A DNA stretch of 64,000 nt from Prorocentrum cordatum (lineage: Eukaryota; Sar; Dinophyceae; Prorocentrales; Prorocentraceae): contig CAUYUJ010016139.1 in assembly GCA_963575745.1 (NCBI GenBank), positions 230,164 to 294,163 of the forward strand, read 5' to 3'. Positions 1 to 64,000 of the stretch are shown piece after piece (within the stretch, counting starts at the first letter, position 1; each line of letters starts with the position of its first letter). The translations under genes and the position numbers were made by a program. A model generated the notes under the pieces. It worked only from the letters and a program-made list of their open reading frames with translations, ran no database searches and was not told where the DNA came from.

Positions 1-1229
1 GACGAGTGCGCACGTCCGAACGTGGATGCCGCTATCGAGGGCCACAGTGGGCCGCAGACCACTCGGCCCCCAGCGCGCCTGCAAGTCTGCTTCCCACCTA
101 GGGACGAGGAGCGCGGCGGGCACGTCAAGGGACCGAAGCAGACCCCGTGTCCGGATCTCCACATTCCGCAGCTCCGGGGCGGCCAGGGCGACGTCCTCCA
201 GGAACTCCTGGACGAGACAGGCGTGGGTGACGGACTCCAGGCCCGCATCCTGCACCAGCTGGAGGAGTCTGTCTGCTTCGACTATGTTGCAGACGCCTCC
301 GAGTGGCGATGCGTGCCGCACCGTGCACAAATAGAGGTCGTCAATGCGTATCGTGTGCGGATTCACGCGGACGAGCCACTCCAGGATCAGCCGTCGGTAT
401 TTCGAGCCAGACGAACTGCCTTCCAGAATCGTGTGTGCCAGGACCGACGGAAGATTCTGCGGAGCATCCAGGGAGCCGCCAACGGGAGTGGCATGGGAGA
501 AGCGGCACGCTCCGATCCGATGCTAAGGGCACGCCTGCCCGTGCCGACAGTGGCCTGGCGCCGCGTGGGAGCGCCCCGCGTGGGCGGGGGCGGGGGCGGC
601 TCCGGGCGCCCAGGGGGGCCGGCGGCAGTAGTTACCGCAGCAGCGCCGCTGGCCGCGTGCCGCTCTGTGTGAGACGCGCGCTCGGCACCTCCACGGGCGT
701 AGACAGACATCAGGAGGACCCGGGCAGCCGCGAGCTGCTCTCCCCGCTCTCTGGCGGCCTCCCGGAGTCGGCGCGCGCGCGCCCGCCAGGCCGCTTGCAG
801 CTTCACCAACCCTGCGGCCGCTCTGCCCGCCAAGTCGCCGTCGAGAGGACAGCCAAGGCCAGGAGGGTCCCAAACCGTGTCGGGGCCAGGCGCTCCCCGC
901 GGCGCGCTGAAGCGTGCGACATCCAGGCATGGCGGGGGGGTGGGACACCAAGTGTCTGGCCACTCGTCCATCTCCCCCTTGACGTGAGGACCGAGTGCCG
1001 TAGTGCCACCAGCGAGGTTCTGCAGAAGGTGTCGCAGCCCGTCCAGCGCGGCCACAGCAGCAGCAGCAGCAGTAGTGGTCTTCGCCCGCGCGCAGGGAAC
1101 GCCGGCCGCAGCAGCAGCGGGGGCCGCTGGAGGCGCCGCAGCGGCGCGGCGCGCCGCCGCCGCTCGCTGCCGGGCACGGCGGCAGGCCCACGGCCGCAGC
1201 GCCAACTCGCCGCCGCCGCCGCCGACCAT
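1..1229 (-). CDS. Possible two-exon host gene, 3' end outside the window
   Basis: The proposed start is the ATG at 1229 in a good context (gccATGg). Exon 1 is 1229-636 (198 codons), the intron 635-523 (113 bp) and exon 2 522-1, running off the edge. The donor reads GCG|GTAACT and the acceptor CCCTTAG|C. Both junctions fall between codons, and an in-frame TAG sits exactly at the acceptor, so only splicing opens exon 2. Exon 1 is Ala/Arg-rich, with an Ala run coded by a CTG microsatellite near 1065 and a basic IQ-like helix (LQAAWRARARRLREAA). Exon 2 has the composition of an ordinary helical protein (for example ILEWLVRVNPHTIRIDDLYL). I do not recognise the family. Overlapping plus-strand frames are open too, as expected at this GC content. 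Confidence 0.4.
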
Positions 1230-1372
1230 GGCGGGCCGTGCGCGCCCCGCACCATCGGCCGGTGAGCCCCGCGCGCTCCGCTCTGCCGCGGGCCGGCCCG
1301 CGCTGCACCTGCCCAGCTGGGTCGAGCCCGACGGCCTTGACCCAAAGGCTTGAGCCAGAGGCTACGGAAACT

Positions 1373-1984
1373 GGTTGGGATACGCGAAACTTTAAGAAAT
1401 TATTTTTCATTATTATCATTATTATGATCACAAATGCTTGTTTTTCCCCCATGCAGCGCACGCACATTTCAAAGTGCCATCGTGGAAACCTGAACGGGGT
1501 GAAACACCGGCCTAAGGAAGTCCCCGAAGTGCGGCTAAACAGCGAAACAAAAGGAGGAGGAGGAGGAGGAGGAAAAAAAGGGAGATGGGGCCCATTCCTA
1601 TTGATCTTTGTCCATACTCTTTCGATTAGACTCCCCACCCAACTCCGGCTTTTCACTGTAATTTCGCTCGTGCATTTCCGTTTCCGGTTCCTGACTGCAA
1701 ATCATGGGACTTCCGAGCCCGGTTCTTTATGCTGGTATTGTCTCAATCCCGTCATCTACATTTTTTGTCGATTCCCGACTTCCAAGACCGAGAACACTTC
1801 CCAACATACCTTTTCAAATCCGATAACAACTACGGATCAAGCACTGTGCCCTGCAGCGACGCGATTTCCACCAAAAGATACAGCGAACAGTTGACGCCAA
1901 ATCTACGGCCCCCTTCCATCTCCACTTAACCTCCGTTCGACGCCTCTTGGGACCCACATGGGCGGGTCTGCCATCCATTGCGAT
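1373..1984 (+). repeat. 5' head fragment of family-2 retroelement
   Basis: This stretch matches 57258-58105 in the same orientation, with small indels. Shared features are GGGATACGCGAA at the start, an AT-rich ATTATTATCATTATT stretch, TTTTTCCCCC followed by GCAGCGC, GGGGTGAAACACCGG, an (AGG)n tract (1552-1576) and CCCACATGGGCGGGTCTGCC at the end. The match stops near 1982. It starts about 145 bp upstream of the minus-strand gene start at 1229, the same head-to-head placement as at 57.26 kb. No coding is supported. Confidence 0.75.
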
Positions 1985-2131
1985 TTGTTTTTTTTTCCGC
2001 CGCAGCGCGCCCACAACATCGCCAAGAGCCCGAACCGAAAACCAGTCTGGGGTGAAACAGCGGCTAAGCAGCAGAGAGCGGCAGCTCAGCAGAGCGAAAG
2101 GAGGAGGAGGAGGAGGAGGAGGAGGAGGAGA
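1985..2131 (+). repeat. Second, diverged family-2 head module ending in (AGG)n
   Basis: A poly-T run, CCGCCGCAGCGCGC, GGGGTGAAACAGCGGC, GGCTAAGCAGC and (AGG)n repeat the order seen at 1441-1576 and 57325-57515. The (AGG)n tract (2101-2131) abuts the 3' end of the minus-strand RT relic, so the microsatellite is the junction between two family-2 fragments in opposite orientation. Confidence 0.6.
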
Positions 2132-2133
2132 GA

Positions 2134-4727
2134 TCAGACAATCTCGAGCTCAGCCAGAGGGCACGCTGGCTCACGAGATGTCTGCGGCAAATCACCACCT
2201 GGAGTCAGAATAGTTCTCGCAACGGCTCGTTGCACCGCCATGCCTAGAAGCAATGGCAGTAATTGTACTGCTTGCGGTCCCATCCTGCCGTAGACTTTTG
2301 CACTTAGTGATTGTATAGATTCCAACCCACTATCGCGCACTTCGTGGTAGATGCTGTTGTTCGCAATTTCAGCCTGTTCCAACAGCCGCCCTCCGTAGTT
2401 GCTTGTCCCTGATCTGGGGGCCTCATTCCCTGAAATCGGAGAAAGAACTGTTGCATCGCAGAATAAAGGTAGACCTCCAGCTACATTTAAACAGGGAGCC
2501 ACCAAATCAATACGTCGCATATCCGTTGGTGGTACTGGGATGCGTGTTGTATGCAGCACGCGTTCTACATTCCGGTCTGGAATGTACGATCCAGTTTCCG
2601 TCAAAACTTGCCTCCATGTTGCAACGAATTCCCGGTGGCGGCCGTGGGTATTGCCTTGGAGAGCTGTCGCGAGAGCTGCGTGCCCGTGTGGGTCTGGAGA
2701 TTCGTGGATGCACGCGAAACCCAGCCGACGGCGTATAGCACATTGCAGGGCCTCGGTTGATAGCGTAAGCCCGGCGCACATCGGGCATACGAGGAGCTAT
2801 ACGGAGGCGAACGGCCCCATGCACGAATACAGTCGGCTCTTGCCAGCGGAAATCGCATTCGCCCGTTGACTGGGCAACGCTAGTTGGCGGAGAAGGTCTG
2901 CGTGTATGAATCTTTCAATGTGATTGGAAGCGCAGAATTGCAAAGGATCGTCTCCATTTGTGTGTCGTTCGGGTGCCCGGGTGCCTCCAGCTATAACCGT
3001 CCATGTTAGTCTGTCTGTCCACCCGTGTAATTCGCAGTATGCGCTAGCGAGTTCTGCCGCAAGTAAACAGGCAGGTTCCCGGCGAGAGCCCATGTGGGTT
3101 ACAGTAAGATGGTGTAGAATATTTCGCCCAAGCATGGGGAACCGTGCAACCAAGACTGGTAGGACATCCGCTCAGCTACCCCAATGAGCAGCGGCAGCGC
3201 TGCGTACTGAGTTTCGCAGACCCGTGCCTCTCAAGCTTAGTGGTAGACTGGCTTGCTTGTGTAACCCAAGCGTCACTACCATTACCACATAGCGGGAGAC
3301 CAAGTAGATTTCGGAATGCTTGTAAAATGGCAGCATCGTGCGCCATGGCAAGTGATTGAACCTTGTTTGGTGGGAAGTTGCGTAGTAGATGATTAAGCCG
3401 GGGCACTGCACAATAATAGAGAAGCAATAGCTTCGCCCTCTTTTCGGCAATGGTCTCGCCGAATGCTTATATAAATTCTTCCTTGCCGAATGGTGTCCCT
3501 AACACCTGGAGGCCTCGTGCATCAGATTTCCAAGCGTTCGGTGCGACATTGGCTAAATCTTGCGGGTAAGACCCAAATTGATGCCCCCACACGGCCAATT
3601 TGCCCACATGCACGTCGATATGGCATACATTGTGTAATACGTTTTGCGCATCGTCTAAGATAGAAGCAGCGTCAATCGGATCGCATGCAACATATATGTC
3701 GTCTAAATAAGGCAAAATTTCAGCTTTTGGCGGCAGTCTGGATTGGATTTCGCTCAGTGCCCGGCGCAAGGCCANNNNNNNNNNNNNNNNNNNNNNNNNN
3801 NNNNNNNNNNNNNNNNNNNNNNNNNNNNNNNNNNNNNNNNNNNNNNNNNNNNNNNNNNNNNNNNNNNNNNNNNNGAATCTTAGCTTGAGCAATATGTTCA
3901 GCCACATCACATAGCAAATCACATGCCGTCGTATCTTCCAAACAGAGCTTGTAATATTCATATCGTGCTCCCCACATCCCAGAACTCAAGCCCCTGCGAG
4001 ATGTTCGGAGAACATTGGCGAATATATGTCTGTCCAACACAAGGTCATGGTCAGGTTGGAAATCAGGCAGGTTCGCTGGTAATGGTTCGGAGGGTTCTGT
4101 TGGTCGGAGTTGTGGATGGCGGAGTTGTGCTAAAGTTTCTGGTGTGCCAGGGGCAAGTCCGGGAGAGGTAAGATTCCGAGCTGCATGGCTCAGTTCTCCT
4201 GTCCGGACTAACTCTGAGGCCTGCTCGAGACGGCGGTCCAATTCTTGGTCTGGAGTTCGCGTGCGTTGTCGTTCTCGTTGCCGTCGCGTCTCTTGATGCT
4301 GAAATTGGTGTCGGGCCGAGGCCATAAGGATATCCCATTCTCCCCGGTCGAACGCACCAATGCGATTTTTGAGCTCGCGTGATCCAGCTTCCCCCCCATG
4401 AGAGGTGTGGTGTAGAAGTAAACGTGGTAAGAGGATAAGGAGAGTCCAAACCCGAATGCAATCCCCTTCAATATGTCTTCCGTGCGCCCACCCCGTCGCA
4501 ACACCAGCGACAATAGCTAAACATTATGTCAAAATACGGAGGTATTAGTCACGTATGCAACGCGGCAAAGCTTTCATCGTTGGGATGCGGACGTCGATTT
4601 CGACCCGAAGGTCAATGGGTAAGAGATGCCTCCAACCATTCGGCAGCCTGTGCACTCCTGGTGGGAGATGCGTGAGAATATCATCACTCTGGTGGGTTGC
4701 TGTTCTCGTGGTTCCGAGTGTGTGCAA
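2134..4727 (-). pseudogene. Family-2 reverse transcriptase relic
   Basis: This is a frameshifted minus-strand coding remnant, homologous to the plus-strand one at 59.2-62.6 kb. In order it holds an N-terminal region (LLILLPRLLLHHTSHGGEA near 4400), GLAPGTPETLAQLRHP, an RT finger block (FANVLRTSRRGLSSG), a palm block cut by the assembly gap, the catalytic box PYLDDIYVACDP (near 3700, both Asp present), LLYYCAVPRLNHLL (near 3400), and a C-terminal block with RRIDLVAP and LFCDATVLSP. In this RT type the C-terminal block resembles the restriction-like endonuclease region of non-LTR elements; I infer that from spacing and see no clear catalytic Lys. Several stops and frameshifts break it. It ends at the (TCC)n tract (minus sense), as does the 62.6-kb copy. 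Confidence 0.8.
3775..3874. other. Assembly gap (100 N)
   Basis: Exactly 100 N, the conventional unknown-length gap. It removes part of the RT palm, including the first catalytic Asp motif, from the relic around it. Confidence 0.99.
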
Positions 4728-4872
4728 ACACGTGGTTAGCTCGATTGGGATCCGGTCCCGGGTCGGACAACAACCCGATTGTATAATTTCTGAAATAAGA
4801 AATGTCGTAGTCTACCGTTGAAGTAAATATTCTCCGCTACGCCAACCGCGCCGGGTAGTAATGGTACAAGTC

Positions 4873-5353
4873 GTACCCGAGTCGGGTACCCGACCGCGCC
4901 GGTAGTAATGGTCTGGACTACTTTTAGCCCCCCATTTGCTGACGCCGAGACCGGCACATCCGATAAAGTCAACGCCGTTGGCTCAACGCTGTATGGATGG
5001 ACCGGTGGTGCTAATGACATTAGTTACATCTACATGGACGTTTGCATGTCGCCCTCCGATATTTCCAACGGGCAACCTCCCGACGCCAAACTCTTCAACA
5101 ACAGTTCGGATAATGCACCGCGGCTTCGTGGCACGAGTCCTCGAAAACACATGGATTTGGATTTCATTCGACTGCGCGTGGTATCATTCAATATCCATTT
5201 CGGTTTCAATGATGTACATATATTCGATGCAATATTATTTTATTGCACGGATTAACATCATATTCGGGATAACGTATCGGAGAAGCATTGAACCCAAAAC
5301 TTCCGGGGTTCGACAGAATTTTGCAACAATTGGCGTTGGGACCGTGAAATGGA
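4873..5353 (+). repeat. Family-2 leader fragment, left half (interrupted)
   Basis: This matches 58112-58597: the palindrome GTCGGGTACCCGAC (4881-4894), GACGCCGAGACCGGCACATC, the AACGCCGTTGGCTCAACGCT block and the stretch that in the other copy encodes the NPGP peptide (here changed to ALNPKLPG). Homology continues at 6699 after an insertion. Confidence 0.85.
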
Positions 5354-5364
5354 GGGCGACCGCC

Positions 5365-5524
5365 GTTTCAGAAAAAAACGCGCAACAGTTTCAGAAAAAA
5401 TGCCGTTTCAGAAAACGCAGCAAACGTTTCAGAAAAAACGTTAGCCGTTTCAGAAAAAGCGAAAACCGTTTCAGAAAAAATAATTGTCGTTTCAGAAATA
5501 AGGGTACCCGTTTCAGAAAAGAAT
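5365..5524 (+). repeat. Left subterminal array, 8 x ~21 bp
   Basis: GTTTCAGAAA starts at 5365, 5388, 5405, 5426, 5447, 5468, 5489 and 5510. The spacing settles at exactly 21 bp from the third copy onward. Confidence 0.95.
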
Positions 5525-5689
5525 GTGCAATTTCCGGGGCAGTGCCGTTGATGCATAACATTCAAATTTATACGCTGGTTAAAATACCCGGTGAACACTC
5601 AGAGGGGAACGTTCACGAATAATATTGGAATGAAGCGGGGCGGGTTGGCATTGCGAGTTCGCGGTCTTCCGCGCTACTACGCTTATATT

Positions 5690-6300
5690 TCCGGAGGAGG
5701 CCGGAACGGGAGTCGGAACCGGAGTTGGATGTGGAGGAAGACCGAACGGGAATCGGAGTCGGGGCCGGACGAAAACCCGGAGCCGGAGTCGGAGCCGGAG
5801 GAGGCCGGAACGGGAGTCGGAATCGGAGTCGGACCGAACGGGAATCGGAGTCGGAGCCGGACGAAAATCCAGAGCCGGAGTCGGAGCCGGAAGAGGCCGG
5901 AACGGGAGTCGGAATCGGAGTCGGAAGCAGAGGAAGACAGAATCGGAATCGGAGTCGGAACGGGACGAAAATCCGGAGCCAGAGTCGGAGCCGGAGGAAG
6001 CCGGAACGGGAGTCGGAATCGGAGTCGGAAGTGGAGGAGGACCAAACGGGAATCGGAGCCCGGAGCCGGATTCGAAGCCGGAGAAGGCCGGAACGGGAGT
6101 CGGAATCGGAGTTGGAAATGGAGGAGGACCAAATGGGAATCGGAGTCGGAGCCGGACGAAAATCCGGAGCCGGAATTGGAGCCGGAAGAGGCCGGAACGA
6201 GAGTCGGAATCGGAGTCGGAAGCGGAAGAAGACCGAATCGGAATCGGAGCCGGACGAAAATCCAGAGCCGGAGTTGGAGCCGGAGGAGGCGAATTCCTTC
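5690..6300. repeat. CGGARY hexamer minisatellite
   Basis: Hexamers of the type CGGAGT, CGGAAT and CGGAGC are arranged in higher-order units of roughly 95-100 bp, marked by GACGAAAATCCGGAG at about 5768, 5862, 5965, 6157 and 6254. It forms most of the core of the foldback element. Confidence 0.9.
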
Positions 6301-6531
6301 CGCGCCTCTCCCGAATCGAACCCTCCCGATCTCACTCACGCCCGCTCCACTCCCCCGTCGTCCTCCCGCCTCCTCTAGCCTCCTCCGCGCTCCTCCCGAA
6401 GCAAAGCACGGCCATGCAACAACGACCGTTTCAGAAAAAAACGGCGGGGGTGCGGATGCAAAAGTCCAGGGCCCGCGGTCCAAGGTCGGGCCGAGGCCCG
6501 GGGGCCCGAGCAACAAATCGGGGGTGGGGCA

Positions 6532-6690
6532 TTTTTCTGAAACCGCGCGCACTTTTTCTGAAACCTCCCACGCTTTTTCTGAAATAACGCGCCCTTTTTC
6601 TGAAACTGCTCAGCCTTTTTCTGAAACGGCACGCCCTTTTTCTGAAACCGGCTTTTTTCTGAAACTGCTGTGCGTTTTTTCTGAAACGGT
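6532..6690 (-). repeat. Right subterminal array, inverted
   Basis: Eight copies of TTTTTCTGAAA are spaced 16-22 bp apart, the reverse complement of the left array. One extra forward-oriented copy lies apart at 6429. Confidence 0.95.
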
Positions 6691-6698
6691 TGCTGCCG

Positions 6699-6985
6699 GT
6701 GAAATGGAAATTTGCAAATGAAGTACAAACGGTAATGCAATTATGTTGGACCCAACACTTCAATACCAGTTACCACACCAAGCAGGAAAACCATTACGAA
6801 GCAACCATGACCACCACTATCACTCGCGGGCTTGCGTCTTTGATTTTGGTTCCGGCCCTGGCGTCATGCCTCCCGCGCTCACCGCCTCCAAGGCCGACTC
6901 TAGCATCTCTCTCGATTCGCACTCCGCTCCTTCATCCAGGTTCGATCGCAAGTGCATCGACAAAACCGAGGTCTAGGCCGTTCTG
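6699..6985 (+). repeat. Family-2 leader fragment, right half
   Basis: This matches 58588-58870 (AACCATTACGAA, GGGCTTGCGTCT, GTCATGCCTCCCGCGCTCAC). It resumes exactly at the second copy of the target duplication. Homology ends near 6980. Confidence 0.85.
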
Positions 6986-7217
6986 CCTGAGACATTGCGT
7001 AGCACAGGGGCTCCAATCACAACCTCTCTCATTCCTTCTCCCGGCTCCCTCTTCCCACTTCCTGCCTGGCTCCTCTTCCCTCCTCCCTCCTCCCTCCTCC
7101 CGCTGCTGCGCCTCTGCCTCCGCCTCCCCGTCCCCGCCGTCGTCGCTTCTGCCGCCTCAACATCCGTCATGCGCGCACTGCCTTCCGCCCTCCCCAGACA
7201 TCCGGCGTTACGATTTT

Positions 7218-9396
7218 TTCCCCAAACAGCTTGTTGAACGGGGTGCTATTGTGATAGAAGGTAACTCCGGCCGAGGGGAAGGGGAGCAGACACATCCTAA
7301 CAATTATAGCCGGAGCGCAATATCCCCAAACAAGGTTTTTAGACCCACTTCGGTTTCCAAAGTCGATTGCGTGCCCGTCCAGTGCGGGCTGGCATGGCAT
7401 ATTAAACATGCCTCCTCCTCTTCCTCCTCCTCCTCCTCTTCATCCCGAACGGCATCTCGGAGCCCAGAGTTGCGAGGATGTCTCCAGCATAACGGGCTGG
7501 ACCACCTCGCGCGCGGCATTTCGGACCCCAGAGTTGCGACGATGTCTCGGGCGAAACGTGCTGCGAGGACATCTCAGGCGAAACAGGCCAGAGCGCCTCG
7601 AGCGCGGCGTCTAAGAGTTCAGAGTTGCGTGCGCCTCCTGGGGCCTCCTGGGACTCCCTCCTGGGCTTCCTGTGGCGTCCTAGACCCCACCTGGGGCTTC
7701 CTGAGCCTCTTGGGGCTCCCAGGGGGATATCTAACATGTGGCCGTCGGGGCCCCCCAAAATGGATGGGGGGCACAAGAGCAGGAAAAATCAACGAATCGA
7801 CACCGGATGTATATTCACTTGACACGTTCTGATAGGGGGTCTCCTAGCCTCCTGGGAGCCTCCTGGGAATCTCCCGGAAACCCCTGGCTCCTGTCCTGGG
7901 CGTCCTGCGGCCTCCTGAAGCTCTCTGGAACCTCCTAGGGCTCCCAAGGTCCCAGGGAGGATATGTAAGATGTGGTCTTCTGGGCCCCCAGGCTGGACCA
8001 CCTCTTGCGCGGCATCTGGGAGCTCAGAGTTGCGAGAATGTGTTGTGCAAAACAGGCCGGACAACCTTGCGCACGGCATCTCAAAGCTCAAAATTGCGAG
8101 GATGGCTCAAGCGAAACTGGCCGGTGTCTCGGGCGAAACGTGCTGCGAGGAAGTCTCAGGCGAAACGGGCCGGACCAGCTCGAGCGTGGCGTCTCAGAGC
8201 TCAGAGTTGCGGGGGCCTCCTGGGGCCTCCTGGGACCTCCTGGTGACCTCCTGGGGCTGCCTCCTGGGCCTCCTGTGGCCTCCTGAACTCCACCTGAGGG
8301 TTTCCTGAAGCCTCTTGGGGCTCCCAGGGGGCGATATCTGACATGTGGCCGTTTGGGCTCCTCAAGATGCAGGGAGGGGCCACAAGAGCAAGGAAAATCA
8401 ACGAATCGACACCGGATGTGTCTTCATTTGCCACGTTCTGATAGGGGGTCTCCTGGGGCCTCCTGGGAGCCTCCTGGGAATCTCCTGGGGACACCTGAGG
8501 CCTGTCCTGGGCGTCCTGCGGCCTCCTGAAGCTCTCTGGAACCTCCTGGGGCTCCCAGGGTCCCAAGGAGGATATGTAACATGTGGTCTTCTGGGCCCCC
8601 AGGCTGGACCACCTCTTGCGCGGCATCTGGGAGCTCAGAGTTGCGAAAATGTCCTGTGCGAAACAGGCCGGACCACCTTGCGCACGGCATCTCAAAGCTC
8701 AGAATTGCGAAGATGTCTCAGGCGAGACGGGCCGGACCACCTCGCGCAGGGCATCTCAGAGCTCAGAAGTTCCAGGATATCTCAGGCGGGCTCCCAAGCT
8801 CCCAGGGAGGATATGTAACATGTGGTCTTCTGGGCCCCCAGGCTGGACCACCTCTTGCGCGGCATCTGGGAGCTCAGAGTTGCGAAAATGTCCTGTGCGA
8901 AACAGGCTGGACCACCTTGCGCACGGCATCTCAGAGCTCAGAGTCGCGAGAATGTCTCAGGCAAGACGGGCCGGACCACCTCGCGCAGGGCATCTCAGAG
9001 CTCAGAAACTCGAGGATGTCTCAGGCGAAACGTGCCGGACCACCTCTCGCGCGGCATCTCCGAGGTCGCTGGACCACCTCGCGCAATGCATCTCAGAGCT
9101 CAGAGATTCGAGGATGTCTCAAGCGAAACGGCCCAGACCACCTCTCGCACGGCACCTCGGGGCTCAGAGTTTCGAGGATGTCTCAAGCGAAACGGCCCGG
9201 ACCACCTCTCGCGCGGCGTTCCGGAGCGCAACTTTTCGAGGATCTCTCAGGCGAAACGGCCAATCCCGGCCAACTCAGAAACGAGAGTTGTGGCCAGGAC
9301 CATCAAATTTTTGTGAAGATGTCTCTGCTTCCCCTTCCCTCGGCCGGAGTTAGCTTCTATCACAACAGCACCCCGTTCAGCAAGCTGTTTGGGGAA
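7218..9396. mobile_element. Inverted-repeat element filled with a 64-bp satellite
   Basis: The ends are inverted repeats of about 80 bp. 7218-7297 begins TTCCCCAAACAGCTTG and the reverse complement of 9316-9396 begins the same way; I count only about six mismatches over 80 bp by eye. The interior is entirely tandem repeat. I find no convincing target duplication and no transposase frame. Another non-autonomous foldback or MITE-like element is the best reading, but expansion of a satellite between older inverted repeats would look the same. Confidence 0.6.
7440..9250 (+). repeat. 64-bp tandem repeat with ~610-bp higher order
   Basis: The unit contains GGCATCTC, GAGCTCAGAGTTGCGA, ATGTCTCAGGCGAAAC and GGGCCGGACCACCTCGCGC. 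Successive GGCAT starts at 8622, 8686, 8750 and at 8925, 8989, 9053 give 64 bp. CT-rich blocks (GGGCCTCCTGGGA) at 7620-7960 and 8210-8570 divide the array; AATCAACGAATCGACACCGG recurs at about 7785 and 8395. 64 is not a multiple of three, so frames through it shift every unit and are not genes. Confidence 0.9.
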
Positions 9397-9419
9397 CATT
9401 GGCGTGGAACACGTTGCCG

Positions 9420-9850
9420 ACATGAATAACGCCTTCGTGAAATGCGCCTCCCTGGCGAAACGCACTTTTGCAAAAAAAAGCGCGCCTCCGCGATGAAAAG
9501 CGCGCCTCCACGATGATGCGTGCTACTGTGATAAAACGCAGCCCACTTTCATGATGAAGCGCAATGGCGTGGAACGCGCCTCCCCAACGAATCGTGCCGT
9601 TGCCATGGATCAAACCTTTTCGATGGACGATGCAGCGCGTCCCCGTGATGAAATGCGCTTGCCCCACGAAGCCCACCTTCGCGAGGAAGTGCCCGAACAT
9701 GGGGCGCGCATCAAACGAAACATGCTTCCGCGATGAAGCGTGCCTCCCCGATGAAGCACGCTTCGACAACGCGCTTGCGCGATGAAGCGCACTTCCCCGA
9801 TGAAACACGCCTCCGTAATGGAGTGCGCCTCCGTGTTGAACATTTTCCTC
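9420..9850. repeat. Degenerate GATGAAGCGCGCCTCC minisatellite
   Basis: Irregular 15-30 bp units of the form GATGAAgCGCgCcTCCcC repeat through this stretch. No gene is visible here or in the 230 bp that follow. Confidence 0.75.
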
Positions 9851-10079
9851 CGTGAAGAGCGGCATGCAGCGCGCTCCCTCACGGAGAAAAGAAAGCAAAT
9901 CCAACCAGTCCTCTGGGCGTAGGTGGTGTAGGGAGTTTCCTCTTCCATCTTCCCTTCTTCCCCTTCGGGGAGGGGTTTACCCCTCCCCCTAACCCCCTCC
10001 TCTGGACCTGGACGGGCCCGGTCGCGAGCGGTCAGAGTGTCCAAGATGGCCCAGGATGGCTCCATGAGCGCCTCGGATA

Positions 10080-10835
10080 GTCCAAGATGACTTCCAAGAT
10101 GGCTCAAGATAGCCTAAGATGCCGCATGATGGCTCCGAAGATGCTCCAAGACGCTCTCAGAACGCTCCAAGACAGCTCCAAGAGGCAAATTATCTCCACA
10201 AGGAGGCCCCTCAAGAAGCCAAAATCTTTCAAAAACCTAAGGGAAACCAATGAATTTCGGCTTCTCGCCTTTTCGCTCCCGATGGCCTTCCGTGGCCTCG
10301 AGATGGCTCCAAGAGGGCCCAAGGAGGCCCCAAGAGGGGCCCAAAAAGGCCCCAAGAGGGCCCCAAGAGCGCCCAAGAGCGCTCCAAGAGCGCCCCAAGA
10401 GGGGTCCAGGCGGCTATTTTGGGAACTCCCGAGGAGCAGGGTTAATTAGGGACCCCCCTTCTGTGATCGATCGCTTCCAAGATGGCTCCAAAGGGCGCCC
10501 AGGAGGCCCCAAGAGGCTTCCAAGAAGCCTCCAAGAGGCCCCAAGAGGCCGCCATGAGGCCCCAAGAAGCCCCCAAGAGGCTCCAAGAGGCTCCCAGGAT
10601 GATTCCCAGAGGCCTCCAAGAGGCTCCAAGAGGCCGACATGAAGCTCCAAGAAACCCCCAAGAGGCTCCAAGAGGCCTCCAACAGGCCCCCAAGAGCCCC
10701 CCAAGAGGATCGCAAGCGGCCTCAAGAGGCCCCCCCCGAAGCACCCAAGACGCCCAAGAGCCTCCATTGACCGCCAAGAGACCCCCAAGACGCCCAAAGA
10801 GGCTTCCAAAAGGCTTCCAAGAGGCATCCGAGCGG
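10080..10835. repeat. CCAAGAGGCC-type minisatellite
   Basis: Dozens of 9-12 bp units (CTCCAAGAGG, CCCCAAGAGG, TCCAAGATGG) occur. Long frames on both strands (Gly/Leu/Trp-rich one way, Pro/Lys/Arg-rich the other) are by-products. Confidence 0.85.
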
Positions 10836-11017
10836 CATTCAACCATCCACCCAGCGTCATCATTATCCTCATCCCTCCTTCGATCGGTTCCTCGCCACCC
10901 CCTCATCTATCCATCTGGCCTCCTCTTCCGCCTCATCCTTTGCACGGATCGGCTGTCCCTCTCGTTGCTCCCCCACTTCCCTGATCTCTTCAACTTGCCT
11001 GGACATCGTTTCTGGAT

Positions 11018-11370
11018 GGGCTGGTGGGGATACTTTTTGATCGGCGGCTCCAAGGACAGCTCCAGGGAGCGGGTCACAATCTCGACTGGGGCGCAATACG
11101 AGACGATTGGCAACGACGGCGCATAGGCCGACGCAGCAGGTACACGTGCCGCTGGTGGGGATATGTTTTTTGATCTGCGGCCCAAAGGACGATTCCAGCG
11201 GGCGGGTCCATCAGGGCGTCTGGGGCACAAAGCTAGATAATTGCGAATCCAGCCGTCACTGTCGACAGCCGGCCGCGCCTGCACATGCACGGAACTAACA
11301 GAATTCAGAAGACGCGACTTGGCTACAGCAGAACCCCGAGAGCAAGCAAGATAATTGCCAGCGGTCCAAA
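11018..11370 (-). repeat. Family-1 leader monomers next to the 3' tail of copy A
   Basis: Two full copies (from about 11018 and 11150) and a weaker third of a block containing TGGTGGGGATAC, a T run, GCGG, TCCAG and AGATAATT. The same block occurs at 33691 and 33967. It lies just beyond the tail of copy A, matching the tail-to-leader order at 34.2-35.2 kb, and suggests the stub of a further copy. Confidence 0.6.
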
Positions 11371-11749
11371 AGCCAACGCCGGAATGCACGTGCGAGGAAC
11401 AAAGTGAACCTCATTAAGCCGCACAAAAACGGCACCCAGTGTCAGCGGGGCGTCGCCCAGCGGCGCCAGCACCCGACAGACCGGGAAGCGGAGGGCGGGG
11501 CGCAGCGGGCAACTGCCAACCTGGAAACCCTCACTCACGGAGCACCTGAATGCTCGATGCTGGCATCGCAACCAGGCACCAGCGGACCGGGCGCCCAGTC
11601 GAGTAGATCCAAGCGCAAGGGGGGGCGACACGTGGGCCGGTCACTATCGTCCGTCCGTCGGCAATGTGCTGCCGGTGGGCGACAGACGGGCCGCCAGACT
11701 GGCGAGCACGTACCTGTCAAACTGCGCCCCAGGTTCAGGAAGCCGGCAT
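11371..11749. other. No gene recognised
   Basis: Moderately GC-rich sequence with no supported frame. Only the distant monomer-like stretch AGATAATTGCCAGCGG near 11350 borders it. Confidence 0.5.
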
Positions 11750-13090
11750 GGGCCGACCGGCCGGCGCCTGGAGATCGCACCCTATGCGTGAGGTAGCCGA
11801 AGGGCGCCTGCCTGGTGGGGGGGAAACGCCACTGGGCAAGGTCACCAGTCGTCGGAGATGCGTCGAGTGGAGCGTATGGGGTGGGCCTTAGGCCGGCGGC
11901 CCCAGCCATCCAAAGTGCGTGCCCTGGCGGGCAAGGCGGGCCCATGTCCGAGAGAACGGGGCCAAAATGAACCGTGGGCAGGAAACGCAGCCAGTGCCGC
12001 ACGGACAAAGGACCCACGAGTCACAGTGGGAACTATGCGCAGTGTTGTGAGACGTGCACCTCGCCCCCAGGAGGTGACGCAAGGGTATTAAGGCCGGGGC
12101 CTGTCACTGCGGTGAAACGAGTCCCTGCCGCGAAGGAACCACCTCGACGGGCAGTGGCCCGTGGGGGCCCCTGCCGGCGTGGAGCGCACCTTGTGAACAT
12201 ATACGTCGGAGGCCCGTCGCAGCAGTCGTCGTGGGAGAGGGGGGCGCAGCCGAAAGCCGCATGTCAGTTGAACACAAGGAGGGGGGGGAGAGCCATGAGG
12301 CGACACAGACCGACGGGGACCCGACATGGCGTAGTCGGAAAGTAGTCGGCGTAAGGCGCCTGCCTGGTGGGGGGGGGGCGCCGCCAGGCAGGGCCGCCAG
12401 TCGACGGGAGTGAGAGAGGTGCACCTCACCCCCGGGAGGTGACGCCGGGCATTAAGGCCGGGGCCTGCGGCTGCGGTGAAACGAGCCCCTGCCGCGGGGG
12501 AGCCGCCTCGTCGGCGGTGGCCCGTGGGCGCAGCTGCCAGTGTTGAGCGCGCCCTGTAGCGTGAGATCGGACACGTCGAATGGCCAGCCACGGCAGTCGT
12601 CGCGAGGGGAGAGGGGAGGCGCAGCCGATAGCCGCGGGTCAGTTGAATACAAGGGGGAGGAGCAGAGCCATGTCGCGACACAGACCGTCGAGGACCCAAC
12701 GCGGCGTAGTCGGTATGTAGTCGGCGCATGGCGCCTGCCGGGTGGGGGGGAAACGCCGCCAGGGCAAGGCCGTCAGACGTCGGGGGTGCAGCGCGTGGAG
12801 CGCATGGGGGGGCCTTAGGCCTGCAGCCCCAGCCGCCCAGAGTGAGCGTCCAAGCGGGCGAAACGGGCTCATGTCCGTGTGAACAAAGCCACAGTGAGCC
12901 GTGGGCAGGATTATTGCAGCCAGACCACACGGGCTAAGAGCCCACGATGCCCCGTGGGGGTCTAGACGCAGTGTGAATGGTGCACCTCGCTCCCAGGAGG
13001 TGACACCACGTGTATTAAGGCCAGGGCCTGTCACTGCGGTGAAACGAGCCCCTGTCGTGATGGGACCACCCGCGGACGGTGTGGCCCGGG
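11750..13090 (-). repeat. 3' tail tandem units of copy A
   Basis: Recurring blocks, read on the plus strand, are: GGCGCCTGCCTGGTGGGGGG (11807, 12356, 12731); GTGCACCTC with CCAGGAGGTGAC and GCGGTGAAACGAG (about 12055, 12420, 12978); and the AGCCG-AT-AGCCG motif (12246, 12621; the first has AAAGCC). Together these make two to three irregular composite units of about 375-930 bp. A diverged unit occurs at 34.86-34.99 kb in copy B's tail, so this is a shared 3' feature of the family. Confidence 0.75.
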
Positions 13091-13577
13091 GGGGACATCC
13101 GTCCGCGTCGTCTTAGTCCTCACCACTTGCGTGCCTTTTGGGCAGCAAAGGGGCGGTCGAAGAGACCATAGGGCTGCCGACCCATTGGGCCCCGCATGGC
13201 ACGTCGGGGTCCCATGTGGCCCACAGGGTCAACGCGATGGAAACCACTTTGTATAGGGAGGTGGAGGCTGTCCCCAGCTGACCGAGGTCGATGTTGCCCA
13301 GAAAGCAAGCGTTGCGTTCCGAGACGGGCTGAGTGGCAACTCGGAGTATTGACATGATCGGGGGGAGGCGGGCAGAGTCGCGACCTGGAGTGACGTTGTG
13401 GGGGGAAAGTGGCTCGAGCCGTAGACGTGCACCGAGAAGTGCCCATGGGGGCGCAGGGGAGGGCAAGAGCAGGGAATGTGCGATGGAGCCCTAGCCGAGT
13501 GACCCTCGATGAAGGGGCTGCCTTCCTGTGCCTGGGGAAGTGGAGGGGACATCGTACCTTGGATATTCCAGGCGAGC
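13091..13577 (-). other. 3' noncoding segment of copy A
   Basis: This follows the conserved end of ORF2 and precedes the tail array. It is GC-rich with a few short frames, none matched in copy B. No gene seen. Confidence 0.5.
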
Positions 13578-16500
13578 TCACTTGCGGTCGAAGTCCCATC
13601 CGCGCTGTCGTTTGTCAGCGTAGTGAGCGTCTCCTCTGGGGGCAATTCGTTTCTCCCTGGTCCTCCCATCTGTGCCGGCCCACGTGCTTTGCCGGCGGTC
13701 CCACCCCTCCCAGGACTGCCATGGATCCCATTGGGCGGCTGAACTGGATGCGCCAGTCTGCGGGGCAACCCTGAAATCGGTGTACACCGGGGGGGGCATG
13801 TGGCCTCTCTAGGTTAGCTCCATGGGTACCGCCGAACATCTCCACTGGGCTCGCCTGAGGGAGCTGTTTGCGCGGCGTCTCTGCGAACGTCGGGCACTGG
13901 GGGGGAACCTGGCGCAACATTGCTGCCGACAGCCCATGGATACGGGCGACCGCCTCCACTGGGGCCCTTGGGGGTGCGTGTCTTGGTGTCGCGTTGTAAC
14001 TGCATGCGATGTTTGTCCATAGTGGTTGGCCATTCTACGTGGAGCTGGTGCTCGTCGTCCATCTTGTAGGCATCGTAGCCTGCTTTGTCCCATGCCAGGA
14101 GGAAGTCTTCGCATAGCTGTAACGAGTTCCTCCTGGGGTCGGACTTGATGTTGACCCATGGGCCCCCGTGCTTGCTGCCTGCCTTATGGACCCAGGCGGT
14201 CCAGATCCCATTGAATGCGCCTCCCAGCGTCTTCTGTAGTCTGATGATCTTCTCTGGGGCTGGTTCGTCCTTGTTTGTATCAGCCTCGTTGATTGGCTTC
14301 AAGTACGTGGGGAGCCCGCCCGTGGGGTCATCTGGGCGTGCTGGTCGGAGGGGTGCTGCCTGAGGATCGCGCCCTCGGCCTGCGCTGCGAGTCTGCCAGG
14401 GTGAGCTAAGTGGCGGGCGGGCTGCGCGATCAAGTGAGGCGTCTTCGGGAATAGAGGGTGGTCGGCGCTCTGACTTGTTTCCAACTCCCCATAGCTGCCT
14501 GCCGTCGCCGATATCGTCCTGGAGTGAACGGGGGTATGCACTGGCGAACGGCGTCCAGGCTGCTGAGTCGACCCTCTGGGGGGGTTGGGTCCACAGGATC
14601 GGCGGACTGTGGGAAGCCTCACTGTCGCTTGGGTCTGGGATGTCGGCCTCGACTGCCTGTTGTGTGGGACTGGCTTGAGCCATGGAGTCAGTCCTGTCTG
14701 GTGGGATTCCCTGAGCCTGACCTTCTGTCTCAGATCCCTTGTTGGACTCATCCCAGTCAACTTCGTCCTCGCCGCCGCCGCTTCCATACTTGTGTGGGGG
14801 CGGCGCATCCCCTATCTCTCCGTCAGACTGTGCTGGTGCAGCGGGTTTCCGGGGGGGCCGTGGTCAGGGGGGGGGCCAGATGATGCCGCCAGGGGCTTGC
14901 TGAGCCAGACGGCTGTGGGGGGTCCTCCATCCTCAGCGCTACTGGTCTTCCCAACCTTGCGCTGGCCGGCGAGGAGCTCTATTGTTCCTCCTGAAAGGTC
15001 ATCCTTCATTCGTGATAAAAGGCCGGCGCTGGGGGCAGTGTCCTTTCTGGTTGTCAAGTTTGTCTGCAAAGGACTGCCATTCCTCCTGGTACTTCAGGTT
15101 CCTCTCCGCTAGATGCGTGACAACATTGGCCGCCGCGGCCCTCCGCCCGTCCCAGGGGATGAGCGGGGGGTGCCCGTTCCTAGGAATCTCGTCCCCGTAG
15201 ATGGTGTCCAGGAAGCGCACCAGGTGTTCAAGAGACCACCCCGACTCGTCGGTCACATCGCCCACTACGTCCCTTCCCCACCGCTGAGTCTGGGCCGCCC
15301 AAAGGGAGTAGACCATGTGGTTCCACTCGATCAGAAACTTGACCAACTCGCGGACGGGGCCTCTCGACTGCTCCCCAGCAAGACGGCGGGTGGAGTACGT
15401 GGGTAGTGGTGGTGCATTAGGTGGTGGAAGAGCCGGTAGTGTGTACCTGCGAGCACCTCCGCCATCTGGGTCCCCTCGTGGACGTGGAGCGCGCTTTGGT
15501 TGGCTGTCGGGCGTTGCCGCTGGCGAGTTGGAGCCAGCGGCTGGCACTGGGCTGTTAGGGGAGAGATGCACTGACATGTCGTAGGTGCCCCATTCCTCTG
15601 AGATTTCGCTCATGGCTGGCCTCTTAGTGGGGGAGGCTGGGTATACCTCGTTCGAGCTTTGGTCGAGCACACGATCGAGGGCGCTGGGGGAAATGTCCCA
15701 GATGTGAACCAGGCACCTCCTGCACGCCCAGCTGGCGTTCCACTGCCTCTTGATCCACAATGATGGCATTGCGTCCCACGATGGGAGGCCTGTCTGATCG
15801 TTGCAATCTACATCCGCCTCTGCGCGCCATATGAAACACCCCAAGGCTGGCGCGCCCGGCGACCACTCTAGCAAGGGGGAACTGGGCGGGCAGAAGTCGC
15901 AAGTGGCCGAGTAGCATTTGGTTAGGTGCACCTCGGTGCCGAACCTGCCGTCGGTGAGCCTGTGTGGTGGGAGTGTGGTGCCTGCGCTGGCTGGGAGGAA
16001 ATGGCGTGGCCTACGTAGGACGAGTCCCTTGAAGGAAGTCGGGGCTGTAGCGTCCGATGGCACCCCGAACCCCAGCGGCAGCCTGGATAGAGAGGGAAGT
16101 GTCTTGGCCCTTTTCTGTGCGCGGTTCTCATCCAGCCTGCGCTTGTGCTCTTGTAATAGTCACTGCATGGACTTCTTGCTGCTGCGCTCTGTCGGGTCGG
16201 GTTCGGGGAGGTGAACCCCCTTCCTTTCCAGCGAGCTGACCCAGCAGTGCTCGCAGAACCAGCTGCAGTTCTTTCCCTCCGCGTACGCCTGCGCACGGTT
16301 CTGGGCGAGCAGCTCCCGAGTGTAGTCGTCTTCCCAGGTGCCTGCTGTTCCGTGCAGCCCAACGCTGGTGCGTCCGTCGCAGTTGTAGGTGGCGTCCTTC
16401 TGCCGCCTGCAGAAGCGCTCGTCGCGTGCGACTGGGGGGAACAAGGGTTGTTCCTGGGGCCGTGGAGGCCGGGATGTCTTCGTCAAGTCGGTGGTTGGAG

Positions 16501-16736
16501 ATTGCCTTCCCGCCCCCAATGTACCGGAGGTCGTCCATGGTACGCGGGCTGCCCAGTCCCACCTCTGATCCCGCCAAGGCTGTGTGCAGCTGGCAGATGG
16601 AACACCCTCCAACGTTTAGCTGTGTGACGTCGGCAGGCCGGACTAGAGTCTCCAGCGCGCGCAGGGGGGCCTCCAGGGTGAAGTCGTGTGTCTGCATTCC
16701 TGCCCACGTCTTCGGACAACCGTGCTTGTCTGCCAC
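13578..16736 (-). CDS. Copy A ORF2, Cys-rich and C-terminal region
   Basis: This continues the helicase frame after the TAG at 16739-16737. It matches copy B almost throughout: ADKHGCPKTWAGM, a CSIC pair, YNCDGRTSVG with further Cys (near 16390), FCEHCW (near 16250), CDFCPPSSPLLEW, QWNASWACRRCLVHIWDISP, IYGDEIPRNGHPPLIPWDGR, LQKTLGGAFNGIWTAWVHKAG, and the terminal peptide YADKRQRGWDFDRK. The paired Cys residues suggest several zinc-binding units, the CDGC/CERCW part being PHD-like in copy B; this is inference. I know no family for the region. At least three frame changes are needed (near 16.45, 16.1 and 13.85 kb). Conservation of both ends in A and B shows it is real coding sequence of unknown function. 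Confidence 0.6.
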
Positions 16737-18527
16737 CTAATGGTGATGGGCATATGTGGCCAAGGTGCTAGCGTGGTGTATGACCTCTGCAAGTTTGGCG
16801 TGGAGAGAGGCGAGGTCTGCCAGCTGGAAACCCCGCGTCTCAGCGAACTGGCTGCGGAACTCTTTGTGAGCCTCCTGCCACGGAAGGCACAGGCCCATCA
16901 TGGCCTCAAGGATGTCGCCTGTGGCCTCTGGGTGCGGGAAGGGCCAGAGTGTGGCACGGGGCTCGCGTAGCTGCAGCATCATTACTACAAGCAGCACTCT
17001 GAGTGTGTGGGGATTGAGGGGCAGCCCGTCGTCTCCTACTAGGGATTGCGTGAAGTCTGTGTCGATCTTGTCGGGCTTGAGTAGGGCATGCAGGTTCTCC
17101 ATTCCTGGGTGCACCCTGTGGCGTCTGCACCGGCAGGTGGAGCTGCTCCAGGCCGCGGGAAACTGCGGGGGCGTGCTCCGGGGGGCACAGCGGCTTGAGG
17201 CCTTGGGGCGGCGATTGGCCCCCACCATGTGGGGCAGCGGTGGGAGCGAATCGAATGAGACGCCTAACTGCTTGTCGTGCCACGGCGTGCCCAGTCCGAG
17301 GAACCAGACCAGGGCTGCCCACGTGAGGTTATACACGAGGTTGCTGGCATCAATTCCAACTTCCACGTCTAAGCAGTAGCCAAGGTGACTCCAGGCCTTC
17401 CTGTCTAAGCTGCCCGGTTGCCTGGGTGTGGCCCCCATTCGCCACTGGTGGGGGTGCAGCCCGGACACAGTGTACAGAAGGATAGCCATAGTGGGGTCGT
17501 CAACCAGCTTCTGTATGCTATCCGAGAGAGCGGCGCCCAGCTTGTCCCAAGAGAACTGAGGGTCGAGTGGCGCCGCGATGCGGTCAGCGAAGGTGCTATC
17601 CATCCTGGCTTTGGCCTTCTTGATGGCGTCGTCAAGGCCTTTTACGCTGTCGTCCCCCGTGTGTGTGGGAGCGGGGGGAGTCCATGTCGCGAGGTCCGTG
17701 ATGGGGTTAAATTTCTGATCAATGCGTAGCGCAGTTCTGTTGCCCAGATCGTTCCCCTGGAAGCGGACCCATAGCTTGGCCAGCCTCCCGTACTCGGAGA
17801 GCTTCCTGAGGTGTGCTCCTGTGGCAGTGCCGAAAATCCTCCCGTCCCCGACTATGACCACGTTGGAGGTGGCCCGCGTGCTTGCGACGTTCACTCTGTT
17901 GGGGTTGTCCATGAAGCCCCAATCGTGCCAAAAGTTGGAACGCGTGGTCACGTAGATCACAATGTCCGCCTCTCCACCCTGGCTAGAGTCTAGGGTGGAG
18001 ATGGTGAGTCTGCCGTTGGCCAGGTACTCCTCTGCAACTTGACGTAGCCCATGGAAGCGCAGGTCGATGCCAGTGAGGGGGGAGCTCCATTGTTCGAACA
18101 CACGTTCGTAGCCTTTGTGGTTGCAGTCGCGTGCGTGGGAGAGAGAGGAGGGGTCGCTTGTTCTGACTGCCTCACCTTTGCCGGCTCCTTTCTCCCTGGC
18201 CTTGCGCCTTGTCTGGGGCCATCCGTTCTCAAGCACAGCACGCTGCAATTGATAGCCAACCACTACGAGGACTGTGGTCCCCTTCTCCATAGCGGGCAAG
18301 AGCGCCCGCACGATGTCCACCGCCTGCGCAGCCTCTGGGAGATTCGCGTATCCTGAGTGGAGGTTGGACGAGACCTCAAGGGAAGGGTTGTCGACCAGGA
18401 GGAAACGATGTCTCTCCTCCGGGTGTTGCGGAGGGGGCTGAAGGTCCCTCAATAGTTCCTCCAGGTCCTCCAGGGTGGACTCGGTGGCTTCGGCCAGTTC
18501 GATTAGCTGCGCGCTGTCCCAGGGTCG
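16737..18527 (-). CDS. Copy A ORF2, helicase C-terminal half
   Basis: This holds the second RecA-like domain of a UPF1/DNA2-type SF1 helicase: motif V as STLDSSQGGEADIVIYVT (near 17990) and motif VI as NPNRVNVASTRATSNVVIVG (near 17890). The usual Arg-finger context TRAR is TRAT here, while copy B has ITRARS. A conserved helical tail follows (SGLHPHQWRMGATPRQPGSL, NLTWAALVWFLGLGTPWHDK, GVLLVVMMLQLREPRATLW-like). The frame is open for 571 codons to a TAG at 16739-16737, where copy B has AAG (Lys), and then continues open. The N-terminal half lies beyond the repeat insertion at 18528-19890. Confidence 0.8.
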   Translation of the reverse strand, partial: RPWDSAQLIELAEATESTLEDLEELLRDLQPPPQHPEERHRFLLVDNPSLEVSSNLHSGYANLPEAAQAVDIVRALLPAMEKGTTVLVVVGYQLQRAVLENGWPQTRRKAREKGAGKGEAVRTSDPSSLSHARDCNHKGYERVFEQWSSPLTGIDLRFHGLRQVAEEYLANGRLTISTLDSSQGGEADIVIYVTTRSNFWHDWGFMDNPNRVNVASTRATSNVVIVGDGRIFGTATGAHLRKLSEYGRLAKLWVRFQGNDLGNRTALRIDQKFNPITDLATWTPPAPTHTGDDSVKGLDDAIKKAKARMDSTFADRIAAPLDPQFSWDKLGAALSDSIQKLVDDPTMAILLYTVSGLHPHQWRMGATPRQPGSLDRKAWSHLGYCLDVEVGIDASNLVYNLTWAALVWFLGLGTPWHDKQLGVSFDSLPPLPHMVGANRRPKASSRCAPRSTPPQFPAAWSSSTCRCRRHRVHPGMENLHALLKPDKIDTDFTQSLVGDDGLPLNPHTLRVLLVVMMLQLREPRATLWPFPHPEATGDILEAMMGLCLPWQEAHKEFRSQFAETRGFQLADLASLHAKLAEVIHHASTLATYAHHH

Positions 18528-19890
18528 GAGGTGAGGGGGTGAGATCGAAGTGGAACGGAGAGCCCCCCTACCGGGAAATCGATTTCGGTTTCGTGTTCGT
18601 GCGTGCCGTGCGGGCGGGCGAGGCGAAGCTGCGTGGGCGAGCGAGAAAAAGTCTCCTGTGGCTGAGGCGCGGCCGGACCAAATGTCTCCCTTCCGGGCGG
18701 CCGGTGGCCCGCGGTGTCCCGCCAGTGTCCCGCGAAAGTCCCGTGTGGCTGAGGCGCGGCCGGACCAAATGATTCCCTTCCGGGCGGCCGGTGGCCCGCG
18801 GTGTCCCGCCGGTGTCCCGCGGTGCCCCGCGGTGTCCCGCGGCGTCCAGCGGTGCCCCGCCGGTGTCCCGCGGTGTCCCGCGAGGATGATGATGAGATGA
18901 TGATGATGATGATGATGATGATGATAATGAGATGATGATGGTGTCCCGATGAAGATGAGGATGCTGATGATGGTGTCGATGATGATGATAGTGTCCCGAT
19001 GATGAGGATGATGATGCTCATGATGATTAAGGAGATGATGATGACAATGATGGTGTCCCGATGATTATGATGATGACGAGTCCGATGATGTTGGTGATGA
19101 TGATGTTGATGGAAATGGTGCCCAGGCGGTAATGATGTTAATGATGACGATGGTGACAATGATTATGGTGTCCCGATGATGATGCTGCTGATGATGATGG
19201 TGATGATGATGGTGATGCTGATGGTGTTCCGATGATGATAATAATGATACTGACGATGTTGATGATGATGTTGCTCCTGATGATGATGGTGCCACAATGA
19301 TGATGATGTTGATGATGATGATGATGTCGGTGATGATGATGATGCGATGATCATGATGATGATGGTGTCCCTAGGATGATGACGATGTTGATGATACTGT
19401 TGATGATGAGAACGATGGTGATCATGATGGTGTCCCGATTATGATGGTGATTCTGATGATGCTGCTGATGATGATGACGACGACTGTGTCCCGATGAGGA
19501 TGATGATGATGTTATTGATGAGATGATGCTGGTGATGATGATGTTGTCCCGATCATGATGCTGACGTTGATGATGATGATGATGATGTTTATGATGATGA
19601 TGCTGACGGTGCTCTCATGATGATGACGATGTTGGTGATGATGTTGCTGTTGATGATGTTGATGATGATGATGACGTTGATTGTGAGAGCGATTGTGGTA
19701 TCGATAGTGAGATCGATTGTGAGATCACTTGTGAGATCGACCGAATGAGATCGATCGAATGAGATCGATTGTGAGATCGATCGAGTGAGATCGATCGAGC
19801 GAGACCGATAGTGAGATCGATACTGAGATCGATAGTAAGACCGATCGAATGAGACGGTTCTCCCCCCCCCCGAACCTCCTTATCACCCGA
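18528..19890. repeat. Simple-repeat block inserted into the copy A helicase
   Basis: The coding match to copy B stops at CCCAGGGTCG (18518-18527) and resumes after AGGGTGGTCG (19891-19900). Inside, in order, are two copies of an 85-bp unit (GAGGCGCGGCCGGACCAAAT), CGGTGTCCCG decamers, about 790 bp of GAT trinucleotides punctuated by GGTGTCCCGATGATG, and GTGAGATCGATC repeats (19690-19855). AGGGTCG/AGGGTGGTCG at the two edges may be a short duplication. Poly-His, poly-Asp and poly-Ser frames here are artefacts. Confidence 0.85.
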
Positions 19891-22612
19891 AGGGTGGTCG
19901 TATAGGTAGTATCTGCTGCCACGGTAGTCCTGCCACCAGTGGCCTTTGTCTGCGTGGGTCGGTGAGTCCTGTCCGCATTGCCTTGTTGTAGAAGACAACG
20001 TTGGGCCAGGACAGGAGGAGGGGGTGCATGCGGTAGCAGAGGGTCAGTTGCACCACTGCTGAGGTGTCCCCACCTAGCGTGTTGCGCAGCCGGTCGAATA
20101 TCGAAAGGCACAGGCCGCGGTCGGCTGCTTTCCTGGAGAGGACGGTGGGGGGAAGCTGCTTGGGATCGCCGACCAGCAATAGGTGCCCGCCAGAGCGTAT
20201 GACGCTAACGAGAGACATTGCGGCCATCAGCTCGTGGGCCTGCCCTGCTTCGTCGATAATGAGCAGGGCAGCTGGGGAGGCCAGTTTGAAGGGCTCTGCC
20301 GCCTCGTGGGTTGCAATGATCATCTTGGCGTCCCTCAGCAGCTGTGCGCGGAAGGCGATGCACTCCTTAGAGGGTCCGCTCTGGTGGCGGGGACGGTTGT
20401 GCGTTCTGTGGAAATGTCCCACAGGTGTGAGGGGGGCGAGCTTCGGCGCAACACGTGCGTCCTTCGCTAGCCTGACGCACCTGTTGGGGAAGCAAGCTCC
20501 GGGCGCCAACCTGCCTTCTTCGTGCGCAACCCCGAGTCCAATGGCGGGTTGATCGGCGGCTGTGTTCGACCCTGCCGTGAGGGCCACTGCCTGTCCCTTG
20601 GGAAGCGAGCTTGCCCATGCGTCCATTGTGGCCACTGAGAAGAGCGTCTTGCCGGTCCCTGGGGGCCCATGAACCACTGTGACGTGGTGTCGGGTGGTGG
20701 CGACCAGGGCCTTGGTAGCGTCGTCATTGAGTCGGTGACGTTGGGCAGCGTCGTTCAGGTTGGTGATGGGGGGAAGGTTTCTGACCCGCTGGAGCACCTG
20801 TCCTGTGGCACTCTCAACTTCGTCGTCCGTGAATGGGGCGTCGGATGGCCCCTTGCTCTGCTGCTGCAGTTGCGCCGTGCCGTCCACCGCAATTGCGTGG
20901 GGAAGGCTCAGTGCTTTGGCCTCGATGGTGGCTCTCGCCCTGGAGAGAAGGGAGCTGCTGCGCGCTCTAGTGTTCTCCGCTTCGTTAGCCCGTACCCTGT
21001 CCCCTCTTTCGATGGCGCGGTGGTTGAGTAGGAATGTAATGACGTCGAGCGGTGCACCTATCAGGTCGTCAGGGGCCTGCTGCAGTTTGTAGATCTTACT
21101 GATGGCGTTCGAGATCCGCCAGTACTGCAGCTTGGATGGAGCTTTGTCCACTCGGTACACGACTTCGCCTTCCTTGTCTGACTTCGCGGTCGTTCTGGGT
21201 GGGAGTAACTCCCCAGTCTGACTGGAGTCGCACCAGGCCAGGGCTTGATTGGTGGGGTACTTGGAGCCCGCCCTTAGTCCGATGACGTCGCACTCGTTGC
21301 GGGGAATGGGGCCACCGGAGTCCGGGGGTCACACGAGTTTGAGGGTGGTGATCTGGTCCTCCGTTGGGCTGGTGAGACTAAGAAGCAATGTGCGTGACTG
21401 CGCGTCCTGTCCCCCTTCCAATCCTCGGAGCATCAGCCTAAACTCGACTGGCCATTGTAGATGCAAAAGCAGCTTCCCGTCCTGAGGGGGGAAGGCGTTG
21501 CGAAGGTTGCACTTGTCGAGGATGAGGCATGTGGACCGCTCGTTGATGGGAGTGACCGTCACCTCCAGGGCACAGCTCTTCTTACGTGCCAAGTCTGTTC
21601 TGGCCTTCGCGGAGCCGTCCCATACTGTTTCAGTGGCTGCTATGCACTCGGTCCAGGCTAACCTGCACAGAGTGCAGCCCCTTTGTCGTAGATCCTTCTC
21701 CCAATGCTTTGGCAGGTTCACTCCCTCGGGGACCGCGCCCAGGGGTGTGTGCAAGCGGAATCGAGCCCCTGGGCTGTCAGCTGGTATGGCGTATAGCCGC
21801 ATGATAGCCTTAGCTGCTGCGTCCGCAGGGGGGTCGTGTGTCGCCAGGCTGACTTGGGGGGGAGCGTCGCTTGCCCAGTTGATCTCGCCCCCTCGCGGTT
21901 GCCCTGTCCGATCCGACGGGTCCTGCGAAGAGGCCCTGCTGGAGCCAGCGTGTCTCTCCTTCTGGGTCGGTGGGGCGCACGGTCCGCCTGTCGCGCCTGG
22001 GCAAGGGGGGGGCGGGTCAGTGCCCCCCCAAGCTCCTGTAGTGCGCCATGGGGTGGTCCCCCATCCATGTCGGCATTGGCTGGGCGGTCGGAGGTCGGTC
22101 GAGGGTATGGTGTCGGTGGAAATTGAGAAGTCGAAATTGTCGTCGCGAAAGGGGAAGTCGACCGGTACGTGGTCCCAGTCCTCAGGGGAGGTCCAGCCTG
22201 GCAGGTGCGCACGGCTGCCGTCCTTGACTGGGCCAGGAAGCTCCCAACCTGGCCATAGTGGTCTCTCAATTTTGAGACCTGCGACGCTGTCTGCGGTCGA
22301 TCCTTGCGTCCTGGTCCAGAGGTTGCCTTGCTGAGTGTAGATTCTGGGGTCCGGCCACCCGGTTCCCTTCTGCTTCGCGGCCTCTGCAAAGTGGTCCCCA
22401 CCCAGGAGGTGTTCCTTGCCGTCGCAGTACCTCTGGCAGATCTCACACCACCAGCACCACTCCTGGTTGAAATGTGCCCATCTCAGCCATGGGCATTCCC
22501 GAGCACGGAAGGGTCGGAGAGAGTCTTCTGCGCTAGGACCCTGCTCGCAGTGTTGAATGGGGGGCGGCCATCTGGCCAGGGGCCCGCCGTTGCTCTTCCT
22601 CTTCTTTGGCAT
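19891..22612 (-). CDS. Copy A ORF2 start: zinc finger and helicase N-terminal half
   Basis: This is the start of the second ORF. The ATG at 22612 is about 25 bp downstream of the AGCCG-AT-AGCCG motif. The protein begins MPKKRKS, a basic stretch like an SV40-type nuclear localisation signal. A U1/C2H2-like finger follows (CEICQRYCDGKEHLLGGDH). RecA-like domain 1 carries Walker A HGPPGTGKTLFS (near 20655), Walker B LLIIDEAGQAHEL (near 20250), motif III VGDPKQLPP (near 20165) and motif IV CYRMHPLLLSW (near 20030). One frame is kept for 2.7 kb, broken only by TGA at 21331-21329 where copy B has TGC (Cys). Motifs III-IV and the residues after Walker A place it with the UPF1/SMUBP2/DNA2 branch of SF1. 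It lacks any HUH nuclease, so it is not a Helitron helicase. Confidence 0.85.
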
Positions 22613-22636
22613 CCAGCTGGAACGCAGGGGGGAAGT

Positions 22637-22651
22637 GCAGCCGATAGCTGC
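22637..22651 (-). repeat. AGCCG-AT-AGCCG motif before ORF2 of copy A
   Basis: GCAGCCGATAGCTGC, with one change from the consensus, lies 25 bp upstream of the ORF2 ATG and next to a G-rich tract (C-rich on the coding strand). Copy B has the motif in the same place (43075-43089). It may be a translation or trans-splicing signal for an internal ORF; the role is inference. Confidence 0.6.
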
Positions 22652-22704
22652 GGAAAAGGTAAATGTGTGCGCGGGGGGAAATCTTGAACCATCGCGACGG
22701 GAAC

Positions 22705-23118
22705 TCAGATGTTGCGGCGATCAGTCACACGTCGACGGAATTTGTTAACTGCGTCTAGTTTTCGTGCTAGGTCACCTACCGCGAGTCTGGCAATACCCCA
22801 GCCGTCGAATAGCGACACCAGGTGTAGGGGGGAGCTTTCGCCCGCGTGGGAGGGCTGCGCTGCACGTCCGTCTCCATATGCCCTCTGCTCCTGCTGTGTG
22901 AAATCCCGTTCCGTCACTTCCTGGACGTGCAGCCTGCCCGTGACGTCGTCGGCCGCTTGATCAGGTCCTAAGCGGATGGTGCCTTGTTCATGCAGGGACT
23001 GAAGTGCCTCTCGGAGGGTACTGTTGTCCAGTCCAGAAACCTGATAGGCGGCAAGTACCTGATTGGGGGGGGGGCTATTGGGGCGTGCCCAGTTTCGCTG
23101 CCCCTGTGCTGCGACCAT
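22705..23118 (-). CDS. Copy A ORF1: methyltransferase N-terminal fragment
   Basis: It contains LDNSTLREALQSLHEQGT, a conserved Arg/Glu-rich stretch and C5-methyltransferase motif I (SLFDGWGIARLAVGD), nearly identical to copy B. Coding similarity ends just after LDAVNKFR, and the next bases correspond to the region upstream of ORF2 in copy B. Motif IV (the catalytic Cys) and everything through RNase H are therefore absent. As it stands this fragment cannot methylate DNA. Confidence 0.75.
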   Translation of the reverse strand: MVAAQGQRNWARPNSPPPNQVLAAYQVSGLDNSTLREALQSLHEQGTIRLGPDQAADDVTGRLHVQEVTERDFTQQEQRAYGDGRAAQPSHAGESSPLHLVSLFDGWGIARLAVGDLARKLDAVNKFRRRVTDRRNI

Positions 23119-24983
23119 ACCTGTTGGAGAACATCAATCGGTTGGGGGGCAGCGGTAGGTCCACTGGGGATGTGGGGGCTGATTCTCGGTCTTACCCTTC
23201 TTGTTCTTTCTCCTCCTCCTTGCTGGTCCGCTAAGGCGCGCGCGCGCGGCCCCTTCCAGGTCGCGTCTGTGTTGGCGCTATCGGTTGAGATACCCACATT
23301 GTCATCGGGAACCGTGGGTTGTTATCTGCCGTCCTTGGCGCTCTCGTCCGTGCCCTGCGTCTTAGCCTGGTTCCCGGGTGGCCTGTTTGTTGGGTCCGTC
23401 TGCTTCGACTCCTGCTCTGCGGTCGTACCGGGCCCCTCCGCGCCCTGCTTCTGCCCTGTCTTTCTGTCTGGTCTGTTGGCTGTTGTTGTGGTGTGGCTCC
23501 CACGGCCGCGCTGGCTCCTGCCTGCTGTCCATGGGTGTCCAGCCTACTCTGTTGGGACGTTGGGGGGGGTACCGCCCCAGCCTCCTGCGAGGGCCGCTCG
23601 GCGGGGCTCCCCAGAGGCGGTTCTCCCCTGAGGTTAGGCCAGGTGGGGTCGACTGTCCTCAGCCTGCTGGGGCTGGGGCAGGGACTGCTACCGGCGGCCG
23701 CGGAGAGTATTTCTTCGAGAACCACTTCGGTTAGGGAGGGAAGGGGCTCGCAGGCCCGCCTGCGTCGGGGCTTCTGCCTGTTGCGTCTTGTAGGCGCGCG
23801 CGTGCGTCATCCGCCGTTAGGGCTGCGCTCTTTGATGTTATGTTCCTCCCGTTAGGGCTCCTTGTGCCGACTGGTGGGTGCCGCGCCCAGTGCGCCTTGA
23901 AGGGGGCTATCAACCTGTGTGAAATATATGCTCTGGTAAATACTTGTCGCAACTGCTTCTCGAGTTGCAGCATACACGTGCCCCAACATATGGCGCTTAA
24001 TACTGTCCTCCATTCTGCTTCGTCCGTTCTTCCCAGCCCGTTCCATTGGGCGGGTGGGCCAAGGGTGCGGAGCGTCTCAGCCGCACTGCTGAGGAGTTGC
24101 TCCCCTTGGCGCCTCATGCAGGGTGGCAGATGTGTGCTCGCCCTGGGAGTATCGCCTCTTCCGAGCGGGTCTCCGGGTGGGGTTCGGGCGACGCTGTCTG
24201 GGGGTGGTCTTGGTCTACCCGCCTGTGCTTGCGGGGCCCCTTCCGCCTGGACCTCGCCTGCTGGTTCCTGTTGGGCTCGGTTCCCCCCGTCGCCCTCCCC
24301 TGTCAGTACGTTCCCCTCCGCCTGGGGGGCAGGTGTCGTTACCGTCGGGTGTGCGGTTCCTGTTTGTCTCAGCTGAGGGGCCGGGTGCTGTGGGCGATGC
24401 CCCTCGAGGGTTTCTGTAAGCTGCTGCATGTGTTGGTGCCGCGTTCCCGTCGGTACCTCCGCATGTGGTGGGACCTGCGCTCGCGGGCTCTGCCGTCCTG
24501 GGTGCTCGGCCCCGTGGCGTCCATCCCCGACTTCCTGGCTGGGGGCGCCTGTCGTTCCCGTACTGGGGGTGACGCTCGCGTGGGCGCTTCCTGGGGATGC
24601 CGACGGTGTGGTGTTGCCCTCGCCGTTGCCTCCCCCTTCTCGATGTCTCGGGATGCTCGCTGGGGAGTGGGACACTTGGCTGCCCGGGCGCACGGTCTGC
24701 GGCGTGCCCGTCCGCACCGCGGGGGATGGGTTAGCCCGTCGACACGAGGGGCTGTTGGAAGGGGTCTGCGGGCCCTGGGGAGGCTCTCGGTCCTCCGCCT
24801 GTGGGCCGTCTTGCCCCCTGCAGCGTGTCCTTTGCGGCTGCTCTTGCCTGGTCCGCGTATTCCGAACTCTGGCCTCGCCCGTGGGGTCCACTTGATTGCT
24901 TCTGGGGGTCCTTCACGGTCTGGGCGCTCTCCCTGGGTCGTGTCGCAACCTGTCCTGGCTGGCGGCCCTTCGGAGTCTCTCAT
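23119..24983 (-). CDS. Copy A ORF1: low-complexity linker
   Basis: A Pro/Arg/Gln/Ser-rich, probably disordered stretch with one conserved island shared with copy B: CWGTCMLQLEKQLRQVFTRA (near 23960) followed by APFKAHWARHPPVGTR. The reading frame changes at least twice. No known domain is seen. It separates the unrecognised conserved region from the methyltransferase. Confidence 0.5.
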
Positions 24984-27239
24984 CTAGAGAGCCTGGATGC
25001 CTTCAAGCGTACCTGGGGCCATCCTATGTGTTGTGTCACTGTCAACGTCTGCTCCTCTGCTCCCTGGGACGTCCAGCCAGGGGTGATGGGCAATGTATGT
25101 GGGGTCTGGTTCCGGCGAGAGCCACTGCGCGAAGGGGGGCTGCCTGGCTGCAAAGAGGTCCCAATTGTATCTTCTGATGGGTCTGCCCTCCTCCTGTCGC
25201 CGCTGTTCCAGTACCAATATGGTTTGTATACTTCTTGCCAGGTCGTGGGTGCTCTGCTCGTCAATGCATGCCTGAAGCCGGCCGAGCATGCCTTGTGCGC
25301 ACGCGACGGCATCGCTATCTGCCCTGACCAGTGTGCTTCCTGCCTGGGTCCTGAGTCGCATTTTGTGTGTGAGCACTTCCGCGAGGGGGGAATGCGTTCT
25401 CGGACGAGCTGGGCCTGGAAGTGGATCCACCGCAGCATGTCTTCTCGGGGGTATGATCGTGCTGTGGGGTTGGCTGGTGCCGCTTCCTGGCTCGTCGGGG
25501 GTCGGAGGATGCGCTGGCATGGCGTCCAACTTTGCCAGGTGCACCGGTCCGTGTAGCAGCTGAATGGATACCCTTATCAGCGGGCGGTCAGCGCCTCGGC
25601 TGGCTGCTCTCAGATCGACCTCGGCCGGCAGGGCGATGGCAATCCACATGGGGGTGGACGTGTAGAGGTGGCCGTCCTCGCCGCAGGTGGTGACGGATAC
25701 TTCCCCGCCGGTAGCCACCGCTGCTGAGAAGTGTTCCCCTGGGTGGAGTATGGTGCTGTAGTCCCGCAGGCCGTCCCTGCTCTCTGTAGTCACCCTCCGG
25801 GTGGGGAGTCGCCCGCTCATGCTGCTGTCTACCTCGCGCAGCCATTCCTCTGGGATGGCTGGGGGGGGGGCTGTTACCAGGCTTGCTCTTTCCCTACTGT
25901 CAGCCCCCTCTGGGAGCGGCCACGCCCTGGTATGTAAGCTGGCTCCTGCGGAGCCAATTGAGGCCGAAAACATCCGTAGCCTGGTGTGGCTGGGGATCCA
26001 AGGGTCAGGGCGCATTGGCCGTGGGTGGGGGGAGCCGACCTGTCTTCCTCGCTGGTCGAATGTTGTGATCTCCAATATCTGCGGCTGTACCGCTCTTCTG
26101 GGGGTCTGTCGCACACCTTCCTCGGCTATGGCTTCGATGTGCTCTGCTTGGGCCCTGGGGGTTCCCGTGTCACCCCTGATTTGTTCTCTTGTGGGGGTGG
26201 CTGGAAATATCCTGGCCACTTCCGACCCCGCCGTGATGCAGCTGGTCCCGCCAAAGGCTGCTGACATGCTGGCAGCGGCCCTGAGTCGGATCCTGACCTG
26301 CGTCATGTGTGTATACTCGCCTGCGTCTGGGAACCAAGCAAATACCGAGGAGACCTGCTCGACTGCTCCAGTACCTACTGTGGCCTCTACAGCACCCGCG
26401 ATTTCTTGTCGACTGGTCTGTCCTAGGTCCGCAAGGTTCCATCTAAGGTGGTGGCCTTCCTCTGGGTCGGTGAGTTTGATAAATGATGGGCCGCCGTCCC
26501 AGCCCCCCTCCATGAGGATCCTTCGGGGGCAGCGTGCAGGGGGGCCGCTCGCTTGCCGATCCAAACATGCGGGGGAGCTTCTCCTTGAGGTATCGCAGTA
26601 TGGGGGCCGCTACCCTTTCGGGGGTCTTTAGCAGGAGGACTCCTTCCCCCTTGAGGCCCGCTCTGTATCCTAGGGCTGCCGCCGCCTCTGCGGCCGTTGT
26701 CAGAGCGATACAGGTGGCGGCGGAAGAGACGGGGATGTGCACGGAGTCGGATGCCTCGCTGGACCTCCAGGTGCTTCCGTTGCTGCTGGCCGCTAAGGCT
26801 GCTTGAGCTGCGATCTGGAGGGCTTCAATGTGGGGGTCGTCTGGGGTCTGGCCTTGCATCGTCCTGTTACGAAGGCATCGGACCACGTGGTGGTAATGCG
26901 GCTCTAGTCCTTCTCTTAGGAGGGTCTCGCCCCTGGTAGGGGTATCCTGGTGGTGGCCCACTCAACGTCTCCAAGCGTCTGGTCCGAGTCTTCTAACGTT
27001 TGCCTCCACCAGGGAATCTGGGCCACTACGGCGTCGTTCCTTTGCTCTGGCGCAAGTGTGTGCAGAGCGTCGCTGGTGTCCACGTCGCTACCTTCCCAGT
27101 GTACTACCACGGAGGGAGGGAACACTGTTCTTTGGTTGTCGCCAGCAATGTCAAACTGTGCAGCCACTAGCTGCACCAGGGGGGGATTGCTGCGTCCTGT
27201 TATCACCGGGTTCCCTATAGGGAGCAGGTGCGTGATCAT
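24984..27239 (-). CDS. Copy A ORF1: unrecognised conserved region
   Basis: The longest open piece has 526 codons (26564-24984). It matches copy B over essentially its full length, for example ITHLLPIGNP, GGWDGGPSFIKLTDPEEGHH, PRPMRPDPWIPSHTRLRMFS, TRAWPLPEG, DYSTILHPGEH, IQLLHGPVHLAKL, PFAQWLSPEPDPTY and DVPGSRGADVD. Frame changes occur near 26.93 and 26.55 kb. I cannot assign it to a family. Position between a RING finger and a methyltransferase, in an element with no separate ORF for an RNA-binding coat, makes a structural or RNA-binding role possible, but that is only a guess. Confidence 0.55.
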
Positions 27240-29434
27240 GTTGGTGGCCGGGTGCCCCCATTGCGCGCCGGCGATGGCAATGAGCTCGGTGGGTCTGGGC
27301 CCCCCGGCGTCGGGGCTCCATGCCCTGTCAGGGCAACGATCCTGCAGGGGCTCACCCCCGAGGCTGCCGCCGCCAGCGCGGCCTGCAGCTGGGAGGCGCT
27401 GGCGTCCGCTATGAGGATGGTGGGGGTAGTGTGTCCCTCCTCTTGGGCATTCCTGTTTCTCACTAGTTCTTTTACCTGCTCGTAGGCGCTACGGCTGAGC
27501 AACGCTATCGTGGTGCCTGTGTCGTCCGCGTGTCTGTCCCCAATTAGCGGTTCTCTTGTGATGACTAGTTCTGCCCGCAGCTCCCTGACTGCCGCCATGA
27601 GCAGGGGGACTGGGAAGGTTGGTGGTCCTCTCTTTCTGGATCCTCCTTGCGGGTGTCTGGCTAGGATGGCAACCCATCTGTTCTGAGTAATGATCGGGGT
27701 TGAACTCATTCTTTCTTGTCTGGATGGGGGAACCGGTGCGCTACTGCCTCCTTGTCCCTCTTCGTCGGCGTGATCGGAGGGTGGAGTCGTACTGTCGGGG
27801 TCATGGTCCGTCTCATCGTCCACGTCCATTCCTTTTGGCTGCACTGGGGGCCTTCTGCTGTCCGCTACATACTCTTGGATTCTCCGCATGTCCCTGACTG
27901 TGATGTAGGTGTTCGGTCTCCGTATGGTCATTAAGTCAACCCTTAGGTAATCCAGTTCCGTTGCCAGTGCGGCTGTCGCAGCTGCTAGCTCGCCGTATGT
28001 GATGTGGGGCCTGATTGGGACCAGGATTCCGTCTCTCAACTGTAGCGTTGCCTGTGCCTCGCTGGGGGGGGGATGTCCTGGTAGCAGTGCCGCGACGCTG
28101 ACTCTGTCGTTGGCCCTGCAGTATGGGCAACGAACAGGCATGGCGCTGCTTCTCCCCCTGAATACTCCTGGCTGGCTCAGTCTCCATTGCTCGAGGCATT
28201 GTTTGTGAAACCGATGTCCACATAGGCCTAAGACTTCCACCACCCCACGGAGCTCCCCGGTGCAGATGGCGCACGTTTGCCCCCCCTCCCTGGTGTCCCA
28301 TGCCGGCATTTGCTCTGGCTGGCCAGCTCGGAGAGCCTCTTCAGCGTCACCGGGTGGGTTGGACGAGTTGGCAATGGCTGCGCCTATGCTTTCTATGCGG
28401 AGTCGTGCTGTAGTGATCGCTTCTTCCTCCGTTAGGCGCGCCTTGAGTCCAGCGGTGCGCAAGAGGAGGCGTATTTGTAGATTCCCGAACGGGGAGTAGG
28501 CTCCTGGGGGGCGTTCCCCCCCCTCGCTCAGCATGCGTCTGATGTCATCGGGGGTGTGTATGTCTGCGATTTGTAGCCACCTGGTGAGGACCTCAAACGG
28601 TCGGTTGTCGATGCTCCGTACCTGCAGCACTGGCCGTAGGAGGGGGGTGTAGTGGGGCGCTAGGCAGAGCCATATGGCTCTTGATATCCAGTTCCTTGGT
28701 TCGAGCTGAGCTCTGGTTTCTCTGAGCAACCCCTCTGCCACTATCTGGGCCTCTGTTCCGTTAAGGGAGGTGCGGTCTATACTCTGCTGCCTAGACCTGC
28801 CTGCGGCCTCGTCGTCTCTCTGAGTCGCGTCAAATGCCCGTATAAGGGCGCCCAGAGTTCCTCCTCCGTTGAGTGTCTGCGCGGTGGCTCTGTGGCTGTC
28901 GCTGGCTTGGTCGCCCAGCATCTGCCTGATGTCTTCGTGCCACGCAGTGGTGGTGCTTTGTGCTCTTCCTCTCGGGGGGGAGGCGGGCCGTTGTCCCCCT
29001 GCTGTGTTGTTCCCTATTCCGCTGCTCCTATCCTGGGCCCTGGCGTTCCGCAGGCGCGTGCCGCGGTCCACCGCGTCCCTGTCTGCTGTTAGTACTGCCT
29101 CCTGTAGTTGGCCGCGGGGATCGAGCCATCTCATGGTGCTTTCCTGGAGCTGAGGATCTATATATTCCCCTGGTAGTGGGGCCGCGATCGCTCTTCCTGC
29201 CTGTCGAGTCAGGCTAGCTGCTGCTAGTCCAAGCCTGTGGTGTGCCCCCTCGGGTGATGTGACGCCCGCCTGCTGCCATCTCTCGCCAGCACGTCTGGCA
29301 AGGGGGCAGGGGATTCCCGTGGCTTCAAACACGCGCTCGAGCGTAGCCCTTCCGTCCTCTGTCGCTGTGCCCCAGATGAAGGGGACAAGGAGTCGGCTCC
29401 ACGCCATGTTGGGGGGAATGTTGTCGTTCGCCAC
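27240..29434 (-). CDS. Copy A ORF1: RING-H2 finger protein segment
   Basis: An uninterrupted frame of 732 codons. Conserved helical segments (NIPPNMAWSRLLVPFIWGTA near 29400, RSIDNRPFEVLTRWLQIADI near 28600) precede a complete RING-H2 finger at about 28274-28112: CAIC, then LCGHRFHKQC, then CPYC, giving all eight C3H2C3 ligands. After it come an acidic Ser/Pro linker and the start of the unrecognised region (VALTGHGAPTPGGPDP). RING-H2 domains usually act as E3 ubiquitin ligases; whether this one recruits an E2 cannot be told. It is preceded by the N-terminal domain in another frame (change near 29.45 kb) and followed by a frame change near 27.28 kb. Confidence 0.8.
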
Positions 29435-30638
29435 TTGGGTGCGGATCTCGCGGATCTCCTGTAGTACTCGCCGTGCGTTCCCCTCGCTTCTCTGGGGGGA
29501 AGTGCGGTCAGGCTTTGCCTTGGCATGTGAGCTGCGCGCGTCTCATTCTCTTCTCTTCTCGTACTCCGTTGATCGCCCCCTCGGGCTGCTGGAGCCCCCG
29601 TTCCTCGCGCCCTCGCACGCAGCGCGACTGCCAGGCGCATCGCCTCTCCACACGGGCTGCCAGGAGCTAGGCTGTAGGCTATGATTCTTCCGTTGTTTCT
29701 GGCGGTCGCCACGATGGCCCGGCATGCCGCCTCGGTTGCCTCTACCGCTTCGGCGCTTGTGTCTGTTGCCCAGGCCCTGTCTGCTGGGGTGATGGAGAGA
29801 GCCTGGTCTATGAACGAGCCTCTTATTTCTCGTCGGAGCCACTCCACGTCTTCGGCCAGGAGTCTTTCGAAGCATTGTCGGTACCTGGGCCTTGGGCCCT
29901 GTGCGCTGTGGGCGGGGCTTATCGCCGCAGGGGATTGAGCCGGTATGGTGACAGTTGGGATTCGCGCGAGGCATCTTGGTACCCATTTCCGTAATTGCCT
30001 GCCGAACGGGTGCTCCCTGATGGTGTGCTGTATGTGTGACATCGCTTCCATAACCCATCCCATCGGGGCACAGCAGAGTCTGGCTAGAAAACCCGCCGCT
30101 GCCCGAACTGCCGGTTCGCCCCATGCGCCCGCGTCTCCCGCCTCGGCAGGGCATGTTCCAGATTCTGCCACAATGCCGCTTTCCAATGCTACTTCCGTCA
30201 TGCGGCACCATGCTGCGAGAAGCTCAGCGATCAGCCACGATGGGGAAAAACTGGTGGCCTCTGGCGGGGGGAAGTGGCTGTCTATGTGACTTGCGATAGG
30301 TGCGTACCGAGCCCCCACCCTGGCCAGCTGGAAGGTAAGCCTGATAGGTCCAGGGGGTGTCCGGGGGCTTCAAGGTCGCCCGTGTGCGTGTCGTCCGTAG
30401 TGGTCGCCCATGGTGATCCTAACCTGCGGCGCACAATGCAATTGGGGATGTCCTGGCGCGTGTTCCAGCAGCCAAAGTACCCGCATCTGCCGTTGAGGTG
30501 GAAAAATCTCCAAACCTTATCATTTGCGAGGTGCTGTTTATGGGCCAGGGTCCTGCCAAATTGGCGCCCTCGGAGTCTCCGGGTCCGCCTATGTCTGGAG
30601 TCTGCGGCTCGGCACTGGGGGTGGCTGGAGTGACCCAA
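29435..30638 (-). CDS. Copy A ORF1: N-terminal domain
   Basis: Shared with copy B from KWVPRC onward: RYRQCFERLLAEDVEWLRRE, IDQALSITPADRAWATDT, AIVATARNNGRIIAYSLAPG and GDALRLAIALRTRARG-like. Upstream and unique to A is a Cys/Trp-rich piece (WRFFHLNGRCGYFGCWNTRQ near 30490) that could bind zinc. The frame changes near 30.3 and 29.45 kb. No named family. Confidence 0.5.
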
Positions 30639-32307
30639 CCGTCACGGCCTGTGCCGTACTGTGGCAAGGAGAGGACGTCCGCCCCTGTATCGACCCAGTG
30701 TCCTCTACTAATAGCCCACTGTCTGACTTCGCTATGGTCTGGGAAGTGAACCGTGTTACGGCGGTGCTCGTGGACCAGGTGTTTGCACAGCCTAGACTTG
30801 TGTTCTGAGTTGGTGTCAGCTGGGCCGTTCTCCGCCACGTCCGGTGCAGGGTCGTGTCGCCACCTGGACATGCCGAGGAGAGTCGGGGGGGAGAGGCCCT
30901 CTGTCGGGTCACACACTGCTATGTCCACGTAGAGAGCAGCGTGGCGTAGTATGTCGTACTCCCTTTCTGCCGCAATGGTTTCTTCCTGCGTAGGTTCGTC
31001 AAAGTCTTAGATTTCTGATGTGATGTCCGGGTCTTGTGACAGACTGGCGTGGCGGAAGGCGAGCACCTGTACTGGGTCCGGCCCTACTCCACCTAGCCTA
31101 GCCTCATGATCGGATCCTGTGATGGACCAGACCAGCCAGGATAAGTCCAGCTGAGGCATCGCTGAGGCACAGCTGCGGAGGCTTCCTGTGCTTTTTCTTG
31201 CTCCTGTATCATGGGTCCGGGGTGTCCCCTGTGAGAGCGGTTGTTTCCCCTTGTCGCGGGGGGGCCTGCGTTCCCCGGAGGGTGACGGAGCCAGCAGAAG
31301 CTTGCCAGCTCCACCAGCCCTTCGCGCATGGCCTGGCTGCGAGGGGGGGCCCTGTGGATACTCCTCCATGGCCCATCCCTAGGCTCATGGTGCTCCAGCA
31401 GGGCCGAGATGGGACCCCCTCTCATGGTGTTCCTGGGGTCCATAACTATAAAAGGCCCGGCAGGGTGAATCGATGTTACGTGACACCCCTCGTCTTGGTG
31501 GAGGGGGGGGGGGTCTGAGCTGGGGCGTGTGTCTCCCCTGTCTGTGAATGTCCTCCCTCCTTCCTGGGCTGCGCGTCCTTGAGCCAGGAGGCGGAGCAGG
31601 CCAAATGCCTGGGGGGGGGGGGGGGGGTTGGGCTGTCGAGACCCCGAGCGTCCGAATCGATGCTGATTCCGTCGTCGCTCTCCCAATCCTGCGCCCACCC
31701 GTCGCTCGGGGTGCCGTTTTCTCGTTCGCCCTCGCCTGAGGGCGACCCCCCGTGCAGCGTCTGTCCCTGTCCTCATGTTGCGGCCGTGCTCCGTGTGGTG
31801 CTGACTCTCTCCGTCTGCGCCGATTCCTATCGGATCGAATGGCACAGCGGGGGATATTTCGACATCCTCTGTCGTGTCAGCCCTGGGCAGCCAAGTCGGG
31901 AAAGCCGTAGTTGGATCATGCGGTGGGAAAGGAACCCTGTCGGGGGAGGCCACGCTTCGGCCTCCGCTGGGAATCTCTGGCGTGTGATGCATCGCCTCGT
32001 GTGTGCTGCTTTGCGCAGCACCTACCTCTTCCGCGGGGGCTGGGAGGTCCTGCATCTGCGTGCAGGCGTCGTCACCGCCCCTCCCTGCCAGGCTCCCTTC
32101 CTGGTCGTATGGGGGATCTCGCGTCGTGCCTCGGGGCCTACTCGGGCGCCCGCTTGTCCGCATATCAGGGCTAGACTCTTCCCTCTGAGCAGCGCCACCA
32201 TCTGGGGTGCTGACCCCAGGTGCCACCTCGGATGCTTCGGGCGTCCTGTGTGCTTCTGAATCCTGAGGTGGCGGGCGTCCGCGGGCCGCAACCAGATCGT
32301 CGTGCAC
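30639..32307 (-). CDS. Copy A 5' coding region, low complexity with a possible zinc knuckle
   Basis: Two overlapping frames look real. One contains PAGPFIVMDPRNTMRGGPIS (near 31430). The other runs LDLSWLVWSITGSD, stops at TAA (31009-31007), then continues DFDEPTQEETIAAEREYDIL and LCKHLVHEHRRNTVHFPDHS (near 30770), a Cys/His cluster. Copy B lacks this whole segment, so conservation cannot be tested here. Start codon not established. Confidence 0.35.
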
Positions 32308-32319
32308 CGCGTGAGGAGG

Positions 32320-33060
32320 AGGAGAGGGGGGGGCGCAGCCGATAGCCGCAGAAACTGGTACATTGGAAGAGCGGGGGAAGAGACGGTCATGTGCGCCCTT
32401 GCGAGGCTCGAGTCGTCGGCCTCTGTCTCTACCTGAGCTTGCGCTGGCTCCGTGTGTGTGTGTGTGTGGGGGGGGGGGGGGGAGTATCCTCGATGGGAGT
32501 CCTGGCCCTGTCCATTAGTGGGGGGAACCTGCGTGATGGGAGGGTGGGGGGAGGAGGAGGCGCAGCCGATAGCCGCAGTATCTGGTGAATTGATGGAGGG
32601 GAGAGAGCGGTCGTCGATGTGTGCTCGCATGGGGTCATCTTCCTCTCTGAAGGTGAACCGTTCAGCATCTGATGTATCAGCCATCCTTGTCCCGCCGCCC
32701 TGGTCGAGGGCACTGTGACTCACCGCGGTGACAAGAGCAGGCGTGCCCTGCGCCGTAGGAGGAGGAGAAGAGGAGGAGGCGCAGCCGATAGCCGCAAGAT
32801 CTGGTAAATTGAAGGAGGAAGGGGAGTCGTCGTTTGTGTGCGTCCGCGTGGAGCCTGGGTCGTCTGCGATGGATCTCCCCACGCCGAACTGTGGGGGGAC
32901 TGCTGCTGCCACTGTCGGGGGGGGCCCAGTGACGGGCGCTCCACTGGCCAGTCCCTGAACATCGTGCCGAACCACGGATGACGTCGCATGAGAGCCTTGC
33001 ACGGTAGGAGGATGAGACGAGGAGAAGGCGCAGTCGATAGCCGCAAGATCTGGTGAATTG
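32320..33060 (-). repeat. Four ~230-bp tandem units carrying the AGCCG-AT-AGCCG motif
   Basis: The motif falls at 32335, 32561, 32781 and 33030, spaced about 220-250 bp, each preceded by a GGAGG-rich tract and followed by a CTGGTxxATTGA-like stretch (plus sense). Between motifs the units share GTGTGxxCGCxTGGxxTCxTC. In one minus frame each unit reads PDTAAIGCASSS-like, so the repeat may be translated, but the other frames are open too. Poly-G runs of 11-15 bases occur. Confidence 0.75.
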
Positions 33061-33690
33061 AAGGAGGGGAGGGGGGGGCGGTGATGTCTCTGCCTGCGTC
33101 ATCCTGCGGAGGGTCCTCCGTCAACACCGTCGCGGGGAGAGCGTCGTCTTCCCTTCGATGTCCCGCGTCGTCGTCACCTGGGCGCCCTTCTCCCACTGTC
33201 CCACGTGTGGGTTCTGAGGCTCCGTTTCCAACCACTGTGGGCTGGGCAGCGCCCGGTGCTCGGGCCCCCGGCGGGCTGTCCACCTGCCTTCGCGGGGGAG
33301 GGGGGGGCGTGGGAGGAACTGGGATATGCTCAGGATTCGTCGTCGCGTCCGGGCCATCCCCCGGTGCCTGTGAGTCTCCTTCCACCAAGCAAGGAGGAGG
33401 TGGTCTCAGACTTACCCTCGGTGCTGGGTCTGCCACGCCTGTGGGCGATTGCTGCTCCATGTGGGGGGATGTTGTCCCGATCGTTGGCAGTAATTGGACT
33501 CCCGAGCCGTGTGCTGCGCGATCTGCGTCGTCATCCTCTCCATCTGGCAGGTCAGGCATCGTCTGCGTGGCCAACGGGGGGGCGCTGCGTTCCTGGGCGG
33601 GGGGAACGGAGCGGCGTCCGGGCGCCCCCTTGAGAGGCGGGAGACTGCCCCGGAGGAGGCAGGCCCACCAGACGGCCTGGAGCCAAGGGC
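33061..33690 (-). other. 5' region of copy A, Pro/Gly-rich frames only
   Basis: Open minus-strand frames of Pro/Arg/Gly-rich sequence run through here with no recognisable domain. This may be the start of ORF1 or leader. Copy B lacks it. Confidence 0.35.
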
Positions 33691-34280
33691 TACGGCGCTG
33701 GTGGGGATACTTTTTTGTTCTGCGGTCCGCAAGGAAAAGTCCAGAGGGCGTGTCAATCAGGCAAACTGGGGCACAGTGCCAGATAATTAATGCTGCCAAG
33801 CAACTGGAGGCGCAGGCCAGGACAAAGAGACCACAGCCCGACGGCTGGAGACCGCGCCGAGCAGACCGGCAAGAGTGCACATGCAGAAGACCACTGAGCG
33901 AATGTCAGCGAGAGCCCACGAGGAGTCGCCCTGACGGCGCCAGCTCGCAAGCGAAACTGCCACAAGCTGGCTGGCGGGGATACTTTTTGATTCGCGGCCC
34001 GCAAGGAAAAGTCCAGAGGGCGGTGTGAACGAGGCTGGGGCACAGCGCACGGGAAGCAGATAATTAACGGCGCAGGACAGGTGCCGACCGAGGAGGCAAC
34101 CGCGAAGGCGCAAGCTGAGGCCCGGGCGCCACCACGCGACCACTAAAAGCCGCTGAGCGTGTGCCAGCAGCAGATAATTAACAAGCTGGACCTATGCCAG
34201 CAAAGAGGCAACTGAGAAGATACCAGCTGAAGCCCTGGTGCCACCACGCGGACCCCAAAAGCAGCTGAGCGTGTGCCAGC
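33691..34280 (-). repeat. 5' leader monomers of copy A
   Basis: Units begin at about 33691 and 33967 (276 bp apart) with a partial third from about 34166. Each holds TGGNGGGGATAC, a T-run, GCGGNCCGCAAGGAAAAGTC, GGGGCACAG, AGATAATTAA and, further on, CCACCACGCG with AAAAGC and GCTGAGCGTGTGCCAGC. Tandem monomers at the 5' end are known as promoters in some LINEs (mouse L1); the same role here is inference. 33832-33981 is almost identical to 57117-57268 at the 5' end of copy B. Confidence 0.7.
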
Positions 34281-34849
34281 GAAAATGGGAAGGCGGGAAG
34301 GCAGGACCCGCGGGTGGAGTCAGACTGCCAGGCGGAACGTGCCAAAACCACTCACACACTGGGAACGTGGGCCAGACTGTGCGCCGCTGAGGGGGTCAGG
34401 GTCAATGCTTGGAGAATGCCGACCACAATGGAGAGCGCCCGCGATGGCCTCTGGTACCAAGGCGGTGTGCGGCTTGCGCGCCCAGAAGGCCCTCCTGTGG
34501 CAGTAGCCAACGTCTAACACACGCGCCAGAACGGTGCCTTGACCGACGTCCGAGTCCGCCGATGCCGGCAGGCGGCCGACCGTACAGTCAACATGCTCAA
34601 GTGAAAGGGGGGTCAGAAGTCGCCGCCCCTACGGACGACGAAGTGGAAGCCACTGCATGCAGCCGACTCCAAAAGATGGGCACCCGGAATGGCTGAGGCC
34701 AGCGTCCGGTGTGTCCTGGCCCGTATGCGTCGCGGGCAAAATGACTGAGTGTAGCGTGCCGAGAGCGGGCGAAGCGCCTTGAGCGAACCCTCTCGGAGCA
34801 CCACGGGCCGCCGCTGCGGCCAAGCCGACGACGGGATTATGTCAGCTGG
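34281..34849. other. Spacer between copies A and B
   Basis: About 570 bp with no supported gene and no clear match elsewhere in the window, between the leader monomers of A and the tail of B. It may be part of B's 3' tail. Confidence 0.45.
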
Positions 34850-35230
34850 CCGAACGGGCTAAAGGCCCGCGAGAACGCGGGAACTATCGCGGTGGTGGGG
34901 GGGTACCTCGACCCCAGGAGGTAACAACAGTCCGCCCCAGTGGCCCACTGCATCGGTGAAACATGACCTGTCGCTGTCTGCCGACAGGTGTGACCGCCTG
35001 GTGGTGACCCAGCGGCCCTGGTGCCCACAGCCACTCATCCTCCTTCGGAAATCGCACCCTGTGGCGACGAGAAAGGGGGGTTAGCAGCCGATAGCCGCAG
35101 TCATGAGTGTAGAAGCAATGGGACGAGAAAGGGAATCAGCAGCCGATAGCCGCGGAATGACAGACAGCACGTGGCGGCGAGGAAAGGGGAGTGCAGCCGA
35201 TAGCCGCGGAACTGGAGAGTGTTGCGAAGG
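34850..35230 (-). repeat. 3' tail of copy B with three 54-bp motif units
   Basis: GCAGCCGATAGCCGC occurs at 35084, 35139 and 35193 (54-55 bp apart), each after a GGCGACGAGAAAGG-like G-rich tract. 34861-34990 has CCCCAGGAGGTAAC and CGGTGAAACATGACCTGTCG, the diverged form of the tail unit of copy A. Confidence 0.75.
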
Positions 35231-35430
35231 GTCAGGGTGAGCGGCCTGAGCCGCAGGACATCGTCTGGGGTGGGAACGTCCTAGGGAAGTCCCACGGTGC
35301 ACGTGCGCGGCAACTCTTCCGCGGAGGGGGGTCGCGCGTTGCCCCGGCAGCCTGGCGCCGTACGTCTTGGCGGCTTTTGTAGGGCTGGCCTCGCCCTAGT
35401 CGGGGGGCCCCTGCCAGGCCCTCTGCCGGT

Positions 35431-38400
35431 CTACCAGCGCGCGAGCTCCCATCCTCGCTGTCGCTTGTCGGCGTATTGCTCGTCACTCTTCGGGGCTGTC
35501 CTTTTCTCCCTGTTCCCCCACGAAGCCCCTCTCCAAGAGCTATCCTGGTGGTCCCACCCTTCCCATCGCGGCCTAGGGCGCCATGGGGCTCCAGAGCTGG
35601 ATGCTCCCGACCAGGTGGTCTCCCTGTCGGTGTGCGCTGGCGGGGCGGCTGTGCCGTCTCTGGGCCTGCTCCATGGGTGCTGCTGCGCAGCCCCGCTGTA
35701 TGTGCTGGAGGGTTGGGTCTGCTCGTGGTGACTTGCCCTGTCGGGCGGGTCAGGGGGGGTGTGGGTACCGACCTTCTGTCGGACCAAGGGCATGGGTTGC
35801 CCTTGCTGTCTTGCCCCTTGGATGCGCTGGCCCTGGCGCTGCGAAGTAGTAGGCTACGATATTTCTCAGCGACCTTTTGCCATTCAACACGGAGATGGTG
35901 GTGTCTCACCAACTTGTAGGCGTCGTAGCCCGCGGCTTCCCACGCCCGCAGGAATTCTTCGCACCTCTCCCTTGTGTTCCTCCCGGGGTCCGAGTGGATG
36001 TCGACCCGCGGTAGACCCTGTAGGCTGCCTGCCCCGCGAACCCATCCTATCCACGCCCCGTTGAATGCGCCCCCGAGTGCCTTCTGTAATATGGTGACTT
36101 TCTCTTGGGCTGGCTCGTCCCTCTGGATGTCGGCCTCGTCGATGGACCTCATGTACATGGGGGGCCCAGGGGGTCGTTTTGATGTGGAGGTGGAGGTGGG
36201 AGTGGCTCAGCCTGCGGGCGCGGCCGTCTCTCTGGGCTGCTGTCCTGCCGGGGGCTGGGCGCCTGGCGGGTCTCGTGCGCTGGGGCTGCGAGCACCTGGA
36301 TAGACTCCTGACTGCAGTCTGGCCTGCTCCCTTTCCCTCGTAGTTTCCTTTGGTCAGCCCTTTTGTCGCGGATTTCTTCCATGTCCTCTCGGAAGCGGGC
36401 CGTCGCGCAAGGCGTCCAATTGGCAGCTTCCTCCTTGTCGGGGGGGGGCTGCCCCCAGGACTGTCCGCTTGGGGGAGCCGTCTCTGCCGCTGGGGCCGCT
36501 GATATCGGCTTCCTCGTCCTGCTGCGAGGGGCTGTGGATCATGGAGACCGTCCTCTCTGGATTGTCCTCATCCCAGTCTACCTCGAACGGATTATCGCCG
36601 TTACCGTGGGAGTCCCTATCAGAGGATGGTTCCTCCTTTATCTCCTTCGTCGCTTTTGTGGCCCCTGGGGGCTGCTGGCTGAGGTCCTCACCGATGGTGT
36701 GGCCGCCCGAGGTTGGAGGGCGCTTGTGCCAGGCAGCGGCGGGGGAGTGGTCTCCGGCGTCGTTGCTGCTCCGGGCGCTGTGCTCGCCAGCGAGGAATTC
36801 CAGCGTTCCCCCAGCGAGATCGTCCTTCCTGAGGGATAAGACGCGGTGCAGCGTTTCCAACGGCTGCAGCCAGGGGTCTTGCCCTCTTTGGCAGTCGAGC
36901 GCGGCCGAGAGGGTGAGCCAGTCCTCCTGGAACTTTTCGTTACTCCCAGCCAGCTGCGCAATGGCATTGGCTGCTGCAGCTCTATGGCCGTCCCAAGGGA
37001 TGTGAGGGGGGTGCCCATTCTTGGGGATCTGGTCACCGTAGATGGAGTGGAGGAAGCGCAGCAACTGGCTGTGAGGCCAGTCCGATACCTCGCTGTCTCC
37101 ACCCACTTTGTCTCCAACCCTTTCCCCACCGAAAGTCGACCAGCGGATGTAAACCTCATGGTTCCATTCCAGCAGGAAATTCACAAGTTTGCGTACTGGC
37201 CTGTACGACTGCTCTCCTTCCAGGCGGAGGGTCGTGCGCGTGGGCAGCCGGGGGGCGTTGGGAGGAGGGAGTGGCGGCGGGGTGCACCCGAGTGTAGCAT
37301 TGTCCTTGGGGATCCTCACCGACCGCGCCTCGTGCTCGGGGGGGTCGCTTGCGGAGGAGCCCTCCTTTGCGGATGTGCTCACAGGAGACAGGTGTGCGCA
37401 CATGTCGTAGATGCCCCCCTCTTCAGCGCCTTCGCTGGCCACCATGGGAACAGGGCTGGGGGGGTAGATCACGTTGGAGTATGCCTCCAGCACCTCGTTG
37501 AGAGTGCTGGGTGCGACGTCCCAAATGTGCACCAAGCACCTCCTGCAGGCCCAGCTGGCGTTCCACTGTCTTTTGGTCCACAGCGTTAGCATTGTTCCCC
37601 ATGCTGGGAGGCCTGTGCGGTCGCAGCACTCTGCGCCTTCTTTAGGGCGCCAGATGAAGCAACTTAGGGCGGGTGCGCCTGCCGACCATTCGAGCTCTGG
37701 GGTGCGCGTGGGGCAAAAGTCGCACTTTGCCGAGTAGCATTTACTACGGTGCGCCTCCGCACCGAACCTGCCGTCTGAAAGCCTTTGCGGTGGCAGCGTG
37801 GTGCCTGCGCAGGAAGGGCGGTAGTGGCGCGTCGTGCGAAGTAGGAGCTCCTTGAGGGAGACCTCGGCTGCATCGTCCTTTGGCTCCTGCAACCCCAGTG
37901 GGAGCCCGTCCAGGGGTGGGAGGGTTTTGGCCCTCTTCTGTTCCCGGTTGTCCAGTAGCCTGCGCTTGTGCTCCTGCAGTAACCATTGCATGGACTTCTT
38001 GCTGAAGCGCTCCTCGGGGTCCGGCCCAGGGAGAGAAATGCCCTTCTTTCCAATGAGGCAACCCAACAGCGTTCGCAGAGCCATCTGCAATTTTCCCCCT
38101 TCGTGTGCGCCTGCAGGCGGTTCTGAGCGAGTAGCTCGCGGGTGCAGTCGTCCCCCCAAGTGCCTGCGGAGCATTGTAGCCCCCCACTGTTGCATCCGTC
38201 GCAGCTGTACGCGGCCTCCTTCTGAAGCCTGCTGAATCGCCCGTCGTGCACAACTGGGGGAATCAGCGTAGTACCTGGGGCGGGTGAAGCGGGGATGTCT
38301 TCGTCGAGGCGGTGGTTGGAGATGGCAATCCCCCCGCCAATGTACTGTAGGTCCTCCATAATACGTGGGCATCCCAGCCCGATCTCCGACCCTGCCAGCG

Positions 38401-38528
38401 CGGTGTGGAGAAGGCAGATGGAACACTCTCCGTGGTGCAGCTGGTGCACGTCGGCTGGCTGCACAATGTCTTCTAGTACGCGTAGGGGAGCTTCCGATGT
38501 GAAGTCGTGTGCCCCCATCCCAGCCCAA
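35431..38528 (-). CDS. Copy B ORF2, Cys-rich and C-terminal region
   Basis: The longest open piece has 724 codons (38528-36354). The Cys-rich part reads YSCDGCNSGGLQCSAGTWGD and WLCERCW (38.2-38.06 kb), PHD-like in Cys spacing, in a neighbouring frame. Next come a Lys/Arg-rich helix (FSKKSMQWLLQEHKRRLLDN), CDFCPTRTPELEW, RQWNASWACRRCLVHIWDVA, HPPHIPWDGHRAAAANAIAQ and an acidic linker. The C-terminus in a third frame is YADKRQRGWELARW, stopping at 35431. Both the CRRCLVHIWD block and the end peptide match copy A. Function is unknown. Several zinc-binding units could serve nucleic-acid or chromatin binding, but this is inference. Confidence 0.6.
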
Positions 38529-39975
38529 GTCTTTGGACAGCCGTGCTTGTCAGCAATCTTGTGGTGGTGGGCGAAGGTTGCCAGGGTACCCGTGTGGCGG
38601 ATGACCTTGGCGAGCTTGGCGTGGAGATTCTCGAGGTCCACCAGTTGGTGCCCCCACGTCGTGGCGAATTGCGTGCGAAACTCTCGGTGCGTTTCCTGCC
38701 GCGGGAGGCACAGGCCCATCATCGCCTCGAAGATGTCGCCAGTGGCCTCGGGGTTTGGGAAGGGCCATAGCGTGGCCCGGGGTTCACGTAACTGCAGCAT
38801 CATGACCACCAGTAGCACTCCGAGTGCGTGTGGGGGGAGAGCGGCTGTCCGCCAGCACTGATAAGCGTGTCTGTGAGCTTTGTATCGATCCCCTCGTGCT
38901 TGAACAGGGCGCTCAGGTTCTCCATGCCAGGGTGCGACCTGCGCCGACGGCACTTGCAGGTGGTAAAGCTCCATGCCGCTGGAAACTGAAGGAGCGTGCC
39001 CCGGGGGGTGCAGTGACTTTTCTTCTTGGGAACCCTGTTTGAGCCCACCATGTGAGGTAGGGGTGGGAGCATCTCGTACGCGACCCCAAACTGTTTGCCG
39101 TTCCATGGCGTGCCAAGCCCGAAGAACCAGACGATAGCCGCCCACGTGAGGTTGTACACCCGGTTGCTCGCGTCGATCCCGACCTCCGGGTCAAAGCAGT
39201 AACCCACATGGCTCCATGCCTTCCTGTCAAGACTTCCCGGCTGCCTGGGTGTGGCCCCCATCTGCCACTGGTGGGGGTGTAGTCCAGAGATGGTGCACAG
39301 CAAGATGCCCATGAGTGGGTCGTCGACTAGCGCCTGGATGCTGTCCGAGAGGGCGGCCCCGAGCTTTTCCCACGAGAACTGCTCATCCAATGGCGCTGCA
39401 ATGCGGTCTGCGAATGAGCTTTCCAATTTGGCCTTGGCCTTCCTGCTGGCGTCGTCCAGGCCTTGTACGCTGTCGTCCCCGTCGTGTGTGGGAGCAGCTG
39501 GGATCCACGACTCCAGGTCCTTGATGGGGTCGAATCCCTCGTCACAGCGTAGGGGGGTCCGGTTGCCCAGGTTGTCTCCTTGGAAGCGTATCCAAAGCCC
39601 GGCCACCCTCCCATATTCCGAGAGCTCCCTGAGGTGCGATCCCGTGGCCGTGGTGAACATTCTTCCGTCCCCGATTATGATGACGTGTGACCTGGCACGC
39701 GTGATAGCAACATTGACCCTATTGGGATTGTCCATGAAACCCCAGTCGTGGAAGTAGTTGGACCGCATAGTCAGGTAGACCACGATGTCAGCCTCACCGC
39801 CCTGGCTGGAGTCGATGGTGGAGATGTTGAGCCTGCCGCTGGCCAGGTGCTTCCCAGCTACCTGGCATATCCCTGGGAATTGTAGCCCGATTCCGTTGGA
39901 TTGGGAGCTCCATTGCTCAAAGACCTGTTCGTGTCCTCGTTGGTCCCGGGGGTGGGGAGGGGGGTCGCATGGCCC
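38529..39975 (-). CDS. Copy B ORF2, helicase motifs V-VI and helical tail
   Basis: Motif V is DSSQGGEADIVVYLT (near 39810) and motif VI NPNRVNVAITRARSHVIIIG (near 39710), both fully canonical for the UPF1-like branch, unlike copy A's TRAT. The tail matches A (SGLHPHQWQMGATPRQPGSL, NLTWAAIVWFFGLGTPWNGK). Frame changes near 39.97 kb and at 38.83 kb, the latter at a six-G run where copy A has four. Confidence 0.8.
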
Positions 39976-42900
39976 TTAAAACTCGCCTTTGCCATCGCTT
40001 GTCTCCCTGCTCCTAGCCTGTCCGAGGGAGCCGATGATGCTGCGAGCCGACTGGGGCCAGCCCATCTCGAGCACCGCGCACTGAAGCTGGTGCCCTACCA
40101 CGACCATGACAGTGGCCCCTTCTTCCATTGCAGGCATGAGGGCCCTCACTACGTCCACCGTCTGTGCGGCCTCTGGGATGTTCGCGTAGCCAGAATGAAG
40201 ATTGGAGGTGACCTCGACTGAGGGGTTGTCGACCAGGAGAAACCGGTGTCTTTCTTCGGAGTGCTGCGGTGGGGGTTGAAGGTCCCGTAGTAACGTCTCC
40301 ATGGCGTCCGTGGTAGTATTGGCCGACTCTGCTAGCGTTTGGAGCCTCCCTTCGTCCCAGGGTCGTACCTGCTGCCGCGGTATTCCTTCCACGATCGGCC
40401 TCTGCGCCAGTGGGTCGGTGAGCCCAGTCCGAATAGCCTTGTTGTAGAAGGCCACGCTCGGCCACGAGAGGAAGAGAGGATGCGTGCGGTAGCGCAGGCT
40501 CAGCTGTGCCACAGCTGGGCTGTCCCCGCCTAGTGCATTGTACAGCTTGTCAAATATGGAGAGGCAAAGTCCCCTGTCAGCCGCCTTCCTGGAGAGAACC
40601 GTGGGGGGTAGCTGCCTGGGGTCACCAACCAGTATTAGCTGCCCACCTGACCGTATGACACTGACGAGGGACATTGCCGCCATGAGTTCGTGGGCCTGTC
40701 CCGCCTCGTCGATGATGAGTAAAGCTGTTGATACCAGCTTGAGCGACTCAGCTGCCTCGTGGGTAGCGATAACCAGCTTGGCGTCGCTTGGTAGCTGAGA
40801 GCGGAAGGACTGGAGCTCCTTGGATGGTCCATTCTGTTTGGGCGGGCGATCATGGGTCCTCTGAAATGTCCCACTGGTGTTAAGGACGCGATCTCCGGCG
40901 CCACCCTGGCGTCCTTCGCGAGCCTGACACACCTGTTGGGAAGACCAGTCTCACCAGCCAGCCTGTTCTCCTTGTGCGCAACTCCGAGCCCAATAGCGGG
41001 CTGATCGGCTGCCGTATGCGACCCAGCTGTGAGGGCCACCGACTGCCTCGCGGGAAGTGAACTAGCCCATGCGTCCATGGTGGCCACTGTGAACAGAGTC
41101 TTGCCAGTCCCTGGGGGTCCATGCACAATCGTCACGTGGTGCAGGATGGTGGCGGTCAGTGCTTTGGCCGCGTTGCCGTTTAGACGGTGTCGTCTGGCGG
41201 CCTCGTTGAGTCTGTCGATGGAGGGGAGGTTGCGCACTCGCTGGAAGACCTGCCCGATTGATCCATCAACCTCATCGTCCGTGAACGGTGTGATCGCTTG
41301 CGCTTTGCTGTGCTGCTGCTGCATGGTCTCTTCTACCGCCGTTGCGCCCGGTAAGCTCTGCCCTCCGCTCTCAATGGTGGCCCTTGCCCTTGCCAGGGGA
41401 GAAACGCTGCGCGCCCTCGTATTCTCCACTTCGTTGGCCCTTAGCCTGTCACTCCGTTGGGGGGTCCTTGAGGTAGAACGTTATCACGTCCAGTGGAGAG
41501 CCCACCAATTCGTCCGGTGCCTGTTGCAGCTTGTAGATCTCGGTGATGGCCTGATAGATTTTCCAATGCTGCAGCCTCGATGGCGCTCTGTCCAGTCGGA
41601 ACAGGACTTCTTCCTTGCTGCCTGTACTTGGTTCCTTGCCGAGAGCCAGCAGCTCCTCTGCCTCCTTGGAGTCGCACCATGCCAGAGTCTCGTTGGTGGG
41701 ATACCTTGTGCCTTCCCTGAGATCCATTGCGACGCACTCGTTGCTGGGGATGTGGCCACAAAATTCCGGGGGGCACACAAGCCTGAGAGAGGCGACCTGG
41801 TCCTCTGTGGGATTGGTGAGGCTGAGGAGCAGCGTCCGAGATTGTGAGTCCTGTACGCCGTCCATTCCCTTGAGCGACAGCCGAAATTCGCTAGGCCATT
41901 GCAGGTGTAGGAGTGTCTTCCCGTCCTGGGGGGGGGGGGGGCGCCTGGCGAAGCTTGTACTTATCAAGTGTGTGACAGTCCGACTGCTCGTGTGTGGGGT
42001 TTACCGCCACTTCCGCGGCGCAGCTCCGCTTGCGTGCCAGATCTGTTCTGGCCTTTACTGATCCGTCCCATGTCGTCTCTGTGGGGGCCATGGTCTCCGT
42101 CCATGCCAGTCTGGTCAGAGTGATCGCCCTCTGTCGTAGGTCCTGCTCCCAGTACTTTGGCAGGTTGACTCCTTCAGAGATTTTCCCCAGGGGGACATGC
42201 AGACGGAACTGGGCTCCAAGGCGTTCCGCTGGCACGCAGAACATCTGAACGATGGCCTTGGCCGCGGTGTCAGCAGTGGGGGTCTGGGACGTCAGCGAGG
42301 GGAGTGGGGGGCGGCTGCTGGCCCCACCGGGTTCCTCCCCCCTTCGCGACCCGCCTCGCTCCGTGGGGCCTTGCGACGACGCCCTGCTGGATCCGACCAG
42401 CCTGTCGCACAGGTTGGGGGGGGGCGGCCCCTCTGCGTTGTTGCGAGGGGGAGGCGGGGCGCTCCCTCCCGCAGTCCTTATGCTGAGCCATGGGTTGACC
42501 CTCCCGCCAGGTCGGTACAAGTCTGCTGGCCGCAGGTTGGCGGACGGGATCGTGTCGGTGGGGGTTATGAAGCTGAGCTCGTCGTCCCGAAAAGGAAAGT
42601 CGACCGGTGCGTGGTCCCAGTCATCTGGGAACGTCCAGCCTGGTAGGTGCAGATGGCCCTCTTTCACGTCCGGACAAGGGAGTACCCGCCCAGGCCACTC
42701 GTATCTATCGATTACGATGTTGGCGATGCAGTCTCTGGTCCCTCCTCGGGTCCTGGCCCAGAGGTTGCCCGCCTCAGTGTAGCACCTGGGGTCGGGCCAC
42801 CCGTGTTCCTTCTTCTTGGCGGCCTCCTGGTAATGCTCGATACTCATGAGATGCGTCTTGCCGCCGCAGTGTTTCTGGCAGACCTCGCACCGCCAGCGCC

Positions 42901-43048
42901 ACTCTGCGTGGAAGTGCGCCCGGCGCATCCAGCGGCACTCACGGGCCCGAAAGGGCTTGGTTGCACCTTCCGTAGTGGGGCCACACTTGCAGGGCTCGAG
43001 CGGAGACGGCCATCTGATAGGGGGCCCATTGTTGTTCTTCTTTACCAT
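39976..43048 (-). CDS. Copy B ORF2 start: zinc finger and helicase N-terminal half
   Basis: The ATG at 43048 (gagATGg) opens MVKKNNNGPPIRW, followed by the finger CEVCQKHCGGKTHLMSIEH. Helicase domain 1 has Walker A HGPPGTGKTLFT (near 41115), Walker B LLIIDEAGQAHEL (near 40700), VGDPRQLPP (near 40620) and RYRTHPLFLSW (near 40490). The frame is broken by a 14-G run at 41928-41941 (six G in copy A), near 41.45 kb and near 40.9 kb. Between A and B, the 17 codons HELMAAMSLVSVIRSGG differ at nine sites, all synonymous, which shows selection on the protein before the copies decayed. The N-terminus lacks the PKKRK signal of copy A. Confidence 0.85.
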
Positions 43049-43074
43049 CTCGTGGCGGCGCAATGGGGGGAAGC

Positions 43075-43089
43075 GCAGCCGATAGCCGC
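43075..43089 (-). repeat. AGCCG-AT-AGCCG motif before ORF2 of copy B
   Basis: GCAGCCGATAGCCGC, the consensus form, lies 27 bp upstream of the ORF2 ATG, with a C-rich tract between on the coding strand. It occupies the same place as in copy A. Confidence 0.65.
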
Positions 43090-43329
43090 GGGAGCTGGAA
43101 GAATGAATGCACAGGGGGAAGCTGCTTGAGCCGACGCGGCGCGGGCTCAGATGCTGCGGCGGTCGGGCGGGCGGGGCGCAGAATGAGGGGGGCCGAGGGG
43201 CGGGGCAGGAGAGGGGCGCGCGAGAGAGTGGGCAACCTCAGCCGCCGCGATGGGGTCGCACAGACAGGCAGAGCGGGGGGGGCGCACGGGAAGTGGGCGG
43301 GAATAGGATGGACGGCCCCACTCCACTGA

Positions 43330-43840
43330 GTGTGGGAAATGACTGCAGTAACGCCTGCCCTGCGGAGGGCGTCTGCCCAATACACCCCTATGGTGGCCAG
43401 ACTGTCCGCCGCTTTGTTAAGTCTGCGCCTGACGGCTTGCCAAGTGAGTACCCAGCCTGCTCCCTCGACCTGTCCCAAGGCTTCCTCCATCTGCTGAGCC
43501 AGGTGTAGCCTTCGGTATCTGGCTGTGCCAGCACCGTACCTACTGCAGCTAAGTTGTCGCCGAGAATCCGCGCCGTGCGGGTTGGGCTGTTGATGTGGGG
43601 AAGCAGTGCCAGCCCAGCACGACAGCCTGCAACCTCCGCCATTTGGGCGTTGCTGCATTCTGGGAGAGCGACTATGGCAATGGCGAGCACACGGGGAGCC
43701 CCGGTGCTGGGGTTGCGGTGCCAGAGGATGGCCCCGGCACCAGAAACTTTTTCGCCATCCCCAATGGATCTTGCCCCCCCGTCAAAGGTGACCTCGTAGG
43801 GCCACTAGGCGGAGTCGGAGTTGGGAAAGTGGAAGTCGCG
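43330..43840 (-). CDS. Copy B ORF1: RNase H domain
   Basis: RNase H would remove the RNA strand after reverse transcription. In order are TFDGGARSIGDGEK (first Asp, near 43785), GAGAILWHR, CSNAQMAEVAGCRAGL (Glu, near 43640), ILGDNLAAVGTV (Asp, near 43560) and, after a frame change near 43.5 kb, RRRLNKAADSLATIG (final Asp, near 43410). All four catalytic positions of the D-E-D-D set are identifiable. A TAG at 43807-43805 separates it in frame from the preceding zinc region. It is the last domain of ORF1, followed by about 280 bp before ORF2. Confidence 0.75.
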
Positions 43841-44897
43841 AGCGGTTATCTCGTCGCCTGGCTCAAGTCTGGTGTTGGCCCTGAGAGTGGCGGTGTGCAA
43901 GCAACATTCGCGGCAGAAGGTCGTCGTCCAGCACGCGGTTGGAGAGTTGTCAGTCCTTGGGCAAGGGAACCAACCTCTGCCGGGAGGCATCCACGCGGCG
44001 CGGCTGTGCGTGGCCTGCACTACCACTAGCCTGTGGTCTGGGTTGCAGTGCCTGCTGGCCACCGGGAGCCTCCGAACTTCGCCTCCAGCCCTGTCTGCGC
44101 GCCTTTGTGCGTGGGGCCCGGCAGCCCCACAAATTGTCCCAGTAGGTGGGGGGTTCGGGTTGCACGTGTGGCAACGGTCGCGCCGCACGGTCCACACGGC
44201 CGCTTCGTCGTGTCGGCCGCCCCTGGAAGGGTCGCTCTCAGTCTCCTCGTCCTCGTCACTCTCTTCGTGGGGGTCGATGTCTGGGGTGGCCAGTCCTCGC
44301 AGGACGAGAGTGGCCGCGTCGCTTGCTTCCAGGTGGGTGGCAGTAAGGTTGACGCAGTAGCGGAAGGAGATCTGGTGTAATACTTTGGCCAGCAGCGGCT
44401 GGTGCTCGCCCTCGCTTGTGATTGCCTGGGCGAGGGTGGGCGGATCGTCGGGCCCACGGATGGTGTCCCAGACGAGAGCGGCCGCAGGGCACCAGTGCCA
44501 GACGTGCTCAGTCGTGGCTTCTCCCAGCCCACAGAGAGGGCACCGCCCGTGCGGCCCTTCCCTGATCGGTGGCCTCAAGAGCCCCCCCGAGCCAGCATAG
44601 GCGCAGGCTTGTGGTCTCAGGGGGGCGGAGAGAATCAGGGGGGAGCGTTTGCCAGAGGGCGAGGGTGTGGGGATCGTTGCCGATGCATGTGCAACACCAG
44701 GCAGCCCCCTCGTCATTCGGGCCGGCGGTGATCCACACTCTGCTGGCCGGTGCCCCGCAGGTACATCTGTGGGGTATTCTTTCGTCGTTTCCCCTGCGCC
44801 TTGCCGGGCCTGGCAGGCCGTTGCTGAGCACCCTTAGCACGTGGTACGCACAGGTGAATGTGACGCAGTGCCGGAGCAGCTGCCACTCCTCACCCAA
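43841..44897 (-). CDS. Copy B ORF1: zinc-binding segments between RT and RNase H
   Basis: The clearest part is CPLCGLGEATTEHVWHWCPA (near 44520), the CxxC...H...C pattern of the RT-associated zf-RVT domain that lies between RT and RNase H in many LINEs. Upstream is a second cluster (CTCGAPA ... WCCTC, near 44720) and downstream a third (CHTCNPNPP, FCRECCLH). The frame changes near 44.6 kb at a C/G run. The last stop is TAG at 43807-43805. Confidence 0.65.
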
Positions 44898-46620
44898 CGA
44901 AGGCTGCCATCTTCTCCCTTGGCTGGTTTTTTTGAAGCCAGGCGGTGAAGTAGTGATGACTGTTCATCTGCGCCCAGGCTGCCACGTAAGTGATTCTGCC
45001 GTATTGCCTGCCCCTCAACAGGTGAGGTCGCTGCCTCAAGGTGAGCAGGGCCTGGGCGGCCTTTCGTTCTGTGATCATTTTGGGTCGTGGGGGGTGTGCC
45101 TCTGGGGCCTGGGCTGCTCGGCCACTCCAGTTCAGCAGTTTGTTCCACCTGGTGCTGGCCCGCCTCCTGAGTGTGCAGGGCCCCCAGAAGTCCCCGAGCA
45201 CGAACGCTCTTGCGGCAACGGCGCGGGCTGTTGCTGCAGGGCACCTGGGTGTGCCCTGCACCTGGAAGCGTATGCCAAGTCCGGCAAGGATTATGTCGGG
45301 GACCCAGGATGCCCCAGCCAGCCCGGGGGCATTTCTCAACTGGGCGCACAGTTCACGCTCCTGTGTCACGTCCGGGGGGGCGTAGTGGGCAGCGTAGGGG
45401 ATCAGCGAGACCAGGTATGCGTTCCACGCAGCGGCCGTCCTGGAAGGAGACATCTTGGCCAAGTGTAGCGCTAGGGATCTCTCCCTCATCCTGGGGAGGG
45501 GGCAGTTCCACGTGCCCTTGCGTAATGCCTCCTCTTGCTCTCCTGTGAGCCCTCCGTTCTCCGGGGGTTCGTCCCCTCCTGCTGCTCGGGACACTACCAC
45601 TGCCCCCAGGTGCGGCCATTGCTCCCTCGCCGCCGATCCTCCAAAGGGGGTGTGCTCCATGAGTGTGCGCCACCGCCCTTGGTCTCCCGCCGGAACGAGC
45701 GCTGTCTTGAAAGCGCAGCTGCAGGTGCGTTGGTAGTGGGTGCACCGTATAGGGCCACGGTCCCCCCAGGTCGCTGTTGATCAGAGCCTGGATCAAGAGT
45801 GCAGGGAGCCCCGAGATGAGCACGCTGTCTCCATCCTGTTCAAAGTGTACGGGGACCTCCTCCAGCGCCGCGCGGATGTCAGGGGAGTCATAGGTGCGCG
45901 TCCCCCTACATCTGTGCGCCTCGACTAGGAGCCCGGCGGCCTTGGCGGCCCAGGGAAGTGCGATTGCTGCGCGAAGAGCCTGTCTTGTTGTGCTAACGAG
46001 CGCGGCGAGGTCGTCCACGTATGTGGGATCGTCCTCTCCTGTGATGGATGCAATGGCGCTTATGACAGCGTCGTGCCCCAAGCTCCACAGGAGGGGGGAG
46101 GCGCTGCCACCCATGCCGACGGATCTGAGCAGGCGGCGTTCTGGCCCTTTGTACTTGCCCTTGCACGTCTTAACCTCCCGCTCGAAAACTAAAGCTTTAA
46201 GGGCGTTGAGCAGCCATGAGGGGAGTCCCCATCTTTGTAGCAGGGCGTCGACCCATTGGAGCGAGATCCTTTCGAACGCTTTGTTCTGATCGCAGAAGAT
46301 GACAGCAGTGCAGGGGGCGTCGCCCAGACCTGCGGCGATGCGCTCGATGTATTCCTCCACCACCGCATGATGCTGACCTAGTAGCGCGGCCCAACCAGGG
46401 CCCGGTGCGGTTGGTGGTCTGGGGGCACCGCTCAGGTGCTGAGTAACCCTGGTAATGTTGGGACCACACTGTCCCCCTCGTCTCGACGACTTGTCCCATA
46501 AGCTCAGCCAGGGATGCTCCATAGAGACGCCGTATGCAAGTGGGGAGTTGGAGCGGCCTCATGTCGTTGGGTCCCTTCAGCGCCTGGTTTCTTCCCAACC
46601 CATACCAGGAGATCGACTAA
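44898..46620 (-). CDS. Copy B ORF1: reverse transcriptase palm and thumb
   Basis: Non-LTR-type RT. The finger motif MRPLQLPTCIRRLYGASLAE (near 46540) is followed, after a frame change near 46.43 kb, by AVIFCDQNKAFERIS (catalytic Asp, near 46285), SVGMGGSASPLLWSLGHD (near 46090) and TYVDDLAALV (catalytic YVDD, near 46020). The thumb and connection region continues in another frame to AWLQKNQPREKMAAFVG at 44890. All three catalytic Asp are present. The DQNKAF and GGSASPLL forms are typical of LINE RTs, not of retroviruses or telomerase. Copy A has none of this. Confidence 0.85.
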
Positions 46621-48801
46621 GGGCCCCAGTACTTCGTCGATGAGGCTCGGGTTGAGGTCCGCTGCGTACCATGCCTGGGCGAGGAGGCAGGCGACGAACC
46701 TTGCGCCTGGGTGAAAGGCCTCGTATGGGACCCCGTCGACCCCTGGGGCGCTCCCGCTGGGGGTGAGGACGGTGGCAGCTAGCTTTGCCCAACAAGGAGC
46801 AGGACGACTGGGTATGTCGGTGCCGGGGTGCTCCAAGAAGTACTGGTCGAGGAGCCAGCCGGCAGAACTAGGAAGAGGGGGGGCGGTGTGCCAGATCGAG
46901 CTGCGGCTGTCCCAAAGTACCTTGTCAACCTGGTTGGGCCTGTCGCGCCAGTTACCGTCGTGGTTCCTTACTCCTAGAATGGCGTGGGTCTTTTTATATT
47001 TTTCTCGCCCCGTACTGTACTGGGCTGCGAGGGGGGAGCGCTCTGCTCCAGGGCCTCGTTGGACGGGGGATAGCTGCATCGCCCTTCGCTGCGTGACCTC
47101 CGTGTCCCAAGTCTTGAGACAGAGCCCTGCCTGCTCTGGGGTTAGGTCGTGTCCGTCCCATCCAAACTCGTGTAGCCAAGCAGCCGCGGCCCCCACTGGG
47201 CGCGCGGCTTGTTGTCTTTGGCTGGCTGCCGCCAGCAGCGTCCCCATTGAGGCTCGTGCTCTGTGCGACTTCCACTTTTTCCACCAGTCCTGTAAGGCCG
47301 AGGTGGGAAGGACAGGGGGGAGGAGAGTGCGGTTCTCAGGACTTCCTGAAGCTGGGGCGGGGTCGCTGGGCAAGCGAGAAACGTCGCCGTCGTCGTTGTC
47401 CGGGTGATGGTCGGGGAAACCTCCTGGGCGAGCCGGCCCGATCCAGTCGGAGGGCTGGATTAAGCCGCAAAGGTTGACGGTTGGAACGCCGAGGAGGATC
47501 TCCAGATCAGCGTAGATCCTGCGCAGCTCCACGTGCGCGGCAGTTGGGAGTTTCCTCAAGTCTGCCGCCCTCATGTTGTCGTCCCTTCTGGCTCTCCTTG
47601 CGCCCTGGGGGTCGAGCGATATGAGGGCATGATCTGAAAGAGTGAGCCGCCACAGCTTCCGGGGGTCGTATGCATGGATGTGATTGATTGGGCAAGCGCA
47701 GATGTCGATGTGGGATTCACTTTCCTTGTCAATCCTGGTTGGGCCGTGCATGTGGATGGCAACGGAGCCGGCGCTGGTTAAGATGTCCCTCGAGAGGGCT
47801 GCGGCCTCCACCTCTCCGTCCCTCGGGTGTTGGAGTTGCAGGTTGACGTCCCCTCTCCAGTAGGTGTCGAGGGGCTCCCATCGTTCCGCAGCCGATGCGA
47901 TCTCTGCCGGGGTCTCTTCCTTCCTGGTGGGGGGGAGGTAGATGGAAACAAGGCGGATTCTCATTTCGCCCTGCTGCGCAATCGCTGCTACTGCGCAACC
48001 CGGCACCATGTCTTGCTGGTCCAGGAGGGGGGTTCCGTGCGGGAGGGGAATCCCCACCCCACCGGCCAGCCCTCCAGTGGGCCCCAGGAATCCCGGGGAA
48101 GCAACCACCGTCCTCGCCGGGAACATGGTCTTCCAAACTTCGGCCTCATGTTCGGACCAGTGTGTCTCCTGAATGAGGGCGTTTCTATTGTTCAGAGTGA
48201 CCTGAGTTAGCAAGGCGTGCTTGACTTGGCTCTTGCCGGCGGTCCAGCTCCTAAGGTGCCTGACATTCCAGCTAGAGAACCTGGGGAGAGAAGTATGGGG
48301 GGTCGTGCTCAAGGCGCGTATCGCGTCTTCAAGGGGCAGGGTGCCACACAAGTCATCCCACGTGGGGTGCGTCCAAGGTGTATGGTGCAGCAATGCCCAC
48401 AGGTTTCTTGGCGCCCGGATGCTGCGGTGGCATCTTTCTTCAAGTGCTTCGTTGAGTGCGCGACGAGCCTGCTCCCAGGCGCGCGTGCGCATTCCTGGGG
48501 CTCGTAGGTGCCGGGGAGGGGACCCCAACGCTCCGTGGAGCGTGTTGGGGTCCCTGTCAGAGTCTAGGGGCGCTGCATCTCTGGCAGGAGGGCTTCCTGG
48601 CGTCTCATTTGCCCTGCGATGTCGTCTGGGAATGGGTGGCTCAGGAGCTGGGCCCACGGGCAGTGTGTCCCTGCGTAGGTACGTGCTGTCACCCATGCTC
48701 TTGCTATTTGCTCGCCCGTGGGCGCTGGGGCCCGGGCCATGGCCCTGCGTTCCCCCGCCTTCCATGCTTGCATCGCAGATACCACTCTTCGCTGGAGGCA
48801 C
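46504..48801 (-). CDS. Copy B ORF1: APE/EEP endonuclease plus RT fingers
   Basis: An uninterrupted frame of 765 codons. The endonuclease has the full EEP set: FSSWNVRHLRSW (Asn, near 48260), LIQETHWSEHE (Glu, near 48165), VSIYLPPTR, WRGDVNLQLQH (GDxN, near 47850), HIDICACP (near 47695) and LSDHALISLDP (SDH, near 47630). This is the target-nicking enzyme of LINEs. A linker of about 200 residues with WKKWKSHRARASMG leads to the RT fingers (SAPGVDGVPYEAF, near 46725). Its 5' end overlaps the end of the methyltransferase frame by 238 bp in another frame, so a frameshift or separate start joins them. Confidence 0.85.
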   Translation of the reverse strand: MPPAKSGICDASMEGGGTQGHGPGPSAHGRANSKSMGDSTYLRRDTLPVGPAPEPPIPRRHRRANETPGSPPARDAAPLDSDRDPNTLHGALGSPPRHLRAPGMRTRAWEQARRALNEALEERCHRSIRAPRNLWALLHHTPWTHPTWDDLCGTLPLEDAIRALSTTPHTSLPRFSSWNVRHLRSWTAGKSQVKHALLTQVTLNNRNALIQETHWSEHEAEVWKTMFPARTVVASPGFLGPTGGLAGGVGIPLPHGTPLLDQQDMVPGCAVAAIAQQGEMRIRLVSIYLPPTRKEETPAEIASAAERWEPLDTYWRGDVNLQLQHPRDGEVEAAALSRDILTSAGSVAIHMHGPTRIDKESESHIDICACPINHIHAYDPRKLWRLTLSDHALISLDPQGARRARRDDNMRAADLRKLPTAAHVELRRIYADLEILLGVPTVNLCGLIQPSDWIGPARPGGFPDHHPDNDDGDVSRLPSDPAPASGSPENRTLLPPVLPTSALQDWWKKWKSHRARASMGTLLAAASQRQQAARPVGAAAAWLHEFGWDGHDLTPEQAGLCLKTWDTEVTQRRAMQLSPVQRGPGAERSPLAAQYSTGREKYKKTHAILGVRNHDGNWRDRPNQVDKVLWDSRSSIWHTAPPLPSSAGWLLDQYFLEHPGTDIPSRPAPCWAKLAATVLTPSGSAPGVDGVPYEAFHPGARFVACLLAQAWYAADLNPSLIDEVLGPLVDLLVWVGKKPGAEGTQRHEAAPTPHLHTASLWSIPG

Positions 48802-50144
48802 CTCGGGTCGAAGTGTATGCCGACAGCGTCGTACAACGCCCTGCCGCTTATTCCGAGCCCACGGTAGTAACCCGCTAGGCCGGTGGCCCGGGCTCTCTCC
48901 CCTGCGCTAGGGGGTCTGAGTCCATGGGCCCTTCCTTCCTTGACCAGCCATGTACCCCATGCCTTGACTTTTTCCTCTGCAGCCGGGCTCTCCCTTTCCT
49001 TCCCCGACATCACCAGTCCGAGGCCTTCCGTACATCCTTCGAACCTTTGCTCAGCTCCGCATTCTGCGAATATCTGCGCGGCTCCCAGCCTCAGATCCGT
49101 CGGATTTCGTAGGAACCATCTGTGGGTGCTGTCGTCGTTGTACAAAAGGCAGAGGAGATGAGTCTGGTAGCTACTGGGCAGTATGGCGTCTGGATCGTCT
49201 TGGGCCACTCTGGACTGAGTCCATGTGGGTATTCCTCCGTCGGGCCTGTACGCCCATCTGGGCTCCCAGGGGCTGGGGAGCCGGTGGTACGTTATTGCGT
49301 TGGAGGGAGGGGGGAAGTTCGCCATCCACAATCTCTCCCTTGGGCTGGCCACATGTTCTCCTGCGTTCATCTTGACAGCCCATTCCGGGCTGAGATCGCT
49401 CATGGCGGTTCTCACGGCATCTCGATGTGTCAGAGGCATGGAGGCCACGTTTTCCACTACCACGAGCGTGTTGACATCTGGTCTCCTTTTGTTAGCGAGG
49501 TACCAAGCCGTGGGGATGGCGAAGAAGTGGCGTGACTGTGCGCTTGCCAGTCCATCCCTACCGGCGTGCCTGCCTGCGGTCGACAGGTTGTTACAGGGCG
49601 GTCCTGCGACTATTAGGAAGGTGCTGCCTTGCTCCAGTGAATCTCAGTGTATTTCCCATGGGGATCTGTTGTCCTGGGGATCTTTCCGTCTGAACAGGTC
49701 CCAGACGTCCTCTGCTATCTGCCTGTGCTGTGGGCCTCCGTCCTGGGGATCTGGCGTGTTGGCCCATCTGCGCGCAACCGCCTGAGCCGCCGTCCGGTTG
49801 TGCTCCACGAGCACGGAAGTTCGGAATCTGCTGACAGCGTCCAGCTTTTGGGCGAGGTCTCCTATCGCGAGCCTGGCGATGCCCCATCCGTCGAACAGCG
49901 AGACCAGATGTAGCGGGGCCCCCCCCTCGCCCGAGGTGGACTGGGCCGCGGGCCTGCCCCCCTCTGCCCCTTGTCCCTGCTGTGTGAAGTCCCGCTCAGT
50001 CGGTTCCTGGACCAGCAGTCTGCCCGTGATGTCGTTGGCAGCCTGGTTGGGCTCTAGGTGGACCGTGCCTTGTTCGTGCAAGGACTGCACGGTCTCACGA
50101 ATGGTGTCGTTGTCTAGTCCTGCTACCTGGTAGGAGGCCAGCAC
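48564..50144 (-). CDS. Copy B ORF1: DNMT3-like cytosine-C5 methyltransferase
   Basis: It transfers methyl from SAM to DNA cytosine. Motif I is HLVSLFDGWGIARLAIGD (near 49890); motif II VEHNRTAAQAV; motif IV with the catalytic Cys is VAGPPCNNLSTAG (near 49595); motif VI VVENVASM (near 49455); motif VIII-like ASPRERLWMANFP (near 49325); motif X-like LYDAVGIHFDPRCLQRRV (near 48810). PCNxLS and the ENV...R.R...NxP spacing favour the DNMT3 branch over DNMT1 or bacterial enzymes. One frame runs the whole way, with a single TGA at 49646-49644 between motifs III and IV. The conserved LHEQGT...ERDFTQQ segment just before motif I is shared with copy A and unknown to me. Confidence 0.85.
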
Positions 50145-52550
50145 CTGATTGGGTGGGGCTATCGGGGCGAGCCCGGTTTCGCTCTCCCTGTGCTGTGACC
50201 AGACCTGTTGCAGGACTTCAATGGGCTGCGGGGCTGCGGTGGGTCCATTGGGGGGTGGGGGCTGGTTCTAGGTCTCACCCTCCTGGTTCTCTCCCTTGTC
50301 CCTTGTTGGTCGGATGATGTGCGCGTGCGTCTTCTTACCTCTCGTGTCTGCGCAGGCGCTCTTGGACGGGTCATCCACATTGTCATCAGGGTTGGCAGGT
50401 TGCCTCTCGCAGCCCTCGAGGCCCTCGTCGCTGCTCTGCGTCTCGGTCCTGGTTCCTGTTGGCCTGTTTGCCGATTCAGCCTGCTACGGCTCCTGCTGTG
50501 CGCCCTTTCCGCGCCCCTCCTGGCCCCGCTTCTGCCTGGGTCCTCCCTCTGCTCAGTGGGTTGCTGCTGCGATTCAGTTCCTGGGGCACTTCTTACTCGC
50601 GGTCGCTGCTGCCTTGGAGTGCGTGTCCCTCTCTGCTGTGGGATCGGAGTGGATTCTGTCCCAGCCGCTTGTGGTGGCTCCGGGGGACTCCCCAGGGTAG
50701 GCCCCCCCCCGAGGTTGGGCCAGGTGGGGTCGACCGATCTCAGCCTGGTGGGGCCGGGGCCCGGGCTGTTCCCAGCGGCCACGGATAGTATTCCTTCTAT
50801 TACCTCTGTGGTCAAGGTGGAAAAAGGGGACTGTGGGTTCTCCTGCGTCGAAGTTTCTGCCCACCGCTTCCTGCAGGTGCGCACGTGCGTCGTCCGCCGA
50901 AAGGGCAGCATTATTTGATGTAGTGCTTCTTCCATTAAGGTTCCTCGTGCCGGTTGGGGGGTGCCGTGTCCAGTATGCCTTGAATGGGGCGAGGAGTCTG
51001 TGCGCGACGCGTGCCCTTGTGAATACTTGTCGCATTTGCCTTTCGAGTTGCACCATACACGTGCCCCAGCAGATGGCGCTTAGAACGGTTCCCCACCTTG
51101 CCTCGTCATCGCACCCTAGCCCACTCCACTGAGCTGGTGGGCCTAGGGTGCGGAGCGGTGAGTGCTCGGCCGGGGGGTATCTCCTCTTCCCAGCGGGTCT
51201 CCAGGTGGGGAGCGCGCGACACTGTCTGGGGGTGGCCTCGCCGCACCCGCCTGTACCACTGGCGTCCTCTCAGTCCGTGTCTCGTCTGCTGGTCGGCGAC
51301 TGCAGGGGCCGGCCCTCGTCCTTACGTCCATCTGGTCGCTACTATCTGCTTGTGGGTTAGGAAGCGCAGTAACCGTGTGTGAGCCTCTCGCGCTCTCCGG
51401 CCGGGGGGCCTGTCTGTGGAGGCGGCTCTCCTGAGGTATCCTCTGCTTGTCGCTCCTGTGGGGGTCTTGCTTCCGAAGGCAGGTCTGAGCGTGGGGAAGC
51501 CTGTGCTCGTTGGCTCTGCCCTCTCGTCTGCTCGGTCTCTCGGCGTCCTTCATCCGTCTCCTGCATGTGCTCGTCTGCAGCGCTCTCCCTCGGTGGGGCG
51601 TTGACATAGGAACCTCCTGGGGACGCCGAGGACGTAGTGTTGCCTGCTCTATTGTCACCTTGCCGTCGTCTCGAAATGCCTGATGCCGTCTGGGAGTCCT
51701 GACTGCTGTGGCGCTCTGTTTGCGGAGTCCCTGCTTGTGCGGCTGTCCCTGGGCTCGACTGACGGCCCGGGGGGTCGCTGGGTGGGTTTTGTGGTTCCCG
51801 TGGCACGTTTCGATTCGACGCTTGCGGTTCGCTCCGCTCTCCGCGTTGTGCTCCCTGTGCGTGGCCCTGTCTGGTCCGCGCACTCTGTGCCCCCGTCTCA
51901 CTCGCGAGGTTCGCGCTGTTGTTCCTATGAGTCCTTCGGGGCCTGGGGACCCTCCCTGGGTCGTGCCGCAACCTGTCTTCGCTGGCTGCCCTTTTGAGTC
52001 TCTCATCTAAGGCCTGGATGCCTTCCAGCGTGCCTGGCACCAACCTGCGTGCAGTGCTGCTGTCGACGTCTGCTCCCCTGCTCCCAGGGGCCTCAAGCCA
52101 GGGGTGGTGGGCAGTATATGTGAGGTCTGGCTCAGGTGATAGCCATTGAGCGAAAGGGAGTTGTCTGGTGACCTCCTCCTTTATGCCTAACTCCCTGATG
52201 AGTTGGTTTAGGTGGTCTCTTTCCAGCGAAGCAGGGTCCGTTAGCTGAAGTATCCATATGGCAGCGTACAGGTCCCAGTTGTATATTCTGATGGGTCTGC
52301 CTTCGTCCTGACGCCGCTGTTCGAGTACACGCCTGGTTTGAATACCTCTTGCCAGGTCGTGCGTGCTCTGCTCATCGATGCACGCCTGGAACTTACCGAG
52401 TATGCCTTGTGCGCGCGCGACTGCGTCGCTGTCCGCTCTGACCAGCGTGCCGTCTGCGCGGGCCCTTATCCGCATCTTGTGCGCTAGCACTTCAGCCAGG
52501 GGGGTATGCTCTTGGTCGGGCTGGGCGTGGTAGAGAGTCGACTGCAGCAT
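50145..52550 (-). CDS. Copy B ORF1: low-complexity linker with conserved islands
   Basis: The first part (to about 51960) is still well conserved with A: LAEVLAHKMRIRARADGTLV, QGILGKFQACIDEQSTHDLA, PFAQWLSPEPDLTY. It also contains ILQLTDPASLERDHLNQLIR, which A has lost in frame. The rest is Gln/Arg/Ser/Pro-rich and looks disordered, except MVQLERQMRQVFTRARVAHR (near 51030), matched in A. Frame changes near 51.1 and 50.6 kb. No known domain. Confidence 0.5.
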
Positions 52551-52585
52551 GCCTTCTTGGGGGTATCGCCGATTCCCGAGGCTGG

Positions 52586-54523
52586 CTAGTGCTGATTCCC
52601 AAGTCTTGAGGTGTTGGCCTTGGCGTCGATGCAGCGCCCAGCCTCGCTAGATGCACGGCCCCGTGCAATAGCTGTATGGCTACTCGTATCATCGGTCGGT
52701 CCGCCCCACGGCTGGCCGCTCTCAGGTCGGCGTCCGCTGGCAGGGCGATAGTGATCCACATGGGATGGAGGTGTAGAGGTGTCCGCCTTCCCCGCTAGAG
52801 GTGACCGACACAGCTCCGCCCGCCGCCGCCGCCGCTGAGAGGTGCTCCCCTGGGTGTAGTATGGTGCTATAGTCCCGCAGGCCGTCCCTGCCCTCCACCG
52901 TAGCCCGCCTCGTGGGGAGTTGCCCTTCAAAGCTGCACCCCACCTCGTGGAGCCAATCCTCTGTGATGTCCGGGGGGGGGGGATTCTTAGCATGCTGTCT
53001 CCTTGTCCTCTGGTCGTTCCCTCAGGGAGTGGCCATGCTCTGGTGTGTAAGCTGGCTCCAGTAGAGCCTATTGCTGCCGAGAACATTCGTGACCTGGTGT
53101 GGCTTGGAATCCAAGGGTCGGGGCGCATAGGCCTCGTTCTGGGGGAGCCAATCGACCTTCCCTGCTGGTCGAACGCCGTGACTTCCAGTATCTGCGGTTG
53201 CACAGCTCTCCTTCGGGCCTGTCTCACTGTTTGTTCTGCTAAGGCCGCGATGTGTTCCGCTTGTGCCCTAGGCGACCCTGGGCCCCCCCTGCTTTGCTCC
53301 CTGGTGGGAGTGGCTGGAAATGCACTCACCGCTTGTGAGCCTACCGTGATGCAGCTTGTTTCGCAAAAGGCTGCCGACATGGTAGTCGCCGCCCCGAGTC
53401 GGATTCTGACCTGCGCCATGCGCTGATAGCCCCCAGTGTCCGGAAACCAGGCGAAGACTGCCGAGACTTGCTCGACCGCCCCTGTCCCAACTGTAGCGCC
53501 CACAGCCATTGTGATATCTTGCCTGCTTGTCTGCCCCAGGTCGGCTAGGTTCCATATGAGGTGATGGCCTTCCTCAGGGTCCGATAGTCTGATGAATGAG
53601 GGCCCCCCGTCCCAGTCTCCTTCCAGGAGGACCCTTCGGGGGCAGCGCGCGGGAGAGCCGCTTGCCGATCCAAAGACTAAGGGGGGCTTTTCCCTGAGAT
53701 ATCTCAGTGTGGGGGCCGCTATTCTTTCAGGAGTCTTTAGCAGGAGGATGCCACCCCCCTTGAGGCCCGCTCTGCACCCTAGGGCTGCTGCTGCCTCAGC
53801 AGCAGTTGCCAGTGCAATGCAGGTGGCAGCTCTGGACACAGGGATGTGTACGGAGTCTGATGCTTCCTTGGATCTCCAGGTGCTTCCGTTGGTGTCTCCG
53901 GCTAAGGCAGTCTGAGCGGCTACCTGCAGGGCCTCCATGTGGGGGTCGCTACGTGCCAGGCCCCGTGTCGCTCCGCTGTGAGTGCGCCGAATCACGTGGT
54001 GGTATAGTGGCTCCAGTCCCTCCCTCCGGAGGGTCTCATCCATCGGTAGGGAGATTTTAGTGGTGGCCCACTCAACGTTTACGGCCGCTCGCTCCAGGTC
54101 ATCGGTCATACTCCTCCATCTTAGAATCTGGGCCACCACCGCGTCGTTTTTCTGCTCAGGCGTCAGTATGTGTAGCGCGTCGCTGGTATACGGATCCTCA
54201 CCACCCCAATGCACCACCACCGAGGGCGGGTATACCGTTCTCTGGGGGTGGCTAGCGATATCAAACTGCGCTGCCACCAGCTGCAACAGCGGGGGGCTGC
54301 TTCGCCCAGTTATGATCGGGTTCCCTATGGGGAGCAGGTGTGTGATCATGTTGGTGGCTCTGTATCCCCATTGCGCACTGGCGATGGCGATGAGCTCGGT
54401 GGGATTCGGGCCCCCCGGGGTAGGGGCTCCATGCCCCGTCAGTGCTACAACCCTGCAGGATCTCATTCCTGAAGCTGCCGCGGTCAATGCGGCCTGCAGC
54501 TGGGACGCGTCGGCGTCCGCCAC
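52586..54523 (-). CDS. Copy B ORF1: unrecognised conserved region
   Basis: An open frame of 645 codons. The order of conserved blocks is VVALTGHGAPTPGGPNPTEL, NMITHLLPIGNPIITGRSSP, PSVVVHWGG, SDSVHIPVSRAATCIALATA, GLKGGGILLLKTPERIAAP, GDWDGGPSFIRLSDPEEGHH, RTRPMRPDPWIPSHTRSRMF and TRAWPLPEG; the last quarter is in another frame in A. The TGHGAPTPGGP and LPIGNPIITGR blocks look like a folded alpha/beta domain, but I cannot name it. It lies between the RING finger and the linker to the methyltransferase. Confidence 0.6.
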   Translation of the reverse strand: MADADASQLQAALTAAASGMRSCRVVALTGHGAPTPGGPNPTELIAIASAQWGYRATNMITHLLPIGNPIITGRSSPPLLQLVAAQFDIASHPQRTVYPPSVVVHWGGEDPYTSDALHILTPEQKNDAVVAQILRWRSMTDDLERAAVNVEWATTKISLPMDETLRREGLEPLYHHVIRRTHSGATRGLARSDPHMEALQVAAQTALAGDTNGSTWRSKEASDSVHIPVSRAATCIALATAAEAAAALGCRAGLKGGGILLLKTPERIAAPTLRYLREKPPLVFGSASGSPARCPRRVLLEGDWDGGPSFIRLSDPEEGHHLIWNLADLGQTSRQDITMAVGATVGTGAVEQVSAVFAWFPDTGGYQRMAQVRIRLGAATTMSAAFCETSCITVGSQAVSAFPATPTREQSRGGPGSPRAQAEHIAALAEQTVRQARRRAVQPQILEVTAFDQQGRSIGSPRTRPMRPDPWIPSHTRSRMFSAAIGSTGASLHTRAWPLPEGTTRGQGDSMLRIPPPRTSQRIGSTRWGAALKGNSPRGGLRWRAGTACGTIAPYYTQGSTSQRRRRRAELCRSPLAGKADTSTPPSHVDHYRPASGRRPESGQPWGGPTDDTSSHTAIARGRASSEAGRCIDAKANTSRLGNQH

Positions 54524-54562
54524 GACGATGGTTAGTGTGTTTTGTCATTCGTCCTGCACCCC

Positions 54563-55492
54563 CTACTGCAAACTACTTATTTGATCTGTTCGTGGGCGCT
54601 CGGGCTGAACAATGCTATGGTGGTGCCCGTATCGTCCGCATGTCTGTCTCCAACCAGTGGGGTTCTTGCGATAACGAGTTCGGCTCTCAGTTCCCTGACT
54701 GCTGCCATCAGGAGGGGTGTTGGGAAGGGTCCCGGTCCTCTTGCACTGGCGGGCGTCCCCTGGGGGGTGCCTGGCGAGGATGGCAGCCCATCTACCCTGT
54801 GTGATGCTTGGGGTTGCGTTCGTCCTTTCCTGCCTGGATGGGGGAGCTGGGGCACTACTGCCCTCTTGCCCCTCTTCACTGTCGAGGTCGGAGTCGGAGG
54901 GTGGGGCACTGCTGTCTGGGCCGTAGTCCATGTCATCCTCCACGTCCATGTCGTCAGGTTGTGCTGCGGGCCTCCTGCTGCCTTCAGCGTGTTCCTGTAT
55001 TCTCTGCATGTCCCTGACCGTGACGTATGCATTGGGCCTCCGTATCGTCAGCAGATCCGCCCTCAGGTAGTCCAGTTCCGAAGCTCTTGCACTTATTGCA
55101 GCTGCCAGCTCCGCATATATGATGTGGGGGCTGATTGGGGTTAGCACCCCACCCCTCAGTTGCAGCGTGGCCTGCGTCTCTCTGGGGGCCGGGTGTCCTG
55201 GGAGCAGCGCAGCTATGCTGCCTCTGTCGTTTGCTCTGCAGTAGGGGCAACGGACTGGCATGGCGTTGTCTCCCCCTCTGAAGACCCCTGGCTGACTCAG
55301 TCTCCATTGTTCCAGGCACTCTTTGTGGAACCTGTGTCCGCGCAGGCCCAGAACTTCCACCACCCCTCGGAGCTCCCCCGCGCAGATGGTGCATGTTTGC
55401 TCACCTTCCCCGGTGTCCCATGGCGGTATGTGCCCTGGTTGGCCTGCCTGCCTGGAGGGCAATCTCTGCGTCGCCCGGCGGGCCAGCCGCAC
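54563..55492 (-). CDS. Copy B ORF1: RING-like finger with one ligand lost
   Basis: Matches copy A through the finger at about 55393-55236: CTIC, LRGHRFHKEC, CPYC. The third zinc ligand is Arg (CGC) where copy A has Cys (TGT), so one zinc site should be damaged. An acidic linker follows (DMDVEDDMDYGPDSSAPPSD). The frame differs from the upstream N-terminal domain by a shift near 55.44 kb. Confidence 0.75.
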   Translation of the reverse strand: MRLARRATQRLPSRQAGQPGHIPPWDTGEGEQTCTICAGELRGVVEVLGLRGHRFHKECLEQWRLSQPGVFRGGDNAMPVRCPYCRANDRGSIAALLPGHPAPRETQATLQLRGGVLTPISPHIIYAELAAAISARASELDYLRADLLTIRRPNAYVTVRDMQRIQEHAEGSRRPAAQPDDMDVEDDMDYGPDSSAPPSDSDLDSEEGQEGSSAPAPPSRQERTNATPSITQGRWAAILARHPPGDARQCKRTGTLPNTPPDGSSQGTESRTRYRKNPTGWRQTCGRYGHHHSIVQPERPRTDQISSLQ

Positions 55493-57116
55493 AGGCGATG
55501 GCCGAATAGAAGCTCCCCGTGAGGATCCGCGTTGTATCGCGTGCCTCCTCCTCTGTTAAGCACGCCCGTAGTGACGTAGCTTTGAGAAGGAGACATATTA
55601 ATTGGTTCCCGAAGGGAGCGTAGGCATTGGGGGGTTGCTCCTCCCTTTCTTCCAACGGGCGCCTGATGTCATCTGGGGTGTGCACGTCGGCTACTTGCAG
55701 CCATCTGGTGAGGACTTCGAAGGGCCGGTTGTATATGCCTCGTACCTGTAGCACCGGTTTCAATAGGGGGCCATAGTGGGGCGCGAGGCAGAGCCACATG
55801 GATCTCGATATCCAGCTCGCTGGGTCCAGTCGAATTCTGTTTTCTCTGAGCAGTCCTTCTGCCACTGTTTGGGCCTCTGACCCGTTGAGGGAGGTGCGGT
55901 CCACATTATGTTGCCTGGTCCTACCCACCGCTTCGTCGTCTCTCTGCGTGGCGTCGAGCGTCCGTATCAAGGCGTCCAGGGTTCCTCCCTTACTGGATAC
56001 CTGTGCGGCACCACTGCCGCTGTCGCTGGTGTGCCCCCCAAGCTGCTGTCCGGTGTTCTCGTGCCGCGGGGTGGTGGTGCTTCTTGTTCTTCCTGGTGCG
56101 GGGGAGGTGGGCCGCTGTCTGCCTGCTGCGCCGCCCCCGTGCCCGCTGGGTCGGTCCTGGGTCCAAGCGTTACGCAGCCGTGCGCCGCTTTCGACCGCCC
56201 GTCTGTCTGCTGTCAGCACCGCCTCCTGGAGTTGCCCGCGGGGGTCAAGCCACCCCATCATGCTTTCCTGAAGCGGGGGGTCTATGTAGCCACCCAGAAG
56301 GGGGGATGCGACCGTCCTTCCGATTTCTGTCGTCAGGTTGGCTGCCGCTAGTCCGAGTCTGGGGCGCGCCCCCTCCGGTGTGGCGACTCCGACTTGCTGC
56401 CATGCTTCGCCGGCCCTCCTCGCCAGGGAGCTGGGGATCCCCGCGGCTTCAAACGCGTGCTCGAGTGTGGCCCTTCCTTCTTCAGTCGCCGTCCCCCATA
56501 TGAAGGGTACCACCAGCCGACTCCATGTCATGTTTGGTGGAATATTGTCGTTTGCAACCTGGGCGCGGATGTCCTGGATTTCTTGTAACACTCTCCTGAC
56601 ATGTCCTTCACTTCTGTGAGGTGGGAACGCCGTCGGACTTGGCACTGGGGTGCTCGTGGCGCGTGCGCCGCCACCCCCCCTTGCGTTGCCCTGTGGGCGC
56701 TCATCTCGGGTTACCGGGGCCCCGATTCCTCTCGCTCTCGTCCGCAGGGCTATCGCCAACCGCAGAGCGTCCCCTCTCGGGGTTCCCGGGACCAGACTGT
56801 ACCCTATCAATCTCCCGCTACCTATGGCGGCCGCCACCTCCGTTGCTTCAATCGCTTCGGGGTTTGTGTCAGTCGCCCATGTCCTGTCTGCCGGAGTGAT
56901 GGCGAGGGCCTGGTCGATGAACGTACCCCCGATTTCCCTTCGGAGCCATTCCATATCCCCGACCTGGAGGCCTTCGAAGCAATGTTGGTGCCTGGTCCTT
57001 GGGTCCCGTGTGCCTCGGGTCGGGCCTCTAGCCGCCGGGGGTTGCGCCGGTACGTTGGCGGTAGGTGCGCTCAGGAAGCACCTCGGGACCCACTCAAGAG
57101 GCACCTCCTGGTCAGG
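55401..57116 (-). CDS. Copy B ORF1: N-terminal domain
   Basis: An open frame with EWVPRCFLSAPTANVPAQPP at its start, then DMEWLRREIGGTFIDQALAI, LIGYSLVPGTPRGDALRLAI, QVANDNIPPNMTWSRLVVPF, a Ser/Arg-rich linker and RGIYNRPFEVLTRWLQVADV. All are matched by A at 30.0-28.6 kb. Upstream it runs directly into leader sequence (57117-57270), so the native N-terminus present in A is missing or spliced out. No named domain. Confidence 0.6.
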   Translation of the reverse strand, partial: PDQEVPLEWVPRCFLSAPTANVPAQPPAARGPTRGTRDPRTRHQHCFEGLQVGDMEWLRREIGGTFIDQALAITPADRTWATDTNPEAIEATEVAAAIGSGRLIGYSLVPGTPRGDALRLAIALRTRARGIGAPVTRDERPQGNARGGGGARATSTPVPSPTAFPPHRSEGHVRRVLQEIQDIRAQVANDNIPPNMTWSRLVVPFIWGTATEEGRATLEHAFEAAGIPSSLARRAGEAWQQVGVATPEGARPRLGLAAANLTTEIGRTVASPLLGGYIDPPLQESMMGWLDPRGQLQEAVLTADRRAVESGARLRNAWTQDRPSGHGGGAAGRQRPTSPAPGRTRSTTTPRHENTGQQLGGHTSDSGSGAAQVSSKGGTLDALIRTLDATQRDDEAVGRTRQHNVDRTSLNGSEAQTVAEGLLRENRIRLDPASWISRSMWLCLAPHYGPLLKPVLQVRGIYNRPFEVLTRWLQVADVHTPDDIRRPLEEREEQPPNAYAPFGNQLICLLLKATSLRACLTEEEARDTTRILTGSFYSAIACAAGPPGDAEIALQAGRPTRAHTAMGHRGR

Positions 57117-57270
57117 AGGACAGCCCGACGGCTGGAGACCGCGCCGAGCAGACTGGCAAGAGTGCACATGCAGAAGACCACTGAGCGAATGTCAGCGAGA
57201 GCCCACGAGGAGTCGCCCTGACGGCGCCAGCTCGCAAGCGAAACTGCCACAAGCTGGCTGGTGGGGATAC
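57117..57270 (-). repeat. 5' leader segment of copy B
   Basis: Nearly identical to 33832-33983 (one or two differences over about 150 bp), including GGCTGGAGACCGCGCCGAGC, AGTGCACATGCAGAAGACCA and CAAGCTGGCTGG. This is far closer than the coding regions are to each other, so A and B share a recently homogenised or recently donated leader. Confidence 0.9.
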
Positions 57271-57385
57271 GCGAAGCGTCAATAATATATTCTCATTATT
57301 ATCATTATTCTGAAAACAAATGATTTTTTTTTTTCCCCCACGCAGCGCGCGCACATTTCAAAGTGCCATCCTGGAAACCAGAACG

Positions 57386-57515
57386 GGGTGAAACACCGGC
57401 CCAGCGAAGCCCCCAGAGTGGGGCTAAGCAGCGAAAAAAGAGGAGGAGGAGGAGGAGGAGGAGGAGGAGGAGGAGGAGGAGGAGGAAGAGGAGGAGGAGG
57501 AGGAGGAGGAGGAAG
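57386..57515 (+). repeat. GGTGAAAC-GGCTAAGCAG-(AGG)n module
   Basis: GGGGTGAAACACCGGCC, GGGGCTAAGCAGCG and then about 80 bp of (AGG)n. The same order occurs at 1497-1576, 2051-2131 and 63903-64000. Confidence 0.8.
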
Positions 57516-58516
57516 ATGGGGCCCATTCCTGCTGATCTTTGTCCAATTCTTGCTGGCGATTAATTGCGCGCCGATTTCCACATCCGACCGTCGAAAGTGC
57601 TCTTTCGACCAGACTCCCCACCCAACTCCGGCTTTTGATCGTAATTTCGCTCGTGCATTTCCGTTTCCGGCTCCTGACTGCAAGTCATGCGACTTCCGAG
57701 CTCCGGTTACCTATGCTGCTATTGTCTCAATCCCGTCATCTACATTTTTTGTCGATTCCCGAGTTCCAAGACCCAAAGACACTTCCCAACATACCTCTTC
57801 AAATCCGACGGCAACTACGGATCAGGCACTGCGCCCCGCAGCGACGCGATTTCCAACAAAAGATACAGCGAACACTCGACGCCAAATCTACGGCCCCCTT
57901 CCATCCCCACTTCCGCCTAAACCTTCACAAGAGGAAGCCCAAACAGAATCATGCTTCCATGGGGCTTCACAGATCCCCGCGAATGTTTCCCGAAGTGCTT
58001 CGGTTGCACAGACACTCCCATCGAGCCTCCTGGAGTCGTCGACTTGGGGCCCTCTTGACCTCCGTTCGACGCCTCTTCGGACCCACATGGGCGGGTCTGC
58101 CATCCATTCCGAAGCCGAGTCGGGTACCCGACCGCGCCGGTATCAATAGTCTGGACTATACCACTAGCCCCCCACTTGCTGACGCCGAGACCGGCACATC
58201 CGATAAAGTCAACGCCGTTGGCTCAACGCTGTATGGATGGGAGCGGTGGTGCCAACGACAGTTAGTTACATCTACATGGACGTCTGCATTTCGCTCTCCG
58301 ATATCTCCGACGGCCAACCTCCCGACGCCAAACTCTTCAGCAACAGTTCCGATGATGCATCGCGGCTTCTTGGTACGAGCCCTCAAAAACACATGGGTTC
58401 GGATTTCATTCGACTACGCGTGGTATCATTCAACATCCATTTCGGCTTCAATGTTGTACATATATTCGATGCAATATCATATTTTATTGCACGGGATGAC
58501 ACCATATTCGGGACAA

Positions 58517-58546
58517 CGTATCGGAGAAGCCTCGAACCCAGGACCA
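58517..58546 (+). other. NPGP (2A-like) peptide in the family-2 leader frame
   Basis: RIGEASNPGP is encoded in an open frame (57539-58591). NPGP endings occur in 2A ribosome-skipping peptides, whose canonical form is DxExNPGP; here two residues separate Glu and Asn, so skipping is doubtful. The 4.9-kb copy reads RIGEALNPKLPG, which has lost the motif. Confidence 0.5.
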
Positions 58547-59159
58547 CTCGGGTTCGACAGAGTTCTGCAACGATTGGCGTTGGGACCATGAAGTGGAAGA
58601 TCTGCAAATGGAGATGCAGACGGCAATGCAACTATGTTGAACCCAACGCTTCAACACCAGTTACCACACCGAGCAGGAGAACCATTACGAAAACAACCAC
58701 GACCACCACTACCTACTCGCGGGCTTGCGTCTCTGATTTTGGCTCCGACCCCGGCGTCATGCCTCCCGCGCTCACCGCCTCCAAGGCCGACTCTAGCATC
58801 TCTCTCGATTCGCACTCCGCTCCCTCATCCAGGTTCGATCGCAGGTGCATCGACAAAACCGATGCCTGCTACGACTTGCAATGCGGATCAGCAAGCAATC
58901 TAGGACCGCCCCCGGACGCTCTGGGTGCACTAGGGTTCCGCAGGGCACCACCACCACAAAAATCAAGAACACATCAGATATTACAATCTATCATAGGTGG
59001 GCTGCCGTCGGAATGTGTTCCACCTCCACCACAAGTCCCGACCCCGCTTGCGATCCCGATTCTGTCCACTGCTCCTTCTCGACCTTCAGAGCCAGTGAGC
59101 CAATTAGCTTGTGATATAGGAGCTATGGGTGATGAACGATTTAGAAGAAGATGATGCAA

Positions 59160-62100
59160 ACGAACCGCTTTCGCCGCTCAGGTCGGAATACCAACCACCT
59201 CTGCCCCACTGAGGCACCGCCACCGCCACAGGCACCAACCACGATGCCAACTCTGGAAGATACTCAGATACTCGCGCACCGCCCGACATACCAGCACGAC
59301 CAGCGCCAGCTCGAGAATGTTCGCTATGTGTGCGAAGTGCGTCCAATGGCGAACTGCACGGGAGACTGCTGCAAATGCCACAAGAGACTTGCTGGGCAGT
59401 AAGTGACCTACTTCGCCTGGTGGGGAGGTTGCCACAGGACGCCAGCGCAAATGAAGTATTGGACGCGGTATGGAACATCGTTGGAGCGCTTTCAATGTTC
59501 CACTTATGTGGGCAGCGGCAGGCGATGCGGACAATCGCCCACTTCTGGAATGGGGAATGGGTGTGCGAAGTATTGGATTTTGCCGGGGATCGCTGGTTTG
59601 GGCACTTGGCTCCAGAGCGATGGGCACCCTGCAGCTGCCGTCGGAGAGCATTTGGAACAAGAAGCTCGAGAATCAATCCTTCAGCGTGCCGCGGGGCAAG
59701 CAAGGGAAGCGATCGACGGGGCCAAGACCACGATCACCATCATAATGCATCAGTTGCCAGACTTACGGGCATGTCTTGGCAAGGGAATTGCGCTCGAATG
59801 CGCAATCATACCCACCTCGACCACCACCGCGCCTTGCTTGTCTTGAGGCCCGAGCTGGACGACAGGACGCCGACCCAGCAGATCGTCTTCCAGGCATCGC
59901 TCAACTACCAGAGGGATGGAAGCCCTTGGAAGGGACAAATCGGCTGGATGAGGTTTGCGCCCGGGCGGCCCGAACCCTCAAAGCGGTCCCGAAGTGCAGC
60001 AGGCCACAATTCGTGCGCATCCTGACGCAGACCCTGATGGGGACCGAGATGGCCCAGAAAGCATATGAAAGAGGTACTGTCGACAGCAATGCCCGAGTGC
60101 AGACTTGGACCCTCTTCCTCATGGTGCCCCGACTCTCGTCGCATCGCACAAAACATGGCGGGGAAGCGCGCGTCACTGCTTTTGATTGTGGTGCTTGGGA
60201 TCAGCTGCTGCAGAATGCCCTGGCTACGCAGAGTCACAAGCTCACTCAGAAACCCGATTCTGAATCACGGAGGTTTGATAGAGCGCACGCGCTTATCAAG
60301 CAAGGAGAACTCGGCCATGCAACTAGGGCCCTCGACGCCACTGCGTTGGCTCCAGGAGAGGCGGCTACTCTTGCAGGACTCCGAGATCCAGCCCTCCGCC
60401 AACAGATCTTGCAGAGCCCATGCCGCCCGCCCTCCGCGACTTTCAACCCCCAGAACATCTCGAACTCGACAAAGGAATGTTCGGCACTGTGCTGCGGCAA
60501 GACGGCGGGGGGCTCAGTGCAGGTGAGTTTGGAGGCCGATGCGAATACTTCAAGGTGTGCCTCGAGGACGAGAGGGCTTTCAACGCTCTGCATGTGGTGG
60601 CAGGTCTGCAGGCATGGGAGGCCTGGAAATGGGCACCAACAACAAGACAGAGGGCTGCCTCCACAGGGGGGAGGTGATCCTAGATTTCGGTGTTGGTGGT
60701 AATATTTCGGCCACCTTGGAAGCCAGAATATTACCACCATCACCGATATCGGGATCTTCTTCCCTCGGTGGAGGAACACCGCCGATCTTGGTGTTAGTGT
60801 CAACCTCTAGGCCTGCGAAGGCACGAGGCCAAGGCCCAAACATGGTGGCACAAGCCGTGGCGGTGTCCACGCCAAAGGCCCTCGCGGAATCCAAAAACCG
60901 AGTCCTTTCCGGCCATCGCGGACCAGGATCCTGACCGAGTCGTGCTTTCAATCGATGGTGTCGGCGCTTTCGATCGCGTCTGCAGAGCACGGATGTTCGA
61001 GGTCTTGGCAGATCCCGAACTGTTCACACTGGTCCCTTCTGTACGGCTATGGTATGGCAGGCCATCCGCGTTCCATCGGACCGACTGTGCTGGGCAGACA
61101 CACCATCCAGCAAGGGGGCGGGGGAGAGCAAGGAGATGCCCTGATGCTTGCGCTATTTTGTCTGGCATTGCACCCTGCTCTCCTCGACATCCGAACTATC
61201 ATTCCAGAGAGTGCCGATATAGTCGCCTATTTGCACGATTCATATGTCGTGTGTAACGCGACGGGTGCAACGCAACGGCGGCATTACGACGCGCCCAACA
61301 AGTACTAAGCGACATCTGTCATATCAACATCAGCATTGGCAAGCTCAAAGCATGGAACAACATCCCGGCTCCTTGTCCACCGGGTCTCAATGCATTCGGC
61401 GTGCATTCGGCGAAGACATCCGGAAAGCGAATGGACCACTAAACGAACGGGGTCTCAAAATCTTGGGGGCACCACTGGGGGCCGCAGAATATGTGGGGCA
61501 AATTGCAACTAAACTATTGGCAATCACGGAAAAACTAACCAACCTCATTCCTAAGCTCACGTGTCTGCAACACGCCTGTCTGCTGCTGTACTACTGTGCA
61601 GTACCACGCCTCAACCACCTACTGCGCACGACCTCCCCTACCCAGGTGGCGCTCGCAGCACAAATGCACGACGATCGCATCCTACGAGCATTTCAACTTG
61701 TGCTCTCTATCCTGGGCCGCAGTCGCAGCTGGGGAACGCCCTCCTGAGCGTTCAGATGCCGCGCATCGTGTTCTTGGGGAGTGGCAGCATGGGTGGCAGT
61801 ACCACGCTTCCAATGTTGCGGAAATTGGAGTTTTGGCAAATTTGGTTCAGGAGTTTGGTGCACCCGGGGCTCGTGCTAATGCCGCCACGCCCTGGAAGGC
61901 TCGCCGACAATCGTGCTCGAGACCGTTTGCGGCAATCTGGCTCACACTTTGCCCTAAGACAGAAGCGTTGCAACTCGATAGTATATTGATGGATTTTGCG
62001 GTTCGGAGACGTTTGGGAATTGCGGTTGTGATGGATGGTGCAGATGCTCACGGGCACGCACGATGGAGTGACAACTTGGGGGCACGGTGGAATGCCCGGC

Positions 62101-62640
62101 ACTCTGGCACGCTGAGGGATTGGAAGCAAATTTTCACTGAAGCGGGAGGAAAACGGAGCGCATGTTGAGGGATACGCACGTCCTTGTTCCTCCTGGCGAT
62201 TCCCGGCGCCTGGACATCATAGTGCCAGGGCTCAGCGTCGCACGGGGGCGCTCACCATTTTGCGACGCTGCTGTCGTGACGCCGATTTCTCGCACTGGCA
62301 GGCCGAAGCCTGGCACAAGCAGTAGAGGTGGCCGGCTCCTGGATGAGTGTGAACGCAGAAATCGTGGAAGCTTCCGTGAAATCAAGACGTCTGGCCTTGG
62401 GGCTCTTCATTGCTCAGGTGCTGCAAGGCACGGGCGTTGGAGCGCCCCGTGCGCAGAGCTCGTGCCGGCGCTCGCCCGAGAGCGAACCCGCGGTCTGCAC
62501 CTCAGGATCCGCCTCGGCACCGCGCTCCACAGAGGAGCGTTGCGCAAAGCGTGCTGCACGACTCGGCGGACTTACCGCAAGAGGTCCGTAAGCCTGTCAT
62601 CCCTTTGGCAGACCTGCACATGCCTCAGTCGGGCTGCCCC
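59160..62640 (+). pseudogene. Family-2 reverse transcriptase pseudogene
   Basis: Order: CSLCVRSASNGELHGRLLQM region, LPEGWKPLEGTNRLDEVCAR (near 59920), VQTWTLFLMVPRLSSHRTKH (near 60110), ATALAPGEAATLAGLRDPAL, a finger block MFGTVLRQDGGGLSAGEFGG (near 60500), a hairpin insertion (60676-60756), the palm VLSIDGVGAFDRVCRARMFE (first Asp, near 60960), QQGGGGEQGDALMLALFCLA (near 61120), and AYLHDSYVVCNA (near 61235) where the catalytic DD is HD. Then come YYCAVPRLNHLL (in a shifted frame), RRRLGIAVVMDGADAHGHAR, and a C-terminal RRLDIIVPGLS ... FCDAAVVTPIS block like an RLE-type nuclease. At least six frame changes and the DD loss make it dead. Confidence 0.8.
60676..60756. repeat. Hairpin insertion within the RT
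   Basis: Arms 60676-60706 and 60727-60756 are inverted repeats (GGTGGTAATATT / AATATTACCACC at the inner ends, GATCC/GGATC at the outer) with a 20-bp loop. It sits between finger and palm blocks where the minus-strand relic is lost in the gap. MITE-like or a replication artefact. Confidence 0.6.
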
Positions 62641-62683
62641 TCCTCCTCCTCCTCCTCCTCCTCCTCCTCCTCCTCCTCCTCTT
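62638..62683 (+). repeat. (TCC)n tail of family 2
   Basis: About 15 TCC units directly after the last RT-derived coding. The relic at 2134 ends in the same sequence on its own strand, so a TCC tail is a family trait, comparable to short-repeat 3' ends of some LINEs. Confidence 0.75.
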
Positions 62684-62684
62684 C

Positions 62685-63515
62685 TTTTCCCAACCATCCT
62701 ATGGTGTTGGGTCCTCGTTTTGAAGAGAGGGTCACCGCGTTCCCCCCTTCCTTCCTCCCTCCTCCCCCTCCTCCGTCCTCCTCCCTCCCTGCGTTTCACC
62801 CACCCAGTACAGCGTTTCGTGGCCCCATAGGGAGCTCCACCGATGCCCCCAGTGCCACCGTCCGCACGCGTCCCGGAACATCCAGTTTGGCATTTTCACC
62901 CACCCCGTACAGCGTTTCGTGGCCCCATAGAGAGCTCCATCGATGCCCCCTGTGCCACTGCTTGCATGCGTTCCCCCCCGGAGTTCCCATGTGAGGCCAC
63001 GAAACGCTGCAATGGGTGGGTGAAAACCAAAAACTGGATGTGCCGAAATGGGAAGTGGAACCGCATGCGGACAAAACGCGAACGCAGCCAGTGGGACCTT
63101 CGGTGGAGCTCCCTATGGGGCCACGAGTTGTGTACTGGGTGGGTGAAAACGCCAAATTGGATGTGCCGACGTGGGGGGTGGAACCGCATGCGGCCAAAAC
63201 GCGAACGCAGCCACTGGGACCTTCGATGGAGCTCCTTATGGGGCCACGACGCGCTGTACTGGGTGGGTGAAAATGCCAAATTGAATGTGCCGAAATGGGG
63301 GGTGGAACCGCATGCTGCCAAAACGCGAATGTAGCCACTGGAATTTTCGGTGGAGCTCCCTATGGGGCCACGAAGCGTGTGAGGGGTACACCGAAATAGG
63401 TGAGGATGATGAAGGACGGAGGAGGGGGAGGAGGAGGAGGAGGAGGAGGAAGAGAACGCGGGGACCGTTATTTCAGAACGAAGACCCAACACCACAGGAT
63501 GGTTGGGGGAAAAAA
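62685..63515. mobile_element. Foldback element of inverted tandem units
   Basis: The outer ends are inverted repeats: CCCAACCATCCTATGGTGTT (from 62690) and the reverse complement of 63487-63511. The inverted homology extends inward for about 400 bp through CT-rich stretches and tandem units containing CGTTTCGTGGCCCCATAG and GGAGCTCCA. Two units of about 100 bp point one way (62799, 62898) and three to four of about 123 bp the other (63014, 63138, 63261). Orientation flips near 62992. No coding. It sits against the (TCC)n tail of family 2, so a target duplication cannot be read. Confidence 0.7.
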
Positions 63516-63599
63516 TCGCTATGGAAAGCGACGGCGCGCCTCAAGCTGCAATTCCTGTTATTAATAAAATGAATGTTGGCGCTGCACATGTGTCGTAAT

Positions 63600-63850
63600 C
63601 GAAAAATACGAGACACGGGATTCAGTTTCAGTTTCTGGTTTCGGTACCACTTTCCTTCGTCCCCTGGATTCCGTACTGGTTTTTGGTTTCTGTATCAGGC
63701 GATTTGGTTTCAGTACTGGTGTTTTGGGTTTCGGTACATCTTTCGGTCCTCTCTCGTGTCCTCTCTTCCGTCCGTCTTATCTTTCTTCCGTCCTCTCCTC
63801 CTTCCGTCCTCTCCTCCTTCGGTCTTCTCGTCGTCTTTTTTTGTGCGCGG
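63600..63850. repeat. Degenerate TTTCGGTAC / CTTCCGTCCTCTC repeats
   Basis: The first half has GGTTTCGGTACCA, GGTTTCAGTACTGG and GGTTTCGGTACATC variants, the second CTTCCGTCCTCTCCT units. No gene is supported. Confidence 0.6.
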
Positions 63851-63902
63851 TTCCCGCATCAGATTCGACGGGTGGTTCAAGGCTGTTTCTGAAACCCAAG
63901 CA

Positions 63903-64000
63903 TGGGTGAAACGTAGCGGGACGCAGACAGCAGGCTAAGCAGTGCCGTAGGAGGAGGAGGAGGAGGAGGAGGAGGAGGAGGAGGAGGAGGAGGAGGAGGA
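63903..64000 (+). repeat. Module copy leading into (AGG)n at the window end
   Basis: GGGTGAAACGTAGCGGG, GGCTAAGCAGTG and (AGG)n to the last base. Fourth copy of the module; the tract continues outside the window. Confidence 0.65.

Follow-up and report, generated by a model that had tools for sequence, protein, structure and literature searches.

A probable giant, target-specific LINE family with DNMT3-like and UPF1/SEN1-like domains in a dinoflagellate genome

Introduction

The closest described systems come from dinoflagellates and insects. SymbioLINE-Dnmt is a DNMT-bearing LINE of Symbiodinium (de Mendoza et al. 2018, PMC5890265), and the passages of that paper drawn on here describe retrotransposon DNMTs as capable of de novo CG methylation. 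In insects, TRAS (R1 clade) and Jockey LINEs bear an SF1 helicase of plus-RNA-virus origin according to the relevant sections of PMC6338049 and PMC5563155, the latter of which compares the arrangement of zinc-binding region plus helicase in TRAS ORF2 to that of UPF1. Dinoflagellate retrogenes, as described in parts of PMC6050394 and PMC12014239, carry relics of the spliced leader.

We analyzed a window of 64,000 nucleotides of Prorocentrum cordatum DNA (the whole stretch under study), in which an initial annotation had proposed a giant LINE-like element. Comparison of the window with related sequences indicates that the element very probably represents a family of giant APE-type non-LTR retrotransposons, specific to one target, in this dinoflagellate.

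Results

Copies in the window

Two copies, A and B, lie on the minus strand, with the following boundaries and neighbors:

33984..57119, minus strand: copy A of the putative giant LINE, ends from flanking duplication and sequence
57120..57270, minus strand: target-site duplication on the 5′ side of copy A, 151 bp, starting GTATCCCCACCAG
33833..33983, minus strand: target-site duplication on the 3′ side of copy A, from self-comparison and sequence
57258..57286, minus strand: near side of the copy A target, ATTGACGCTTCGC then GTATCCCCACCAG
33711..33970, minus strand: short 5′-truncated 3′ end of another element, bounded by an A-tail and GTATCCCC
11165..33697, minus strand: copy B of the putative giant LINE, 5′ spliced-leader relic CGCCGTAGCCCTTGGCTCCAG, 3′ end GATCAAAAAAC
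11034-11151: 118-bp element fragment between copy B and the target repeat
10400..11033, minus strand: target repeat on the far side of copy B, starting GTATCCCCACCAGCCCATCCAGAAACGATGTC, lower bound approximate

Mapping by target duplications, as had been suggested, fixed the ends of copy A at 33984 and 57119: in the window self-comparison its two 151-bp flanks (57120-57270 and 33833-33983) are 98.7% identical, and other genome copies of the 57120-57270 stretch are at most 91% identical, the duplicate contig C21211 excepted. The element had been placed at 34850..57270; its location holds and both boundaries shift, since copy A runs on to 33984 and 57120-57270 is target duplication outside the element. 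The self-comparison found no other terminal repeat pair around copy A, and no Pfam integrase was listed in the window and relative frames scanned, which are broken. Copy A ends in ..GAATCAAAAA and, compared with the end-to-end copy C5147 (92% identity), is 5′-truncated by ~3.0 kb. Its insertion point falls within the short element end 33711..33970, part of which is a repeat found elsewhere in the genome at 79-91% identity. Short element ends lie between copies A and B and beyond, and nesting is real at this site.

Copy B is collinear with copy A at 65-73% nucleotide identity and lacks the counterpart of ~43.2-49.8 kb in copy A (junction ~22722-22736). Most of its DNMT, APE, RT and RNase H is gone and the domain order is kept, which bears out the earlier description of a neighboring copy with the same order and a deletion. 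By inspection, the target repeat on its far side closely resembles the 3′ flank of the C13378 copy. For each piece of copy A that was tested, contig C21211 contains an exact duplicate, which indicates that redundant contigs are present in the assembly.

Domains and open reading frames

The coding features assigned in the two copies are:

55097..55429, minus strand: RING-H2-like finger of copy A (PF13639), one zinc-ligand Cys replaced by Arg
48753..49925, minus strand: DNMT3-like cytosine-5 methyltransferase domain, from motifs and profile search
48564..48566, minus strand: conserved TAG terminating ORF1 just past the DNMT domain
47605..48279, minus strand: APE-type endonuclease domain, ORF2, 55% identical to C4825
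45899..47076, minus strand: reverse transcriptase domain, ORF2, three frame pieces, YVDD present
43335..43930, minus strand: RNase H domain closing ORF2, disrupted by one stop and one frameshift
35859..43102, minus strand: ORF3 of copy A, frameshifted, from tblastn with the 2502-aa ORF3 of C13378
38839..41456, minus strand: UPF1/SEN1-like SF1 helicase core within ORF3
28001..28378, minus strand: RING finger of copy B with a complete set of ligands
16341..22597, minus strand: ORF3 helicase region of copy B, broken at 18885-19674 by an expanded (GAT)n repeat

The domains of copy A thus run RING, DNMT3-like, APE, RT, RNase H, UPF1/SEN1-like helicase, all on the minus strand and in the order first read from their signatures. 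Their division into two ORFs had to be abandoned in favor of at least three: ORF1 (RING and, at its C-terminal end, DNMT3-like), ORF2 (APE, RT and RNase H) and ORF3 (helicase). A TAG at the same position closes the DNMT frame and separates it from the APE frame in 7 of 9 distinct loci, and the helicase sits in a separate ORF that has a full-length relative elsewhere; together these rule out a two-ORF structure. The ORF1-ORF2 gaps measure 262, 277, 278 or 291 bases across the 7 loci with the TAG, the frame of ORF2 relative to ORF1 varies between copies, and ORF2 may be expressed via frameshift, overlap or re-initiation. ORF1 may be a single frame from its first coding block to the DNMT; in C4825, one frame covers 204513-208601. 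When coding extents are delimited by third-position periodicity, a 5′ leader of ~2 kb shows no coding periodicity and the first ORF1 coding block appears at ~2.2 kb; the 3′ part of an end-to-end copy is a 3′ UTR followed by a short A-tail. The frames of the window are broken (TGA in the DNMT, RT in three pieces, Cys to Arg in the copy A RING), and none of the five copies inspected along their length has all ORFs open. Most C13378 ORF1 frames and P0125 gave no Pfam domain.

In ORF2, the RT of the window scores 33.7 bits to PF00078, above the cut-off of 29.6. The APE and RNase H pieces of the window had no Pfam match and are 55-60% identical to the relative C4825 (60% and 57% for RNase H). A single 1412-aa frame of C4825 places the APE upstream of the reverse transcriptase in one protein, with PF00078 above its cut-off and PF14529 below (E=4e-4); the APE of the C13378 copy exceeds the cut-off (PF14529, 9.4e-7). 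RNase H falls below the cut-off in relatives (PF13456, 0.0023), and its four acidic residues D-E-D-D are kept in all three examined. A single-sequence PDB search with the APE-RT frame returned nothing at E<=1.

The RING was matched in 5/5 copies examined, in the window with E=1.2e-5 and 25.9 bits to PF13639, below the curated cut-off of 27.3. Of these five, copy B alone combines a continuous frame with a full set of ligands: one ligand is missing from each of copy A and C5147, C4825 and C5147 contain a stop codon, and in C13378 the RING is split between frames. Such a domain would mark host proteins with ubiquitin.

Ka/Ks between subfamilies was 0.12-0.15 for the DNMT, 0.12-0.17 for the RT, 0.13-0.21 for the APE and 0.27-0.32 for the helicase, calculated only for pairs with computable Ks (several were not computable) and with cross-subfamily Ks near saturation. 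These ratios indicate purifying selection on all four domains tested, DNMT, APE, RT and helicase.

The helicase core of ORF3 has the UPF1/SEN1-like SF1 motifs Walker A, DEA, GDP and QGGE, in copy A as GPPGTGK from 41120, DEA at 40710 and SSQGGE at 39810 (minus strand). It matches AAA_11 (1.4e-14) and AAA_12 (1.1e-16) in the window and AAA_12 (2.1e-27) and AAA_11 (8e-26) in relatives; SEN1 (8e-26) and UPF1 (1.8e-25) are the nearest solved relatives of the C4825 helicase in the PDB. ORF3 of copy A probably starts with MVKKNNNGPPIRW at ~43050, is intact in C13378 (2502 aa), and is collinear with a full-length relative from another source, P0001, over residues 5-2540 of 2541. The helicase would unwind long GC-rich RNA or strip proteins from it, allowing the RT to read 26 kb. 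It is also possible, if somewhat doubtful, that the helicase and perhaps the RING chiefly counter host silencing or RNA decay, as a UPF1/SEN1-like decoy or silencing suppressor. Insect transposon helicases have weak silencing-suppressor activity in a plant system (from the portion of PMC6338049 used), SEN1 and UPF1 are the nearest solved relatives, and the helicase Ka/Ks exceeds that of the RT as for a faster-evolving accessory protein; against this, ORF3 is conserved end to end in another source, and a core role in copying the RNA fits too.

The methyltransferase assignment rests on motifs in the order I (SLFDG), IV (GPPCNNLS), VI (ENV) and VIII (PRERLW), with one in-frame TGA in copy A (49644-49646), and on profile comparison. 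Single-sequence searches gave no Pfam match for the window piece or relatives and none in the PDB. A first profile, from alignment A2, reached DRM2 at E 0.24, below an rRNA N-glycosidase entry at 0.028, and was taken as chance. The same alignment found four outside relatives, where a protein search using the long DNMT frame as query had returned none, probably owing to its length window. Only the profile that included these relatives (four, plus two window pieces) reached significance: it matched DNMT3A (1.6e-7), and each of the first 29 rows out of 50 was DNMT3A/B/C, in agreement with the DNMT3-like assignment originally made. For a relative sharing 49% identity with a window-type copy, the modeled structure gave no significant Foldseek match (best E 0.29).

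We expect that the DNMT would methylate newly inserted DNA. It appears unlikely that this domain has become chiefly a structural or DNA-binding module of ORF1, even with catalytic residues lost in C4825 (PC to PR) and motif VI changed in C4825 and C13378 (ENV to ESA/ESP), and with CpG depletion weak (0.70-0.84 in 10 element pieces versus 0.81-0.95 in 5 small flanks). Motifs IV and VI are intact in the window copy and A-type relatives, the DNMT Ka/Ks between subfamilies is low (0.12-0.15), and the de novo activity of retrotransposon DNMTs noted above (PMC5890265, in part) also argues for an active methyltransferase.

Conservation as a unit

DNMT, RT and helicase occur together at at least 20 places in the 4.13-Gb genome (the window, an exact duplicate of it on C21211, and 18 further places). 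At these places the DNMT-RT spacing is ~3.2 kb (2.9-3.3 kb, one 4.0) and the RT-helicase spacing ~5.6 kb (5.4-5.7 kb), a near-constancy which indicates that the helicase belongs to the element; this result answers the nesting test set in advance in favor of one LINE-like unit that includes the helicase, as the initial annotation had claimed. Other copies keep order and spacing at 55-91% protein identity to the window pieces. Two copies could be followed end to end, at 26.5 and 28.4 kb, close to the ~26 kb anticipated for a full element. Among the matches listed, a helicase match lies downstream of 28/113 DNMT and 39/103 RT matches, which is neutral on helicase-less copies; linkage of ORF3 to an RT 5.6 kb upstream was judged on 123 and 43 scored candidates. 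Other public data contain relatives of both ORF3 and the DNMT, and scans of IMG/VR found none.

It is very improbable that two or three separate elements carrying RT, DNMT and helicase came to be nested here by chance. Nesting does occur at the window site, where short element ends separate the copies, yet chance nesting is ruled out by DNMT-RT-helicase spacing conserved at at least 20 places despite varying identity; moreover, C13378 is one 28.4-kb unit inside a single pair of duplications, and copy B has the same domain order. A one-off recent fusion or an assembly artefact, for which the redundant C21211 duplicates might speak, is next to inconceivable given divergent copies (55-91% protein identity) with shared order and spacing and relatives of ORF3 and DNMT in other data.

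5′ ends and target site

Copies with a preserved 5′ end start with a relic of the dinoflagellate spliced leader (reference DinoSL sequence from PMC8045281). Both relic and target duplication are present in C13378, C5147 and copy B, with duplications that agree at 12 of 13 bp; in C4825 the 5′ end alone was available. The 5′-complete copies are inserted at GCTTCGC^GTATCCCCACCAG, the edge of an abundant interspersed repeat, and 3′ ends run from ..AAAAA to ..AAAAAA immediately before GTATCCC.

The motif GTATCCCYACCAG-N0-4-TCCGTAGCC has 267 exact occurrences in the genome and 0 in a reversed control. The remaining leader, GGCTCAAG, follows in 20/20 fetched sites, which were selected by the motif itself, and of 20 sampled 5′ ends, 18 have a GACGCTTCGC-like stretch before them. 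The undisrupted target GCTTCGCGTATCCCCACCAGCCCATCC, a 27-bp joint motif, occurs 2224 times exactly (0 in the control). The distance from 5′ motif to helicase is 19.6-20.1 kb on five contigs, 18.6 kb on one and 28.3 kb on one. Among the matches listed, 9/100 5′ ends have a family match within 40 kb, and 7/51 helicases have the exact 5′ motif upstream in the same contig range. Since few listed 5′ ends have a family match and 14 of the 20 leaders sampled lack a match among the five reference copies, the target is probably common to several families. The possibility that the target is a known RNA gene, such as that for 5S rRNA, was rejected, Rfam giving only two chance-level matches on 10 empty sites.

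Discussion

We propose that the host spliced leader caps the element RNA by trans-splicing. The endonuclease, with putative target GCTTCGCGTATCCCCACCAG, would nick beside GTATCCC, and the RNA would be copied in place by target-primed reverse transcription; second-strand cleavage would usually fall ~13 bp away, and 151 bp away for copy A. Tentatively, these elements may form a self-equipped LINE lineage, oversized by virtue of its own processivity, epigenetic and ubiquitin modules, with a ~27-kb SL-capped RNA trans-spliced into separate ORF mRNAs, which survives by nesting at a single motif within the terminal part of another transposable repeat. If the host trans-splices the RNA in this way, translation of all three ORFs from one RNA would be accounted for.

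Such a family would put LINE capacity above 25 kb, with room for a DNMT3-like methyltransferase and a RING as well as a 2500-aa ORF of its own for the UPF1/SEN1-like helicase. True 5′ ends can be recognized by their spliced-leader relics, and the fixed target, lying in an abundant repeat, leaves about two thousand exact empty sites to compare with. Self-written methylation of insertions, the need of a very long RNA for a helicase and trans-splicing of polycistronic RNA would be addressable in one organism.

Dinoflagellate LINEs with a DNMT have been published before, as have insect LINEs with a helicase derived from viruses. The expectation that no known LINE carries an SF1 helicase and a RING therefore holds for the combination, of which we found no earlier report in the open-access literature, and fails for the SF1 helicase, which has precedent in TRAS and Jockey. 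As excerpted here, SymbioLINE-Dnmt (PMC5890265) is likewise a dinoflagellate LINE with target duplications, purifying selection on its DNMT, and the DNMT in ORF1 with the reverse transcriptase in a downstream ORF. The text consulted has 0 mentions of helicase, RING or zinc finger, whereas the giant LINE carries helicase and RING. Compared by description, SymbioLINE DNMTs are an orphan Symbiodinium-specific lineage whereas the giant-LINE profile matches DNMT3, and the spliced-leader relic, fixed target and third ORF belong to the giant LINE only. SymbioLINEs are described as without poly-A and the giant LINE has a short A-tail, a difference that may be of degree. SymbioDIRS-Dnmt3, described in the same paper, is also a dinoflagellate retroelement with a Dnmt3-type domain, but is of DIRS type with a tyrosine recombinase and terminal repeats, in contrast to the APE, target duplications and 5′ truncation found here.

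TRAS and Jockey LINEs, in the parts of PMC6338049 and PMC5563155 used, share the addition of an SF1 helicase to a LINE. Theirs is virus-type and located in ORF2 (TRAS) or ORF1 (Jockey-like), whereas in the giant LINE it forms the core of a separate ~2500-aa ORF3 with SEN1/UPF1 as nearest solved relatives; the TRAS target is fixed too, but telomeric. Finally, in the dinoflagellate retrogenes (PMC6050394, PMC12014239, in part) a reverse-transcribed RNA similarly retains a spliced-leader relic at its 5′ end, but in the present case it is the retrotransposon itself, along with other sequences found at the shared target, that begins with the relic. Relative to the initial annotation, the spliced-leader relic at the 5′ end and the GCTTCGC^GTATCCCCACCAG target are new.

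Genome-wide linkage of the helicase

The assembly that contains the window (G000:C15290:230164-294163) comprises 4.13 Gb in 21,875 contigs. On the minus strand of the window, between 34 and 57 kb, a chain of frames carries RING, RT and SF1 helicase domains recognized by Pfam, and the DNMT, APE and RNase H of the same chain were found by alignment to relatives. This copy (copy A) adjoins copy B, which is collinear with it at 65-73% nucleotide identity, minus the stretch equivalent to 43.2-49.8 kb; the DNMT of copy B keeps motif I and then breaks off. The helicase ORF of copy B also contains a (GAT)n-type expansion of ~0.8 kb (window 18885-19674).

Whole-genome searches with window pieces, in which the best candidates were scored, yielded as lower bounds at least 124 helicase, 113 DNMT and 119 RT matches; for linkage, 103 of the 119 RT rows were used, the other 16 being second pieces of the same places. 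Among the matches listed, 43 of 113 DNMT matches are followed within 20 kb by an RT match of the same orientation, at a spacing of 2.9-3.3 kb in 39 of these 43, and 28 of the 113 are paired with a helicase match. A helicase is likewise paired with 39 of the 103 listed RT places, 5.4-5.7 kb away in 35 of them; places lacking a partner are uninformative either way. DNMT, RT and helicase occur in order at no fewer than 20 places, including the window and contig C21211, which duplicates it exactly. Spacing this nearly constant shows the helicase to belong to the giant LINE, bearing out the proposal in the initial annotation that helicase, RT and DNMT reside in one element.

End-to-end copies and ORF organization

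The initial annotation expected a full element of about 26 kb with two ORFs. The size agrees with two end-to-end copies: one on contig C5147, 26.5 kb long with its spliced-leader relic at 363973 and its A-tail at 337475, and one of 28.4 kb (C13378:503363-531719) that is 87% identical to the copy on contig C4825 over 25 kb. LINEs are usually 3-9 kb long. Copy A is 92% identical to the C5147 copy and lacks ~3.0 kb of its 5' end. Third-position periodicity between the C5147 and C13378 copies shows no clear sign of coding over the first 2 kb; beyond that, a coding signal extends to about 24-25 kb, weak stretches included, with ORF3 in a single frame over most of its length.

The two-ORF structure did not hold. 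A TAG closes the DNMT frame at an identical position in seven of nine distinct loci (the window, L019, L021, L022, L024, L036 and L052) and is absent there in L020 and L023; L018, a duplicate of the window, was left out of this count. P0125, a relative from other public data, stops no more than about two residues from that point. ORF2, which comes after the DNMT frame, encodes APE, RT and RNase H, with APE and RT in one 1412-aa frame in C4825. ORF3 is uninterrupted in the C13378 copy (2502 aa) and is matched end to end by the public protein P0001 (residues 5-2540 of 2541, 43% identity). On this evidence the element has at least three ORFs.

Another public protein, P0003 (3900 aa), includes a related helicase, 30% identical across 85% of the query region; giant helicase proteins possibly form a wider family. 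Elsewhere in the genome, an RT match (RVT_1, 141 bits; G000:C16502:100200-100955) lies within a 4427-aa open frame, which is a distinct RT gene of great length.

Spliced-leader 5' ends and the target

A relic of the dinoflagellate spliced leader (DCCGUAGCCAUUUUGGCUCAAG; PMC8045281) stands at the start of the C4825, C5147 and C13378 copies and of copy B, and is best preserved in C4825 (TCCGTAGCCATTTGGCTCAAG). Directly upstream is GTATCCCYACCAG or a version with one base changed; these 13 bases recur almost unaltered after the A-tail, with 12 of 13 matching in C13378, C5147 and copy B. The motif GTATCCCYACCAG-N0-4-TCCGTAGCC has 267 exact occurrences in the genome, compared with 0 for the reversed control. 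We fetched the first 20 listed (L055-L074; L060 and L061 are the same in sequence). The remainder of the spliced leader follows the motif in all 20, and the motif is preceded by a GACGCTTCGC-like stretch in 18 and by the A-tail of another element in two (L058, L066). Six (L057, L062, L065, L068, L071, L072) continue into the giant LINE's own 5' leader, and the other 14 match none of five reference copies beyond motif and spliced leader; a listed family match lies within 40 kb downstream of 9 of 100 listed motif sites. Several families seem to use a common target motif.

The genome contains 2224 exact copies of the undisrupted target, GCTTCGCGTATCCCCACCAGCCCATCC (control, 0). At ten empty sites (L075-L084), similarity starts mostly within about 10 (at most 18) bases before GCTTCGC and extends downstream for 35 to ~380 bases. 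Five of these sites agree at 95-99.7% across roughly 360 bases, and their upstream sequences are unrelated. Such close downstream likeness next to unrelated upstream sequence places the target at the border of an interspersed repeat, probably itself mobile. Rfam named no RNA gene at these ten sites.

History of the window site

The site of copies A and B is a single target filled by successive insertions, which read on the minus strand as follows.

57258-57286, minus: near side of the target; then a 151-bp duplication, copy A, a 151-bp duplication and a short element end
After the first short element end, minus: GTATCCCCACCAG, copy B with its spliced-leader relic, ATATCCCCACCAG
After copy B and ATATCCCCACCAG, minus: a short element end, GTATCCCCACCAG and the far side of the target (11033 downward)

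Of the 151 bases, some 135 belong to a repeat that also occurs elsewhere, 81-91% identical over most of that length. The two flanks of copy A are 98.7-99% identical to each other, far above other copies of the repeat, and this argues for a 151-bp target duplication; with two differences in 151 bases, the insertion of copy A is fairly recent. By a rough reckoning, not computed, decay since insertion could explain its broken frames.

A third spliced-leader-headed element, with TTTCCGTAGCCTCTGGCTCAAG after GTATCCCAACCAG, occupies window 1-1370 (minus) and runs past the window edge. Sequence upstream of copy A (57258-58862) is repeated in pieces upstream of this element (1371-6969) at 75-91% identity, which makes the host DNA around both targets look duplicated. 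C21211 is probably a redundant contig: the pieces of copy A that were tested, and the 5' flank of that copy, recur on it exactly.

Selection and the state of the DNMT

Ka/Ks (NG86) was taken between A-type copies, the window-like subfamily, and C4825-type copies for pairs with computable Ks, several pairs giving no value. With Ks near saturation, it was 0.12-0.15 for DNMT, 0.12-0.17 for RT, 0.13-0.21 for APE and 0.27-0.32 for helicase; copy A versus copy B gave 0.18 for helicase (Ks 1.09). Some close pairs reached higher values, with a maximum of 0.56, which comparisons between dead copies would be expected to give.

In one subfamily (L036 on C4825, L052 on C13378), catalytic DNMT residues are lost or altered: PC is PR in C4825, and ENV is ESA or ESP in the two. 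DNMT Ka/Ks between these loci is still 0.16 despite the altered residues.

CpG observed/expected lay between 0.70 and 0.84 in ten pieces of the element and between 0.81 and 0.95 in five flanks; eight other RT loci, of lower GC, gave 0.91-1.31. The trend is consistent with self-methylation and no proof of it, the controls being small and differing in GC.

Comparison with known elements

LINEs with a DNMT have been published for Symbiodinium (PMC5890265); the main text of that report mentions no helicase, RING or zinc finger. Insect TRAS and Jockey LINEs carry SF1 helicases of viral derivation (PMC6338049, PMC5563155). We found no report of DNMT, RING and helicase combined in a LINE in the open-access literature searched and, as far as that literature shows, this combination is new. 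The separate UPF1/SEN1-like ORF3 is new on the same basis, together with the size of the element, its spliced-leader 5' end and its target.
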